Assembly (NCBI GenBank): GCA_017640485.1
Contig: JAEPQP010000003.1
Coordinates: 1 to 57,857, forward strand
DNA length: 57,857 nucleotides
Reading direction: 5' to 3'
From: Phycisphaerales bacterium
GTDB taxonomy: Bacteria > Planctomycetota > Phycisphaerae > Phycisphaerales > UBA1924
Shown here: positions 1 through 57,857 of the stretch, piece after piece
Layout: the number at the start of each line of letters is the position of its first letter
Position numbering within the stretch: the first letter of the stretch is position 1
Made by a program: the position numbers and the translations under genes
The notes under the pieces: model-generated
Told to the model about the DNA's origin: nothing
The model's database searches: none
The model's input: only the letters and a program-made list of their open reading frames with translations

Positions 1-1356
1 ACAGTTCTCGAACCGGAACTCCGCGAACTCGTTGACCATCATCCCGATTCGGCTGAGCTCGAGGAGGTCATCGACTGTTTTGGACAGACGATGCGAAGCC
101 GCTTGGATTCGAGAAACCATCGCTTGGATCTCGTTGTAGTTTTCATTCTGGACCGCGTGCTCGAGCACACCCGTGAATCCCTGGATAGTCACCAAAGGCG
201 ATTTGAGGTCGTGGGAAACGGTGTACACAAACTCGGTCATCTCGCTGTTCCGCTTCTCGAGATCCTCCTGCATCAATCTCGACTCGTGGAGAAGCGATTC
301 CGTCTGATCGTTCTTGAGCTTGAAGACCTGCGCCGCGTTGGCCATCATCCCGATCTCATCATGACGACCCAGATATGGAATCTCGGCATGGTCCTGACCG
401 GTGGTCAAACTCTCGAATGTATGGGTCATATTCAGAATCGGTGAAAGCATGGTGCGGGTCATGATCCATGCGGTAAAGATCCCCGCGAGGACAGTGAGCA
501 CCGCAACGATATCGTTCCATACTTGAAAGTTGTGAACCGCTGCTCGCATCTGCTGTCCGATGTCTTCACGCAATGCAAGCGATTTACTCCGGATCTTCGA
601 TGATTGATTGTGAAGTTCTGAAGTATCCCCCGCGAGCACCACATTCACCAGATGCAAGTATCCCTGGGTTGCCTGCACCGCTTCCAGGAAGACTTGCTGG
701 TACTCAATCAGCAGAGAATCAATGGTGCGAAGCAGCTCCTCTTGCGCCTCCACATCGACCAACACACCCCTTGCATTTGAGAGGCTTGAGATACACTCAT
801 CGACGCGGGTTCTGTTGGGCGTATCAAAGTACCGGAGCGCCGAACTCTCCGCTTGGTGGATACTCTCGCGGACGAGCTTGATCTCAACCTTTGAATCAGT
901 CTCGATCTGATCAACCTCAGAGAGCAACTGGTCTTTGATCGGGATCAGACTGTTGTAGACCAGATCATTCTTCAGTTGACGATCTACGATCACCTTTTCA
1001 AAGTCGCTCTCGAAGGATTTCAACCGATCGAACATCAGCAGAATTTCTTCTCCGACCGCGTCTTGCTCGGTCTCTTGTGAAATCGACTGCAGATCCGACT
1101 GCAGCATGACAATCAGTTCTCGCACGCGCTCGGCAGAACTCTCGTGCCCAGTCAGTATAAAGTTCGAAACACTCCGCTGGAGTTCCGTAATCTCCTGATC
1201 GATCAGCAAGACGCTCATCGTATCAGAGTTCACGCTCTCATAGACCGCAAGATTCTGCTTGGATCGCTCAAGACCAGCATGCCCCATGATGGCCGTGAAG
1301 ATATGCAGCACCAGAACGGTCCCGAGTGCGACATGGATACTTGTTCGTACACGCAT
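1..1356 (-). CDS. HAMP-domain sensor histidine kinase (C-terminus beyond window)
   Basis: The frame is open from ATG at 1356 to the left edge (452 codons), so the C-terminal part, including the ATPase domain, is missing. A first membrane segment lies at about residues 8-24. A long, mostly helical extracytoplasmic sensor region (about 25-280) follows, then a second membrane segment (about 283-303) and a HAMP-like linker. The HisKA dimerisation helix contains VSHDLKSPL with the predicted phospho-acceptor His382. The H-box type (SHDLKSP) is that of phytochrome-like and hybrid kinases. The gene starts 7 bp after the stop of the solute-binding protein gene, so the two are almost certainly co-transcribed. 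The ligand is probably presented by that binding protein (inference). Family assignment is secure; the signal is unknown. Confidence 0.88.
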   Translation of the reverse strand, partial: MRVRTSIHVALGTVLVLHIFTAIMGHAGLERSKQNLAVYESVNSDTMSVLLIDQEITELQRSVSNFILTGHESSAERVRELIVMLQSDLQSISQETEQDAVGEEILLMFDRLKSFESDFEKVIVDRQLKNDLVYNSLIPIKDQLLSEVDQIETDSKVEIKLVRESIHQAESSALRYFDTPNRTRVDECISSLSNARGVLVDVEAQEELLRTIDSLLIEYQQVFLEAVQATQGYLHLVNVVLAGDTSELHNQSSKIRSKSLALREDIGQQMRAAVHNFQVWNDIVAVLTVLAGIFTAWIMTRTMLSPILNMTHTFESLTTGQDHAEIPYLGRHDEIGMMANAAQVFKLKNDQTESLLHESRLMQEDLEKRNSEMTEFVYTVSHDLKSPLVTIQGFTGVLEHAVQNENYNEIQAMVSRIQAASHRLSKTVDDLLELSRIGMMVNEFAEFRFENC

Positions 1357-1363
1357 AGAAGCT

Positions 1364-2644
1364 TTATCCTCTCTCTGAGACCTGAGTCGATAGGAACTCG
1401 CCCCAACGCGTCAGCGTGTGCTCGTAGTTCGTCATCACTGTATTCCAGACCGCGATCCGCTTGAATCGCTCCTCGTACGAGCCGCCGTTGCGGAACTGTC
1501 CTTCGGTCGCGACCACACGCCCGTCGGTTCCAAGAATTGGTCCCTGAGCGGCCTTGCCATCGTACCAGTATCCCCATTCATTCGTATCAAGGTACTCACG
1601 CGCCTTATCAGCGATTGAGATGTAGTACCCCTGACGCGCCATGATCGCTCCCGCTCTCCCCGAGAGCCACCAGTTCATATATCGGTATGCCGCGTCGGCC
1701 TCTTCCTCATTACACGCCGAGGACAGGCACATCACCCCGTGCCATGCACGATACCCTTCCTTCGGAGCCGCGTAGCGAACCGGAACACCCCTCGATCGCA
1801 GCGCCGAAGCGCCCGGCGAGAACATGCTCTCGATGACCACGCGTCCGGACTCCATAAACGAAACCGACTCAGGGACCGATCCCCATACTCCGCTGAAGTG
1901 CCCGGTCTTCTGGAGTTCCACCAGATAATCAAACAGGGTATCGATCTCGCTGAGTGTCATATCCCCGATATCATCGAACTCCATCACACCCTTCGCTTGT
2001 GCCGCGAGTGCAAGATCGAACAGCCCGATCGTCGGCTCATTGACCACCGCGACCTTTCCTTTCCATCGCTCATCGAGCAACCAACTCCAGCTCTCCTCTG
2101 TGTACGCTTCACCGGCCGGGATCACGCGGGTGTCATACCCGAATGAATCCACATTGTGGACATAGGGCAGGTAACTCACCTGTCCAGACTGATCGGATCC
2201 GAGGGTGCTGTCGTTCTGGATATACAGAATCGAGTTTGGCGTGTCGCCGCGACCAGCCGAGGATTGCGGGGTCAATCGGCCGGTCTTTGAGAGCGGATTA
2301 ATACTCGACCAGTGCTCGATCCGATTCGTGTCGATCGGTTGAATAGCGCGTGACTGCCAGAGGATCGGGATGCTGTTGGACCACTGCTCGTAGACATGGA
2401 ATGACTCAGGGCGCGTCGATGCTTTCTGCAACACCGCGGCACTCCCACCCGGAGAAAACTCGATCTTGATCCCGAGATCCGCTTCAGCAGCAAGTCGGAT
2501 CTGCTCTTGGAGCGTCACATGCGTTCCTGTGACCTGGAGTGTGATCGGCTTTCTTCTCCCTGTTCGTTGTCCATACGAAGGGAACGCGACGGCCGCTACA
2601 CCGAGTGCCGCGGTACTCTTGAGCATTTCCCGTCGATTCAACAT
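1364..2644 (-). CDS. Tat-exported extracellular solute-binding protein (PotD/spermidine-putrescine-like)
   Basis: 426 residues. The N-terminus has a twin-arginine signal (NRREMLK followed by an Ala-rich hydrophobic stretch) ending near SYG at about residue 25. The remainder reads as a type-2 periplasmic binding fold similar to polyamine/iron binding proteins, with YVHNVDSFGYDTRVI, SWSWLLDERWKGKVAV and a C-terminal YMNWWLSG region. No permease or ATPase gene is adjacent. Instead a histidine kinase follows after 7 bp, suggesting a sensory rather than a transport role (inference). An AAAGGG Shine-Dalgarno precedes the ATG at 2644. The substrate cannot be read from the sequence. Confidence 0.85.
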   Translation of the reverse strand: MLNRREMLKSTAALGVAAVAFPSYGQRTGRRKPITLQVTGTHVTLQEQIRLAAEADLGIKIEFSPGGSAAVLQKASTRPESFHVYEQWSNSIPILWQSRAIQPIDTNRIEHWSSINPLSKTGRLTPQSSAGRGDTPNSILYIQNDSTLGSDQSGQVSYLPYVHNVDSFGYDTRVIPAGEAYTEESWSWLLDERWKGKVAVVNEPTIGLFDLALAAQAKGVMEFDDIGDMTLSEIDTLFDYLVELQKTGHFSGVWGSVPESVSFMESGRVVIESMFSPGASALRSRGVPVRYAAPKEGYRAWHGVMCLSSACNEEEADAAYRYMNWWLSGRAGAIMARQGYYISIADKAREYLDTNEWGYWYDGKAAQGPILGTDGRVVATEGQFRNGGSYEERFKRIAVWNTVMTNYEHTLTRWGEFLSTQVSERG

Positions 2645-2907
2645 GCGAGCCCTTTCTAGAAGATCAAAGTAACGGAGAATCCGATCGAGCGTCTGATCCG
2701 CATTTCTCAGTCCATATATCGACCACCCAAGAACAGCCCTCCAACGCTATCCGTCCAATAGAACCAAAGATCCCATAAACCAAAGACGCCTAGGAGTCAG
2801 GGAAGATCCCTAAAAACCGGCAGAAATTGCTGATCCAATCCGTCATCATGCAGCGACAAGAGTCTCGGAACCAGCGAGAGCCCGACTCGGGCCCGTGTGT
2901 GTCTGCG

Positions 2908-5196
2908 TCAGGGATCAGATGGAGAGTCTAGAGGAGCGTATACCTCAGCTTTCGAGTCCATCCCCCAACGCATATACATATCCCGAATGAACGATCTCGT
3001 GACGATCGTGTAGCGGTGTCGCTCACCGAGCACTTCGATCATGCGTGCATAGACCGGGAGCATCAGTGCTTCCGCCTCCTCGTATCGCTCAAGATACGAG
3101 ATGCTGCGCCCGAGGGTCGATTTCGTGAGCAGCGTCTTCACATGGTCCTCACCGAACACACGCCTGCGGATCTCCAGGACTTCCCGAAAGGTTGCTTCCG
3201 CCTGTGCGTACTCCCCGATCTGCGTGTAGAACATCCCAAAGTTGTCTCGCGAGGTCAGAGTCGAGGGGTGCTCCGGACCATCGATCCGGATCTGCATCTC
3301 GACCCCCTCGATGTGCAGCTTCTCCGCTTCCTCGAAGCGCCCCAAGCGTGTGTACACGATCGCGAGCGCCCCGATCGCGGACATGGTCTCGTCTGACTCG
3401 GGATCTTCCGCTCGCCCGATCTCCACGGCGTGCTCAAAGATCGGAGCCGCGCTTGTTGAGTCACCCTTGTGATAGAACAAACTCGCGTGTTGGATGAGGG
3501 TGTCGAGCTTCAGATCGGTCGGAGTCGATGGGTTCTCATCCACAAGCGCATTGGCGCGCTGAACAACCTCCAGTGAGCGATCGAGGTCATCCATGTCCAT
3601 ATACACATCCGACAGTGAGTTGAGCCGATCGATGAGGAGTTCGATCCCGAGTCCTTCTCGCTGTGTAATCTCGACGCTCTTGGAGATTTGCTCGAGCGCG
3701 TGCTCATAATCGTTCATGAGTCGGAACTGCTCGCCCATCGTGATCCGGATTGACGCTTCCGCATCAGGTGCCCCGGCGAACCGTTCGGAGATCCCTTCAG
3801 AAGATTCGCGCATCGCATCGAGCAGGAGGATGTCGGGATCACCCCCGAAGTTCGGATTCCCCGAAGCGAACAGATCATCGGTTACAAACGCGTTGATGAG
3901 TTCCTGTACCTCTTGTTCATGAAGGGCGATCCCACGCTCTCTGTTCGCGATGCGCAGCGCATTGCCGATCAGGAGCAACGCGACAACCAGCACCAGCATG
4001 ATGACCACGAAAGAACCCACGATCGCGGGATTCCGCTCACTAAACTTGCGGAGCTGGTACCACCCGCTCGGACGACGCGCCGCGATCGGTTTGTGACTCA
4101 AGAACCGATCCAGATCATCCGCCATCGCTCCCGCATCGATGTACCGCTGGTCGATCTCCTTCGAGATTGCTTTGGCAACAATCGTCTCGATGTCTCCCCG
4201 GTAGGTCCGATCGATTGTGCCGAGCATCCCGTGCTCCAGATCCCGGATCGCGCGGACCATCTCGTACATATTCGAGCTGTGCCGATCCAGCGGGCTCGAG
4301 CCAATCAGCAGCTCGTAACAGATCAACCCCAGCGCATACACATCCGTCTGTTTGCTCGTCGAGTGCGCCCGCTGATCGACCTGCTCCGGCGCCATGTACT
4401 GGAGAGTGCCCAGGAGCTGACCGGTTTGCGTCATCTGCGTCCGCTGCTCGATCTCAAGATCGAACGCGATCCCAAAATCCAGCACACGCACGCGCCCCTC
4501 CTGGTCCACCAAAATATTGCTCGGCTTGAGATCGCGATGGACGATCCCGAGATCGTGCGCATACTCGACGCCTCGGCACACATCCCGCATCAGCTTGATC
4601 TTGGAGTCCGTATCCAGCGTGTTCTGCTTGCAGTATGAAGTGATCGACTCCCCCACCACCAACTCCATCGACACATACGGCGTAGACCGGTCCCCCTCCT
4701 GAGCAATACCAGACTCATAGATCGTCGCGATCGATGGATGATTCAAGCGCGCGAGAATGTCCGCCTCACGCTGGAATCGCTTGCGGATCTTCGAGTGCAA
4801 TGATCGCTGACGGATCACCTTCAGCGCGACATGACGCTTTGGTGAATCTTGAAGCGCCTCGTAGACGACCCCCATGCCCCCTTCTCCCAGCACACCCAGA
4901 ATCTTGAACTCGCCGATCCGTTCTGGGATTGGATCCTCATCCTCCGCTGAAGCTCCTTCTCCAAGGACCTCTGCAAACTCCTCGCCCCCGATCAACGGCC
5001 CGTCAGAATCGATCATCGCATTCGTCTCGTCATCCGCGTCGAGCATGGACAACACACTGGATCTGAGTTCGCTGTCCCCATCGCAGAGTCGATCAAGTTC
5101 TCGAATCCGATCATCTGCATCAAGATCACACACCGCTTGAAAGATGCGCTCGATCTCTCTGAATCGATTCAGTTCATTGGTCTCAAAGTCATCCAT
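2908..5196 (-). CDS. PknB-type Ser/Thr protein kinase with transmembrane segment and TPR repeats
   Basis: 762 residues. An acidic N-terminal segment (1-92) is followed by a complete kinase domain (about 95-365): glycine loop GEGGMGVVYE, ATP lysine in VALKVI (K126), catalytic HRDLKPSN (D222), DFG (D240) and GTLQYMAPEQ. One membrane helix lies at about 391-412. The C-terminal half is a run of TPR/Kinesin-light-chain-type repeats. The ATG lies 8 nt inside the end of the upstream ECF sigma gene, so the two are translationally coupled. This ECF-kinase pairing is typical of Planctomycetes, where the kinase is thought to control the sigma factor by phosphorylation. All catalytic residues are present, so it should be active. 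Confidence 0.93.
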   Translation of the reverse strand: MDDFETNELNRFREIERIFQAVCDLDADDRIRELDRLCDGDSELRSSVLSMLDADDETNAMIDSDGPLIGGEEFAEVLGEGASAEDEDPIPERIGEFKILGVLGEGGMGVVYEALQDSPKRHVALKVIRQRSLHSKIRKRFQREADILARLNHPSIATIYESGIAQEGDRSTPYVSMELVVGESITSYCKQNTLDTDSKIKLMRDVCRGVEYAHDLGIVHRDLKPSNILVDQEGRVRVLDFGIAFDLEIEQRTQMTQTGQLLGTLQYMAPEQVDQRAHSTSKQTDVYALGLICYELLIGSSPLDRHSSNMYEMVRAIRDLEHGMLGTIDRTYRGDIETIVAKAISKEIDQRYIDAGAMADDLDRFLSHKPIAARRPSGWYQLRKFSERNPAIVGSFVVIMLVLVVALLLIGNALRIANRERGIALHEQEVQELINAFVTDDLFASGNPNFGGDPDILLLDAMRESSEGISERFAGAPDAEASIRITMGEQFRLMNDYEHALEQISKSVEITQREGLGIELLIDRLNSLSDVYMDMDDLDRSLEVVQRANALVDENPSTPTDLKLDTLIQHASLFYHKGDSTSAAPIFEHAVEIGRAEDPESDETMSAIGALAIVYTRLGRFEEAEKLHIEGVEMQIRIDGPEHPSTLTSRDNFGMFYTQIGEYAQAEATFREVLEIRRRVFGEDHVKTLLTKSTLGRSISYLERYEEAEALMLPVYARMIEVLGERHRYTIVTRSFIRDMYMRWGMDSKAEVYAPLDSPSDP

Positions 5197-5836
5197 CGCT
5201 GCTCGGCTCTCGGGTCGATTTGAGCTGGTCCATCAGCCACGCACGAGCGAATCTCCAATCGCTCGACGCGGTCGATCGAGCGATCCCGAGGATCCTCGCA
5301 GCGGTTTCTTCGTCGAGACCCCCGAAGAATCGGAGCTCGACCACCTTCGCCTTCCGCTCATCGAGCTTCCGGAGTTTCTCGAGCGCCTCATCGATCGCGA
5401 GCAGCTCCGATGGATCAAACGGGCTCTGTGCTTCTGCTTCTGCGATGGACATCGTGATCATGCACCACTCCCCGCCACGCTTGAGTCTGTTCTTGGTTCG
5501 TGCATGATCGATGAGGATACGGCGCATCACTCTCGACGCGAGCAGAAAGAAATGATCCTGCGAGCGGACATCGAGCCCATCGGTGTTGATCAGTCTGAGA
5601 AACGCTTCGTGCACCAACGCGGTTGGCTGGAGGGTGTGGTTCTGGCGCTCATTGTTCATCATCGAGCGAGCGAGCTGACGCATCTCGTCGTACATCATTA
5701 CAGAGAGTTCAGAGGCATCAATCCCCTCTGATCCGGTCGAATCGAGCCCGAAGAACGCCCGCTCTGAGAGTCCAGAACTGGACCAATCCGAGAGCAATCT
5801 CGTCGCGTGGTCCCTCGATTCTGAGTCAGAGTACAT
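5189..5836 (-). CDS. ECF-subfamily RNA polymerase sigma factor (planctomycete type)
   Basis: 215 residues from the ATG at 5836. Region 2 includes LVHEAFLRLIN and ASRVMRRILIDHARTKNR. Region 4 is EKLRKLDERKAKVVELRFFGG followed by the helix-turn-helix EETAARILGIARSTASSDWRF, split here only for length. This is the planctomycete ECF family that typically sits beside a Ser/Thr kinase; no separate anti-sigma gene is present. Longer starts at 5845 and 5905 are in frame, but a TACAAT hexamer 7 nt before 5836 and the lack of a Shine-Dalgarno favour this start. The stop overlaps the kinase start by 8 nt. A direct regulatory link to the beta-helix gene on the other strand is possible but unproven. Confidence 0.9.
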   Translation of the reverse strand: MYSDSESRDHATRLLSDWSSSGLSERAFFGLDSTGSEGIDASELSVMMYDEMRQLARSMMNNERQNHTLQPTALVHEAFLRLINTDGLDVRSQDHFFLLASRVMRRILIDHARTKNRLKRGGEWCMITMSIAEAEAQSPFDPSELLAIDEALEKLRKLDERKAKVVELRFFGGLDEETAARILGIARSTASSDWRFARAWLMDQLKSTREPSSDG

Positions 5837-5843
5837 GCCGTCC

Positions 5844-5849
5844 ATTGTA
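5844..5849 (-). promoter_or_regulatory. -10-like TACAAT, leaderless start of ECF sigma gene
   Basis: TACAAT on the minus strand lies 7 nt before the ATG at 5836. It partly overlaps an alternative ATG (5845). No purine-rich ribosome-binding site precedes either start. No convincing -35 is visible at 16-18 nt. Confidence 0.5.
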
Positions 5850-6018
5850 CGAAAATTCGCTCCAATCACCAGATTCGATCCGCCCGGAAGACTGAATTGC
5901 CGCAATTTCTATCTTCTATCGGGCGCAGTTCACGCCATTCACGCTGAATCTGGTGTGCATCTCTGGATGCCTTGTACATCGCCATTCCACACACCCCCTG
6001 ATTCGAAGGGAATCACAC

Positions 6019-7437
6019 ATGAAAGCCTCCAAACGATCACTGCTCACGGCATTCGCCGCTTCTGCTCTGGCAAGCACAGCAGGAGCAGCCACCATCACCG
6101 TCGGGCCGAGCCTGACAGACTTTGACTACATCACCATCACCGCCGCGATCAGCGCTGCGGTCGACGGCGATGTCATCGAGATCGCTCCGGGTCTCTACCC
6201 TGAGAACCTCTCCATCTCCAGCAAGGACCTCACACTCCGGAACGCGGGCGGCGGCACCGTCACGGTGTTCGGTCAGGATCTTGGCAAGTGCCTGGTGATC
6301 ACCGGTGGTTCCACCGATGCATTTGTTGAAGGGATCACCTTCACCAGAGGATTCTCGACCACCGCTGGCGCGGGAGTCTCAATCGAAGGCGGCGCCCGCG
6401 CCGACATCACCGACTGCATCATCGAGAACAGCATGAACACCGGTGTCGGTGGCGGACTCTACATGTCCGGCGGAGGCACCATCACCCGGACCATCATCCG
6501 AGACAACCAAGCCGTGGGGAATGGTGGCGGGATCTACCTCATCGGATCGCTCCAGAAAAACTTCATCGATTGCACCATCGAAAACAACACCGGAGTCGAG
6601 GGCGGCGGTCTCGCCTACGACGCCTCGGGTGACATCATCGACATCATCGGATGCACCTTCAAGGACAACACCGCAACTAACCGGGGTGGCGCGATCACGG
6701 TCCTCGGCGGGAGTTCCTCAGCGGGGGTTGTCGAAGCGGAGAACTGCCGGTTCCTCAGCAACAGAGCCGACACCGCCGGGGGCGCGGTCTGGGTCTCCGA
6801 TCGTGATATCTTCCGCGCGTTCAACACCATCTTCATCGAGAACTCCGCCGGCGATGACGGCGGCGCCATCCGCAACGAGCAGATCGTCGATCTGATCAAC
6901 TGCACGATGGTCAACAACGAAGTCGATACCGAAGGACGCGGCGACACTTTCAGCACCATCCGCTCAGACGCGAACACGATCCTGCTCAACTGCATCGTCG
7001 TCAACGAATCCGCAGACTCGCACTTCAGCATCGGGGACTACCTCCCCACTTACTCCCTGCTCCCAGAAGCACCGAGCGGGACTCCGGATTCCAACGGCAA
7101 CTTCAACGCGGATCCGATGTTCACTGATGCACTGATGAACGACTACACCCTCGCCGCAGGATCACCCGCGATCGACGCCGGGAACTCACGCGGCGGGCAC
7201 GGCGGGATCAATGTCCTCGACATCATGACCGATCTCAACGACGATGTCCGCAACCTCGATGACCAGGACACTCCCAACACGGGTATCTCAACCTGGGAAC
7301 TCTGCGTTGATCTGGGCGCGTATGAGTACCAGCCATCAAACGCTCCTGCGTGTCAAGCGGACCTCAACGATGACGGCATCCTCGACTTCTTCGACATCTC
7401 CGCGTTCCTGACCATCTTCAGCTCCGGATGCCCATAA
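6019..7437 (+). CDS. Secreted right-handed beta-helix protein with GC-type dockerin-like C-terminus
   Basis: 472 residues. A Sec signal peptide (MKASKRSLLTAFAASALAS ... AGA) is followed by a long stretch of parallel beta-helix rungs. Repeated Asn/Gly-rich turns such as GGGLYMSGGG, IIRDNQAVGNGGG and CTIENNTGVEGGG have the pattern of pectate-lyase-like/polymorphic outer membrane folds. The C-terminus (CQADLNDDGILDFFDISAF ... GCP) has one calcium-loop-like DLNDDGILD and a terminal Gly-Cys-Pro. This is the dockerin-like sorting or anchoring motif seen on many planctomycete exoproteins. GAAGGGA precedes the ATG at 6019; the in-frame start at 5953 would destroy the signal peptide. No catalytic residues are evident, so a polysaccharide-binding or surface role is a guess. 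A strong terminator follows. Confidence 0.85.
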   Translation: MKASKRSLLTAFAASALASTAGAATITVGPSLTDFDYITITAAISAAVDGDVIEIAPGLYPENLSISSKDLTLRNAGGGTVTVFGQDLGKCLVITGGSTDAFVEGITFTRGFSTTAGAGVSIEGGARADITDCIIENSMNTGVGGGLYMSGGGTITRTIIRDNQAVGNGGGIYLIGSLQKNFIDCTIENNTGVEGGGLAYDASGDIIDIIGCTFKDNTATNRGGAITVLGGSSSAGVVEAENCRFLSNRADTAGGAVWVSDRDIFRAFNTIFIENSAGDDGGAIRNEQIVDLINCTMVNNEVDTEGRGDTFSTIRSDANTILLNCIVVNESADSHFSIGDYLPTYSLLPEAPSGTPDSNGNFNADPMFTDALMNDYTLAAGSPAIDAGNSRGGHGGINVLDIMTDLNDDVRNLDDQDTPNTGISTWELCVDLGAYEYQPSNAPACQADLNDDGILDFFDISAFLTIFSSGCP

Positions 7438-7475
7438 CCCATTACCGACCCGATCAATCCGAACCCTTCATGGAT

Positions 7476-7505
7476 CCCACCCGATATCGGGTGGGGTTCT
7501 TTTTT
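7476..7505 (+). terminator. Rho-independent terminator after beta-helix gene
   Basis: A perfect 20-nt palindrome (7476-7495, CCCACCCGAT / ATCGGGTGGG) is followed by a T-rich tract to 7505. It ends the beta-helix transcript. Confidence 0.9.
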
Positions 7506-7531
7506 GCATGACGCTGGATCGGGTCTACGAT
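7504..7531 (+). promoter_or_regulatory. Candidate promoter of THUMP methyltransferase gene
   Basis: TTGCAT (7504-7509) and TACGAT (7526-7531) are separated by 16 nt, upstream of the ATG at 7559. The -35 would overlap the T-tract of the preceding terminator. Found by eye only. Confidence 0.3.
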
Positions 7532-7558
7532 CTGTACCCCAGCGAGTGCGAGTAACCG

Positions 7559-8752
7559 ATGTCCCAGATCGATCCAATGAAACGCCGGCTCACCCGGATC
7601 ACCTGCGCCGAGCATGTGACCCCGCACCTCAAGAACGAGGTGCAGGACCTCGGATACGAGATCCAAGAAGAGGATCATGTCGCGGTCCACATCGGCGCCA
7701 ATCTTGAAGACTGCATGCGACTCAACCTCCACCTCCGCACCGCGGATCATACCTTCTGGTTGCTGACTCGCTTCCGTTGCCCATCGCTCAACGCTCTCGC
7801 GAAACACGCCAAGGCCTTCCCCTGGGAAGACCTCATCGAAAACGACTCGTACTTCACGATCACCTCCAACATCGACCACCACAGCGTGGACAACTCGATG
7901 TACCCCAACCTGCTGCTCAAAGACCAGATCGTTGATCGGATCAAAGAGAAAACCGGTGAACGCCCGGACACCGGACCCGACCGATCGCAGGTGGTCATCC
8001 ACCTCGTCTGGAAGCACGACCGCGCCTGGATCTACCTCAACACCAACGGCGTGCGTCTCTCGGATCGCGGATACCGCAAGATGCCCCACGACGCACCGAT
8101 GCGGGAAACACTCGCCGCCGCGGTCGTTCTCGCGGCTGGATACGACGGGACCACACCCTTCGTCAACCCGATGTGCGGCTCAGGAACTCTCGCGATCGAA
8201 GCGGCGCTCATCGCCGCGGGACGAGCACCCGGACTCCTCCGCAATAACGCGAGCTGTCTCCACACCGCGCTGGACATCGATGATCTGTATGTCGCGATGC
8301 GCCAAGAAGCCAAGAAGTCCACCCCATCCAACCCGAACGGGGAAACCAAGCCGATCATCGCAACCGACCACGACCCACGCGCGATCGAAGCAGCACGCAA
8401 GAACGCGATGACCGCGGGAGTCGAGCATCTGATCGACTTTGAATGCTGCGACTTCTCGGAAACTTACATCCCCGATGAACCGGGTCATGTGGTCCTCAAC
8501 CCCGAATACGGGTTAAGGCTCGGTGAGACCGACGAACTCAGATCGACCTACGCCGGGATCGGTGACTTCTTTAAAACACAGTGCAAGGGATGGAGCGGGC
8601 ATGTCTTCACAGGAAGCCGAGCACTGTCGCACGAGATCAGACTGAAAACCTCGGCGCGTCATGTTTTCTACAACGCGCAGATCGAATGCCGACTGCTCAG
8701 CTACGAGCTCTACGCGGGATCGAGAAAAGATCCAACCAGCAATCAAGCCTGA
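7559..8752 (+). CDS. THUMP-domain class I SAM-dependent RNA methyltransferase (RlmL/UPF0020 family)
   Basis: 397 residues. The N-terminal THUMP/ferredoxin-like RNA-binding part (about 1-170) precedes a Rossmann methyltransferase. SAM-binding motif I is FVNPMCGSGTLAIEAAL. A further motif, IIATDHDPRAIEAARKNA, carries the acidic ribose contact. The catalytic motif IV reads VVLNPEYGLRLG. In the 23S rRNA m2G2445 methyltransferase RlmL and its relatives this motif is NPPYG, so the second Pro is replaced by Glu here. The likely reaction is N2-guanosine methylation of rRNA or tRNA. The family is clear; the target base is not. A DUF1330 gene follows after 76 bp. Confidence 0.87.
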   Translation: MSQIDPMKRRLTRITCAEHVTPHLKNEVQDLGYEIQEEDHVAVHIGANLEDCMRLNLHLRTADHTFWLLTRFRCPSLNALAKHAKAFPWEDLIENDSYFTITSNIDHHSVDNSMYPNLLLKDQIVDRIKEKTGERPDTGPDRSQVVIHLVWKHDRAWIYLNTNGVRLSDRGYRKMPHDAPMRETLAAAVVLAAGYDGTTPFVNPMCGSGTLAIEAALIAAGRAPGLLRNNASCLHTALDIDDLYVAMRQEAKKSTPSNPNGETKPIIATDHDPRAIEAARKNAMTAGVEHLIDFECCDFSETYIPDEPGHVVLNPEYGLRLGETDELRSTYAGIGDFFKTQCKGWSGHVFTGSRALSHEIRLKTSARHVFYNAQIECRLLSYELYAGSRKDPTSNQA

Positions 8753-8828
8753 TTCAGAATGAACCCGCTGGTCGCATGTTCCGTACCATTGCAATCTGCA
8801 GGAATGGACCAAAGGAACAGGATCCTCA

Positions 8829-9167
8829 ATGACCCAGCCAAGCACCACCCAACGATACGAAATTCTCGTCGGACTCCATGTCAGCGATCAAGAGCACTAC
8901 ACCAACTACCGTTCCGGGATGACCCCGATACTCAAGGACCACGGCGGGTACTTCCGCTACGACTACACCATCGACACGATGCTCCAAGGCAATGCGGACG
9001 AGCCGCACAACCGAGTCTTCGTGCTCTCTTTCCCGGATCAATCGACGATGGAGCGGTTCTTTTCCAACGAGGACTACAAAGCGGTCCGCGCCCAGCACTT
9101 TGATCCCGCCGTCGAGTCCGGCGGTATCCTCGCGGCGTATGCATGTGAAGTTCCAGATCGCGGGTAA
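8829..9167 (+). CDS. DUF1330 domain protein
   Basis: 112 residues, a single small alpha/beta (dimeric ferredoxin-like) domain. RYEILVGLHVSDQEHYTNYR at the start and a C-terminal FPDQSTMERFFSNEDYK match the DUF1330 pattern of a first strand, an acidic/aromatic helix and a central Phe-Pro. AGGA lies 7 nt before the ATG. It sits between the methyltransferase (76 bp upstream) and a Nudix gene (36 bp downstream). The biochemical function of the family is not established. Confidence 0.75.
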   Translation: MTQPSTTQRYEILVGLHVSDQEHYTNYRSGMTPILKDHGGYFRYDYTIDTMLQGNADEPHNRVFVLSFPDQSTMERFFSNEDYKAVRAQHFDPAVESGGILAAYACEVPDRG

Positions 9168-9192
9168 ACCGTGTTTTTCGGGCTCGTGTGCC

Positions 9193-9198
9193 TACCGT
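9193..9198 (+). promoter_or_regulatory. -10-like TACCGT 5 nt before Nudix start
   Basis: TACCGT is followed by AGCGT and the ATG at 9204. No Shine-Dalgarno is present. An ATG further in (9234) also lacks one. Confidence 0.35.
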
Positions 9199-9203
9199 AG
9201 CGT

Positions 9204-9773
9204 ATGAGCGATGCTGCGAATATCTTGCCGGGCATGACCGAGGATCCCAAGAACTCGGCGCTGCCGTACAAACTCGCATGTCTGTGTGATCTGCGCGATA
9301 AAGATGGCCGCATCCTCTTGCTGCATCGGATCAAGGCACCCAACAAGGGTCTGTGCTCCCCGATCGGGGGCAAGCTCGAGATGCATCTCGGTGAATCCCC
9401 CGCTCAGTGCGCTCAGCGCGAGATCATGGAAGAAGCCGGGATCCATGTGGAACTCGACGATATCCGTCTGGTGGGTCTCATCGCGGAGACCGCATTTGAA
9501 GGAAAGACGCACTGGCTGCTGTTCTACTACCGCGTCATGGTCCCGGTCGAGGTCGTCGATGGGCACATGAACGAGGGTGAACTGGTCTGGCACGAACTCT
9601 CAGAACTCGACTCGCTCCCCGTCCCGAACACCGATCGAGAAATCATCTGGCCGATGGTCAACAAGCACGAAAACACAGGATCCGACGGCGGACCGGGGTT
9701 TTTCTGCATCCACATCGATTGCCGCGGTGATGAACTGAGCTGGACGATTGAGCAAGAATCGACTCCGATCTGA
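9204..9773 (+). CDS. Nudix hydrolase (MutT-like)
   Basis: 189 residues. The Nudix box is intact: GGKLEMHLGESPAQCAQREI followed by MEEAGI, matching GX5EX7REUXEEXGU with the metal-binding REXXEE glutamates. The N-terminal strand has LACLCDLRDKDGRILLLHR, and SPIGGK immediately precedes the box, as in 8-oxo-dGTPase-like NTP pyrophosphohydrolases. The C-terminal 40 residues are less conserved. Substrate is not predictable; oxidised nucleotide sanitation is the default guess. It may be read through from the upstream gene or start its own leaderless transcript at TACCGT. Confidence 0.88.
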   Translation: MSDAANILPGMTEDPKNSALPYKLACLCDLRDKDGRILLLHRIKAPNKGLCSPIGGKLEMHLGESPAQCAQREIMEEAGIHVELDDIRLVGLIAETAFEGKTHWLLFYYRVMVPVEVVDGHMNEGELVWHELSELDSLPVPNTDREIIWPMVNKHENTGSDGGPGFFCIHIDCRGDELSWTIEQESTPI

Positions 9774-9968
9774 CTCATTTACCCACTTTTTGTCCACATT
9801 TTGCCCCACCCTGCAACAAACTTCGCCCAGTGTGACATCTCTCTACTGTTCTCATGCGAATAGTTCTGTGAGACGAGATCAAGAAACCAATTCTGGGTTT
9901 CTTATCAAACAGCACATTCCGTGCACTGTTTTCTGACAACGACGACCAACTGAAGAGAGGAAGTCAAT

Positions 9969-10592
9969 ATGAGAATCACACACATCGCAACCATTTCTGC
10001 ACTCTGCGGAGCCGCATTCACCGCTCAAGCAGATTTCACGACCACTTGGGATTCCGGCACCTTCGAGGGATGGACCTCCAGCCCGAGCCCGGCTGCGGGG
10101 AACTGGGATGTCTTCCCAACCGGCGGGAATCCAGATGGATATGTCAGCTACTTTGACGGTCCAGATGGTTCGACCAACCCAGTGTTCCTCTTTGCACCTG
10201 GCCAGTACCTTGGTGATTACACAGGATTCGGTCCAGGCGCGGGCTTCTCATATGACGCGATCTGGGAATCCGACGACTTTGATCCGATTCTGCCTCCAGT
10301 CATCCACCTCTTCGGCGCCAACGGCGAAGAAGCCATCGGATTTGGCGCAGGCGTGAACTCTACTGGATGGGATAGCTTCTTTATCGCACTGGAAGAATCA
10401 TCATGGGATGTCGTTTCCGGGAACTGGAATGATCTTCTCCAGAATGTCACCGCAGTCGGCATCAGCGGCGACAACGGGATCGGTCCGGATCGCGAAGCGG
10501 GCGTTGACAACTTCACGCTTATTGTCCCTGCACCAGCATCACTCACACTGCTCGGATTGGGCGCAGCATTCGCAAGTTCCCGCCGTCGCTAA
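9969..10592 (+). CDS. Secreted protein with PEP-CTERM-like sorting tail
   Basis: 207 residues. A signal peptide (MRITHIATISALCGAAFTAQA) precedes a beta-rich body containing TFEGWTSSPSPAAGNWDVF, which suggests a choice-of-anchor or lectin-like jelly roll. The C-terminus has the sorting motif: VPAPASLTLLGLGAAFASSR followed by RR. Such tails are recognised by exosortase-type systems. AGAGAGGAAG precedes the ATG. A strong terminator follows after 30 bp, so it is monocistronic. Probably a surface or matrix protein; no enzymatic residues can be named. Confidence 0.82.
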   Translation: MRITHIATISALCGAAFTAQADFTTTWDSGTFEGWTSSPSPAAGNWDVFPTGGNPDGYVSYFDGPDGSTNPVFLFAPGQYLGDYTGFGPGAGFSYDAIWESDDFDPILPPVIHLFGANGEEAIGFGAGVNSTGWDSFFIALEESSWDVVSGNWNDLLQNVTAVGISGDNGIGPDREAGVDNFTLIVPAPASLTLLGLGAAFASSRRR

Positions 10593-10621
10593 CAAACTCA
10601 TCGAATCATTGAGTACAGATC

Positions 10622-10656
10622 AAAGGCACCCGTCTCGTGCGGGTGCCTTTCTTTTT
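10622..10656 (+). terminator. Rho-independent terminator
   Basis: A 10-bp stem (AAAGGCACCC 10622-10631 / GGGTGCCTTT 10641-10650) with a 9-nt loop, then CTTTTT. Confidence 0.9.
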
Positions 10657-10693
10657 ATATATTGTCTTGTAGTGTGATCCGCCCCTGCAATGT

Positions 10694-11245
10694 CTAAGGA
10701 TCTTGATCCCCATCCAGTATGGCCCGCGCATCTTCATAACCAAGGAAGAATGCCTCACCAATCTCGGAATCAAAGTCTACCTCTGTGCAAACCACAATGA
10801 TCGCTTCGCGGTATTTGTGGTCAACAGCGTATTGCTTGAGATCTTCAATGGCTGCGGGAGATGTGATCACCAGATGAATCTCGTTATACAGCCGAACACC
10901 ATTCTCATCCTCAATAGAAGACTGGCTGACGCCAGAGTATGTCCCCCACGCTGGAGGATCCGTTAGAAAACGGCCTGCGAGTACTGTTGGCCCCTTAGAT
11001 CGCAGATCAAGCTCTTTGTCTGTAGGCCACATCAGTTTGGCTTCAAGCTCGATCTCACTGAAGGGGTCATATGTATGAACAGACTCACCTGTTAATACCA
11101 AAACTTCTTGTAGGGAGCCCGATGCTTGAGAACCGCTTTGAGAAGAGCCGCCGCCGCTTGGGCCACAACCGCTCATGACAGTCACAAAAATAAAAGCGGC
11201 AACAGCCGAAGTGACTGTTGCCGTCTTGCGAATGCAAATACTCAT
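10694..11245 (-). CDS. Hypothetical lipoprotein downstream of atpD
   Basis: 183 residues. A lipobox (VMSGC) ends the hydrophobic N-terminus at about residue 27 and is followed by a Gly/Ser/Gln-rich linker, as is usual for an anchored lipoprotein. The remaining 130 residues are acidic and contain no motif I recognise. It starts 5 nt after the atpD stop, so it is probably co-transcribed with the ATP synthase beta subunit, an odd partner. Base composition is more A/T-rich than atpD, with many codons ending in A or T, so it may be a later arrival. Function unknown. Confidence 0.7.
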   Translation of the reverse strand: MSICIRKTATVTSAVAAFIFVTVMSGCGPSGGGSSQSGSQASGSLQEVLVLTGESVHTYDPFSEIELEAKLMWPTDKELDLRSKGPTVLAGRFLTDPPAWGTYSGVSQSSIEDENGVRLYNEIHLVITSPAAIEDLKQYAVDHKYREAIIVVCTEVDFDSEIGEAFFLGYEDARAILDGDQDP

Positions 11246-11249
11246 TCAA

Positions 11250-14677
<3,428 letters not shown>

Positions 14678-14734
14678 GGAGCCTCGACCCCGCCCTCTGG
14701 ACGTACGGTCCAACAATTGCCGAAGTATGCTCTC

Positions 14735-15670
14735 ATGCGCACCGCCTTGCCAATCATCCTGATTGCACTCTCTCAAGCATGCGCACTCGCACAAAACCGA
14801 ACCCCACCACCAACCCCGATCAATAATATGATCGACTACGACCATTCCTACACACCTGCGGAGCTGATCGAGCAACTCCGCGATGACGACATCCGCCGGA
14901 ATCTCATCAGCGCGAAGAGCGCCCTGCTCACACACCCGGACTTGACCCCTGAGATTCTCTATGACGCCCTAAGCCATGAAGATTGGCAGGTCCGTCAGGT
15001 CGTCTGCCAAATCATCTGGGAATCCGCAGAGGACCGCCGTATCTTCATCGCGGCTCCTTTGAAGGACGGCAAATGGAACGGTGGACACTGGGAGTCCGTT
15101 GACGCTGACCCACGCTATGAGATTACCCCCGAGCTCATCTCGGTCACGATCGAAGGGCTCAAAGACGACACGACCCCGATCGATCACGCACGCAGGCGGG
15201 GACTGGTCTATTTCAATGCCTCCTTCGGCGTCTCCAAACTCATCCCGATCGCCCACGAGTGGAGACACCACATCGAGCGGGCGATGTACTCCGATGATCC
15301 ACAGCAGCGATTCCTCGCCGCGTACATCTTGGGTCGCGCCGGCGTGGATCAGAGTATCGGGAAAGCGTGCGAGATACTGCTCCCCCATCTGCGCGACAAC
15401 GACATCCCCGAGGACGCGAAATGGGCTGTTTACGCATTGGGTGGGTTTGGTCCCCCGATCCTCCCGATCCTGCGAGATGCGCTCGCGGATGCGGATGATC
15501 AGCAGCGATCATTGATCCAACTGCTCATGGCCAACCTGCTCGATCCGCCGATGACCGAATCGGAGTTCAGGGATCGCGCTCGATACAACTCGATCACAAC
15601 CACAGTGTCCGACCCGGCATCTCAGCAGTCCGCGTCTTACTGGAGTTGGCTCGGCATACTCCAAGATTAA
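14735..15670 (+). CDS. Secreted HEAT-repeat protein
   Basis: 311 residues from ATG 14735, which gives a clean signal peptide (MRTALPIILIALSQACALAQ). The body consists of helical HEAT-like units, for example DDDIRRNLISAKSALLTHPD, QQRFLAAYILGRAGV and AKWAVYALGGFGPPILPILR. Repeats of this kind usually bind other proteins; no enzyme motif is present. A TTG at 14717 extends the frame by six residues and has TACGGT 7 nt upstream, so the true start could be there. It lies 57 bp after the MscS gene and may be co-transcribed. Confidence 0.75.
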   Translation: MRTALPIILIALSQACALAQNRTPPPTPINNMIDYDHSYTPAELIEQLRDDDIRRNLISAKSALLTHPDLTPEILYDALSHEDWQVRQVVCQIIWESAEDRRIFIAAPLKDGKWNGGHWESVDADPRYEITPELISVTIEGLKDDTTPIDHARRRGLVYFNASFGVSKLIPIAHEWRHHIERAMYSDDPQQRFLAAYILGRAGVDQSIGKACEILLPHLRDNDIPEDAKWAVYALGGFGPPILPILRDALADADDQQRSLIQLLMANLLDPPMTESEFRDRARYNSITTTVSDPASQQSASYWSWLGILQD

Positions 15671-15682
15671 ACAATCACCCAC

Positions 15683-15718
15683 AAAAACACAGCACCCCCT
15701 GCGAGAGGGGGTGCTGTG
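15683..15718 (-). terminator. Terminator of minus-strand PEP-CTERM-like gene
   Basis: A 13-bp stem (CACAGCACCCCCT 15688-15700 / AGGGGGTGCTGTG 15706-15718) with a 5-nt loop. The run of A at 15683-15687 gives a T-tract only on the minus strand. The hairpin may still slow transcripts from the HEAT gene on the other strand. Confidence 0.85.
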
Positions 15719-15771
15719 ATCTGTATACGAGATGAGATGATCAGGTGACCATCCCGAGAATCCATTGCGGA

Positions 15772-16431
15772 TTAGCGGCGACGGCGAACCGAGACCATAC
15801 CGCCGAGACCGAGCAGTGCGAGAGCACCCGGAGCTGGGATTGTGGTCGCGGTGAAGAGCCAGTCCTGTGAACCGGATCCTGCTGCTGAGCCGTCTGCGTT
15901 ATCAGTAACCCAACCGCGACCAACCCAGCTTGAGTTGTCGCCGTCAAGACGGTGACCATCAGCAAGGAATGAGAACACCAGTCCTGCTGCATTGTCCTTG
16001 CCGTAGAGGGTGGTGGATTCGAGCGTGGTCATATTGACCATGGTGCCCGCGTTGGCAGCGTCAAAGGTGTTGACTTCCCAGCCGTTCCCTTCGTCAGTAA
16101 CGTTCAGGTTGTAGGTGAAGTCGATCGTGTAGTCATCAGCTGAGACGTACCCGCCGACATCATTGATCAGACCGCCGAAGAGGGTGCCCTTGATGTTGAT
16201 CGAGATCACACCACCGTCGTCGTAGACACTGAGGATGGTGTCATTGTGATGACCGATGCTAAAGGTAGCAACTCCAGGTCCCATGACATTGTCAAGACGC
16301 AGCCCGTAGGGTGGTGGGTTCTGGTTGCCGTCTGGGTGATCGCCGAGCTTGAACTCCCCGATGAGGAGTCCGCCTGCCGACGCGGCCATAGTCGTTGCTG
16401 CCAATGCAGCACTTGCGATGATTGTGTTCAT
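15772..16431 (-). CDS. Secreted protein with PEP-CTERM-like sorting tail
   Basis: 219 residues. It has a signal peptide (MNTIIASAALAATTMAASA) and a beta-rich central domain with GKDNAAGLVFSFLADGHRL. The C-terminal sorting tail is IPAPGALALLGLGGMVSVRR plus RR. The start is supported by GGAGAG upstream. The body shows no sequence similarity by eye to the other three tail-bearing proteins of this window, only the tail is shared. Its upstream region (16432-16593) is A/T-rich and should hold its promoter. Function is unknown; surface location is inferred from the tail. Confidence 0.82.
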   Translation of the reverse strand: MNTIIASAALAATTMAASAGGLLIGEFKLGDHPDGNQNPPPYGLRLDNVMGPGVATFSIGHHNDTILSVYDDGGVISINIKGTLFGGLINDVGGYVSADDYTIDFTYNLNVTDEGNGWEVNTFDAANAGTMVNMTTLESTTLYGKDNAAGLVFSFLADGHRLDGDNSSWVGRGWVTDNADGSAAGSGSQDWLFTATTIPAPGALALLGLGGMVSVRRRR

Positions 16432-16593
16432 TGTTCTCTCTCCAAAGAACTGGTTTCTCTCTACTTACGGCCATACGGAGCCGAAGGGGTATATTACCCA
16501 AGAATCAAAGTTCTACATAGAAAAAATCCCAAATTGACTGGGCTTTTGCTATTTTCGTATTTTGGAAGGTGTCAATAAAAACTCAACTCTGCG

Positions 16594-17517
16594 TCATTCA
16601 GCAAACATTGCTTCCACGAACCGCTCCGGATCAAACGGTTCGACATCGTCCGGCGTCTCACCCAACCCGATGAACTTGACGGGGATGCTGGTCGCTTCTC
16701 GGATCGCGACCACGATCCCGCCGCGAGCGGTGCCGTCGAGTTTGCTCAGGAAGATACCCGTCACCCCGGCCGCGGCGTTGAACTCCTCGGCTTGACGCAG
16801 CGCGTTCTGACCGCTCGTCGCATCGAGCACAAGCAGCGTTTCGTGCGGCCCGCCGGGGATTTGTTTGTCGATGACGCGCCGGATTTTGGAGAGCTGATCC
16901 ATGAGTCCCGCTTGCGTGTGGAGTCGACCCGCGGTATCCAAGATCAGGACATCGACCCCCCGCGCGACTGCGGCGCTGCACGCATCGAATGCGACGGCCG
17001 CGGGATCACCACCCTGCTGCCCCTTGACCACTTCAACTCCCAAACGCTCACCCCAGATCTCGAGCTGGCGCACGGCTCCGGCGCGGAAAGTGTCGCACGC
17101 ACCGAGCAACACAGTCTGCCCTTCTGAAGTCAGCTGTTTGCATAGTTTCGAGATCGAGGTCGTCTTGCCGACCCCGTTGACCCCGGTCATCAGGATGACC
17201 ATGGGTTTCGTCTCGACGCTGTTAAGCGTGCGGTCTTGCTCGGGCCACATCGCTTTGAGCTCAGATTTCAGGTACTCGATGACATCCTCACCCTTAGTGA
17301 GCGTCCCCGCTTTGTAGTCCGCTTTGATGCCCTCGATGAGTTTGCTAGTTGCTTGAACACCAACATCTGATTCGATCAGTCGTTTCTCGATCTCGCGGAT
17401 CAACTCATCATCGAGCTGCTTCCCCGAGAGCATCGATCGGAGCGAAGACAGGAAAGTCTCGCGTGTCTTGCCCAGACCCGCTTTGAGTTTGTCGAGGGTT
17501 TTACGGAAGATTGCCAT
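16594..17517 (-). CDS. ftsY: Signal recognition particle receptor FtsY
   Basis: 307 residues, the short form without an acidic A domain. It has the N domain (1-95) and the SRP-type GTPase G domain: GVNGVGKTT (112-120), DTFRAGA (142-148), DTAGR (194-198), SKLDGTARGG (258-267) and GLGE (284-287). It docks ribosome-SRP complexes to the membrane translocon. It starts 13 nt after the nusB stop, completing a ribH-nusB-ftsY run. A weak hairpin with a T-rich tract follows around 16524-16545 on the minus strand. Confidence 0.97.
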   Translation of the reverse strand: MAIFRKTLDKLKAGLGKTRETFLSSLRSMLSGKQLDDELIREIEKRLIESDVGVQATSKLIEGIKADYKAGTLTKGEDVIEYLKSELKAMWPEQDRTLNSVETKPMVILMTGVNGVGKTTSISKLCKQLTSEGQTVLLGACDTFRAGAVRQLEIWGERLGVEVVKGQQGGDPAAVAFDACSAAVARGVDVLILDTAGRLHTQAGLMDQLSKIRRVIDKQIPGGPHETLLVLDATSGQNALRQAEEFNAAAGVTGIFLSKLDGTARGGIVVAIREATSIPVKFIGLGETPDDVEPFDPERFVEAMFAE

Positions 17518-17530
17518 CGTTCAACGCTCC

Positions 17531-18028
17531 TCAATGATCAATCGGTTCCGCGGCTTCCGCGTTGCGTTGATCGCTCTGTGCGAGCACGCGTTTGAGGATC
17601 TTGTCGAGCAAGCCGTTGACAAACCCAGGAGACTCCGCAGTCGAGAACTGCTTCGCGAGTTCGACTGCTTCGTTGACGCTCGCTTTGGGCTTGGGATCCT
17701 TGATCATGGTCATCTCGTAGTGTGCTAGCCGCAGGATCGCACGATCGATCGCCGGCATGCGATGCACGGCCCATTCGGTTGAGAGCTCGTTGAACTCAGC
17801 GTCCGCGGCTTCGATATTCGCGAACGCACCCTGAGCGATCGAGAAGGCAAGATCCCGATCCTTCTCGCTGAGCTTCGAAGACGGATCCGCAAAGCTCAAT
17901 CCCTCGCTGAGGAACGAATCGGTATCGTCGAGTGAGCCTCGGATCAGATCGGTGTCATCGCCCGCGCGAGCGTCGAGCTGGTAGAGCGCCATCAGCGCGA
18001 GTCTGCGGATGTCTCGTGGTGAACCCAT
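17531..18028 (-). CDS. nusB: Transcription antitermination factor NusB
   Basis: 165 residues from ATG 18028. The N-terminal RRLALMALYQLDA and C-terminal motifs ASVNEAVELAKQFS and FVNGLLDKI are diagnostic. NusB with S10 binds the boxA RNA of rRNA operons. The long upstream frame (to 18154) overlaps ribH and is not used. Only 4 nt separate it from the ribH stop; the ribH-nusB linkage is widely conserved in bacteria. The C-terminus has a short extension (AQSDQRNAEAAEPIDH). Confidence 0.95.
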   Translation of the reverse strand: MGSPRDIRRLALMALYQLDARAGDDTDLIRGSLDDTDSFLSEGLSFADPSSKLSEKDRDLAFSIAQGAFANIEAADAEFNELSTEWAVHRMPAIDRAILRLAHYEMTMIKDPKPKASVNEAVELAKQFSTAESPGFVNGLLDKILKRVLAQSDQRNAEAAEPIDH

Positions 18029-18032
18029 ACCT

Positions 18033-18611
18033 TTACATACCCTCGCTTGCGATCGCTGATCGTGATACCGCTTTGTCGGGAACCTCGAACCCCGGAGTGT
18101 AGTGAACTCCGGGAGAGTTCTGCGCTTTGGCAGTGTTGATCGCCGAGATCGCACCCGCTGCGCCCAGGACCGCGTTCATTGCTTCGGCGCCTTTATTGCC
18201 AACCTCGCCACCCGCTCTGGCGCGTGCCTGCTCGATGGTGTTGGTCGTGAGGACCCCGAATGCGACCGGGACGCCGGTCTTGATCGAGATCTCCGCGATT
18301 CCCACGGCGACCGCATTGGAAATGTGCACATCATGCGAAGTCTCGCCCTTGATCACACACCCCAAGCACACGACCGATTCATACATCCCAGAATCCGCGG
18401 CAGCGCCCGCGATCGAGACCAACTCGAACGCTCCGGGAGCCTCGAGAATCGCGAGCGAATCAACGCTTCCACCCGCTGATGTGTATGCATCGACCGCACC
18501 CTCGAGCATGACCGAAGTGATCGAGTCGTTGTACTTCGAGACCACGATCGCGCTGGGACCAGGAGATCGGGAACTCATTGCCGAGGATTGCGGAGAGGGA
18601 TCGGTCTTCAT
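18033..18611 (-). CDS. ribH: 6,7-dimethyl-8-ribityllumazine synthase
   Basis: 192 residues. It makes the riboflavin precursor from 5-amino-6-ribitylaminouracil and dihydroxybutanone phosphate. Diagnostic stretches are LEAPGAFELV, GCVIKGETSHDVHISNAV with the catalytic His, GVLTTNTIEQARARAG and NKGAEA. About 16 residues precede the usual N-terminus. A C-terminal extension of about 35 residues (NSPGVHYTPGFEVPDKAV...) lies beyond the usual fold. ATG 18611 is preferred over TTG 18635. A TACCAT hexamer lies 8 nt upstream and no Shine-Dalgarno is visible. First gene of ribH-nusB-ftsY. Confidence 0.95.
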   Translation of the reverse strand: MKTDPSPQSSAMSSRSPGPSAIVVSKYNDSITSVMLEGAVDAYTSAGGSVDSLAILEAPGAFELVSIAGAAADSGMYESVVCLGCVIKGETSHDVHISNAVAVGIAEISIKTGVPVAFGVLTTNTIEQARARAGGEVGNKGAEAMNAVLGAAGAISAINTAKAQNSPGVHYTPGFEVPDKAVSRSAIASEGM

Positions 18612-18673
18612 CGAGGGGAATGGTAGACCTTCCAAGCTGAATTTGGTGATCGCTGTATTTGACGATCGAGGAA

Positions 18674-18700
18674 TTGTGATCCGAAGTGAATTGCTAGGAT
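18674..18700 (+). promoter_or_regulatory. Candidate leaderless promoter of UbiA-like gene
   Basis: TTGTGA (18674-18679) and TAGGAT (18695-18700) are 15 nt apart; TG precedes the -10 as in extended -10 promoters. Six nt (ACCACG) separate it from the ATG at 18707. No Shine-Dalgarno. Confidence 0.5.
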
Positions 18701-18706
18701 ACCACG

Positions 18707-19690
18707 ATGCTCAACTGGATCCGCAAAGCCGCACCGATGCTCAAGCTGACCCGAGTCACCACCGGTTTCGGAGCGGTCGGGAACCTCTGGTTTGTGATCC
18801 TGTGGTCCAGAACCACGCAAGGCGAGTACCTCCCCCCCATTCTCAACGAGGAACCGCTCTGGGCCGCATTGACCGGTGGTCTGCTTGTGGGTCTGGGGCT
18901 GTATGCCTTTGGAGCGGCGCTCAATGACCTGCTCGATCTGCATCGGGATCGGGCTCTGGGTACACCCGGACACCCGATCGTTGATGGATCCGCATCACTC
19001 GAACTCGCGGTGTGTGCCGTCGCTGGATCATTGATGATGGCGATCCTCGGCGCGACCTTCTTCGGAACCGGAGCCATCCTCCTGACGCTCCTGCTCTCGA
19101 TCGCGATCCTGATCTTCAACGCACTCGGGAAGTATGTCCCGGGACTCGGGATGGTCCTGCTGAGTCTGATCTACGCCGGTCACATGCTGATCCCCAATGT
19201 GTGGATGCGTTTCCTCCTGCCCGTTTGGCTCGTCATGACGCACGCGATGGTTGTGCTCGCACTGTCGCAGTATCTGGGGAGACGATCGCCACCGTTGTCG
19301 AGACGAGCCGCGATCTTTGCCGGGACTGGATGGGGGATCTGCTCGCTGATGCTCCTGTCGCTCGCTTGGGAGCGTCAAGGAACCGATGGGCTCTGGCCGA
19401 ATGTCGTCCCGATGACGGCACTCATCTATCCAGCGGCATGTGTCTTCCTCTTTGCGATATTCATCATCCGGAGAATCAGAAGATACGGCACCGGGACCAA
19501 ACTCGGTGAACGCATCTCACGCTACGGCGCGATCTGGCCAACCCTCTACGGCTGCGCTTGGCTGCTGGGAGCAGGACACCACAAAGAAGCGTGGCTTATG
19601 GGTGGGCTCAGCGCCGTCGGGTTCCTCTCGATGACCGTCCTGCGTGAGCTGTACGATCTCATCGAGCAGCCGGTTGGATATCGCTTGTAA
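18707..19690 (+). CDS. UbiA-like polytopic membrane protein (prenyltransferase superfamily)
   Basis: 327 residues with eight or nine membrane segments. The loop NDLLDLHRDRALG (N73-G85) matches the first Asp-rich, Mg-diphosphate-binding motif of UbiA prenyltransferases (NDxxDxxxD). The second Asp-rich motif expected about 120 residues later is not apparent; the region around SQYLGRRSPPLSRRAA has none. Activity on a prenyl diphosphate is therefore uncertain. No quinone or haem genes are nearby. It could act on an unusual lipid acceptor or be a non-catalytic relative. Confidence 0.72.
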   Translation: MLNWIRKAAPMLKLTRVTTGFGAVGNLWFVILWSRTTQGEYLPPILNEEPLWAALTGGLLVGLGLYAFGAALNDLLDLHRDRALGTPGHPIVDGSASLELAVCAVAGSLMMAILGATFFGTGAILLTLLLSIAILIFNALGKYVPGLGMVLLSLIYAGHMLIPNVWMRFLLPVWLVMTHAMVVLALSQYLGRRSPPLSRRAAIFAGTGWGICSLMLLSLAWERQGTDGLWPNVVPMTALIYPAACVFLFAIFIIRRIRRYGTGTKLGERISRYGAIWPTLYGCAWLLGAGHHKEAWLMGGLSAVGFLSMTVLRELYDLIEQPVGYRL

Positions 19691-19700
19691 CTCGGTTCGT

Positions 19701-20558
19701 TTAGAACAGCTCGAGTGCGAAGAAGATCGCCGTGAATACCAAGTCCGCGACGACGATCGCGACGATGCACTCGACGACGGTGTAGGTCGTGGCGCGTCCC
19801 ACGCCCGCGGCTCCGCCCGAAACACGGAGCCCGTTGGTGCACGCGATGATCCCGATCAACGCACCGAAGACCCCGCCCTTCGCGACCCCTGTCCAGAAGT
19901 CCACCATCTTCGCTTGCGCGAGCATGTTGTCCATGTAGGTCTCGTAGGGGATCCCGAGCACGGTGATCGCGATCGCCATTGAAGCGAGGATCGCCGCGAA
20001 GCTGGACATCACACCGAGCGTGGTCATCGAAACGGTTGATGCGATGACGCGCGGGACAACGAGGAACCGGACCGGGTTCAACGCGTGCGCCTCGAGCGCC
20101 TCGATCTCTTCAGAGACCACCATCGTCCCGATCTCTGCGGCGATCGATGCGCCAGCAAACCCCGTCAGCACGATCGCGCCGATCAGAGGCCCGAGCTCAC
20201 GGAGCACAGCGACGGCGATGATGTTCGCGACCTTGTCTTTGGAACCAAACTCATCAAGCGGCGGAGCGAGCTGGAGCGCCAAGATCAGCCCGACCGCTCC
20301 GGAAACAATCACCACAATAAAGATCGAGCGGACACCGATGCGGACGATCTGCGAGATGATCGCGCTGCGTCCCAGCCGATACCGCTTCTGCGTCAACCCC
20401 CTATAGACCCAGCGGAAAGAGGTCATCAGCAGCGAGAAGACTTCTCCAGTATGCGAAACGATCCCCAATGCTCGGCGACCGATGACGGCAACTGGATAGA
20501 GAAAAACCAGCGCCAGCAGCGGGATCTTCGTCTGGGATTCTTCCGGTGAACTGGTCAT
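19701..20558 (-). CDS. MlaE-family ABC transporter permease
   Basis: 285 residues. Diagnostic MlaE stretches include ALQLAPPLDEFGSKDKVANI, LRELGPLIGAIVLTGFAGAS, AAEIGTMVVSEEIEALEAHA and NPVRFLVVPRVIAS, then a C-terminal GRATTYTVVECIVAIVVADL helix. The family moves phospholipids or related lipids between membranes (MlaFEDB, and Mce systems). No MlaF ATPase or MlaD/MCE protein is seen in the window. The upstream gene on the same strand, 77 bp away, encodes a STAS protein; MlaB is also a STAS protein, so a functional link is possible. Confidence 0.92.
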   Translation of the reverse strand: MTSSPEESQTKIPLLALVFLYPVAVIGRRALGIVSHTGEVFSLLMTSFRWVYRGLTQKRYRLGRSAIISQIVRIGVRSIFIVVIVSGAVGLILALQLAPPLDEFGSKDKVANIIAVAVLRELGPLIGAIVLTGFAGASIAAEIGTMVVSEEIEALEAHALNPVRFLVVPRVIASTVSMTTLGVMSSFAAILASMAIAITVLGIPYETYMDNMLAQAKMVDFWTGVAKGGVFGALIGIIACTNGLRVSGGAAGVGRATTYTVVECIVAIVVADLVFTAIFFALELF

Positions 20559-20596
20559 AGTCAGTAGTGTCGCATGATCGGCTCAATTTGTCCAAT

Positions 20597-20637
20597 CACA
20601 CCAAAATCAGGTGTGCTCAGAGCAGATCGATCTGCTC
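20597..20637. repeat. Two adjacent inverted repeats between STAS and mlaE genes
   Basis: CACACC / GGTGTG (20597-20602 and 20610-20615, 7-nt loop) and a perfect 18-nt palindrome GAGCAGATCGATCTGCTC (20620-20637) that overlaps the STAS stop codon. No T-tract follows on either strand, so these are not ordinary terminators. An RNA-processing or attenuation element is possible. Confidence 0.55.
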
Positions 20638-20989
20638 AGGCGCTCAGCGCGTCTTCGCGGGTGTCTTTGATGCTGAAGAACGCATCGAGACGCGCGATCT
20701 CGAAGATCGCGCGGACCTTTGCGGTCATCGCGCATAGGTGCAGACCCACATTGCTGGTCTTTGCGAGCCGCATCGCTTCGACGAGCGTCGCGAGTCCGGA
20801 TGAATCCATGTACTGGACCTGCGAGAGATCGATCACCATCCGGTCGAGCCCGGGCTTGAGCTCTTCCTTGATCGCCGAGCGGAGCACAGGAGATCGGCTC
20901 ATATCGATATCCTCAGTGGGAACAATCACCGAGACCCCAGAAGAGGGCGATTCTACCTGCACGAAATCGTTTTCTGATCCAGCCATCAT
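20636..20989 (-). CDS. STAS-domain protein (anti-sigma factor antagonist type)
   Basis: 117 residues. The SpoIIAA/RsbV-like signature is RMVIDLSQVQYMDSSGLATL, in which one Ser of DSSG is the usual phosphorylation site. AAAGGG precedes the ATG. It lies 115 bp downstream of an RsbW-like ATPase gene, giving a kinase-antagonist pair as in partner-switching systems. It also precedes an MlaE permease, so it could alternatively be an MlaB-like transporter subunit. The conserved phospho-Ser motif and the nearby kinase favour partner switching (inference). Confidence 0.88.
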   Translation of the reverse strand: MMAGSENDFVQVESPSSGVSVIVPTEDIDMSRSPVLRSAIKEELKPGLDRMVIDLSQVQYMDSSGLATLVEAMRLAKTSNVGLHLCAMTAKVRAIFEIARLDAFFSIKDTREDALSA

Positions 20990-21104
20990 GTCCCTTTACA
21001 CACGGCACACCACCCGAGAAGCCCGATGTAAAAACACATCGGACACCTCAAGAGACCGATCGAGCTTCCACGCGGCCGATGATCGGGGTGTAGTCGGTAT
21101 GGTA

Positions 21105-21650
21105 TCAGGAAACTTGACGCTGAGCAGGGTTTGTGCTCGACGATCTTTGACCGATCCGGGGTGCCTGGTCGGGTCTCGGAGCGGATTTGCTCATCCTCAG
21201 ACGCATGCCCTTCTTGGCACGCTTCTCGAACTGGACCTCATCCATCACTTCTCGCATGATGTGGACACCCAGCCCGCCGGGACGGATGTCCTGGAGATCT
21301 CGCCCGCAGATGGTGTCTGGATTGATCTGCTTCGCTTCATCCTCGATGATGATCTCGATCCCGCCGTAGCTGGTATCGGTCGGGCGCTTCGGGTAGATCG
21401 TGAGCCAGATCGGTTGATCGGTTGCTTTGTCGTATCCGTGACGGATGACATTACAGAGTGCTTCATCGAGCGCGAGCGAGATTTTGGAGCATTCCATATC
21501 CCCAAACCCGACCCGATGTGCGATGCTCGAAACCAGTTCACGCGCGCCGCAGAGGTACATCGGGTCCGACACCAGCTCGATCTTGATCGGCTTGGGATCC
21601 TGAGGCTTGAGTTCTGCGTCACGCGATGATTTCTTCATGAGAGTGCTCAC
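21105..21650 (-). CDS. RsbW/SpoIIAB-like ATP-binding Ser kinase (HATPase_c)
   Basis: 181 residues. A GHKL-type ATPase: the N-box is ISLALDEALCNVIRHGY and the G2 region is PGGLGVHIMREVMDEV. The G1 box reads EDEAKQINPD, with the usual glycine missing. Proteins like this phosphorylate a STAS antagonist (the next gene) and bind a sigma factor or another target. No sigma factor is adjacent, so the target is unknown. The C-terminal 25 residues are basic and Ser-rich. The start may be GTG 21650 or ATG 21638; neither has a strong Shine-Dalgarno. Confidence 0.87.
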   Translation of the reverse strand: MSTLMKKSSRDAELKPQDPKPIKIELVSDPMYLCGARELVSSIAHRVGFGDMECSKISLALDEALCNVIRHGYDKATDQPIWLTIYPKRPTDTSYGGIEIIIEDEAKQINPDTICGRDLQDIRPGGLGVHIMREVMDEVQFEKRAKKGMRLRMSKSAPRPDQAPRIGQRSSSTNPAQRQVS

Positions 21651-21680
21651 TATCGAATACTGTCAAATATGGTTCGGTGT

Positions 21681-22127
21681 TCAGCCATCCTCATTGCTGG
21701 TTTCTGAGTCCTCTGTCTCAGAAGTCATCGGCGAATCCTCATGATCCGCATGATCGTCCGATAAACCCGCGTACTGACGCCATTGTGCGACCGCTTCCAT
21801 GCGATCGGGCTGCGGAGCCGCGTGTTCATACCCGAAGGTCTGCCCTTCTCTTTTCTCGAGCGAGCGGATGGCCATCATCCGTTCGACGGAGTCGGTGGAC
21901 TCGAGCTTCTCGATGAGCATCACGAGCGATTCGCGATCGTCCTGATCCGCGGCGAGCACGATCGCGTCCACGCGCTTGTTCGGAGCCGGGGAATCGAATC
22001 CGACCTTCGGATTCGGGCATCCACCCAGTATCATTCCAACGCTCAAGAATCCGGCCGATGCGATCGGCTTGATCCAGTGCGTGTATTTCCAACCTGTCCG
22101 AAACATCCCACGATCAGTATTCAACAT
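21681..22127 (-). CDS. Hypothetical lipoprotein with HEAT-like segment
   Basis: 148 residues. A hydrophobic N-terminus ends in a lipobox (MILGGC, Cys about 37). The following region contains DDRESLVMLIEKLESTDSVE and MMAIRSLEKREGQTFGY, which resembles a pair of HEAT repeats. The tail is very acidic and Ser/Thr-rich. It lies 30 bp upstream of the RsbW-like gene on the same strand and may be its envelope partner. Function unknown. Confidence 0.72.
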   Translation of the reverse strand: MLNTDRGMFRTGWKYTHWIKPIASAGFLSVGMILGGCPNPKVGFDSPAPNKRVDAIVLAADQDDRESLVMLIEKLESTDSVERMMAIRSLEKREGQTFGYEHAAPQPDRMEAVAQWRQYAGLSDDHADHEDSPMTSETEDSETSNEDG

Positions 22128-22132
22128 ACTGA

Positions 22133-22138
22133 ATGCTA
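22133..22138 (-). promoter_or_regulatory. -10-like TAGCAT 5 nt before lipoprotein start
   Basis: On the minus strand TAGCAT, then TCAGT, then the ATG at 22127. The only purine-rich stretch (AAAGG) is about 14 nt from the ATG, too far for a normal Shine-Dalgarno. Confidence 0.4.
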
Positions 22139-22258
22139 TGCCTTTGGGAGCGTGACAGGCCCGATCTACCTATTCGACACAGGCGCGCTCGCAGTTCCCG
22201 CTCTGCGAAGCGTACTCTCAGAGCCATCGCGCTGATCAGAATCGCGCCTAGACTGTCC

Positions 22259-22283
22259 CCTAGCGATTGATTTTCACGCTAGG
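22259..22283. repeat. Inverted repeat upstream of guaA
   Basis: CCTAGCG (22259-22265) and CGCTAGG (22277-22283) with an 11-nt loop, 82 nt before the guaA ATG. It could be a protein-binding site or an mRNA leader hairpin; no T-tract follows. It does not resemble a purine riboswitch. Confidence 0.4.
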
Positions 22284-22364
22284 CCGCCGAACCGATCCCG
22301 AAAACAGTGTCCATTTATCCGTTCTTATCGGACTCAAGCATCAATAACCGCACGGAGCCGGAGC

Positions 22365-23933
22365 ATGTCCAGTCATCACATCCACGATGAAACCGTCCCT
22401 GTTCTTGATTTCGGATCCCAGACCGCGCAGCTGATCTGCCGCCGTGTCCGCGATGCGGGGGTCCACTCGATTCTCGTGGCGCCGACCATCACCGCAGACG
22501 AACTCAAAGCGATGAACCCCAAGGGCATCATTCTCTCGGGTGGTCCCTCTTCCGTCGATGACGACGGCGCCCCGACGATGGATCCCGAGATCTTCGAGCT
22601 CGGTATCCCGATCCTCGGCATCTGCTACGGCATGCAGCTGAGCTGTAAGCTCCTGGGCGCGACGGTCACGAAAGCAGATCATCGTGAGTTCGGACGCGCG
22701 ATGCTGAGCATCAACCAGACAAACTCGGGTGCATTCACCTCGATCCCTGAATCCACACAGGTCTGGATGTCCCACGGCGATCAGATCTCCGATCTCGGGA
22801 ACGCGCAGCTCGAAGCGATCGCGTCTACCGAAACCTGTCCCAACGCCGCGGTCCGTTCGACCAATCCAGACCACAACTTCGTCGGGGTGCAGTTCCATCC
22901 CGAAGTCACCCACACGCTCCACGGCCCAGATATTTTCCGCAACTTCCTCTATGAAATCTGCCACTGCTCAGGACTCTGGAAGATGGCTGACTTTGCTGAG
23001 GAAGCCGCGAAGCAGATCAGAGAACAGGTCGGCGACAAACGCGTCATCTGCGGCTTGTCTGGAGGCGTTGACTCCTCCGTCGTCGCGGCCCTCATCCACA
23101 AAGCGATCGGCGACCAACTGACTTGTGTATTCGTCGACAACGGACTCCTCCGTAAGAAAGAACGCGATCTCGTCGAGCACACCTTCAAGGACCACTTCAA
23201 CATCGATCTGCGTGTTGTCGATGCCTCGAAAGAGTTCCTCGACGATCTTGCAGGAGTCGAGGACCCGCAGAAGAAGCGGAAACTGATCGGACATCGCTTT
23301 ATTGAAGTGTTCAAGGAAGCGGCGCACGATATCGAGGACGCGGACTTCCTCGCGCAGGGAACGCTCTACCCCGATGTCATCGAATCCGGACACGGCCATT
23401 CCGGGAACAGCGCCAACATCAAACTCCACCACAATGTCGGCGGACTCCCTGAAGAACTCGGATTCGATCTCCTCGAACCCGTGCGAGAGCTCTTCAAGGA
23501 CGAGGTCCGAGCGCTCGGGACCGTCCTCGGCGTTCCAGACGCGATCGTCTGGCGCCACCCGTTCCCGGGACCCGGACTCGCCGTGCGTGTGCTTGGGGAC
23601 ATCACGGAAGACAAGCTCGACATCGTCCGCAACGCCGACGAGATTCTGCTCGAAGAAATCGTCGCGGCCGGGCTGTACCGAAAGACCAGCCAGGTCTTCG
23701 CGGTACTGCTCCCGATCCAATCGGTTGGAGTGATGGGGGACGGGCGGACCTACGAGCGTGTGATCGCACTCCGAGCAGTCGAAACCCAAGACTTCATGAC
23801 GGCCGACTGGGCGCGGATCCCGTTCGATGTCCTCGCACGGATCTCGACCCGGATCATCAACGAAGTCCGAGGCGTGAATCGTGTGGTCTACGACATCTCA
23901 AGCAAACCGCCGGCGACGATTGAGTGGGAGTGA
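22365..23933 (+). CDS. guaA: GMP synthase (glutamine-hydrolysing)
   Basis: 522 residues, full length. The N-terminal class I amidotransferase has the nucleophile in [10 protein letters not shown] (Cys87) and the His-Glu pair in [10 protein letters not shown] (His178, Glu180). The ATP pyrophosphatase domain has [10 protein letters not shown] (PP-loop 232-238), and the C-terminal dimerisation domain ends TIEWE, as in the family. It converts XMP to GMP. A GGAG lies about 7 nt before the ATG. It converges on the next gene with no gap between the two stop codons. Confidence 0.98.
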
Positions 23934-24605
23934 TCATGAACCTGTTCGAATTCGCTCAACTCGAATCCGATTCTCAAGTGCCTTCTGGTCGTTCTTCATG
24001 AAGTGTTTTCTACCATGCAGTTCGAATGTTTCGGTTTGCGACTCATCCAAGACAGGCAAACTCGTTTCGCTTTGGATCACTGATGCAAATCGTTCTGCAA
24101 ACTCATGAGTAACAAAGACTCCAAGCACCATACCTTTTGTGTCCCCGCTCAAGATGACCGCATATGCGCGTCCAAATCCTTTTGACCAGTTATCGTTTGG
24201 CCAGCTAATTTCAGCTGCAGCCAGTTTGATGACTCCGACACCATCCTTGACTGCGGGCTCCTTCTGATTTGAAAAAGTGAGCTGACCAGAGTTATCAACT
24301 TCAACCTGTACCTTCTTGCTGTAACGTATCAGTTGCAACACAAGCATCACTAGAACCACGCAGGTAGATATGACACCTACTCCGACAGGAAGCCCTTTGT
24401 ATCCTGTTTGAAACCACCATCCTAAGACACTTGCCGCGTAAATGAGCCACACAAGTACCGGAGTGAATATCAGAAGCAGAATCAAAGCTACACGAGCTTG
24501 ATATTGGCTCACTCGTTGGGTGTAACAAACTCGATCTTTCGATATGTCTGAGGGTGCTAAGGCATATGGCAGAGAACTCGTTAGTTTTTCTTGCACATCG
24601 ATCAC
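23934..24605 (-). CDS. Hypothetical two-helix membrane protein
   Basis: 223 residues from GTG 24605. The GTG overlaps the TGA of the upstream acetyltransferase gene (GTGA) and has GAGGT 6 nt before it, so translation is coupled. Two membrane helices (about 35-90 in this numbering) separate a short N-terminus from a beta-rich domain of about 120 residues, in the style of bacterial PH/YdbT-like domains, though I cannot assign a family. Codon use is clearly more A/T-rich than guaA or the acetyltransferase gene, which suggests a different origin. Confidence 0.65.
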   Translation of the reverse strand: MIDVQEKLTSSLPYALAPSDISKDRVCYTQRVSQYQARVALILLLIFTPVLVWLIYAASVLGWWFQTGYKGLPVGVGVISTCVVLVMLVLQLIRYSKKVQVEVDNSGQLTFSNQKEPAVKDGVGVIKLAAAEISWPNDNWSKGFGRAYAVILSGDTKGMVLGVFVTHEFAERFASVIQSETSLPVLDESQTETFELHGRKHFMKNDQKALENRIRVERIRTGS

Positions 24606-25180
24606 AAGTTGACCTCCGCAGTCATCCCCCACCGCTCATGATCCTCCCACACGCCCTGGATCTGCAGGTACTTTTCCGAGAAACCCTCCTGCACAAACCC
24701 CACCTTTTCCAGCACCCTTCGCGACGCACCATTGCTCGGCATGATGTTGGCGCACACGCGATGCAACCCCAATCCACCCTCATCACTGGGTGCAAAAGCA
24801 TGCGCGACCGTGAGTGAGAGCGCTTCGCTCATCAATCCCTGCCTTGCGTACTTTGATCCGATCCAGTACCCGAAGCGTCCGTTCTGGAACGGGCCGCGTT
24901 CGATGTTGCCCAGCGCGATGCGTCCCGCGATCGCGCCGGTGTCTTTCATGCACACGAGCCATCGCTGGGATTCGGGGGTGTTGTGGGTTTCGAGCTCGCG
25001 ATCGAACGCTTCGTTGCTGTAGAGGTCCAGTCCAGAAGGCGGGATGGGTTCCCAGCGTTCCAAGTGCTCGCGCGAAGAGACGCGCAGCTCCACGAACTCG
25101 TCGCGATCCGCGATGCACGGATGGCGCAGCAGCACGCGCTGCCCGATCATGACTGGGATAGGCGGGATGATCTCGGACAC
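24602..25180 (-). CDS. GNAT N-acetyltransferase (RimJ/RimL type)
   Basis: 192 residues from GTG 25180. It contains RVLLRHPCIADRDEFVELR, GRIALGNIERGPFQNGRFGY, GSKYARQGLMSEALSLTVAH with the acetyl-CoA loop, and NGASRRVLEKVGFVQEG. These are the standard order of motifs in the family that acetylates ribosomal protein or antibiotic amines. The substrate is not predictable. The start is set by TACACT 6 nt upstream; longer frames overlap the preceding gene. ATG 25150 is an alternative. Confidence 0.88.
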   Translation of the reverse strand: MSEIIPPIPVMIGQRVLLRHPCIADRDEFVELRVSSREHLERWEPIPPSGLDLYSNEAFDRELETHNTPESQRWLVCMKDTGAIAGRIALGNIERGPFQNGRFGYWIGSKYARQGLMSEALSLTVAHAFAPSDEGGLGLHRVCANIMPSNGASRRVLEKVGFVQEGFSEKYLQIQGVWEDHERWGMTAEVNL

Positions 25181-25186
25181 TCTGGG

Positions 25187-25192
25187 AGTGTA
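25187..25192 (-). promoter_or_regulatory. -10-like TACACT 6 nt before GNAT start
   Basis: Minus strand TACACT, then CCCAGA, then GTG at 25180. It falls in the 16-nt gap after the upstream membrane-protein stop, so the acetyltransferase may have its own transcript. Confidence 0.4.
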
Positions 25193-25196
25193 TGGA

Positions 25197-26156
25197 CTAT
25201 TCGTAGTCCGCGTAGGGATCGTACTCGCTCGAGTCGTTGCTCTCAAGAGCTGCGTGCTCATGGTGCGCGAGCATCGCGGCGCCTCCGAGCAGCACCGCTG
25301 CGATCCCCGCGCGAATGAGGAGGTACTTGAACGCGGATCCCCCCTCCATCCTGAGGATCCCGGTCATGGCCGCGCCGACCAGCAGCACCGCCGCGGGGAG
25401 TCCTCTGAGTTCTGAATGCACGCTCGCGCCGATCATCATCATCAGGACCACGCCCATCAGCACGCTGATCGCGCCGCGCTGGAGCGTCAATGGCTTACAG
25501 ATCAACCCCACCACCGCCGCGGGACCAAGCACCGCGAGTACGCCTGGGAGGACAGTCGCGCCCGTCGCGTATCCATTGAAGAACAGCGAGGGCATCATCC
25601 CACCCAGCACCAGCATCCAGCACCCCGCGTCGATCCAGCCGGGGACGGTCTTGGAGGTCTGGTTGTGGAGCGCCGCGAGGAGCGCGGGGATGAACGCCGC
25701 GACCCCCCACCACCCAAAGTACGCCCAGTCGTCTGCGAACACCACCTCGCTGCCGCGATATCCCGACGCGAGGATCCAGAACACCCCGGCGTACACCACC
25801 ACGCGGAGCACGAACTGCACAAGTGCCGGGAATCGGAAGAATCCCTCGATCACCCCGAGCAGTGCGAGCAGCACCATCGCGTGCGGCAGTCGATACGAGT
25901 TGGCATTGGGCCACCACTGAAACGACGCGACCTGCGCGCTGACCGCACCGATGAATCCGACCGCAATCAGGATCGGCAGCAGCCAAACCGGACCAATCTT
26001 GCCCGAATCCTCCTGAGGCGAATCTTCCGATTCGCCCTCGGCCCACATCGCTCGGCGCGTGTGGATCGACCAGAAAATCAGGAGCAGGACGATCGCGAGT
26101 CCCGCCGGGAACGCGCCTCCCCAGATCATGAGTTGATGCTGGACTTGCGGATCCAT
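25197..26156 (-). CDS. Hypothetical polytopic membrane protein
   Basis: 319 residues with about eight to nine predicted membrane helices, for example GAFPAGLAIVLLLIFWSIHT near the N-terminus and LLIRAGIAAVLLGGAAMLAH near the C-terminus. A short acidic loop (SEDSPQEDSGK) separates the first two helices, and the C-terminus is acidic (SEYDPYADYE). GAGGG precedes the ATG. No catalytic motif or transporter signature is recognisable. It sits upstream of a GNAT gene and downstream of the YceI gene. Confidence 0.72.
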   Translation of the reverse strand: MDPQVQHQLMIWGGAFPAGLAIVLLLIFWSIHTRRAMWAEGESEDSPQEDSGKIGPVWLLPILIAVGFIGAVSAQVASFQWWPNANSYRLPHAMVLLALLGVIEGFFRFPALVQFVLRVVVYAGVFWILASGYRGSEVVFADDWAYFGWWGVAAFIPALLAALHNQTSKTVPGWIDAGCWMLVLGGMMPSLFFNGYATGATVLPGVLAVLGPAAVVGLICKPLTLQRGAISVLMGVVLMMMIGASVHSELRGLPAAVLLVGAAMTGILRMEGGSAFKYLLIRAGIAAVLLGGAAMLAHHEHAALESNDSSEYDPYADYE

Positions 26157-26243
26157 GCGATACCCTCTTTCAGCGCTTGGCTTTCAGTGTGTTGCTTTCA
26201 GTGCCTGCTCAGATGATTTCTATCACATCGTAGAAGCGATTGA

Positions 26244-26927
26244 TTATTTGATCCCTGCTTCGATCGCGACGATGATCTCAACGGTGTTCCCCAGCGGGCC
26301 GTTGTCTGAGAGATCCTCCGCAAGGTACTTCATGATGTCGTAGTCGGAGCGTTGGATCGAGAACCGTGCTTCGAATCCGATGACCGGCTTCCCACGGAAA
26401 CTCCCGGTACGGACTTCCGCGAGCGTCGCGTCGATCTCTCTGGTCACGCCGTGGAGTGTCAGGTTACCGGTGAGTGTGTAGACGCCGTCGGTCTTCTCGG
26501 TGATCGAGGTGGACTCGAAGGAGATGTTCTTGAACTGACGCGCGTTGAAGAACTCCGCATCGCGGATGTGATCGTCGCGTGAGCTGTTGTTGGTATCGAC
26601 CGAAGCAGCCGGGATCACAAACTCCATCGAGGAGTTGGTCACATCGCTCTCATCAAACTCGATGGTGCCCTTGATCTCATTGAATCGCCCATAGAAATTC
26701 GCCACCGATCCGTGGCGGATCTTGAAGAGCACATTCGAGTGGACCGCGTCAGCGGTGTAGGTCGTCGTGGCTCTGGACGACTCGAGAGCGCTCGATTCCA
26801 GAGCGGTCATCGAGGAAACTCCCAACGCATTGGCTGGGATGGTGTTGGTCTGGAGTCCGAATCCGGCAAGACCAGCGAGGGCGGTCAGTGCGATTCCGGA
26901 AGCGATGAGGGTCTTGGTGCGTTTCAT
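26244..26927 (-). CDS. Secreted YceI-family protein
   Basis: 227 residues. A signal peptide (MKRTKTLIASGIALTALAGL) precedes a YceI lipocalin-like barrel with TTYTADAVHSNVLFKIRHGS, VANFYGRFNEIKGTIEFDES and TGNLTLHGVTREIDATLAEV. The C-terminal RSDYDIMKYLAEDLSDNG is also typical. Family members bind polyisoprenoid or other amphiphilic molecules in the periplasm. AGGAG precedes ATG 26927. An insert of about 30 residues rich in Ser/Ala (SSMTALESSALESSRA) lies between signal and barrel and is probably a linker. Confidence 0.92.
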   Translation of the reverse strand: MKRTKTLIASGIALTALAGLAGFGLQTNTIPANALGVSSMTALESSALESSRATTTYTADAVHSNVLFKIRHGSVANFYGRFNEIKGTIEFDESDVTNSSMEFVIPAASVDTNNSSRDDHIRDAEFFNARQFKNISFESTSITEKTDGVYTLTGNLTLHGVTREIDATLAEVRTGSFRGKPVIGFEARFSIQRSDYDIMKYLAEDLSDNGPLGNTVEIIVAIEAGIK

Positions 26928-27084
26928 GTGTGGGTCTCCTGTATGCCTGGATCGGCTTGTGATGTGCAAATGTGTGGGCTGTCAGATTCGAGAGGATAGC
27001 AGAACTGGACTCATTCCCCGACTATTTCATGATTTGACAGAATCCTCATCCCAGAAATCACCACAGCAACCCCGCATTCTCGGC

Positions 27085-27090
27085 TACGCT
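27085..27090 (+). promoter_or_regulatory. -10-like TACGCT 6 nt before EEP lipoprotein start
   Basis: TACGCT, then TGCTGC, then ATG 27097. No Shine-Dalgarno is present. A TTGACA lies near 27033 but is too distant to pair with it. Confidence 0.4.
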
Positions 27091-27096
27091 TGCTGC

Positions 27097-28584
27097 ATGA
27101 TCATCAAACTCACACTCTCGCTCCTGACCCTCCTCTCAGGATGTGCGGCGACCCAACTCAGCGCCAATAGCTCCCAACCAGCAACCCCAACGCTGTCTGA
27201 CCCGCTCCCGCCACCGGTCCAAATCGTCCTCGACGGCGAGCTCGATGACTGGTATGGACAGACCGGGATCCGCGCCGATCAAGACGAGGTGTTTATCTGT
27301 TTCGAGTCCTTTGATCCTGCGCAAGCGATCCAAGCCGCGAACTTCACGACCCGGATTCGGATTGACGCCGACGATGATCGATCGACCGGCGATCGTCAGA
27401 TGTATCAAATGACCAATCCAGAGCACGACTCGAAAATCATGCTCTCGCAAGGCGTGGATCTCCGCATTGATATCTCCCCGGCCGGGAGAGAATGGGGTGA
27501 ACTCCGAGGCGGCGCCAAACTCACCTCAATCGAATCGGGCAAGTTCACCACCATCGGGCACGCGGACGCGGGGTTCTACTTCCTCCCGACCCACAACGCG
27601 CCGAAGTACGAAGCTCGGATCGATCGATCCAAACTCCCGATGCTCCAGCACGATGGTCCCGTCTCGATCGTCATCGAACACCTCGCGATCGGAGGTGATG
27701 TCCTCAAGACCCAATCATTCTCGACAACCCTCCCGACCTATCGACCCGATCCGGATTCCAACGAACCCATCACTCCAAAGCCAACACAGGGCGTGCGTGT
27801 GATGAGCACCAATGTGCTGTATTCATCGCCGCTCAAAGACCCTGATCCGTTCACCCGGATCCACAACGCGCTGGACCCCGATGTCGTGCTGTACCAAGAG
27901 TGGTTCAAGACCACGCGCGACGATGTCAACGATTGGGTCGAGGAACAACTCGGAGACGGATGGAGGCTCATCATGCCCGACGAGCGATCCGGGGTCGCGA
28001 TCGCGACGAAACTCAAAGTCGTCGAAACGGTTTCCAAGCCACTGGTTGCGCACCGGAGTGATCGACCCAGCCGGGTCGTCGCGGCGATCGTCGAATCACA
28101 CTCGCAAGACCAACTCATCGTGCTCTCGATCCACCTCAAGTGCTGCGGCGGAGCGGGTTCCGACGAGGACGCAAAGCGGATCGCACAAGCCCACCAGATC
28201 CGAGGACTCATCCACGAACTCCGCGAGGACTACCCGCATGCGGGTGTTGTCATCGGAGGTGACTTCAACCTCGTGGGTTCGCGCGAGCCCCTTGAGATGA
28301 TGATCCAAGGCATCGGGGTCGATGAACAAGACCTCGTCCCGCTCCCGACCCGCGTCATCGGGACGCAATCCATGCTCACATGGACCCAAGCGAGCAGCTC
28401 CTACACCCCGGGTCGGCTCGACTGGATCGTGGTCGATGACCATGCGTGGAAACCGATCCGATCATGGAGTCTGGATACCGAGGAACTCAGCGAACATGTT
28501 CTGGAAGCGACCGGTCTCATGCGAGAAGATTCACGGTCATCTGATCACCTCCCCATTGTCGCGGATCTGGTGCCGATCCAGTAA
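27097..28584 (+). CDS. Lipoprotein with endonuclease/exonuclease/phosphatase domain
   Basis: 495 residues. A lipobox LLSGC puts the lipidated Cys at residue 16. The N-terminal half (about 30-220) looks like a carbohydrate-binding or CBM9-like beta domain (LDGELDDWYG, EVFICFESFD). The C-terminal half is the EEP fold: RVMSTNVLYSS, DVVLYQEW with the metal Glu, GVVIGGDFNLVGS with the catalytic Asp-Asn, and RSSDHLPIVADL with the catalytic Asp-His. It could cleave nucleic acid, phosphoinositide-like or phosphodiester substrates outside the cell. The ORF extends upstream to 26767, but that part lacks coding character and overlaps YceI. Confidence 0.87.
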   Translation: MIIKLTLSLLTLLSGCAATQLSANSSQPATPTLSDPLPPPVQIVLDGELDDWYGQTGIRADQDEVFICFESFDPAQAIQAANFTTRIRIDADDDRSTGDRQMYQMTNPEHDSKIMLSQGVDLRIDISPAGREWGELRGGAKLTSIESGKFTTIGHADAGFYFLPTHNAPKYEARIDRSKLPMLQHDGPVSIVIEHLAIGGDVLKTQSFSTTLPTYRPDPDSNEPITPKPTQGVRVMSTNVLYSSPLKDPDPFTRIHNALDPDVVLYQEWFKTTRDDVNDWVEEQLGDGWRLIMPDERSGVAIATKLKVVETVSKPLVAHRSDRPSRVVAAIVESHSQDQLIVLSIHLKCCGGAGSDEDAKRIAQAHQIRGLIHELREDYPHAGVVIGGDFNLVGSREPLEMMIQGIGVDEQDLVPLPTRVIGTQSMLTWTQASSSYTPGRLDWIVVDDHAWKPIRSWSLDTEELSEHVLEATGLMREDSRSSDHLPIVADLVPIQ

Positions 28585-28676
28585 TCGCTGATGTGAAAAT
28601 ATCATTGATCCAAAGAGCGGTCGCCAGTACGGTATATGCACTATTCAGGATTCATATGAATACACTGGAGGATATC

Positions 28677-29267
28677 ATGCGCCACGTCACCCCTTCGCTC
28701 ATTGTGCTCTGTTCGCTCGCTGGATCAGCCATCGCCTCACTCGCTCTGGATCATCGAGCGGAGTTCCTCAACTCTTCGCTCGACCAAGCAGGGTTCGAAG
28801 GCCCAAGCATGACGATTGATCTCTCTGGCATGAACAGCTGGGACCTGCAAGGCGATCTGAGCAACGAGTTCACGAGCCTCTTTTTGAGTGGTGGATTTGT
28901 CACCGCGATCGGATGGGATGTTCAAATCCAAACAGTCGGCGCTTCGTGGCTCTCAGAGGTCACGATCGGTATCGAAGATGAACTGTTCCTCACCCCTGGC
29001 ATCGGAGACGACTTCGCCGGAACCAGTTCATACAGCTCCGGAGGTTTGATTGATCTCGTGGATCTCGATCTCGCGTTTTTCGTCGATGGATTTTCTCTCG
29101 ATATCGAGATCTTCGAATCATTCGATGATGTCAACGACGAGATCGACGCGGTCTTTGGACAAGGCTCCGTGCTCTATGTCCAAACGGTGCTCACCCCACC
29201 AACCCCCGGGACCGCGGGCGCTCTCGCGATCGCTGGACTCTTCATCTCTCGCCGCAGACGAGCGTGA
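28677..29267 (+). CDS. Secreted protein with variant PEP-CTERM-like tail; paralogue of the 31.1 kb gene
   Basis: 196 residues from ATG 28677, set by GGAGG 5 nt upstream. It has a signal peptide (MRHVTPSLIVLCSLAGSAIA). The body shares several blocks with the protein at 31072: MNSWDLQ, IGWDV, TVGASWLSE, GIGDDFAGTSSYSSGG, FESFDDVNDEIDAVFGQGS. The tail PPTPGTAGALAIAGLFISRR + RRA departs from the Pro-Ala-Pro form of the other three. Function unknown. Codon use is ordinary, unlike its paralogue. Confidence 0.82.
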   Translation: MRHVTPSLIVLCSLAGSAIASLALDHRAEFLNSSLDQAGFEGPSMTIDLSGMNSWDLQGDLSNEFTSLFLSGGFVTAIGWDVQIQTVGASWLSEVTIGIEDELFLTPGIGDDFAGTSSYSSGGLIDLVDLDLAFFVDGFSLDIEIFESFDDVNDEIDAVFGQGSVLYVQTVLTPPTPGTAGALAIAGLFISRRRRA

Positions 29268-29282
29268 ACAGTCCGGAGCGGA

Positions 29283-30005
29283 TCACTCCGCCATCTGAAC
29301 GACCCCTTCGTTATCGAACTCGACCACCCCCAACGCATGCAACGCGTTCATCGCGGCTTGTTGCTCGGCTTGTTTCTTGGACTGCCCCCAGCTGGGCTCA
29401 AACTGCTGATCCATAATCTGCACCCCGATCTGGAACGACTTATCGTGATCGGGACCCTTCTCGCTCAGGATCTGGTAGGTCGGTGAGACGCCATGGAGTT
29501 TCTGGATGTGCTGCTGGAGGACACTCTTGAAGTTATGCTGATGACCAGAATCTACAGCAGCATCGATCAACGGATCGATCAATGGCTCCAGGAAGTTCCG
29601 CACCGCGTCCATCCCTCCGTCGATATACAACGCTGCGATGACCGCTTCCGTGATCGCGGCCGCGAGTGACGAGGGGAGCGCCGTCTGATTCTTCATCCCC
29701 TTCCCAACACGGATGAGCTGATCCAATCCCAGATCAATCGCGAGTTTCGCACAGGTCGCTCGTGATACGGCGTGTGATTTGATCTTGGTCATCTCCCCTT
29801 CGAGATAACTCGGATAGCGAGAAAAGATCCGTTCGCAGACAATCATGCCGAGGATCGCATCGCCGAGAAACTCGAGCCGTTCGTTGGACGAGAGTCTCGA
29901 GTCGGTCACCGATGCATGGACGAACGCTCTCTGGAGCAGATCCTGGTCCTGAAATCGGTGTTTAAGAATTTCCTGCGCAGTATCCAACTGATCTTGGTTC
30001 AGCAT
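29283..30005 (-). CDS. rnc: Ribonuclease III
   Basis: 240 residues from ATG 30005. The RNase III signature is NERLEFLGDA (41-50), giving the metal ligands Glu45 and Asp49. The second pair in E. coli is Asp114-Glu117 in LADTVEALI; here the same stretch reads LAAAITEAVI, so the Asp is Ala117 while Glu120 remains. The double-stranded RNA-binding domain (about 160-230) is complete (LQQHIQKLHGVSPTYQIL, KKQAEQQAAMNALHAL). The protein should still bind dsRNA; cleavage may be altered. GGAG lies 7 nt before 30005 (4 nt before ATG 30008). The long upstream frame is rejected. Confidence 0.95.
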   Translation of the reverse strand: MLNQDQLDTAQEILKHRFQDQDLLQRAFVHASVTDSRLSSNERLEFLGDAILGMIVCERIFSRYPSYLEGEMTKIKSHAVSRATCAKLAIDLGLDQLIRVGKGMKNQTALPSSLAAAITEAVIAALYIDGGMDAVRNFLEPLIDPLIDAAVDSGHQHNFKSVLQQHIQKLHGVSPTYQILSEKGPDHDKSFQIGVQIMDQQFEPSWGQSKKQAEQQAAMNALHALGVVEFDNEGVVQMAE

Positions 30006-30346
30006 CATCGAGCTCCGTTGTCGATCGGCTCTGAACAGACGGATACCACCGAATGCAAACAAAAACCGATCACACAACCCCACCCAAATGCTCCTGCGAT
30101 CATTCGCTCAGCGTCCATGTCCAATGTGTATAGAGGGATACGCATCGGAGCGTGGGACGACGAACGGGCACCCGCAGTGAAGATGCAGGGTTGCTAATGA
30201 GTAGTATGATCGATTCTGAGTCGCATTTCCAGTCGTGGGTTCAAATTGTCCATTGGTTCATGATCTCGCGCTAGACCTTTGGAATGACTGGGTCTACAGT
30301 CGGAGCCCGATCCACCAAATGAGGTCGGTTCTTTGGAGATTTAGGA
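30006..30346. other. Intergenic region between rnc and rpmH (divergent promoters)
   Basis: About 340 bp between two divergent genes. It must hold both promoters. A TATGAT hexamer at 30205-30210 could be a -10 for rpmH, with no good -35 at normal spacing. No RNA gene or ORF with coding character was found. A GGTTCAAAT at about 30238-30246 resembles a tRNA T-loop but no cloverleaf can be drawn. Confidence 0.45.
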
Positions 30347-30487
30347 ATGGCCATTCACTACCCACGACGAGTCAGCAACATCAAACGACGCCGCACGGTT
30401 GGATTTCGTGCCCGTATGAAGACCAAGAGTGGCCGAAAGATCATCAACGGTCGTCGCCGCATCGGTCGCAAGGTTGGCTGTAAATAA
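30347..30487 (+). CDS. rpmH: 50S ribosomal protein L34 (bL34)
   Basis: 46 residues, too short for many ORF callers. It begins [20 protein letters not shown] and continues [20 protein letters not shown], ending RKVGCK. The GFRARM.TK.GRK core is diagnostic of bL34. A GGAG lies about 9 nt before the ATG and AGGA is adjacent to it. In most bacteria rpmH precedes rnpA, near dnaA and the chromosome origin; here it stands alone beside rnc, with a strong terminator 75 bp downstream. Confidence 0.95.
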
Positions 30488-30560
30488 GTCTCAATCCGCG
30501 TACCCAAAGGTGATCGCTAGTCGATCTACATAGGTATGCCCCCAACACATCGAGTTCATG

Positions 30561-30585
30561 AACCCCGAGATCCTCGGGGTTTTTT
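30561..30585 (+). terminator. Rho-independent terminator of rpmH
   Basis: A 9-bp stem AACCCCGAG (30561-30569) / CTCGGGGTT (30573-30581) with a 3-nt loop, then a T-tract to 30585. Confidence 0.92.
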
Positions 30586-30845
30586 CATCCCGAATCTCAA
30601 ACTCCAAGTCCTCAGCGATCAAGCTCTGGACCGAGAATCAAAAATCAGTGACCAACTTGGTGATTTTTTGAATCCCGCTGCCCTCACAGATCCACTGAGA
30701 TCCGACTGGGCATTTTCCCCTTTTTTGAACGATCTGCGGGGGTCGCTGTGAATTTAGGCAAACCTTGGATCCAAACCCAAAGTTATTTGGACACAGTCAC
30801 TTGCGAAATTCTCTGGAATTGATCGCGCAATTCCGTGCAGACCCA

Positions 30846-30873
30846 TTGACAGCGTTCAAATATCGCTTATTCT
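30846..30873 (+). promoter_or_regulatory. Candidate sigma70 promoter of exoprotein gene
   Basis: TTGACA (30846-30851) is a perfect -35; TATTCT (30868-30873) lies 16 nt downstream. Transcription from here would give a leader of about 190 nt before ATG 31072. Confidence 0.5.
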
Positions 30874-30981
30874 ATGTACGGCCCTGTATCTCGGTAACCC
30901 AATACAGAGTCGCACAACATCCGTTCTGTGTGTTCAAGAGAGAAGAGAGAACCGCGAACAACTTGTCGTGCAGTCCTCGTG

Positions 30982-31030
30982 AGGGGGCGCCCCCTATGGG
31001 TTTGTGACAAGATCTGGTGTGTTACCAGAT
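30982..31030 (+). promoter_or_regulatory. Structured mRNA leader of exoprotein gene
   Basis: Two hairpins: a perfect 14-nt palindrome AGGGGGCGCCCCCT (30982-30995) and a 7-bp stem ATCTGGT (31012-31018) / ACCAGAT (31024-31030). They lie 42-90 nt before the ATG. They may stabilise the message; no riboswitch class is recognised. Confidence 0.45.
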
Positions 31031-31071
31031 TCTTGCAAGTGTGTTTGATTCAAACGAAAGAGAGAATAGAA

Positions 31072-31650
31072 ATGAAGATTGCAATCACAGCTATCGCAGC
31101 ATTCGCTGGCGCAGCAACCGCTTCGCCTTACTTCACTGCAGGCAACGCTCAAAGCGTTTCCTCAGCACCAGCTGGCGCTCTCGCTACGCTGACCATCGAC
31201 ATCTCCGGCGTCAACAGCTGGGACCTCCAACTCGACGCAGACAACGAAGTCCTCATGCAGAGCGTCCTCGCGAACGCAAACATCGTTGGTATCGGTTGGG
31301 ACGTCAACCTCGCAACCGTCGGCGCTTCATGGCTCTCAGAAGCAACCATGAACTTCGAAGACGCGCTCTTCCTCACCGTCGGTATCGGTGACGACTTCGC
31401 AGGAACCGCTTCCTACAGCTCAGGTGGCATCCTCGACCTCACCGCACTCACCACTCCACTCGACTTCTTCCTCGGTGCTGACGGCATCCTGGACATCGAG
31501 TTCTTCGAGTCATTCGACGACGTCGCTGACGAAATCGACGCAACCTTCGGCCAGGGCTCAAGCCTTCAGATCCAGTACGTTGTTCCAGCACCAGGTGCTG
31601 TCGCAATGCTCGGCCTCGGCGGTCTCGTCGCTGGTCGTCGTCGCCGGTAA
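31072..31650 (+). CDS. Probably abundant secreted protein with PEP-CTERM-like tail
   Basis: 192 residues. A signal peptide (MKIAITAIAAFAGAATA) precedes a body closely related to the protein at 28677: VNSWDLQ, IGWDVN, TVGASWLSE, GIGDDFAGTASYSSGG, FESFDDVADEIDATFGQGS. The tail is VPAPGAVAMLGLGGLVAGRR + RR. Codon choice is strikingly uniform: Asp is almost always GAC, Asn AAC, Ile ATC, Phe TTC, Leu CTC. The paralogue mixes GAT and GAC. This bias, the strong promoter, structured leader and terminator point to a highly expressed gene, such as an abundant surface or extracellular matrix protein (inference). Confidence 0.85.
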   Translation: MKIAITAIAAFAGAATASPYFTAGNAQSVSSAPAGALATLTIDISGVNSWDLQLDADNEVLMQSVLANANIVGIGWDVNLATVGASWLSEATMNFEDALFLTVGIGDDFAGTASYSSGGILDLTALTTPLDFFLGADGILDIEFFESFDDVADEIDATFGQGSSLQIQYVVPAPGAVAMLGLGGLVAGRRRR

Positions 31651-31743
31651 TCGGTGATTGGTGCGACCCAAATCGCACCACTTTGTTTCCTCGAACCTGA
31701 CCCACTCGGTCGTATACCGAGGGTTCGAAAAAACGAACACACT

Positions 31744-31781
31744 CAGGGCCTCGACTACTCGTCGAGGCCCTGTTCTTTTTT
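31744..31781 (+). terminator. Rho-independent terminator of exoprotein gene
   Basis: A 12-bp stem CAGGGCCTCGAC (31744-31755) / GTCGAGGCCCTG (31761-31772), 5-nt loop, then TTCTTTTTT. A smaller 8-bp hairpin at 31659-31680 precedes it. Confidence 0.93.
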
Positions 31782-31819
31782 GCCCTGATCACCAATCACT
31801 CAAGCTCGCATCTCCATAC

Positions 31820-31844
31820 AAAAAGAACGCCCCGAGGCGTTCTT
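31820..31844 (-). terminator. Rho-independent terminator of nuoB
   Basis: A 9-bp stem AAGAACGCC (31823-31831) / GGCGTTCTT (31836-31844), 4-nt loop. The A-run on the plus strand gives the T-tract for minus-strand transcription. Confidence 0.88.
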
Positions 31845-31866
31845 GATCATTCAGAGTGTATTGCGT

Positions 31867-32427
31867 TTAAGACTGCGTCAATCCAACCGGTTGTGGTTGC
31901 ACGCCGTGGGTTGGCTCGACCACCACCCCAAGCGGCTGACGCTTCCCGCCCTTCGGAGGCATCCCCTCAGTATCAATGTGACGCTGGATCGCCATCACCC
32001 CTTCGAGCAGCATCTCTGGACGCGGCGGACACCCAGGTACATACACATCGACCGGCAAGAACTGGTCCACGCCCTGCACCGTTGCGTAGCTATCAAACAC
32101 CCCCCCAGTTGATGCACACGCGCCCATCGAGATCACCCATTTCGGTTCGGGCATCTGCTCGTAGATCCGTTGGAGCACAGGGAGCATCTTGACCGAGATC
32201 CGACCCGCGACGATCAGCAGATCCGCTTGTCTTGGAGAGAACGCCATGCGTTCCATCCCGAAGCGAGCGATGTCGTAGCGTGAGGACGCGGTGGCCATAA
32301 GTTCGATCCCGCAACACGCCGTCGCGAAGGGCATCGGCCAAAGACTCGACCGGCGCCCCCAGTTCACGATGTGACGCAGCTGGGTGGTCAGGAAGTTATC
32401 GGTTGGAATCGCGGCTTCAATACCCAT
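31867..32427 (-). CDS. nuoB: NADH-quinone oxidoreductase subunit B
   Basis: 186 residues. The four ligands of the N2 iron-sulphur cluster are present: the tandem Cys pair in [13 protein letters not shown], one in [12 protein letters not shown], and one in [10 protein letters not shown]. It passes electrons to quinone in complex I. AAAGGG precedes the ATG. No other nuo gene lies in the window, although nuoA normally precedes and nuoC/D follow. The gene has its own terminator and appears monocistronic. The C-terminal 20 residues ([15 protein letters not shown]) are a lineage extension. Confidence 0.96.
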
Positions 32428-32516
32428 GGATACACCCTTTCAGACAAACGATACCGTTTGGAACGGACTCGCACAGTATACGCGTCTTCGGCACTCAACT
32501 GGGGACAGACGCAGCG

Positions 32517-32972
32517 TTAAGCTGCGGATTCGCCGGACAATTCCGCCTTGGGCCAGTCCGTGCTGTCGATGATATCCATCGCTCGATCGTGCTCATCAAA
32601 CCGGAAGACACACACCGGTCCATCAAGCCCCTCGGCTTCCGGGACGAGGTAGCAGTACCGGATATTGATCCGGTGATCCGCCATGAGGACAGAGAGATCT
32701 CGGATCATCCCGGGACGATTCTCGACACTCACGCCGACGACCGGCCCCTCGACGATCGGACCGATCCCGGCATCGACCAGCGACTCGCACATCGCTCGCA
32801 GTGAGTGCTCCGGAGTCCCGATCAAACGGACGCATCCGCGATCCTGATACTCGGTGGTGGAAATAGAAGTGATCTGCACACCCGCTGCCTTAGCGGCATC
32901 GAGCACGCCGGCGAGTTCGCCTGGGCGTTGCTGAAGATACACGGAGAATTCGGACATCTGTATTCTTTGCAT
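32517..32972 (-). CDS. Tandem ACT-domain protein
   Basis: 151 residues from ATG 32972 (AAGG 6 nt upstream); ATG 32957 is a less likely alternative. Two ACT domains are seen: the first around FSVYLQQRPGELAGVLDAAK and the second around VVGVSVENRPGMIRDLSVLM. Both have the P-G-x-L/I turn that binds small ligands, usually amino acids. There is no attached enzyme, so it is probably a free-standing regulatory protein, as in the ACT-ACT family that often accompanies phenylacetate-CoA ligase or amino-acid pathways. No such gene is adjacent. Confidence 0.83.
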   Translation of the reverse strand: MQRIQMSEFSVYLQQRPGELAGVLDAAKAAGVQITSISTTEYQDRGCVRLIGTPEHSLRAMCESLVDAGIGPIVEGPVVGVSVENRPGMIRDLSVLMADHRINIRYCYLVPEAEGLDGPVCVFRFDEHDRAMDIIDSTDWPKAELSGESAA

Positions 32973-33092
32973 AGGAACCTTGATTCTAGGCACAAACCCG
33001 GCTCCATTCCCGTTAAACGAGGATAAAGACACAAAGCCGGGCATATCTATACCACCCGGGCCACCCACAGGTTCTGCAGTTCGGAAACTGAT

Positions 33093-34634
33093 TCACTCAA
33101 CAAGTTCGGATAATGTTTGCCCCTGCATCGACTGACGAGCAGCAGACAAAATGGAGTCGGGGATCTTCGCTTTGGTCTGGTCTCGCAACCGATCCAGATT
33201 CGAGCCCGCATCCAGCAACTCAATCAATCCGATCTGATCACTCGGGCGCGCGAGCGTGAACGCGTCGTCGGCATCCTCGCCTTGAGCAATCAGGTTCAGG
33301 ATCCCGGCTTGCTGGAGCGCCCCCAGCAGACTCGACGCGAGCGAGGAATCAATATCCAATCCGTCCGCGAGCTGATCCGCTGTCGTGGATTTGCCCTTTG
33401 CAAACCGTTGGCCGATGTGTCCACCCGCCGCGATCATGACAAGCGGATCGAGCAGGATCGGTCTGGACTGCTCGGATTCACCGCTCAGAGCCGCGAGTCC
33501 TGTGCTGACCAAGCGCGTGAAGTTCTGGAGCGCGAAGGTCGCTTGCATACCCAATAGTACGATCACCCAGGTCACATACACCCAAAGCATGAAGAGGGGG
33601 AGGATCGCGAGCGAGCCGTAGAACTTGGTGTAGCCCGTCGCAGATTTGAGGTACATCGTGAATCCCGCTTTCCCGAGTTCCCACAAGATCGCGGCCATGA
33701 ACGCACCCGCGAGCGCTGGACGGATCTTGATCTTGGTGTTCGGAATGGTGAGATACGCCGTGAGCAGGAGCATCGTCGAGATCAAAACCGAGACCCCGAA
33801 CCCCGCGAGCGTCGCTCCGATCGCCCCTCCGCGTCCGCGATCTCCCGAGATCGAGAGGATCCAGTTTGCGAGCGCATCACCGACCAAGAAGGTCGCCGCA
33901 AGCAGCAGTGTTCCAAGCGTGAGCATCGTCCAGTACAGCATCAATCGACGCATCCATGGACGACCAGACGGAGCCGCACACAACTGATTGAACGACTTCT
34001 CGATCTCGATCAGCATCGACATCGCGGCATAGATGAGCACGATCATTGAAGCGATCGCGATCCACCCCGTCGGGACATTGCGGATCGAGGTATTGACCCG
34101 ATTGATCAGGTTCGAGATCAGTTCTTCGATGTTGTTGGCGCCCTCAGCGCCCGCCGACTCTGAGTCTTGCTGATCGACATACGGCAACACCGCAACCAGA
34201 GAATCTTCATCCTCTGAAGTTTCGGTCAACTCTGCTGATTGGACATCATCATCCGCGATCGAACCCGGATCGGCTTGAGTTGGCTGACGGGTATCGGGAG
34301 TCGTTTGTGGCTCTGTCGGTGTTGTGGAATCAGGCTCAGTGATTACCGGCGCGATCTGCGAGATGCCCGCGTAGTCGAGCACGCGACGAACACCCGAATC
34401 GATCTCGTCTTCTGAAACAAGCGATCCGAAGATCAACAGACTGATCGCCATGACCGGGATGATCGAGAAGATCGTCCGGTACGACATCGCCGCGGCCATG
34501 CGTGGGATCTGCGAGCGATACAACCCACCGATCCCCAAACGACCCACAGCAACCAGACGCGCCCATTCCTCGCTCCACCGATCGGCCGATGCTTCGGGTT
34601 CTTTCGGGGTCGGGTTGGTCGGTTCGTCGTTCAG
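33093..34634 (-). CDS. YihY/BrkB-family membrane protein, probable CTG start
   Basis: 513 residues if translation starts at CTG 34634, which forms CTGA with the rluB stop and has GAAGGA 6 nt upstream. The first standard start is GTG 34547 (484 residues), but the 29 codons in between read as ordinary protein (NDEPTNPTPKEPEASADRWS then EEWARLVAV) and no ATG/GTG/TTG lies in frame before them. BrkB core: PRMAAAMSYRTIFSIIPVMA, YWTMLTLGTLLLA, AFMAAILWELGKAGFTMYL, SLAILPLFMLWVYVTWVIVLLG (split only for length). About six membrane helices are present. An acidic Thr/Gln-rich periplasmic insert (about 90-170) and a winged-helix-like C-terminus follow. Function of the family is unclear. Confidence 0.85.
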   Translation of the reverse strand: MNDEPTNPTPKEPEASADRWSEEWARLVAVGRLGIGGLYRSQIPRMAAAMSYRTIFSIIPVMAISLLIFGSLVSEDEIDSGVRRVLDYAGISQIAPVITEPDSTTPTEPQTTPDTRQPTQADPGSIADDDVQSAELTETSEDEDSLVAVLPYVDQQDSESAGAEGANNIEELISNLINRVNTSIRNVPTGWIAIASMIVLIYAAMSMLIEIEKSFNQLCAAPSGRPWMRRLMLYWTMLTLGTLLLAATFLVGDALANWILSISGDRGRGGAIGATLAGFGVSVLISTMLLLTAYLTIPNTKIKIRPALAGAFMAAILWELGKAGFTMYLKSATGYTKFYGSLAILPLFMLWVYVTWVIVLLGMQATFALQNFTRLVSTGLAALSGESEQSRPILLDPLVMIAAGGHIGQRFAKGKSTTADQLADGLDIDSSLASSLLGALQQAGILNLIAQGEDADDAFTLARPSDQIGLIELLDAGSNLDRLRDQTKAKIPDSILSAARQSMQGQTLSELVE

Positions 34635-35725
34635 TGTCTGTCCTTCGGCGTGTTCTCGCGTCGTTTGCGTGGAGCGGATCGTGGACCCGACCCGGTGACC
34701 GGCCCATCCGTTGATTGGGAAGCACGGTTGATTGCGTTCTTGATCGCACGCCTGCGGACCCCCTGAGCGGGTCCAGAACGCGGATCGACATACGGTACCT
34801 TCGGCTTAGAACCCCCCCGATTTGACGAAGAATCGGGATGTTCCGTGAGTTTCATCGCCGCGGATTTCTTGAGCGCCTTGATCTCATCACGCGTAAGTTC
34901 GCGCCACGCCCCTCGTGCGACCCCTTTGAGCTGAACAGGACCCATCGCGACGCGCTCGAGCTTGCGGACCGGGAATCCGACAGCCGCGAGCATGCGCCGG
35001 ACCTGACGATTCCGTCCCTCACGCAGCGTGAGTTCCATCACGGTGCTGTGCTGATCCTGAGCGATCAGTTTGATCTCGACATGCGCCGTGCGCTTGGCGC
35101 CGCGCGTCTGACCCTCACTCCGCTGCGCGAGGAAGATCCCGCGTTCGAGTTCTTGGATCGCTTCCTCGTCGAGTTTGCCCTTGACGGTCACGCGGTAGGT
35201 CTTGGGGACGCCGTAGCGCGGGTGGGTGAGCCGATTCGCGAGCTCGCCGTCATTAGTGAGTAGGATGAGCCCGACGGTTTCGTAGTCCAATCGACCCACT
35301 GGGAACAACCGCGCCGCGGCGGGGTGATTCACCAGTTCGGTCACGGTTTTTCGGTCATACCCCGGTTCATCCTTCACGGCACTGAGCGTGCGGGGGGGCT
35401 TGTTGAGCATGACATACAACAGACGCTCAGACTGGGGGAGTACCTTGTTCTGAACGACGATACGATCAGCGGTTGGATCCACCCAGATCGGCAGATCAGT
35501 CTCGACCTTGCCGTTGACGGTGACCTCCCCCGCTTCGATGAGCGCCTCGCACGCTCTGCGCGATCCGACCCCCGCATCAGCCATCACGCGCTGGAGACGC
35601 TCGCCTCGGCTTGCGTCGCGCAGGTTCGCGACTTCCTTGGAGACGCGAGCGCCCGCGCGTCGCGATCCCGACCCTGAGGAGCGTGGGTTCTGAGATGAGC
35701 TTCGTTTGTTGGGTGATCTGGACAC
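34631..35725 (-). CDS. rluB: 23S rRNA pseudouridine synthase, RluB/RsuA family
   Basis: 364 residues from GTG 35725. After a Ser/Arg-rich N-terminal tail come the S4 RNA-binding domain (RLQRVMADAGVGSRRACEAL) and the RsuA-type catalytic domain with VGRLDYETVGLILLTNDGEL (catalytic Asp), plus EGRNRQVRRMLAAVGFPV. It would isomerise a uridine in helix 89 of 23S rRNA (E. coli U2605). The C-terminal 80 residues are a basic low-complexity extension. TAGACT lies 5 nt before the GTG; an alternative start is GTG 35776. It overlaps the downstream BrkB gene. Confidence 0.9.
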   Translation of the reverse strand: MSRSPNKRSSSQNPRSSGSGSRRAGARVSKEVANLRDASRGERLQRVMADAGVGSRRACEALIEAGEVTVNGKVETDLPIWVDPTADRIVVQNKVLPQSERLLYVMLNKPPRTLSAVKDEPGYDRKTVTELVNHPAAARLFPVGRLDYETVGLILLTNDGELANRLTHPRYGVPKTYRVTVKGKLDEEAIQELERGIFLAQRSEGQTRGAKRTAHVEIKLIAQDQHSTVMELTLREGRNRQVRRMLAAVGFPVRKLERVAMGPVQLKGVARGAWRELTRDEIKALKKSAAMKLTEHPDSSSNRGGSKPKVPYVDPRSGPAQGVRRRAIKNAINRASQSTDGPVTGSGPRSAPRKRRENTPKDRH

Positions 35726-35730
35726 CTCAG

Positions 35731-35736
35731 AGTCTA
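35731..35736 (-). promoter_or_regulatory. -10-like TAGACT 5 nt before rluB start
   Basis: Minus strand TAGACT, then CTGAG, then GTG 35725. It supports the shorter start over 35776. Confidence 0.4.
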
Positions 35737-35873
35737 CGCACCGCTGGGCCTTGGATGTCCGCAAATCCACCCTCACGGCTCATCAAGCCGGATTCTTTTT
35801 CGAGTTATCCGGTCCATCGAGCCGACATACCCAGTTGATCATCCAATTCCACACCGACCGAAAAGGACTCGGA

Positions 35874-37697
35874 ATGCAGACCAATACCCACGCGACCCCC
35901 ACTGCTGCAACACAGACTCCAGCCGCTCCAACAACTCCGATCAGCGAGACCAAAGCAGATACCCTGGTCGAACCACGAACCGGGACTCCGCACGCAGCCC
36001 TCCCTACCAGCGAGGACATGTTCCTCTCGCCTCGCGTGATGGATGCTGGGACCTTTGCCCGCTACTCCGAGATGCTCAAGTCGATCATCACCCAAGCAAC
36101 CACGCAGGGACGCACGCTGGAGGACTTCTCGGCAGACGCCGAGGAAATGATCCGCCGAGCGAGCGAATCCACCACCACACTCGACAAGCGACTCCAAGCG
36201 GGCGTTCGGATGATGCGGATGATCGACGAACGCGTCGATCGCACAGACGCGGCTCTCGACAAGGTCCGCGAGATGCTCCCCAACGCGGACTCGATGAACC
36301 ATCAGATCGAATCGCTGATGAACTTCGCGCTCGACAACGCGCAGACGCAGATCGATGCGATGGTGCGTGACGCGGACATCCGAGCACAAGCCGCGGAACA
36401 GCGTGCGCGTGTTGCCATGGAGAAAACTGAAGAGCAAACTAAGAAACTCCAAGCACTCAACGCAGATCTTGATATGCGCATGTCCGCGATCGAGCAACGG
36501 ATCAACGAAGCAGAGGACCAGACCGGACAATCGATCGGGTTGATCGATCGCCGATTGGTGTCCTTCCAAGACGAACTCAACGATCAGATCGAGCAGGTCG
36601 TTGAGCGTGCGACCACGACCACCAACGAAATCGAAGAGCGCGTGCTCAACGCGAGCCGACTAACCGAAGAGCGTGTCAATGTGCTCGGACAGTCCATCAC
36701 ACCCCTCCAAAACGCTGCAGAACAAGCGATGCGAGCGCTCGGGATGGATCCTGAGAACCCACGCTTTGAAGACTCGCCGCTCTCGAAAATCGAATCACTG
36801 GTCGAACGCGGCGAAGCCCATATCGCTGGAGTCGATCGCGTGCTGCGTCAGCTCAACGACCTGCGGAGCCAAGCGGAGGGAGTCAAGGGCGAGTTCGGGA
36901 TGTGGCTCATCGATTCCGCTGAGAAACTCGACGAGCTCGAATCCAGAAGAGACCTGCTCGAAGGACCAATCAACGACGCCGCGATGCGGATCAGTGAGAT
37001 CGGTCCGGACCTCGAAGACAAGCTCGAACTCGCATCCAACAAACTCGAGCACCTGAGCACCCAATCGGGGGATCTCAAGGACTCCATCAACACATCCTCC
37101 GTCCTCGCAGAACGCGCGACCGACAAACTGACCAACCAAGCTTCTCAGCTCCAGGCGCTGCTCGACGGCTCGCTCCATCGTTTGACCCAGCGTGTCGAGC
37201 AAGCAGGGGTCTGGCTCGGATCGCTCATCACCCGCGCCGAACAGATCGGGCGGGAGATCGAAACCAACACCCCCACCAACCAACAGACCAACCAGCAGAC
37301 CCATCAGCAGATCGAGCACCAGTCATCGCGCTCGGACGAAGCGATCATCACAGAATCCAAGGCCATTGAAACTCCAACTCTGGATGACCAACAAGACGAC
37401 CTGAACAAGCCGATCACTGCTGCGGAGATCCTCAGGACCGTTGACCAGGTCCAATCCAAACTCGAGCAACTCAATGAACCAGCGCCGGCACCTGAACTCA
37501 CGATGACCGAGCGATCCGCTCAGTCGTGGGCACATCTCCAGAACCCGACTCAGGTCCCTGCAGAGACCGAGATTAAGGACAGCAACATCAAGGACAGCAA
37601 GGAACTCCCTGACCGGCTCCCGATCGACTCGATCTCCTTCGATGGAACCTCATCGATGGTCTTCGAATACGACGACGGCACCCAAGCGGCGGACTGA
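35874..37697 (+). CDS. Large coiled-coil protein
   Basis: 607 residues, almost entirely predicted coiled coil between about 60 and 460, with heptad-rich stretches such as AEQRARVAMEKTEEQTKKLQ. No signal peptide or membrane helix is seen. A Gln/Asn/Thr-rich repeat (NQQTNQQTHQQ) lies near 465 and a short repeat (IKDSNIKDSK) near 575. The C-terminus ends SMVFEYDDGTQAAD. AAGGA precedes the ATG. It lies about 470 bp upstream of gspD-gspE. It could be a cytoskeletal or scaffold protein; the heptads recall the signalling part of chemoreceptors, but the conserved hairpin tip is not present. Function unknown. Confidence 0.78.
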   Translation: MQTNTHATPTAATQTPAAPTTPISETKADTLVEPRTGTPHAALPTSEDMFLSPRVMDAGTFARYSEMLKSIITQATTQGRTLEDFSADAEEMIRRASESTTTLDKRLQAGVRMMRMIDERVDRTDAALDKVREMLPNADSMNHQIESLMNFALDNAQTQIDAMVRDADIRAQAAEQRARVAMEKTEEQTKKLQALNADLDMRMSAIEQRINEAEDQTGQSIGLIDRRLVSFQDELNDQIEQVVERATTTTNEIEERVLNASRLTEERVNVLGQSITPLQNAAEQAMRALGMDPENPRFEDSPLSKIESLVERGEAHIAGVDRVLRQLNDLRSQAEGVKGEFGMWLIDSAEKLDELESRRDLLEGPINDAAMRISEIGPDLEDKLELASNKLEHLSTQSGDLKDSINTSSVLAERATDKLTNQASQLQALLDGSLHRLTQRVEQAGVWLGSLITRAEQIGREIETNTPTNQQTNQQTHQQIEHQSSRSDEAIITESKAIETPTLDDQQDDLNKPITAAEILRTVDQVQSKLEQLNEPAPAPELTMTERSAQSWAHLQNPTQVPAETEIKDSNIKDSKELPDRLPIDSISFDGTSSMVFEYDDGTQAAD

Positions 37698-38164
37698 ATC
37701 GAAGACAAGACCCGCCAAACGCGGGCTCGAAGGACAGATAATCGCGGCTCGAAACGCAAAACACTCCCAAATTAACCAATCACGCACGGGCTCGGCAATC
37801 CGCCGGCCCGTGTTGCGTTCTGCGGGGGTCGCAGTACGATCAATAAAATCCTAATGGCCGTATGCGTAAGACCTTAGGGTCAACAACACACCAACCCACA
37901 TCGCTCTGGCTACGCTGAATCTGCGTGAATGCAGGATCCGCATGGTTCCTTCAGAAATGAGCCACAAAGAAAGAATGCAATGATTGTGTGGACACTGATG
38001 ATCAAACTCACGACAGCCCCTTCTGCGCTCCGAAAAGAGGGTATACGCGGCGTTTTGACCCAGGGTGTCTACCATCAACACTCGAATCAATCCCCGACCG
38101 ATCTGAACAGCCTGATGGTCTCAGATCGCACGATCCACACAAGCCTTGACTGGGAGCTTGGACA
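37698..38164. other. Intergenic region before gspD
   Basis: 467 bp. It holds a hairpin after the coiled-coil gene (annotated separately) and presumably the gspD promoter, which I could not locate. Small ORFs on both strands (37929-38168 plus, 37851-38090 minus) overlap each other and have no Shine-Dalgarno or recognisable product. Confidence 0.5.
37785..37812 (+). terminator. Possible terminator after coiled-coil gene
   Basis: A 7-bp stem CACGGGC (37785-37791) / GCCCGTG (37806-37812) with a 14-nt interior, followed by a poor T-tract (TTGCGTTCT). Weak. Confidence 0.4.
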
Positions 38165-40780
38165 GTGAAAGAGCACCTTCGATCCATGAAATCCGCATTG
38201 TCCGCAGCGCTTCTCGGCGCCTTGATCCTCGGGGTGAGCTCCATCACGGCTTCCCAAGCACACGCGACCGCACTGGCGCAACCAGAGGACGAGCCGATCG
38301 AAGAGATCCAGCCCGTTATGGACTGGGGGGAGAAGAAAGCAGAACCAGAGCGCCAACCCACGACAACCACCTCAACCAGCCGTGGGGTTGTGAAGTTTAG
38401 AGATCGCAACCGCGACACCGAGCCACAGGAGCCGACCGTGTCCTTCGGCGCCTTTTCTGAACCGATCGAACTCGCGACCCTGATCGACTTCGTCGGCGCT
38501 GCTCTGAACATCAACATCGTCGTCAAGGGCGCTCCAACGGGTGAGATCAGTTTCAACGCACCGGTCAGTGTCCCCAAGAGCCAACTGATTGATCTGCTCG
38601 ATGTCATGCTCGAGCAGTACTCGTTTACGATCGCGCACGAGCCGATCTCCGACTTCTGGATCGTCCAGCCGATCGCGGATGTGCGCCCGACGATGGGATC
38701 CGAACGCGCCAGCACACAGATCATCTCGACCCCCAACATCAAGCCCTCGCTCATCAAGCCCGCGCTGGACGCGGCGATCGGTGGATCAACCCAACCGGCA
38801 AGCAACACGAACAACTCGATCCTCCCGCTCGATGAGCTCGGCGTGCTGATCATCAACGCACCACCACGCGATATCTCACGCATCCGCTTGCTGGTCAATG
38901 AACTCCTCCGAATTGACGAGGACCAACGCTACATCCGCTTCGAGCTCAGCCACATCGCGGCTCCCGTCGCGCTCGAGCGTGCATCCGGACTGGTCGGCGG
39001 CAACAGCTCCGGGAACCAGCGCATCGCGCAGAACCCCAACAACCCGCAGGGAGGACTCGGGCTCACCGCCGCGTCGCTCTCGAACATGGCTGATCGCATC
39101 ACTGTGGACCCGCAAGGGAACGCGCTGATCTTCAAGGGGACCGACTCGGAAATCGCTCGCGTGCAGGAAGTCCTCGATGTCATCGATGTCCCCAACACCC
39201 TCGATCCCAAGAGCTACTTCGCGGGATCCGCGGCAGCACAGATCGCAGACATCGCTCGCAATCGTGGACTGGGTGAAGTCATCTCGATCTCTGATGAAAG
39301 CCAGAACCCCTTCGCGCAAGGGAATATCCGTCTTAACAACCAGAACGGGAACTTCTCGAATCAGCAGTCCTCCGCCAACACGGGTGGACCCGTGATGGTG
39401 GTCGATACCTCACGGGGTAACATCATCTACTACGGCACACCCGCGCAGCAGCAACAACTCTCCGATCTCATGGCGGAACTCAAAACCGAAGATGAACGCG
39501 TCGTGATCAAGGAGTATGTGCTCAACCACTCCGACGCGGAAGTCGTTGCGGAACTCATGACCGCGATCATCACTGGACAGCAGCAGACCGGCGAGTCTGA
39601 CTTCCTCCCCGGCGGATCATCCAACAACCGGAACAACTCCGCGCAGTTCGCGCGGGTCTTTGGACAGAGCGGTGGATCCGATGTCACCGCCGCGTTTGAC
39701 CCGGACATTGTCGCCGTGATCGCGGACCCCGACAACAACCAGGTCGTTGTTCGCGCACCGATCAAGCAGCAAGAAGACCTTGAGAAGTTGATCGATCGCC
39801 TGGATCGTCGCCGCCCGCAGGTGTTCCTGCAAGCGATGATTGTGTCGGTCACCGATACAGAGAACTTCACGCTCGCGTTCGAGTCCCAGATCAACGCGGG
39901 ACAGTTCGGGGTCAACACGGGCAGTTCCCTCTCGAGCCCACCCACTGGTGGCAGCTTCGGGGATCAGCGCGAGGTGGGCACCGGGCTCGCGGGTCTCACT
40001 GCCGCGGTCATCATGAGCAATCAGATCCCGATCATCATCAACGCGAACCAGACCAACTCCGATGTCCGGATCCTCTCGACTCCTCAACTGCTTGTCAATG
40101 ACAACCAAGAGTCCGAGATCGTGACCCTCTCCGAGCAACCGTTCCAAGAAATCTCGCAGGGCGACGGCGGCAATGTCACCGCGTTCGCAGGGTTCGCTGA
40201 AGCGGGGACCACGCTCCGCGTCACACCATCAATCTCCGATGGCGGATTCCTCCGACTGGAATACTTCGTCGAACTCTCGAACTTCACCGCCGCATCAGGA
40301 TCCGACGGATCACCACCGCCCCGTGACCGTAATACCGTCCAAGGCACCGCGACCATCCCATCGGACGCCACCATCGTCATCGGCGGGATCACAGTTGACA
40401 ATGTCCGCGACACCGTCATCAAGGTCCCGCTGCTCGGAGACATCCCGCTGGTGGGTGAACTCTTCAAGAACACCACCAAAGTCAACAGCAAGTCGAAGCT
40501 CTATGTCTTCCTCACGCCTCGGATCATGACGGATCCAAACTTCATCGACCTCAAGCTCATGAGCGAGGGGCCGTACGCTGAGATGGATCTTGACCCACGC
40601 GTCCCAGATCTCGAGCCGGTCAAGATCAACTCGTCGTCGATGTTCTCCCAAGACGACGATCGTCTGTCCGACGATCAGTTCCGGATGAACTCCTCTCGGC
40701 TCCCCGACGCTCCTGAGCGCGAGTCCGCGACGCCTTCCTTGTCGCCAGTCCTGATCGATCCAAGCGAGGGCACGGACTAA
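38165..40780 (+). CDS. gspD: Secretin GspD of a type II secretion system
   Basis: 871 residues from GTG 38165 (GGGAG upstream); ATG 38186 is an in-frame alternative. A signal peptide is followed by an N0/STN-like domain (FGAFSEPIELATLIDFVGAA, LNINIVVKGAPTG). Three N domains precede the secretin barrel (about 540-790) with VPLLGDIPLVGELFKNTTKV, KSKLYVFLTPRIM, the family signature. An Asn/Gln-rich insert (QNQNGNFSNQQS region, about 380-405) and an Asp/Ser-rich C-terminal tail are additions. It would form the outer-membrane pore. The gspE start lies 2 nt after its stop. Confidence 0.92.
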   Translation: MKEHLRSMKSALSAALLGALILGVSSITASQAHATALAQPEDEPIEEIQPVMDWGEKKAEPERQPTTTTSTSRGVVKFRDRNRDTEPQEPTVSFGAFSEPIELATLIDFVGAALNINIVVKGAPTGEISFNAPVSVPKSQLIDLLDVMLEQYSFTIAHEPISDFWIVQPIADVRPTMGSERASTQIISTPNIKPSLIKPALDAAIGGSTQPASNTNNSILPLDELGVLIINAPPRDISRIRLLVNELLRIDEDQRYIRFELSHIAAPVALERASGLVGGNSSGNQRIAQNPNNPQGGLGLTAASLSNMADRITVDPQGNALIFKGTDSEIARVQEVLDVIDVPNTLDPKSYFAGSAAAQIADIARNRGLGEVISISDESQNPFAQGNIRLNNQNGNFSNQQSSANTGGPVMVVDTSRGNIIYYGTPAQQQQLSDLMAELKTEDERVVIKEYVLNHSDAEVVAELMTAIITGQQQTGESDFLPGGSSNNRNNSAQFARVFGQSGGSDVTAAFDPDIVAVIADPDNNQVVVRAPIKQQEDLEKLIDRLDRRRPQVFLQAMIVSVTDTENFTLAFESQINAGQFGVNTGSSLSSPPTGGSFGDQREVGTGLAGLTAAVIMSNQIPIIINANQTNSDVRILSTPQLLVNDNQESEIVTLSEQPFQEISQGDGGNVTAFAGFAEAGTTLRVTPSISDGGFLRLEYFVELSNFTAASGSDGSPPPRDRNTVQGTATIPSDATIVIGGITVDNVRDTVIKVPLLGDIPLVGELFKNTTKVNSKSKLYVFLTPRIMTDPNFIDLKLMSEGPYAEMDLDPRVPDLEPVKINSSSMFSQDDDRLSDDQFRMNSSRLPDAPERESATPSLSPVLIDPSEGTD

Positions 40781-40782
40781 GC

Positions 40783-42498
40783 ATGGGCAAGCGAAACGGA
40801 TTGGCAAAGCGGAACAAGAACAGCGACGGCTCGCTCGCTCGCAGCGCCGATGTCGCGCCCGTCGTGGTTGATGCGTGGGACGACGCGGCCCGCGCCCTGG
40901 GTCCACTGAAACTCTCAGGAGACCAGCTCAAGGTCTTCGCATCGATCGACGGCTCCGACGACGAGCCTTGGGATGTGATGCTCCAGTCGCTGGCGCTCGA
41001 TGAGTCCAGCGCCCTCAAACTGCTCTCCGAGCGTACAGGTCTCGCGTACGAGCAGGAACCGAAGCTCACCGATTCCGCGTCGCGCTTCTACGAGCTGATC
41101 GATCCAACCAAAGCACGCAGTGTCCAGATCGCGTGTATCGAACGGGATGGACCGACTTTCGTGATCGCGACCTCGCGTCCGATGCAGCCCAGCGTGTTCA
41201 CGATGCTCGAAGACGAGCTCGACGCGCCGATCCGGATCGTGCTGAGCCCGCGTGCTGCGGTCGCGAACCTCATCAACCGCGGATACGAACAACGAGGTGA
41301 TCTCGTTACCGAGATCGTCGAAGACATCCCGCTCGACCAATCCGCAATCGAGTCCGCTGCGGGCGCGATCGGGAAGACCACCGACCTGCTCGCTCAGGCG
41401 CGCCAGACTCCCGTCATCCGACTTGTGAACATGATCCTGTTCGAGGCACTGCGCCGTGGTGCGTCGGATGTCCATGTCCACCCGATGGAAGAGCGCCTCG
41501 CGATCCGTCTCCGCATCGACGGCATGCTCGTTGACGCGTTCTCCCCACCACTCACGCTCGCTCCTGCGATCTCCTCGCGTCTCAAGGTCATGACGGAACT
41601 GGACATCGCGAACCGCCACTCGCCGCAGGACGGACAGACAACCGTCCGGATCGGGTCCAAGAAGATCGACATCCGCTTGTCCGTCATCCCGACGATCTTT
41701 GGCGAACGCATCGTTCTTCGTCTGCTCGATCAATCAAACCAAGAACTCGATCTCGACGCTGTAGGTATGGCTAAACCCATGCAGACCAAACTCATGGACT
41801 GCGTCGAGCGTCCGAACGGGATCCTCCTCGTCACCGGACCGACTGGTTCAGGGAAAACAACAACGCTCTACGCGGCACTAGGTCGGATCGATCGCGCATC
41901 ACGCAATGTCATGACCATCGAAGACCCGGTCGAGTACCACCTCGATGGCATCTCCCAGATGCAGGTCAACACCAAACGACAGGTCACCTTCGCGACCGGT
42001 CTGCGTTCCTTGCTCCGTCAGGACCCCGATGTGATCCTCGTCGGTGAAATCCGCGATCCTGAAACCGCACAGCTCGCGATCCAAGCATCGCTCACCGGCC
42101 ACTTCGTGCTCGCAACACTCCACACCAACGATGCGCCCAGCGCGATCCCGCGTCTGCTGGACATCGGTGTTGAGCCGTACCTCGTGACAAGCTCGCTGCT
42201 GGGCGTGCTCGCCCAGCGCCTCCTGCGCCGACTCTGCACCACTTGCCAAGGTACCGGTGTTCACAACGGCGAGAAGTGCGAGACCTGCTTCGGGACTGGG
42301 TACAAGGGACGACTCGCGGCCCACGAACTCATGCTCATGAACGACACCCTCCGCAAACTCACCTCCGAGCGCGCCGACGGCGTCACGCTCTACGAAGCCG
42401 CGGTCGATTCCGGATTCGAGCCCATGAAGGTTGACGCAATGGCGAAGGTTCAGCAGGGACTGACCGATGAAGCGGAAGTCTTCCGCGTTCTGCACTAA
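40783..42498 (+). CDS. gspE: Type II secretion / type IV pilus assembly ATPase GspE/PilB
   Basis: 571 residues. The N-terminal MshEN-like domain (about 60-180) precedes the ATPase: Walker A TGPTGSGKTTTLY (352-359 core), Asp box, Walker B VILVGEIRDPETAQLA (from 417), His box LATLHTNDA. A zinc motif CTTCQGTG (Cys485, Cys488) and CETCFGTG (Cys499, Cys502) follows, as in GspE/PilB. It energises pseudopilus or pilus assembly. It starts 2 nt after gspD. No gspC, F, G or O gene lies in the window, so the remaining machinery must be elsewhere. Confidence 0.93.
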   Translation: MGKRNGLAKRNKNSDGSLARSADVAPVVVDAWDDAARALGPLKLSGDQLKVFASIDGSDDEPWDVMLQSLALDESSALKLLSERTGLAYEQEPKLTDSASRFYELIDPTKARSVQIACIERDGPTFVIATSRPMQPSVFTMLEDELDAPIRIVLSPRAAVANLINRGYEQRGDLVTEIVEDIPLDQSAIESAAGAIGKTTDLLAQARQTPVIRLVNMILFEALRRGASDVHVHPMEERLAIRLRIDGMLVDAFSPPLTLAPAISSRLKVMTELDIANRHSPQDGQTTVRIGSKKIDIRLSVIPTIFGERIVLRLLDQSNQELDLDAVGMAKPMQTKLMDCVERPNGILLVTGPTGSGKTTTLYAALGRIDRASRNVMTIEDPVEYHLDGISQMQVNTKRQVTFATGLRSLLRQDPDVILVGEIRDPETAQLAIQASLTGHFVLATLHTNDAPSAIPRLLDIGVEPYLVTSSLLGVLAQRLLRRLCTTCQGTGVHNGEKCETCFGTGYKGRLAAHELMLMNDTLRKLTSERADGVTLYEAAVDSGFEPMKVDAMAKVQQGLTDEAEVFRVLH

Positions 42499-42505
42499 CG
42501 ATTGA

Positions 42506-42991
42506 TTACAGACCGCCGATACACAAAAACCCGATTACACCAAGCGCGAAGATAAGCAAGATCATCGAAAGTGCGCCATAGCCATCTCTTACACGATCTT
42601 GATGCCGATTATAAAACGGGAGACGACTGTCTTCGTTCGCGTACAAGCGAGATCGGATCAGCAAGTTCAAACCGGCAATGACAGCGATGCCGACCGAGAC
42701 TGCGATGCGGCTTGGCCATTGGATCTGATTCTGTGTAACCAACACGACCAATGCAATGATGCCGATCGCGGCACTCAGTACGAACGAGATCTCTTTATAC
42801 ATGCCGTACTCAATATCTTCAACCTTGAGGTATGAATCAAGATCTGCTTGAAGTTGATCGGCTGTACCTAAACGCAGTTTCTTGCCGCACTCAGAGCACC
42901 GGGCTTTCTTTAAACCACGAAGGTTGTAGCTACAGTGGGGACAAGCCACATCGTGACTCTCGAAAAACTGCCTCTGACGAAGATTCAGCAT
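42506..42991 (-). CDS. Zinc-ribbon membrane protein (CxxC...CxEC type)
   Basis: 161 residues from ATG 42991. The N-terminal CPHCSYNLRGLKKARCSECG is a zinc ribbon of the planctomycete type (two Cys pairs around Y.L.GL). After a charged linker there are three to four membrane helices. The same ribbon occurs in the larger protein ending at 55910. Codon use is A/T-richer than gspE. The longer frame to 43045 would overlap the divergent acetyltransferase gene. Function unknown. Confidence 0.72.
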   Translation of the reverse strand: MLNLRQRQFFESHDVACPHCSYNLRGLKKARCSECGKKLRLGTADQLQADLDSYLKVEDIEYGMYKEISFVLSAAIGIIALVVLVTQNQIQWPSRIAVSVGIAVIAGLNLLIRSRLYANEDSRLPFYNRHQDRVRDGYGALSMILLIFALGVIGFLCIGGL

Positions 42992-42997
42992 GAGTCC

Positions 42998-43003
42998 AGT
43001 ATA
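42998..43003 (-). promoter_or_regulatory. -10-like TATACT 6 nt before zinc-ribbon gene
   Basis: Minus strand TATACT (5 of 6 to TATAAT), then GGACTC, then ATG 42991. No Shine-Dalgarno. Same hexamer and spacing as the other zinc-ribbon gene (57289). Confidence 0.55.
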
Positions 43004-43032
43004 TCGTTCACTCTGCAGACGAGGAGTGAACC

Positions 43033-43629
43033 ATGAACCGATCAAAACCTATGCAAACCCAACCCATCACGCTTTCAAGTAGCCTTATTCGACTTGAACC
43101 CATCGACTTCTCCCACTGTGATGATCTTGTCGAAGCACTCGATGACCGAACCTTTCACTACATGCCGATGCGATCTTCAGTACGCACCAAGAGCGAAGTC
43201 CGCAGATACATCGAGTTCCAGCAGCGACGGACCGACACGATCGCGTACGCTGTGATTGACCAATCCACCGGAAGAGCAATCGGTTCAACCAGCTACATGA
43301 ACATCCGCGCCGAGCATTACGGGCTTGAGATCGGTTCGACTTGGATCACCGCATCAGCGCGAGGCACCAAGATCAACCCATCCATGAAGTACCTCATGCT
43401 CAAGCACGCGTTCGAAGAACTCGGCGCGATCCGTGTGGAACTCAAAACGGATGCACGCAACGTACAGTCACGGGCCGCGATCCTCAAGCTTGGTGCAGTG
43501 TTCGAGGGTTTGACCCGCAACCACCTCATCATGCCCGACGGTCACTACCGGGATTCCGCGGTGTACTCGATCATCCCGGACCAATGGGAATCAGTCTCCA
43601 CACAGTTGCTCGAACGCATCAATGCTTAA
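43033..43629 (+). CDS. GNAT N-acetyltransferase (RimJ/RimL type)
   Basis: 198 residues. It contains IRLEPIDFSHCDDLVEAL, YAVIDQSTGRAIGSTSYMNI, the acetyl-CoA region WITASARGTKINPSMKYLML, and NVQSRAAILKLGAVFEGLTR, as in RimL-like enzymes that acetylate N-termini or small amines. GGAG precedes the ATG. The K-INPSMK loop departs from the usual Q/RGxG form, which is common in the RimJ branch. Monocistronic, followed by a strong hairpin. Confidence 0.88.
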   Translation: MNRSKPMQTQPITLSSSLIRLEPIDFSHCDDLVEALDDRTFHYMPMRSSVRTKSEVRRYIEFQQRRTDTIAYAVIDQSTGRAIGSTSYMNIRAEHYGLEIGSTWITASARGTKINPSMKYLMLKHAFEELGAIRVELKTDARNVQSRAAILKLGAVFEGLTRNHLIMPDGHYRDSAVYSIIPDQWESVSTQLLERINA

Positions 43630-43636
43630 AAACAGA

Positions 43637-43666
43637 TGCCCCCGCTTGCATTCACAAGCGGGGGCA
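43637..43666. terminator. Strong hairpin after acetyltransferase gene
   Basis: A perfect 12-bp stem TGCCCCCGCTTG (43637-43648) / CAAGCGGGGGCA (43655-43666), 6-nt loop. The T-tract is on the minus strand side (TTTTT at 43629-43633 complement), so it may end aroC transcripts (215 bp away) better than plus-strand ones. Confidence 0.65.
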
Positions 43667-43880
43667 AATGAGGAGCACGGCATCAAGCCCGAAGGCGATG
43701 CCGCACGAGAGAGAGCACCGTGACATCGCACAGTCACATATTGTGCATATACATAGTTCGACGATCTAATCACAATCGACACACCATTGGTGGAGCGAAT
43801 TTCATCGCAATAGAACAATCAAGCAGTTCTTGCGTCGATGTTCGTATTGCGTTTGTGGGGGTTCCCCGCAAGAGCGCGGA

Positions 43881-45101
43881 TTATGCGATCACTGTTCCTG
43901 AGTCATCCTCAGGAAGATCGAGCGGGAGTGTTCGAGCGACATCCAGGAACGCGTCGTAGTTACCGCGTGTTTCGATCACGCTGTCGCCACCGAACTTCTC
44001 GAGGAACGCCGCCGCGACCTCAAACGCGACCACATTCTCCATCACCACACTCGCCGCGGAGACGGCGCAGATGTCACTCCGCTCGTACTGCGATTCCTCG
44101 GCTTGTTTCGTGTTCAGATCAATACTCGGGAGCCCCTGCAGCAAAGTCGCGATGGGTTTCATGGTCCCGGTCACGACGATCGGCTGCCCATTGGTCATCC
44201 CGCCCTCGAGCCCACCCGCGTTGTTGGAGGATCGCGTGAATCCGAGCGATGCGGTCCCCGCTTGCGACGAATCAAACGCAATCGGATCATGGAGCTGCGA
44301 CCCGAGCCGCTTAGAGCACTCCGCGCCCAGACCGATCCCGACACTCTTGAACGCTTGGATCCCCATCACCGCGCCCCCGATGCGTGCATCGAGTTTTTCG
44401 TACCAGTTCATCGACGAGCCGATCCCTGGAGGACATCCGAACACATGGCATTCGACATCGCCCCCAACCGTGTCCTTGTCGATCTTCGTCTGACGGATGA
44501 TCGCGCACTGCTGTTCAGTGGTCGCTTCATCGAGTGTGTAGGTCGCCGATTCATCGCGTGCTGCAATCAGCGCCCCGAGTTGATCATGCGAGACGGAAAC
44601 ATCAGTATGCGCATCGAGGATCGATCGGACAAACCCGAACACATCCACCTCGAAGACTTCTTTGAGGAGCAAGCGCCCGATACAACTCGCCGCGACTCTC
44701 GCGGCGGTCTCGCGTGCGCTCGCTCGCTCGAGCGTCTCCCGGCAATCGGTCGTCAGCCACTTGATCGAACCCGACAGATCCGCATGACCCGGACGCGGAC
44801 GATAGACCGGTGGGGTCCGCTCCAGATCATCCAATCGTGAATCACGATTCTTGATCAGCATCGTGATCGGCGATCCGATGGACTTGCCCATCCTCACCCC
44901 GGTCAGGATTTCGACCGTATCCGTTTCGAGCTTCTGGCGCCCGCCCCGACCGTAGCCGCCTTGCCTCCTCGCGAGTTCTCTGTTGATGACCTCGGTATCG
45001 ATCGTCAACCCCGCCGGTACGCCGAGCACGGTCGCGACAAGTCCAGGCCCGTGCGATTCACCGGCGGTCTGGTAGCGGAGTCTGGGAGCGTAGTGCGTCA
45101 T
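43881..45101 (-). CDS. aroC: Chorismate synthase
   Basis: 406 residues. Family motifs are TAGESHGPGLVATVLGVPAG, RQGGYGRGGRQ, SARETAARVAASCIG and GLEGGMTNGQPIVV. It makes chorismate from EPSP using reduced FMN. GGAGAG precedes the ATG. The C-terminal 20 residues (LDVARTLPLDLPEDDSGTVI) are an extension. pheA and pdxA lie elsewhere in the window but are not contiguous. Strand and distance suggest separate transcripts. Confidence 0.97.
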   Translation of the reverse strand: MTHYAPRLRYQTAGESHGPGLVATVLGVPAGLTIDTEVINRELARRQGGYGRGGRQKLETDTVEILTGVRMGKSIGSPITMLIKNRDSRLDDLERTPPVYRPRPGHADLSGSIKWLTTDCRETLERASARETAARVAASCIGRLLLKEVFEVDVFGFVRSILDAHTDVSVSHDQLGALIAARDESATYTLDEATTEQQCAIIRQTKIDKDTVGGDVECHVFGCPPGIGSSMNWYEKLDARIGGAVMGIQAFKSVGIGLGAECSKRLGSQLHDPIAFDSSQAGTASLGFTRSSNNAGGLEGGMTNGQPIVVTGTMKPIATLLQGLPSIDLNTKQAEESQYERSDICAVSAASVVMENVVAFEVAAAFLEKFGGDSVIETRGNYDAFLDVARTLPLDLPEDDSGTVIA

Positions 45102-45148
45102 ATCTCTCTCCGATCGGTCATTTTGGGTGCCCAGTTCATTGAATCAGT

Positions 45149-47413
45149 CTATTCAAAGAGCGGGAGAATGTTGGAGTATTGGTCCGTCCAGATCCGCACA
45201 TCAAACTCGGGCTGCTCCATGACCTGCATCCCCGCTCGGGAGAGCGCGACCGCTGTTTCTCGGTTCTTCGTCAGCGCCATCCAAGTTGAGGGTAACCAGT
45301 ACTGGCGCTGGTTCTCATCAATCTCGCTCATTAATTGATCTCTGTAGAGCACAATCGATTCATGCGCATCACCGAGCCGGAACACCAGCGGGTGAAGATT
45401 CAGGTGCCGATTCGAGATATGGATGAGCACGACACCATCATCCGTGATCCGATCGAAGTACAGCCCCACCGCTTCCTGCGTGAGCAGGTGGACGGGGATC
45501 GAATCGGAACTGAACGCGTCGATGATCAATAGGTCGTATGGCTCTTCGCCGCGAGTGCGCTCTTGCTCGAGTAGCAGCCGACCATCACCAAGCTCCACTG
45601 AGAGTTCACCCTGCGCGTCGGTCAGGTAACTGAAATACTCCGGATCCTGAGCAATGTCCGCGACTCCCGGATCGATCTCAAAGTAGTTGATCAGATCGGT
45701 TTCTCGATTGAACGCCGCGACCGCTCCGGTTCCGAGTCCCACCGCGCCCACCCGCATACCCAGCGGACGCATCCCCTGCACAGCACGGACGGTCATCCCG
45801 CAGGGTCCCATCGGGTTGTAGTACCCCTGAGGCACTGCAGGACCGATCCGATCCGGATCGATCACTTCGATCCCATGATCCGTCGTGCCGTGCTGGAGTG
45901 ATCGGATCACCGTCCACTCAAGCGTGACTGGATCAACATACCCCTTGTCCACAACACTGAGCACGCCGTAGAAAGTCCGCTCACGATAGAGTGTGTTGGG
46001 ATCAGCAAACTCCTCGATCGCAGACACACCAACCGGAACCAGCAGGAGCAGCACGCTCGCGAGCCCGTCCCGCCATGAAAGGATCAACAACAGCATCGGG
46101 ATCAGGACCATCAACACAAAGATGATAATCGGAGTCCATTCCATCAAGCCGACCGCCCGGATCAGTTGGGACGCCATCATCCCGCTCAGGACAACCAAGA
46201 CCAGCGACACAAATGGCAATGCATACCGAACCAGCTTTGCCCGCTTCCGATCCTTTGGCTCCGAGATCGTGCTGATCGTCCTCCAAGGCAACAATGCCGC
46301 TGCGCACAGCAATGCGATCTGATACTCCCAAGTCGTCTGAAAGACCAACGGAGCAACGATGCCGTTGAAAAACCCCCCGAGCGCTCCACCGATCGACATG
46401 ACCAGATAAAACTCAGTAAGGTGCGATACCCGAGGCCGATCCGCCGAGAGCATGCCGTGCCCGAGCAATCCGACTGTTGTGAGAAGAATCATCTGAACCG
46501 CGATGACCGCCTCGATCGAGGCGATCGATTGGATCCGAATCGCAACAAGCACCCCCGCGCCGATCAACGCCGCGACGACCGGCTTGCGCATCGAATCGAC
46601 CAGTCTTTCCGCATTGACCGCGAACGCGATGATCATCGTCACCAGATACACCGCGAGCGGGAGCACCCAGAGCATCGGGAACGACGCGATATCCATCGAG
46701 ATGTGACTCGTCACCCCGAGCAGCATAGTCGAAGGTACAAACGCATAGAACATCCAACGGAGACGTCGCTTCCAACTGATCGAATCATTCTCAGTCGATT
46801 CGTCCTCTTTCGAGCCCTCACCACTCCCCGATCGCGTCATCATGATCGCGCCAGCGGAAAGCACCACAAAGAGCCCAAACCCTCCAAGCCAGACCATCCG
46901 CTGTGTGTCCAGCCCAATCATCGGCTCGATCACAAACGGGTACGCGAGCAACCCGATCAGACTCCCCGCATTACTCGCGGCATACAAAAAGTAAGGATCG
47001 TGCGCACGAGCGTGACCCGTCCGCGCGAACCACCCCTGCACCAACGGCCCCGCACTCGAGATCATGAAGAACGGCAACCCCGATACCAGCAACAACTGCA
47101 AGATCAACCAAGGTACCGGGAAAGTCGAGGCCTCTGGAGGGGGCGTGGGGGTGTCGTACAGAACTCCCGCGACCAACGCAACCACGAGCATCGCAACATG
47201 ACCAACCAACTGCACCTTCCGAGGAACGCGCTTCATCACAAAGTGTGCGTAGAGATATCCCAGCAGCAGCACAGTCTGGTAGAACAGCATACAGGTTGTC
47301 CAGACCGATGAACTCCCACCAAAGACCGGGAGCAAACTCTTGGCGACCATCGGCTGGACCGAAAACAGCAGCGTCGCTGAGAGGAACACAGTAGCGATAA
47401 AGTACAGAACCAT
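45149..47413 (-). CDS. Polytopic membrane protein fused to spermidine-synthase-like methyltransferase domain
   Basis: 754 residues. About 14 membrane helices (1-480) are followed by a soluble spermidine/spermine synthase-like domain (about 500-740). The latter has RVGAVGLGTGAVAAFNRET as the SAM or dcSAM binding loop and YDLLIIDAFSSDSIPVHLLT. Proteins of this fused type are common in Proteobacteria and Planctomycetes and are not proven to make spermidine. The product could be an unusual polyamine or a methylated lipid. GGAG precedes the ATG. It is divergent from the BFD-like gene, with 103 bp between. Confidence 0.85.
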   Translation of the reverse strand: MVLYFIATVFLSATLLFSVQPMVAKSLLPVFGGSSSVWTTCMLFYQTVLLLGYLYAHFVMKRVPRKVQLVGHVAMLVVALVAGVLYDTPTPPPEASTFPVPWLILQLLLVSGLPFFMISSAGPLVQGWFARTGHARAHDPYFLYAASNAGSLIGLLAYPFVIEPMIGLDTQRMVWLGGFGLFVVLSAGAIMMTRSGSGEGSKEDESTENDSISWKRRLRWMFYAFVPSTMLLGVTSHISMDIASFPMLWVLPLAVYLVTMIIAFAVNAERLVDSMRKPVVAALIGAGVLVAIRIQSIASIEAVIAVQMILLTTVGLLGHGMLSADRPRVSHLTEFYLVMSIGGALGGFFNGIVAPLVFQTTWEYQIALLCAAALLPWRTISTISEPKDRKRAKLVRYALPFVSLVLVVLSGMMASQLIRAVGLMEWTPIIIFVLMVLIPMLLLILSWRDGLASVLLLLVPVGVSAIEEFADPNTLYRERTFYGVLSVVDKGYVDPVTLEWTVIRSLQHGTTDHGIEVIDPDRIGPAVPQGYYNPMGPCGMTVRAVQGMRPLGMRVGAVGLGTGAVAAFNRETDLINYFEIDPGVADIAQDPEYFSYLTDAQGELSVELGDGRLLLEQERTRGEEPYDLLIIDAFSSDSIPVHLLTQEAVGLYFDRITDDGVVLIHISNRHLNLHPLVFRLGDAHESIVLYRDQLMSEIDENQRQYWLPSTWMALTKNRETAVALSRAGMQVMEQPEFDVRIWTDQYSNILPLFE

Positions 47414-47516
47414 TCACGCTCCAACTCTGAGCAATACAGACCAACCAAGACCCTATACAATAGCACAATCAGCGACTTGACCTGAACTCACCAGTTCTGA
47501 ACCCGGAGCACGCTCA

Positions 47517-47804
47517 ATGAAACCGACCGATGATGTCTGCCTGTGCTTCCATGTGCCGCTGGTCAAAATCCGCGGCTATCTTGCTCGCGAGGATCCAAAG
47601 GTCGCGTCGCTGATCTCCGAGTGCCTCGGAGCCGGGACCGGATGCGGCTGGTGCGTTCCTTATCTGAAAGATCTCCACGCGCAGCACAAAGCCGGTCAGA
47701 CCCCCACCATCGAGGGATCCGCGCAGGACTACTCAGCGGGCAGACTCCGCTTCCGCAAAGACGGATCGCGTGATCAACAACGTGATCAGCAAGAAGAATC
47801 TTGA
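47517..47804 (+). CDS. BFD-like [2Fe-2S] protein
   Basis: 95 residues. It has the bacterioferritin-associated ferredoxin pattern: VCLCFHVPLVKIRGYLARED with CxC, then GAGTGCGWCVPYL with CxxC, about 32 residues apart. Such domains bind a [2Fe-2S] cluster and donate electrons or act as redox sensors, as in Bfd and NirB. The tail is hydrophilic and low-complexity (RKDGSRDQQRDQQEES). GGAG lies 8 nt before the ATG. No bacterioferritin gene is adjacent. Confidence 0.82.
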   Translation: MKPTDDVCLCFHVPLVKIRGYLAREDPKVASLISECLGAGTGCGWCVPYLKDLHAQHKAGQTPTIEGSAQDYSAGRLRFRKDGSRDQQRDQQEES

Positions 47805-47844
47805 ATCCATCCGAGCCATCTTTCGATGACCCGGACAGGTGTGT

Positions 47845-48297
47845 TTATGGACCCGAAGCCTTCCCGCGCATCATCGGGAGCATATCGATCGGGAATGCCG
47901 GGGACGAGATCGGACGCAGCGCGAGCGCAAGCAACGCCAGTTCGTCGTCGTCACCCGCGACCCTGTTCGTGCGGAGTTGACCACACCCGTTGCAGAAGTG
48001 GACGATGACCCACTCCCCATCGGAGCGCGAAGCGATCGAGATCGGTTCCATCGGCTGAGCGCACGGCGACCTCCGATCCCCGATCCGATCGTCCACATGT
48101 CTGGACCACAGACAATGGGGGCAATGATTCCGTTGGATGGTCCCGTACGATTGATAGGAAACAAACTGCTTGCAGTTGATGCACTGAAACCCGCCGCGAT
48201 CGCGGGTGTTTTTGTCGTGATGTTTCAAGTGAATAAATCCTTGGTCTCGATCGAAAGAACCGAGCCATTCCAGTCGACCGAGTGCTGGGCCGAGCAT
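47845..48297 (-). CDS. RNHCP-domain zinc protein
   Basis: 150 residues from ATG 48297 (TTG 48303 is possible). The diagnostic core is FQCINCKQFV and RNHCPHCLWSRHVD, then DRRSPCAQPMEPI, then HFCNGCGQLRTNR. Paired Cys clusters suggest two zinc sites. The function of the RNHCP family is unknown; nucleic-acid binding is a reasonable guess. It lies 85 bp past the terminator of the alpha-CTD gene on the same strand, so it needs its own promoter. No Shine-Dalgarno is clear. Confidence 0.82.
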   Translation of the reverse strand: MLGPALGRLEWLGSFDRDQGFIHLKHHDKNTRDRGGFQCINCKQFVSYQSYGTIQRNHCPHCLWSRHVDDRIGDRRSPCAQPMEPISIASRSDGEWVIVHFCNGCGQLRTNRVAGDDDELALLALALRPISSPAFPIDMLPMMRGKASGP

Positions 48298-48382
48298 GTG
48301 CAAAGAAGAACACGATCAGGATTTAGACAATGGGTGATTGCATCAGCCCGAATAATACACGACGCAAAGACCACACGCAAAC

Positions 48383-48405
48383 AAAAAACCTCAGCAATGC
48401 TGAGG
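48383..48405 (-). terminator. Terminator of the TPR-alpha-CTD gene
   Basis: A 7-bp stem CCTCAGC (48389-48395) / GCTGAGG (48399-48405) with a 3-nt loop; the A-run at 48383-48388 gives a T-tract on the minus strand. Confidence 0.85.
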
Positions 48406-48432
48406 CTTTGAAATCAGTTCTGATTGCTCTGC

Positions 48433-49371
48433 CTACTCGTCTTCGATGACACGCAGAGAGAGGCCGAAGTTGTTGAGCTTCTCGTGGATCTCCACGAGCG
48501 AGGTCGAACCGAAGTTCTTGACACCCATCAGCTCCGCTTCGGTGTGCGAGCACAGATCGCCGATGCTCTGGATGTTGAGCATCTGGAGCGCCTTGCGAGC
48601 ACGCACAGTCAGCTGCAACTCCGAGACCGGCTTGCTGAGCAACTGCTCCTTCCCCGACCCCTTGAGCTTCTCGAGGATCTGACGGCGAGCAACGCGATGC
48701 GCATCCTCGTGACCCTGACCGAGCTTCAGTCCCTTGACAGAAAGCATCCGCTTGATCTCGTCGAGCGAGGATTCTCCGAAGTTCTTGTAGCTCATGAGTT
48801 CCGATTCGTTGATCCGGATCAGATCGCCGAGCGTACGGATATTCATCTTCTTGAGACAGGTCCGAGCACGAACAGTCAGCTCAAAGTCCGTCACAGGGGT
48901 ATCGAGCAGCGCACGACGCTTCATCACATCACGCTCGTTCTCTTCCTCGATCATCATGCCCTTGGACGCGATGACATCGGTCATGAACAAGCGTGCGCGA
49001 GCGTGGTTCGGGTTTGTGTCCAGAATCTGACGCAGGCAGCGCTCCGCGCGGACGTAGTCGCCTTGATCCTCATAGAGGACCGCGAGGTTCATCAGCGCGT
49101 TGATCGGTGCAGGGGAGTGCTCGCAGACGCGCTCGTAGAGCGAGAGTGCTTCTTCCTCATCACCCGCGAGATCGAGCTGGTACGCAAGCTGGAACGCGAT
49201 ATCGAGGTTCTGAGGATCCGCAGCCAGCGCTGAACGCATCGTCTCGATGCCTTCCACCCGCTCGCCTTCACTCAGTTGTGATTGGCCTCTTTCAAAAAGC
49301 TCCATCGCGGTCTTCGCGTCAGCCGCAGCGGCCGAAGCGCCAACCACCATATCCATGGGATCGTTGCTCAT
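48433..49371 (-). CDS. TPR protein with two tandem RNA polymerase alpha-CTD domains
   Basis: 312 residues. TPR repeats occupy about 20-135. Two domains homologous to the C-terminal domain of RNA polymerase alpha follow, at about 155-215 and 247-307. The first reads LLDTPVTDFELTVRARTCLK ... MSYKNFGESSLDEIK; the second LLSKPVSELQLTVRARKALQ ... MGVKNFGSTSLVEIH. Residues matching E. coli alpha Arg265 (Arg168, Arg257) and Asn294 (Asn197, Asn286) are kept; Lys298 is replaced (Ser201, Thr290). There is no alpha N-terminal (assembly) domain. It could bind UP-element-like DNA or act as a bridge to sigma or regulators (inference). GGAG precedes the ATG. Confidence 0.9.
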   Translation of the reverse strand: MSNDPMDMVVGASAAAADAKTAMELFERGQSQLSEGERVEGIETMRSALAADPQNLDIAFQLAYQLDLAGDEEEALSLYERVCEHSPAPINALMNLAVLYEDQGDYVRAERCLRQILDTNPNHARARLFMTDVIASKGMMIEEENERDVMKRRALLDTPVTDFELTVRARTCLKKMNIRTLGDLIRINESELMSYKNFGESSLDEIKRMLSVKGLKLGQGHEDAHRVARRQILEKLKGSGKEQLLSKPVSELQLTVRARKALQMLNIQSIGDLCSHTEAELMGVKNFGSTSLVEIHEKLNNFGLSLRVIEDE

Positions 49372-49491
49372 GTGTACTCCTGGTCAAATCGTGCCGAATC
49401 CAGATGTCAACCCTCTGTTTCAGCCGGTCGTAATCCTAGGCCGGTCACCCCGCAATCGCAACACTGCAAGCCACTTAGGATGAGCCAACTG

Positions 49492-51159
49492 TCAGGGCTG
49501 GGTCAAGGTCGGATCCGGGAGCGGGTCATCAAACGGATCCAGATCAGGAGCCGCATCCTCGTCCACAAGCGTCATCGTCTTCCATTTCCCGCCGATAAAC
49601 CGGATCAGAAGCCCGATCCCGAGCAGGATGATGTACAGCGAAGCCCCGATCCAAGGACCGATCGAACCCAGGTCCGGCACCAGCCAGATCAACGAGAGCC
49701 CAACCCCAGGGATACAGATCCATGACAGGATGATCGTCAGCACGCCCGGCCAGACGGTGTCCCCTGCTCCGCGCAGCGAACCCGTAATCGTGATCGCGAC
49801 GGCATCGAATATCTGGAACACCGCCGCGGCGATCATGATCTGCACACCGATCTCGATCAGACGCGTCCGCTCCTCGATCGGAGTCCCCTCGTTGATAAAC
49901 ATCGCGATCAACGGCTCGCGGAACACCACAAAGCACAACGCGCACAAACCCATATACCCAAGCGTGATCTTGAGAGCCAGCATTGTCCGCGCCAGCGCGA
50001 TATCAGGACGCCCCATCCCCATCGCTTTCCCGACCATCGCTTGCGCAGCGATCGAGATCCCGACAGCGGGCATGAAACTCAGGTGCATGTACTGGAGCGC
50101 GATCCACCCGACTGTGTTGTGCAAGACCGGATCATCGCCCACGGCTTCGCCGCCCATCGGGACGAGCTTGACCATCAGGATCGTCCAGCACAGCATCTCG
50201 TTGAGGAACATGAATCCCGGCCAAGCACCGACGCGGAACAGATCCTTGATGCACTTGACGCTCGCTCTCCACGCCTTGCGGGTCCCGAACAAGCGGGCGT
50301 ACCTCGGGCTCAGGAACAACACAAACGGGATCACAAACTCCATCGCGCTCCCGAGCACCGTTCCGATCGCCGCGCCCTTGATCCCCATCGGTTCGATCCC
50401 GAGCGATCCAGCGAGCGCCGCGATCGGCTGGGTGATCGACGCGACCGCGGATCCGATCAAGCCATCAGAGACAGGCATCCCCTCATCCCCGAAGATCAGC
50501 AGCAGGTTGATGAGCATGTTGGTGATGTTCCCGATGACCGCCGAGATCAGTACGACATTCGGACGATGCATGCCGTAGAAATAGTGGTGCAGCGACCGCG
50601 CTGCGATCACAAACACACCACCCAGCAGAACGATCTGCGCATAGTCGCTGCTCAGCGTAGCGAGCTGCGCGTCCTTCCCGAACATCCAGTCCTGTGCAAA
50701 CAGGGACGGGATCACCCAGTACATCGGTGCCATCAACACAATGAAATACACCAGCCCGATCAGGAGCCCGTTCCAAACATACGCCGCGCCACGCTCCGCT
50801 TTCCCGGCCCCAAGGTTCTGGGACACAAACGAGTTGATCACGCCGTTCATCCCGAGCACATACGCCATGAACATCCAGACGAACATCGATCCGTCGGATT
50901 GCGCCGCGATGTAGACCGGGTCCTCGCCGATGTCCTTGACCATCAGCTTGTCAACGAACGCCATGATCGTGTATGAGGTCATCGTCGCGACCGATGGGAT
51001 CGCGATCTTGAGCATCTCCGCGATCGCTGAGCTGTTGTCGAGCGGCGCACTGGATCCCCCCGACGCGCCGTGGTCGTTCCCTGTCCCGCTCAAGGACGGA
51101 TCTCTTGTGGATTGATCGACGGACCGATCAACCGAAGCTGGTTCGTGGGCTTCTGTCAT
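49492..51159 (-). CDS. MATE-family efflux transporter
   Basis: 555 residues from ATG 51159 (TTG 51174 alternative). A hydrophilic N-terminus of about 45 residues (SVDQSTRDPSLSGTGNDHGA) precedes twelve membrane helices. MATE landmarks are AEMLKIAIPSVATMTSYTIM, VNSFVSQNLGAGKAERGAAY (reading INSF), and GISIAAQAMVGKAMGMGRPD. It would export cationic drugs or metabolites using a Na+ or H+ gradient. It is 205 bp downstream of pdxA and probably has its own promoter. Confidence 0.9.
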   Translation of the reverse strand: MTEAHEPASVDRSVDQSTRDPSLSGTGNDHGASGGSSAPLDNSSAIAEMLKIAIPSVATMTSYTIMAFVDKLMVKDIGEDPVYIAAQSDGSMFVWMFMAYVLGMNGVINSFVSQNLGAGKAERGAAYVWNGLLIGLVYFIVLMAPMYWVIPSLFAQDWMFGKDAQLATLSSDYAQIVLLGGVFVIAARSLHHYFYGMHRPNVVLISAVIGNITNMLINLLLIFGDEGMPVSDGLIGSAVASITQPIAALAGSLGIEPMGIKGAAIGTVLGSAMEFVIPFVLFLSPRYARLFGTRKAWRASVKCIKDLFRVGAWPGFMFLNEMLCWTILMVKLVPMGGEAVGDDPVLHNTVGWIALQYMHLSFMPAVGISIAAQAMVGKAMGMGRPDIALARTMLALKITLGYMGLCALCFVVFREPLIAMFINEGTPIEERTRLIEIGVQIMIAAAVFQIFDAVAITITGSLRGAGDTVWPGVLTIILSWICIPGVGLSLIWLVPDLGSIGPWIGASLYIILLGIGLLIRFIGGKWKTMTLVDEDAAPDLDPFDDPLPDPTLTQP

Positions 51160-51292
51160 CTTCTTCTGTTCCAAATTCTTCGAGGGGCTGAATCGCTGTA
51201 CCGACGCTCACCGCGTGCAGATGCGGGATCGTTCACATTTTCATCAATAAATGACGGGTCGTGATGTCAGTGATTCAGGATCATAGTGAGCG

Positions 51293-51320
51293 ATGGTACC
51301 ACATCATCCAAGCGTGTCAA
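51293..51320 (-). promoter_or_regulatory. Candidate promoter of MATE gene
   Basis: On the minus strand, a perfect -35 TTGACA (51315-51320 complement) and TACCAT (51293-51298 complement) are 16 nt apart. The leader would be about 125 nt. Confidence 0.4.
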
Positions 51321-51364
51321 TCCGCATGGAAGCATTCGATGGAACATTCTCGATTTGAATCCGA

Positions 51365-52414
51365 CTACGAAACCCGCTCCATGGTCTTGGCGCTGCTCAG
51401 CTTCAGCGCCAGATCGATCGCGTGCGCCGTTGATCCCGGATCCGCGATCCCCTTACCCGCGATGTCAAACGCCGTCCCATGATCCGGAGAAGTCCGGACC
51501 ACATCCCCCAACCCCAGCGTCACATTCACGGCCATATCCCGCTCGAGCAGCTTCACAGGAATCAAACCCTGATCGTGGTACATCGCCACCACCAGGTCAT
51601 ACTTCCCCTCCATCGCGGGACGATAGATCGTGTCCGCCGGGAACGGTCCCTCCACAATCATCCCCGTTCCACGCGCCAGATCCATCGCAGGCTTGATGAG
51701 CCGCTGCTCCTCATCGCCCATCAATCCGTCCTCGCCCGCATGCGGGTTCAATCCGCACACCGCCATGCGTGGACGCTTGATCCCCAGATCCAGACACGCT
51801 TGATGCCCGAGATCAATCGCTGTGTGCACCTTCCCGATCGTGAGCACATCGCGGATGTCGTTGAGCGCGATGTGGACCGTTGCGAGGACGACCCGGAGTT
51901 TGTCCCCCACAAACATCATCGCAAATCGGCGCTCGCCGAGGGTCTTGGCGATCAACTCCGTATGTCCCGGGTAGTTCTTCCCCGCCATCGACCACGCGAG
52001 CTTATTGATCGGACCGGTCACAATCCCCTGCGCTCTGAGCGGATCACTGGGATCACGCTGGGTATCACGGATCGCTTCCATGACCCAGTGGTAGCTCATC
52101 GCTCCCGAGACCCCGTCTGCTTTGGGAGCCATCGAGAGATCGACCCCCTCATCATTCATCTGCGGATCCGAATCCAGCAACACGACCGATTTGGAATCAA
52201 TCGTCGAGACCAACGGCGAACGCGCATCGACCTGCCACCAGAACGGCTCAACCCCGCAGACCTGCGCCGCGTGGTGCATAACCTGCGCCGATCCATGGAT
52301 CAGAAACCGCCCGCTCTTGCGACGGGATTTATCAGCAAGCGCGCGGACCAAGACCTCCGGCCCGACCCCGCCAGGGTCACCCATCGAAACCGAAATGGTT
52401 GGGAGCAGACTCAT
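51365..52414 (-). CDS. pdxA: 4-hydroxythreonine-4-phosphate dehydrogenase
   Basis: 349 residues. Family motifs: SMGDPGGVGPEVLVRAL, VTGPINKLAW, PGHTELIA, CGLNPHAGEDGLMG, MYHDQGLIPVK and TSPDHGTAFDIAGKG. The His residues of these motifs bind the metal. It acts in DXP-independent-lyase-type pyridoxal phosphate synthesis (PdxA/PdxJ route). It starts 39 bp after pheA on the same strand. TACAAT lies 6 nt before the ATG and no Shine-Dalgarno is present. Confidence 0.97.
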   Translation of the reverse strand: MSLLPTISVSMGDPGGVGPEVLVRALADKSRRKSGRFLIHGSAQVMHHAAQVCGVEPFWWQVDARSPLVSTIDSKSVVLLDSDPQMNDEGVDLSMAPKADGVSGAMSYHWVMEAIRDTQRDPSDPLRAQGIVTGPINKLAWSMAGKNYPGHTELIAKTLGERRFAMMFVGDKLRVVLATVHIALNDIRDVLTIGKVHTAIDLGHQACLDLGIKRPRMAVCGLNPHAGEDGLMGDEEQRLIKPAMDLARGTGMIVEGPFPADTIYRPAMEGKYDLVVAMYHDQGLIPVKLLERDMAVNVTLGLGDVVRTSPDHGTAFDIAGKGIADPGSTAHAIDLALKLSSAKTMERVS

Positions 52415-52420
52415 GACCCA

Positions 52421-52426
52421 ATTGTA
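52421..52426 (-). promoter_or_regulatory. -10-like TACAAT 6 nt before pdxA
   Basis: Minus strand TACAAT (5 of 6 to consensus), then TGGGTC, then ATG 52414. It lies in the 39-bp gap after pheA. Confidence 0.5.
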
Positions 52427-52453
52427 CGCAGACGAGGATCAGCAGTTTTGGCT

Positions 52454-53671
52454 TCAGAGGATCCGCTGCGATCTCGGGAATGATCCGAGCACATGGATCT
52501 CCTTGCAGTGCACACGCGCATCCTTGAGCGCCCGCTTCATCTCCGGATCATCGCGATGGCCGTTCGCATCGATATAGAATGTGTAGTTCCAGTTCTCGCG
52601 TCCCGACGGACGCTTGTCGATGTGACTCAGATTCACCCCGGCGTTGTGGAACGACTGGAGCACCTCAACCAGCGCCCCGTGCTTGTCCTCGGTCACAAAG
52701 GTAATCGCGGTTTTGTCGTCACCCGTGCGCCCAGCACGCTCGCGAGAGATCACATAGAACCGCGTGATGTTGTCCGAGTTATCCTCGATGCTGCTCTGCA
52801 AGCAAGGCAACCCATACAACTCTCCCGCGAGTTCAGAAGCAATCGCAGCCGCTCCAGGATCCGCACCGATATCACGCGCAGTCTGATTCTCCGAGAGCGT
52901 GGTCTTGACCGCTTGGCTCGTCGATGCATCCGGACACAGCGTCGCGTTGGGGTAATGCGTGTTGATCCATCCCCGGCACTGCTCAAACACCTCGGGTTTG
53001 GAATGGATCCGACGAATGTGAGCGGGCTCCGCATCACTCAGGAACATGTGATGGATCGCGATCTGGATCTCCGCGTACACGCGGACCTTCCCCGCGTTTG
53101 CCCACAATGCATCGAGCGTCTCCGTGATCCCGCCCCCGATCGAGTTCTCGATCGGGACCAATCCATAATGCACATGCCCACGACGGACCTCTGAAAAAAC
53201 AGAACCGATGCGTCGCAGATCCGTGTACTCGACCGACGATCCGAACTGCTTGACGGATGCTTGATGCGAGTAACTCCCCTTGGGACCCAGATACCCGATA
53301 CTCAGCGGACGCTCCAGAGCAAAGGATCCGGACATCATCTCGCGATAGATGGCTTCGATTGTTTTATCAGGGAGCGGCCCCTCGTTGTTGTTGATCGCTC
53401 GCTGCAGCACCGCCGCTTCGCGATGCGGTGCGTAGATCGGTGTATCGGATCCACGCTTGATCTCCCCCACTTCGACGACACACGATGCCCGCTCGTTGAG
53501 CATCGAGACGAGTTTCTTGTCGATGCGATCGATCTTCTTCCGAACAGCATCCAACGCCGCGGAATCGTGTTTGGTCTCGACACCCTTCTTGGATGCCGCG
53601 GCCTTCCCATTCTTCTGAGCGGGCTTGCGGGCCGACTTTTTGCTGCTGGATGTGGTCTTCTTTTTCGCCAT
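52454..53671 (-). CDS. pheA: Bifunctional chorismate mutase / prephenate dehydratase
   Basis: 405 residues from ATG 53671. After a Lys/Ser/Ala-rich tail of about 35 residues (KKKTTSSSKKSARKPAQKNG) come the AroQ chorismate mutase helices (LDAVRKKIDRIDKKLVSMLN). The prephenate dehydratase follows (SIGYLGPKGSYSHQASVKQF, VPIENSIGGGI, NITRFYVI), then the ACT regulatory domain (HGALVEVLQSFHNAGVNLSH). It makes phenylpyruvate and should be feedback-inhibited by Phe. The basic tail resembles histone-like KSAK repeats and is unusual on a metabolic enzyme. Other in-frame starts (53683, 53710) would lengthen it further. Confidence 0.94.
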   Translation of the reverse strand: MAKKKTTSSSKKSARKPAQKNGKAAASKKGVETKHDSAALDAVRKKIDRIDKKLVSMLNERASCVVEVGEIKRGSDTPIYAPHREAAVLQRAINNNEGPLPDKTIEAIYREMMSGSFALERPLSIGYLGPKGSYSHQASVKQFGSSVEYTDLRRIGSVFSEVRRGHVHYGLVPIENSIGGGITETLDALWANAGKVRVYAEIQIAIHHMFLSDAEPAHIRRIHSKPEVFEQCRGWINTHYPNATLCPDASTSQAVKTTLSENQTARDIGADPGAAAIASELAGELYGLPCLQSSIEDNSDNITRFYVISRERAGRTGDDKTAITFVTEDKHGALVEVLQSFHNAGVNLSHIDKRPSGRENWNYTFYIDANGHRDDPEMKRALKDARVHCKEIHVLGSFPRSQRIL

Positions 53672-53819
53672 AGAGACGACCATATCGCCAATCTGGATGC
53701 TGATGGTCAATGAAGATCACGGTTTTGTCTATGATTGTCCGATATTTCACGCGTTCGCATCGCGCAGAGCGAGCTTTGCGCCACCGAAAGCACCACCCCC
53801 CAAACCCCAAGAACCCTTC

Positions 53820-54782
53820 ATGGACGCTACCTACCTGACCAGCACCCCGCTCACCCTCGCTCAATCACTCCCAGAGGGTGGTTCGATCTCGCTCTTCTTC
53901 CTCCTCGCCGGCGGGATGATGCTGTGGCTCTTCGGTGCCAAAATCGTCAAGCCGGTCTTCTTCATCTTCGGGCTCGCGATCGGTGGATTCGTCGGCACAA
54001 CCATCCTCCCACTCACCGGACTCCCCGCATTCGATCTCGGCGGATTCACGCTGACCCCCGGATTCACAGGACTCATCGCGGGTTCCATCATCGGCGCCCT
54101 AGTTATGCTCGCGATGTTCCGGATGGTCATCACCATCACCGCCGCGATCGCGTTCGCGGCCGCGGGACTGCTGGGCGCGATGGTCTTCCTGCATTTCAAT
54201 CCGACACAAAGCACAACACTCACCGAAACCGAAACTGCGATCGTCGACAGCGGAGATCAGGGGATCAACGCCCTCAACAGCGCCACCGATTCCATCGCAC
54301 AGGAAGCCGCGGAACGATCCGTGGATATCCTCAACTCCGGTGACGAACCACTCATCGGCGAAGAAGCGAAGCAAGACATCCTCGACGCGGCGCAACGCTC
54401 ACGCGAGTTCATTTCGCGCGTTGTCGAGAATGTCCGCGCCGATCTCGATGCACGCCCGGCACGCGACAAGATGATTGCGTTCTCGTCTATGTTCGCAGGA
54501 CTCGCGCTCGGACTGCTCATCGGCGTGGTCATGCCGAATCGAGCCGCGGCACTCGTAACCAGCCTGACCGGATCCGCGGCTTGGATCGCCGCGGGAACCG
54601 CACTCCTGACCGCTCGAAACGGCGAGATCCCCTCATTCCTCGACCACTCCGCAGTGGTCTGGGCCGTGATCTGGATCTTCATCACGATTCTGGGTTTGTT
54701 CGTTCAACTGGGGTTTTTGGACAAAAAATCGCAACGCACAGCACGAGCGCAGGATCGGGACGATGACGACGACGAAAGCTAA
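53820..54782 (+). CDS. DUF4203/TMEM198-like membrane protein
   Basis: 320 residues from ATG 53820. Five membrane helices lie in the N-terminal part (LFFLLAGGMMLWLFGAKIVK, FIFGLAIGGFVGTTILPLTG and so on). An acidic helical extracytoplasmic stretch of about 110 residues (ETAIVDSGDQGINALNSATD) is followed by three C-terminal helices. The spacing of GxxxG-rich helices fits the TM7S3/TM198-like family (DUF4203). The C-terminus is strongly acidic (DRDDDDDES). The longer frame from 53625 overlaps pheA and is rejected. Function unknown. Confidence 0.68.
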   Translation: MDATYLTSTPLTLAQSLPEGGSISLFFLLAGGMMLWLFGAKIVKPVFFIFGLAIGGFVGTTILPLTGLPAFDLGGFTLTPGFTGLIAGSIIGALVMLAMFRMVITITAAIAFAAAGLLGAMVFLHFNPTQSTTLTETETAIVDSGDQGINALNSATDSIAQEAAERSVDILNSGDEPLIGEEAKQDILDAAQRSREFISRVVENVRADLDARPARDKMIAFSSMFAGLALGLLIGVVMPNRAAALVTSLTGSAAWIAAGTALLTARNGEIPSFLDHSAVVWAVIWIFITILGLFVQLGFLDKKSQRTARAQDRDDDDDES

Positions 54783-54882
54783 TCCATCGAGCGGAATCGC
54801 CCATCTGAACGACAAATTGAACCGGCAGGACCATCTGTGCGGATCGACAGTACGCAAGATATCCCCCTAAAATCGGTCCTAT

Positions 54883-54911
54883 TTGACTTTCTGAGCGGGA
54901 GATGGGACAAT
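54883..54911 (+). promoter_or_regulatory. Strong sigma70-type promoter candidate
   Basis: TTGACT (54883-54888) and GACAAT (54906-54911) are exactly 17 nt apart. The leader to ATG 55023 would be about 105 nt. It includes a hairpin AGGCAC / GTGCCT at about 54959-54974. Confidence 0.55.
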
Positions 54912-55022
54912 TACCCCTTGCGAATCGACCGATACCTTGGGAGAGGTTGAGAGAGAAAGGCACGCCAGTGCCTGTACAGGACGCCACGGATCGCGCCTGG
55001 ATCAACACCACACGGAGGCACC

Positions 55023-55367
55023 ATGTCCACCATCACCAAGCCCAGCATCTCCCCACCCAGCGTGCGTGCTCACAACGCGAAGCAACCGACGATGACCGAA
55101 TCCAGCTTGGACAAAGCACAGATCCTCTCCCAGACCACCAAACGACGCGACGAAGCAACCAAACTCCTCACTTCGCTCCTCGAAGCCAAACGCGTCTCCG
55201 AACGCAACCTCGCATCGATCCATCAGGACGACCTCCTCAAGAGAGTGACCGGAAACTCCTCGATGGACAACGCGATCGCTTCGACCCGCAAGCTCATCGA
55301 CTCGTTCAACCGCGTGATCGATGATCTCCGCCGGAACCTCAACGACGACGAGCTCTCGCTCTCCTGA
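55023..55367 (+). CDS. Small helical hypothetical protein
   Basis: 114 residues. The first 25 are disordered (Ser/Thr/Pro-rich). The rest is one long, charged, probably coiled-coil stretch (SLDKAQILSQTTKRRDEATK, LTSLLEAKRVSERNLASIHQ). No signal peptide, metal site or known family. GGAGG lies 7 nt before the ATG and a good promoter stands upstream, so it is likely well expressed. It is 56 bp upstream of dut on the same strand. Confidence 0.7.
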   Translation: MSTITKPSISPPSVRAHNAKQPTMTESSLDKAQILSQTTKRRDEATKLLTSLLEAKRVSERNLASIHQDDLLKRVTGNSSMDNAIASTRKLIDSFNRVIDDLRRNLNDDELSLS

Positions 55368-55411
55368 TCCATCGCGATCCTTCTCAAATCCACTCCCTAC
55401 GCTCCGATGCC

Positions 55412-55417
55412 TATCCT
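55412..55417 (+). promoter_or_regulatory. -10-like TATCCT 6 nt before dut
   Basis: TATCCT, then CCCGGC, then ATG 55424. No Shine-Dalgarno is present. The hexamer lies in the 56-bp gap after the preceding ORF. Confidence 0.4.
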
Positions 55418-55423
55418 CCCGGC

Positions 55424-55924
55424 ATGACGATCCCTCCATCCACGCAGAGCAGCCCCGCTACTGGACAATCAACCGCGACCGTCCGCTTCATGAAGCTCGA
55501 CGACAACGCGACCATCCCGCAGTACCAGACCCAGCTCGCCGCGGGACTCGATCTCGCCGCGTGCCTGCCCCGTCATGACTGTGCAGCGACAGTGACCGTC
55601 GAGCCGGGGGACATCGTCAAAATCCCGCTCGGATTCGCGTGCGCCATCCCCCCAGGATTCGAGGGTCAGGTCCGACCCCGCTCCGGACTCGCAACCAAGT
55701 ACGGCCTGAGCGTCCCCAACGCGCCGGGAACCGTCGATGCAGACTACCGAGGCGAGATGTTCGTCGCGCTCATCAACCTCGGCCGCAAACCAATCGACAT
55801 CACCCACGGCATGCGCATCGCGCAGCTCATCATCGCACCGGTCTCGCACGCCAACATCATCGAGGTCGACTCCCTCGACCAAACCCAACGCGGCGAAGGC
55901 GGCTTCGGCTCAACCGGACTCTAA
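55424..55924 (+). CDS. dut: dUTP diphosphatase
   Basis: 166 residues. All five trimeric dUTPase motifs are visible: AAGLDLAA, RPRSGLATKYGL, PNAPGTVDADYRGEMFV with the catalytic Asp, GMRIAQLII, and the C-terminal arm RGEGGFGSTG. It hydrolyses dUTP to dUMP. About 20 extra residues precede the usual N-terminus. The 3' end overlaps the convergent membrane-protein gene by 15 nt. Confidence 0.96.
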   Translation: MTIPPSTQSSPATGQSTATVRFMKLDDNATIPQYQTQLAAGLDLAACLPRHDCAATVTVEPGDIVKIPLGFACAIPPGFEGQVRPRSGLATKYGLSVPNAPGTVDADYRGEMFVALINLGRKPIDITHGMRIAQLIIAPVSHANIIEVDSLDQTQRGEGGFGSTGL

Positions 55925-57289
55925 TCCCCACCCCTCAACCTCAATCACACGCTCAAGATCAATCGTCTTGATCCAATCCGGCTCTTGCTCGAAAGTCCCC
56001 TCTCCCTCTTCGTCCCAAGCAAAGCTCTCTATATTCTGAAGATCAGTCAACACCAACACCACACGTGCGCGGACAACCACTCTTCCAGCTTGGGTAACGG
56101 CGAACGACAAGCGCGGCTGATCTATCTCAAAGCTACTTGTTGCAAACCGCTCTAACCGATCCTGAATCAGACTGATCCATGGCCGGGGATCTTCGCTCCC
56201 ACCGTGCTGTTCAAGTTCAGGATCGACAACAAACCCGCGAAAGAAATAGGTGGGAACCAGACTTCCAGAAGCAAGGGATGGCAAACTTGATTTCAACGCC
56301 ACTTCGATCGATTGACCAATCTTCACTGTCTCCGGGCATGAAAGCTCAATCGGTGGTAAGCCCTCCATGATCGCATTCAGCTGATCGGGCTGCAAACTCC
56401 CATCAAGATAACACGCAACGAGCCAACCCCGCTGCGTTGATCCCACCCAATCATCTTGACTCTGTTCAATCAGCGAGTCGATCAGTGCCTTCTTCTCTTC
56501 GATGGTCATGGGTTCTGAAATCAACTGTGCGAACGCCTGTTCGTCCCCGCTGAAAAGTGTACTGAGCGCCCCCCGCGGCATCACGCTGTACAGAACAGCG
56601 GGCTTCGCAAAGCTCAGGTACGTCAGCGATCCACCTAAGAGAATGGTGACCACCCCGACCTGCCAGAGCCAACCCCAGCGAACTCTGGGTCGATCAGTGG
56701 TGTACGACTCATCAAGGATCGACACGCCGCACTCTGGACACATGCAAGGCAGCGTAAGACCCGTCAGTGGATACGAGCAGCGATCACAGCTGATCTGTCC
56801 GGGTTCACGAGCTCGCACACTGAGCACCATCAACACAATCCCAGCATAGAAGATGTACAAACTCAACGACATCACTGTGCCAGAGAAATCGAATCCCGAC
56901 ATCAGCAGAATCTGACTCAGCAGGATCATCGCGATGATGAGCATGTAGAAACGGATGTTGTCGCGGAGCGGAATATCCCAAGGAACCACACGAAGCGCAT
57001 CACGCTGCAATCGAGCATCCTGCGATTGAGAGGAAGGCTTCTGAATTTCTTTGCGTGCAAAAGACGAGACCCCAACCCACGCGATCAGCGTACAGCCTAA
57101 GAAAGCAAATCGCATTGCGTATCCGAGATTTCCCACGATGACCACGATAATCATGACCAGCATCATCCCGATGCACCAGCTATAGCCATGGCAGACCCGA
57201 CGATTCATCTTCAATCGATTTCGATTGATCCGCGGCCGAATCTTGGGGATCGGTTCTCCAATCACAATATCAGGGTGGTGCTGGGTCAC
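55910..57289 (-). CDS. Zinc-ribbon membrane protein with large C-terminal domain
   Basis: 459 residues from GTG 57289. Four membrane helices occupy about 40-165. The zinc ribbon CDRCSYPLTGLTLPCMCPEC follows at about 175, then another helix (about 215-235). A soluble domain of about 220 residues follows, with beta-rich C-terminal part (LSFAVTQAGRVVVRARVVLV). The ribbon matches that of the 161-residue protein ending at 42506. Codon use is A/T-richer than dut. No known enzymatic motif. TATACT precedes the GTG by 6 nt. Confidence 0.72.
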   Translation of the reverse strand: MTQHHPDIVIGEPIPKIRPRINRNRLKMNRRVCHGYSWCIGMMLVMIIVVIVGNLGYAMRFAFLGCTLIAWVGVSSFARKEIQKPSSQSQDARLQRDALRVVPWDIPLRDNIRFYMLIIAMILLSQILLMSGFDFSGTVMSLSLYIFYAGIVLMVLSVRAREPGQISCDRCSYPLTGLTLPCMCPECGVSILDESYTTDRPRVRWGWLWQVGVVTILLGGSLTYLSFAKPAVLYSVMPRGALSTLFSGDEQAFAQLISEPMTIEEKKALIDSLIEQSQDDWVGSTQRGWLVACYLDGSLQPDQLNAIMEGLPPIELSCPETVKIGQSIEVALKSSLPSLASGSLVPTYFFRGFVVDPELEQHGGSEDPRPWISLIQDRLERFATSSFEIDQPRLSFAVTQAGRVVVRARVVLVLTDLQNIESFAWDEEGEGTFEQEPDWIKTIDLERVIEVEGWGLESG

Positions 57290-57295
57290 GCGTAG

Positions 57296-57301
57296 AGTAT
57301 A
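57296..57301 (-). promoter_or_regulatory. -10-like TATACT 6 nt before zinc-ribbon gene
   Basis: Minus strand TATACT, then CTACGC, then GTG 57289. No Shine-Dalgarno. Confidence 0.5.
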
Positions 57302-57365
57302 CGAACAAAAGAAAGCCGCCCGCGAGCATCACGGGCGGCTGTGTATTGTAAATGTGGAACCAAAC

Positions 57366-57761
57366 TCAGAGCTTTAGATCACCAAGCCCCATGCCCATGC
57401 CGCCGGCGTCGCCCAGACCGCCGCCTTTCTTGGAGCCACCCTTGTTCTGCTTCTTCGCTTGCTCGCGCATGCGGCGCAGTTCGGGGGTCTCTTCGCGGAC
57501 CGCGACCTCGTCGCGTCCGCCTCGACCGCCGCGGCCTCCGCCTCCGGATTGCTGCGGACGATCCTTGAGCTGCTTGATCGACAGCGAGATCTTGTGATCC
57601 TCAGGGTTCACGCTCAGGACCTTGACCTGCACGACCTCCCCTTCTTGGAGGACATCGCTGACCGCGTTGACACGCTTCCAGTCGATCTCGGAGATGTGCA
57701 CCAAGCCTTCAACACCCGGCGCGACCTCGACGAACGCGCCGAAGACCATGATCTTCGTGAC
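57366..57761 (-). CDS. rpsA: C-terminal fragment of ribosomal protein S1-like gene
   Basis: The reading frame encodes the last S1 RNA-binding domain ([20 protein letters not shown], then [20 protein letters not shown] and [18 protein letters not shown]). A Gly/Arg-rich linker and a Gly/Met-rich end ([12 protein letters not shown]) follow. The domain is complete from about VTKIM onward, but an in-frame TAG (57762-57764) and a TAA further upstream interrupt it. The last about 95 bases instead read as open on the plus strand ([20 protein letters not shown]). This looks like a contig-end chimera or a rearrangement rather than a true stop. Polynucleotide phosphorylase is a less likely source. Confidence 0.6.
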
Positions 57762-57857
57762 CTAGCCCGTGAGCTCGGCAACCTCGAAGACTTACGAACC
57801 AACCGAGCAGAACGGGTCCGCATGGAGCTGATTCATCCAAAGACCGATCCGGTTCTC

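Follow-up and report, generated by a model that had tools for sequence, protein, structure and literature searches.

Our analysis suggests that a Phycisphaerales bacterium (UBA1924) and its congeners carry sigma70-type -10 boxes set so that transcription starts at the start codon itself, which would yield leaderless mRNAs beside mRNAs led by Shine-Dalgarno (SD) sequences; we give this reading a probability of about 85%. The hexamer TANNNT occurs 5-7 nt before 112 of 821 starts sampled from three genomes of the genus, with about 17 expected, i.e. before roughly one gene in seven. We infer leaderless transcription from the sequence, together with where the 5' ends lie, that the housekeeping sigma factor recognises the box, and by which route ribosomes start. 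In the mechanism that we propose, the hexamers would act as -10 elements of sigma70-type promoters at a distance of 5-7 nt from the start codon. The first base transcribed by RNA polymerase would be the A or G that opens the ATG or GTG, producing an mRNA without 5' leader, and ribosomes would initiate on the bare 5'-terminal start codon, a route known in general for leaderless mRNAs. The first genes of transcription units could then be leaderless and the other genes SD-led.

The window, i.e. the whole stretch of 57,857 nt that was analysed (contig JAEPQP010000003.1, assembly GCA_017640485.1), contains all twelve hexamers that an earlier note had listed, with the letters and spacings it gave; the spacing is 6 nt in eight cases, 5 nt in three and 7 nt in one.

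5844..5849, minus strand: -10-like TACAAT, 7 nt before ATG 5836 of the ECF sigma gene (5189-5836)
9193..9198, plus strand: -10-like TACCGT, 5 nt before ATG 9204 of the Nudix gene (9204-9773)
12794..12799, plus strand: -10-like TAGCAT, 6 nt before GTG 12806 of the MscS-type channel gene (12806-14677)
18695..18700, plus strand: -10-like TAGGAT, 6 nt before ATG 18707 of the UbiA-like gene (18707-19690)
22133..22138, minus strand: -10-like TAGCAT, 5 nt before ATG 22127 of a lipoprotein gene (21681-22127)
25187..25192, minus strand: -10-like TACACT, 6 nt before GTG 25180 of the GNAT gene (24602-25180)
27085..27090, plus strand: -10-like TACGCT, 6 nt before ATG 27097 of the EEP-domain lipoprotein gene (27097-28584)
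35731..35736, minus strand: -10-like TAGACT, 5 nt before GTG 35725 of the rluB-like gene (34631-35725)
42998..43003, minus strand: -10-like TATACT, 6 nt before ATG 42991 of a Zn-ribbon protein gene (42506-42991)
52421..52426, minus strand: -10-like TACAAT, 6 nt before ATG 52414 of pdxA (51365-52414)
55412..55417, plus strand: -10-like TATCCT, 6 nt before ATG 55424 of dut (55424-55924)
57296..57301, minus strand: -10-like TATACT, 6 nt before GTG 57289 of the Zn-ribbon membrane protein gene (55910-57289)

These genes had been described as lacking an SD, which holds strictly for ten of the twelve: GGAG and GAGG end 2 and 1 nt before the GTG of the MscS gene, and the hexamer of the UbiA-like gene, TAGGAT, itself includes AGGA. 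By chance about 1.4 genes of the window would carry the signal (an estimate assuming 52 genes, where 50 were called, with ~1.7 candidate starts each), against the twelve listed. The weakest of them is the Zn-ribbon gene at 42991, where no gene was called and no orthologue was available.

The genus sample comprised 1.05 Mb from three genomes, that of the window and two congeners. Starts were chosen by coding potential alone, by a caller blind to the upstream sequence, so the TANNNT peak in front of them is not circular. In annotated control loci the called start was exact in 26/37, 27/38 and 18/31 genes, and since exact calls thus cover only part of the control genes, the signal fractions are rough. 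The earlier proposal survived this check of positional enrichment, which revealed a sharp peak at 5-6 nt: the hexamer precedes 5, 46, 55, 12, 12 and 5 of the 821 starts at spacings of 4, 5, 6, 7, 8 and 9 nt, over a background averaging 5.8 per position at spacings 14-44. Among the 64 patterns of the form XY...Z, TA...T ranks first at spacings 5-6 (100 observed vs 11.4 expected, 804 starts), followed by GG...A (48 vs 20.2). The signal is strand-specific, with counts of 46, 54 and 11 at spacings 5, 6 and 7 against 13, 3 and 3 for the reverse complement (804 starts), although the latter is also raised near starts, to 15.8 per 1000 at spacings 3-5. It also follows the reading frame, as TANNNT lies 5-7 nt before 152 of 1398 in-frame ATG/GTG codons vs 19 of 1185 out-of-frame ones near starts; the latter share (1.6%) agrees with the few per cent that the earlier note had allowed for chance. 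When any nearby in-frame start is accepted, 151 of the 821 genes have the signal.

Homologues could be read for eleven of the twelve window genes, and all eleven keep the hexamer in at least one of them, often with different middle letters or before a shifted start codon. In the relative G006 the letters are unchanged for the Nudix (TACCGT, 5 nt), MscS (TAGCAT, 6 nt) and 22127 lipoprotein (TAGCAT, 6 nt) orthologues, and they differ for the UbiA-like (TACCAT, 6 nt) and EEP-domain (TATCCT, 6 nt) ones. The GGAGG near the MscS start is lost there, and the SD-like string of the UbiA-like gene is gone while TA...T is kept. In the GNAT orthologue, TAGAAT stands 6 nt ahead of an ATG that lies one codon upstream, and in the 57289 Zn-ribbon homologue (37% identity) TATACT stands 7 nt ahead of an ATG, overlapped by TACTTT at 5 nt. 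In G007, TACAAT lies 5 nt before a GTG in the ECF sigma homologue, which shares 58% identity and may be a paralogue; the rluB-like orthologues of both relatives have TACACT 5 nt before a GTG. TANNNT precedes an in-frame start by 5-7 nt in 15 of 17 other genomes for pdxA and in 15 of 19 for dut, and in both genes the hexamer moves with the start codon when this is shifted. Orthologue pairs keep their signal state: in three sets the numbers with the signal in both, the first only, the second only and neither were 8/1/2/29, 4/2/2/26 and 13/3/1/52.

Transcription might instead begin a few nucleotides upstream of the start codon, or slightly within it, leaving a very short leader. The usual distance from a -10 box to +1 is 6-7 nt, which together with spacings of 5-7 nt leaves an uncertainty of 1-2 nt, and the 12 starts with a spacing of 8 would fit such leaders. 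We nevertheless consider this unlikely: the peak stands at 5 and 6 nt and has faded at 9, pdxA and dut hold the distance at 5-7 despite the shifts of their start codons, and leaders this short count as leaderless in most usage.

The position of genes in transcription units bears on a second alternative. The signal belongs to the heads of transcription units and is rare inside operons: it was found in 69 of 262 divergent genes and in 59 of 222 genes with a same-strand gap of 20-120 nt (128/484 pooled), and in 6 of 147 operon-internal genes (same-strand gap below 20 nt). Genes with same-strand gaps above 120 nt have it in only 14 of 173 cases, below the expectation of a simple promoter model. 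If the hexamer were a translational element within a real 5' leader, such as an A/U-rich docking site for the ribosome or S1, and no promoter, operon-internal genes would also need it, yet they almost lack it. In favour of such an element, Nakagawa 2017 points out that S1 sites, and not leaderless promoters, could account for an AT-rich bias between about -20 and -10. Here, the three middle letters, which the search leaves free while fixing letters 1, 2 and 6, are predominantly C/T, A/C and A/C, and not A/U-rich. We consider a translational element very unlikely. In the 151 signal cases the third letter is C in 42%, T in 37% and A or G in just 21%. The commonest hexamers are TACACT and TATCCT, tied at 10 of 81 each.

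The -10 reading would be undermined if the start codons had been picked to fit the motif. Candidate starts are many, and seven of the twelve genes invite this suspicion: besides the uncalled gene at 42991, six have a coding-potential start 3-41 codons away from the one in the earlier note. For these six, conservation in homologues favours the start codons of the earlier note over those predicted from coding potential. The peak persists at starts chosen without upstream information, the signal is nearly absent at out-of-frame codons, and the hexamer is kept in 11/11 genes with a readable homologue, so that this artefact is refuted as a full explanation and hardly credible, even if single sites such as 42991 may still be wrong. 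Some hexamers, such as TAGCAT, open with a stop codon, but an origin in the TAG/TAA stops of upstream genes is rejected, with a negligible probability, by the scarcity of A or G at the third letter and by genes with same-strand gaps below 20 nt having the fewest signals.

Our results also support the earlier note's view that two initiation modes coexist. The anti-SD tail of the 16S rRNA is intact and 297 of the 821 genes have an SD-like tetramer (AGGA, GGAG or GAGG lying roughly 4-20 nt from the start). The tetramer occurs at 8 of the 112 signal starts, being missing from the other 104, vs 289 of the 709 remaining ones (8/110 vs 282/694 in a second count); 420 of the 821 starts have neither TANNNT at 5-7 nt nor an SD. 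This scarcity is partly mechanical, because hexamer and SD need the same letters. In a control, starts whose TANNNT lies at 8-14 nt, where it likewise occupies the SD window, had an SD in 5 of 35 cases, which weakens SD avoidance as independent evidence for the leaderless mode and slightly lowered our confidence. Further upstream, at 24-65 nt, TANNNT is in mild excess (12.5 per 1000 positions in SD genes vs 9.0 without SD), and its reverse complement occurs at about 5-8 per 1000.

Good -35 boxes had been reported as mostly absent, and this is correct for TTGACA, found at a gap of 16-17 nt in 3 of 109 signal genes. G is raised at -21, the TTG position for a 17-bp spacer (44% vs 25%, p 5e-7, for one of 50 upstream columns inspected), and orthologue identity is higher at -20/-19 (0.68 vs about 0.4, 25 pairs); both hint at a -35 element. 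Expectation-maximisation with a variable spacer returned a weak CTGCAT-like element with a spacer of 17 (logL 47.4 vs 10.3-19.5 for 12 single-letter shuffles). We dropped it and do not claim it because fits at wrong distances are as good (47-49 vs up to 50.8 at 9-13), these latter fits coming from GATC-like words. An extended -10 (TGn) was not seen in classical form upstream of the signal hexamers. Instead, position -4 seldom holds A (8%) and position -1 hardly ever T (1%), and G is favoured at -3 (43%). One-letter variants of the hexamer gave no sharp extra class; xA...T without the leading T reached 42 at spacing 6 vs 28.9 +/- 5.7. Counts of GA...T are elevated across spacings 3-7, for which SD sites may be responsible.

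Outside the genus, the peak again falls at 6 nt in stretches of Deinococcus whose starts are annotated, with the signal at 5-7 nt in 8/43 and 4/32 starts. It was found in none of 46 called and one of 56 annotated starts of E. coli, in 0/74 of Paraburkholderia and in 2/77 of Bacilli (4.8 expected); one Nonomuraea stretch, with no signal in 14 starts, is too small as a control. Across Planctomycetota the leaderless signal appears patchy. Of 80 named loci, 32 were used; these were picked by title and length, with further Phycisphaerae-titled loci left out. Metagenome-bin titles among them can be wrong; one is titled Singulisphaera and one Planctomycetaceae. We found no report in which Phycisphaerae or Planctomycetota are called leaderless on the basis of TANNNT, but the supplements of a 2025 domain-wide survey may include planctomycetes. 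A 2017 survey also has an entry for Planctomycetes, represented by one genome, which reads 'leaderless mRNA and/or RPS1'.

If the leaderless reading holds, Planctomycetota would have a class with leaderless expression, which is best known in Deinococcota and Actinobacteria. Gene annotation that relies on SD sites would misplace many starts in Phycisphaerae, which the -10 box would pin down, and an exact list of predicted transcription starts would follow. The patchiness within one phylum opens the gain and loss of the leaderless mode to study, and the phylum might become a natural comparison for gain or loss of leaderless translation with the anti-SD of the ribosome kept intact.

The closest known system is that of Deinococcus (Zhong et al. 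2025, PMC12340547; de Groot 2014 cited therein), where TANNNT also lies about 6-7 bp before the ORF, mostly lacks a classical -35, occurs alongside an RBS motif and is conserved among orthologues, and where some annotated starts were misplaced too. The commonest form in Deinococcus, TACACT, ranks joint first with TATCCT here. The share differs, nearly one third of ORFs in that different phylum vs 112/821 starts here, where the GC content is about 57%. The Deinococcus promoters are backed by reporters, changes of letters 1, 2 and 6, RpoD binding and RNA-seq (PMC12340547), and in Actinobacteria (Mycobacterium, Streptomyces), an unrelated phylum, TANNNT promoters and leaderless transcripts are reported to have been experimentally mapped, whereas ours are predicted from sequence. 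In Zheng et al. 2011 (PMC3160421), a TA-led leaderless class, with TANNNT about 12 bp upstream replacing the SD as here, is described for 207 of 953 bacterial genomes, and the groups with leaderless genes given in section 7 include no planctomycetes. Phycisphaerae appear to be a new taxon for a known leaderless phenomenon (Zheng 2011; Zhong 2025 for Deinococcota).

Our analysis showed that the hexamer TANNNT is concentrated 5-7 nt before ATG or GTG start codons (hereafter the signal) in the genome containing the window (G000; 2.89 Mb in 250 contigs, of which 246 kb were sampled, window included) and in two members of the same genus (G006, 180 kb; G007, 620 kb). A purpose-written caller chose starts solely from coding potential and start-codon type, so that upstream signals were kept out of the choice. 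Since it placed the annotated start exactly in 26 of 37 genes found in E. coli, and in 27/38 and 18/31 in two Deinococcus plasmid stretches, the fractions of genes with the signal are rough. Among 821 starts of the three genomes, the hexamer occurred 46, 55 and 12 times at spacings 5, 6 and 7, against 5.8 per position at 14-44 nt, and 112 starts had the signal, against an expectation of about 17; in 523 starts, the counts were 32, 41 and 9, against about 3.7 per position farther upstream. The positional enrichment that the earlier note proposed to seek beyond the window is thus present, with a peak at 5-6 nt in the samples of all three genomes (signal in 26/192 starts in G000, 27/142 in G006, 27/187 and 32/300 in two batches of G007), and its claim that the hexamer is widespread at a fixed distance is confirmed. 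When the start may be any in-frame ATG or GTG between 60 nt before and 30 nt after the called one, 151 of the 821 genes have the signal.

The placement is specific to frame, sequence and strand. The signal preceded 152 of 1398 in-frame start codons, but only 19 of 1185 out-of-frame ones. In 804 starts, TA...T was the most enriched of 64 XY...Z patterns at 5-6 nt (100 against 11.4 expected), followed by patterns resembling the Shine-Dalgarno (SD) sequence, and the hexamer was found 46, 54 and 11 times at 5, 6 and 7 nt, against 13, 3 and 3 for its reverse complement. The consensus is TA[CT][AC][CA]T; the letter directly before it is almost never T, and A is uncommon at -4. Near starts, the frequency of the reverse complement (ANNNTA) is raised as well, at spacings 3-5 (15.8 per 1000 positions against about 4-7 elsewhere in the 804 starts; 18.1 in genes with a same-strand gap <20 nt), perhaps because of stop codons of upstream genes.

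In the window, the earlier note had listed twelve genes with the hexamer and no SD (ECF sigma, Nudix, MscS, UbiA, lipoprotein, GNAT, EEP, rluB, pdxA, dut and two Zn-ribbon genes, at 42991 and 57289). We translated the twelve frames and took over these names. All twelve strings are there, at 6 nt in eight genes, 5 nt in three and 7 nt in one. The absence of an SD stands for ten, which have no AGGA, GGAG or GAGG within 20 nt, but fails for MscS, where GGAGG adjoins the GTG start, and for UbiA, where AGGA is contained in the hexamer itself. Within 42506-43629, the Zn-ribbon start at 42991 (-) would lie back to back with that of an ORF that may start at 43033 (+), 41 nt apart, and has GAGGAG upstream; the caller made no call at either start.

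The signal lies where a promoter is expected: it precedes 69 of the 262 divergent genes and, among same-strand genes, 59 of the 222 with gaps of 20-120 nt but 6 of the 147 with gaps <20 nt. Its frequency at gaps >120 nt (14/173) was below expectation. Good -35 boxes had been described as mostly absent, and we found this box weak at best in signal genes. Words containing GATC (TGATCC, CTGATC) recur upstream of their -10 boxes, at no fixed distance.

SD-like tetramers (AGGA, GGAG or GAGG) were found at 8 of the 112 signal starts against 289 of the 709 others. This scarcity is partly mechanical, because an SD was present at only 5 of 35 starts whose hexamer lies 8-14 nt away, where it likewise falls within the SD window (8/110 at 5-7 nt). 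The SD mode itself is intact, since the 16S rRNA of G000 retains GGATCACCTCCTTTCT and nine of ten other loci have GGATCACCTCCTT, the tenth sequence ending before that site. SD genes with upstream gaps >60 nt showed a mild TANNNT excess at 24-65 nt, highest at 36-41 nt, where 184 of them, after exclusion of signal genes, had 19.0 per 1000 positions against 8.2 for the reverse complement. Without that exclusion, frequencies over 24-65 nt were 12.5 per 1000 in 191 SD genes, 7 of them with the signal too, and 9.0 in 340 non-SD genes. The excess fits, but does not prove, the use of one -10 hexamer at two distances, and would predict leaders of about 30-50 nt in some of the SD-led genes. At 420 of the 821 starts, about half of the total, both the signal and an SD-like tetramer were absent; these starts are partly operon-internal or miscalled.

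The hexamer is also under selection. Reciprocal-best orthologues agree in the presence or absence of the signal (pairs with it in both, in the first only, in the second only and in neither: G000-G006 8/1/2/29; G000-G007 4/2/2/26; G006-G007 13/3/1/52). In the 25 pairs with the signal in both, identity was 0.68-0.80 at seven positions left free in the search (the three middle letters, three before and one after the hexamer), against about 0.4 farther upstream. Eleven of the twelve window genes have a readable homologue among the loci compared, some distant (ECF sigma, 58% identity; Zn-ribbon 57289, 37%), and for each of the eleven the signal precedes an in-frame ATG or GTG in one homologue or more. 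The hexamer is retained for pdxA in 15 of 17 other genomes (misses in G015 and G019) and for dut in 15 of 19 (misses in G014, G015, G017 and G019), whereas chance gives 1.6% per start codon, or a few per cent per genome, several start codons being scanned per gene. In several relatives, the start codon is displaced by 3-48 nt from the position aligned without gaps to the start codon in the window, and the hexamer is displaced with it; the matches with shifts of 45-48 nt (pdxA in G017, dut in G002 and G010) are the least certain. The PdxA of five class relatives (family f9: G024, G050, G056, G063, G069) matches in two pieces, 54-72 nt apart in one open frame, which suggests that about 20 residues were inserted specifically in this lineage, near profile position 167.

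Counts against expectation, in samples that are each small and with p-values left uncorrected, show a clear signal in the genus, its presence in the order, and a patchy distribution across the class and phylum. The organism is placed near the Phycisphaerales by the earlier note and by its best named PdxA matches; among the matches listed, most of the top 20 carry titles such as Phycisphaerales or Phycisphaerae.

Starts with TANNNT at 5-7 nt over all starts (expected number in brackets), by the same method, in 80 kb per genome, 50 kb per control, and 32 of 80 named loci, grouped by locus title.
Genus (parts of the main samples): 13/63 (1.2), 7/64 (1.3)
Other genus of the family: 3/70 (1.1), 5/63 (0.6)
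Other families of the order: 8/61 (1.8), 5/61 (0.9), 4/48 (0.3)
Other orders of the class: 2/47 (1.3), 0/59 (2.1), 6/57 (6.7), 5/60 (1.0), 3/65 (1.0), 9/63 (1.4), 3/56 (5.1)
Other classes: 2/48 (1.8), 2/66 (3.2), 2/63 (1.1), 2/51 (0.3), 3/63 (0.7), 6/59 (4.8), 6/65 (0.9), 10/59 (4.1)
Control, E. coli: 0/46 (3.2)
Control, Deinococcus: 3/41 (0.4), 3/34 (0.4)
Named loci, Phycisphaerae-titled: 18/190 (3.8)
Named loci, Paraburkholderia: 0/74 (1.7)
Named loci, Bacilli: 2/77 (4.8)
Named loci, Verrucomicrobiota/Kiritimatiellota: 1/58 (1.1)
Named loci, anammox-titled: 1/24 (1.9)
Named loci, Nonomuraea: 0/14

At the usual distance between -10 box and +1, a -10 element 5-7 nt from ATG or GTG sets +1 on the start codon. 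A sigma70-type element at this place would give a transcript without a leader; on mRNAs of this kind, translation begins with 70S ribosomes or with 30S subunits carrying initiator tRNA. The 5' ends at the start codon, the sigma factor and the translation route are predictions, and the leaderless reading is supported by sequence statistics and evolution. Both translation routes appear in PMC12340547 and PMC10783764. The latter gives Phycisphaerae an ordinary anti-SD and a functional SD in 46% of mRNAs, against 297/821 SD-like starts in our looser count.

Leaderless genes with TANNNT are already described in many phyla. StartLink (PMC9581028), quoting GeneMarkS-2, gives leaderless transcription as predicted for 21.6% of bacterial species. 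Zheng 2011 (PMC3160421) used the same hexamer, lying about 12 bp upstream, to define TA-led genes, and reports them for 207 of 953 bacterial genomes; the groups listed include no planctomycetes. In Deinococcus, according to Zhong 2025 (PMC12340547), the hexamer works as a -10 region about 6-7 bp from the ORF, requires letters 1, 2 and 6, interacts with RpoD and mostly lacks a -35; reference genomes across the whole bacterial domain were scanned too, with phylum results in supplements. A full-text search combining leaderless genes with Planctomycetes, Planctomycetota or Phycisphaera returned, among its hits (including PMC5397173 and PMC10783764), no title on that subject. The kind of gene start is therefore known and the taxon apparently new: within the searchable literature, the Phycisphaerae look like a new taxon, at class level, for leaderless genes.
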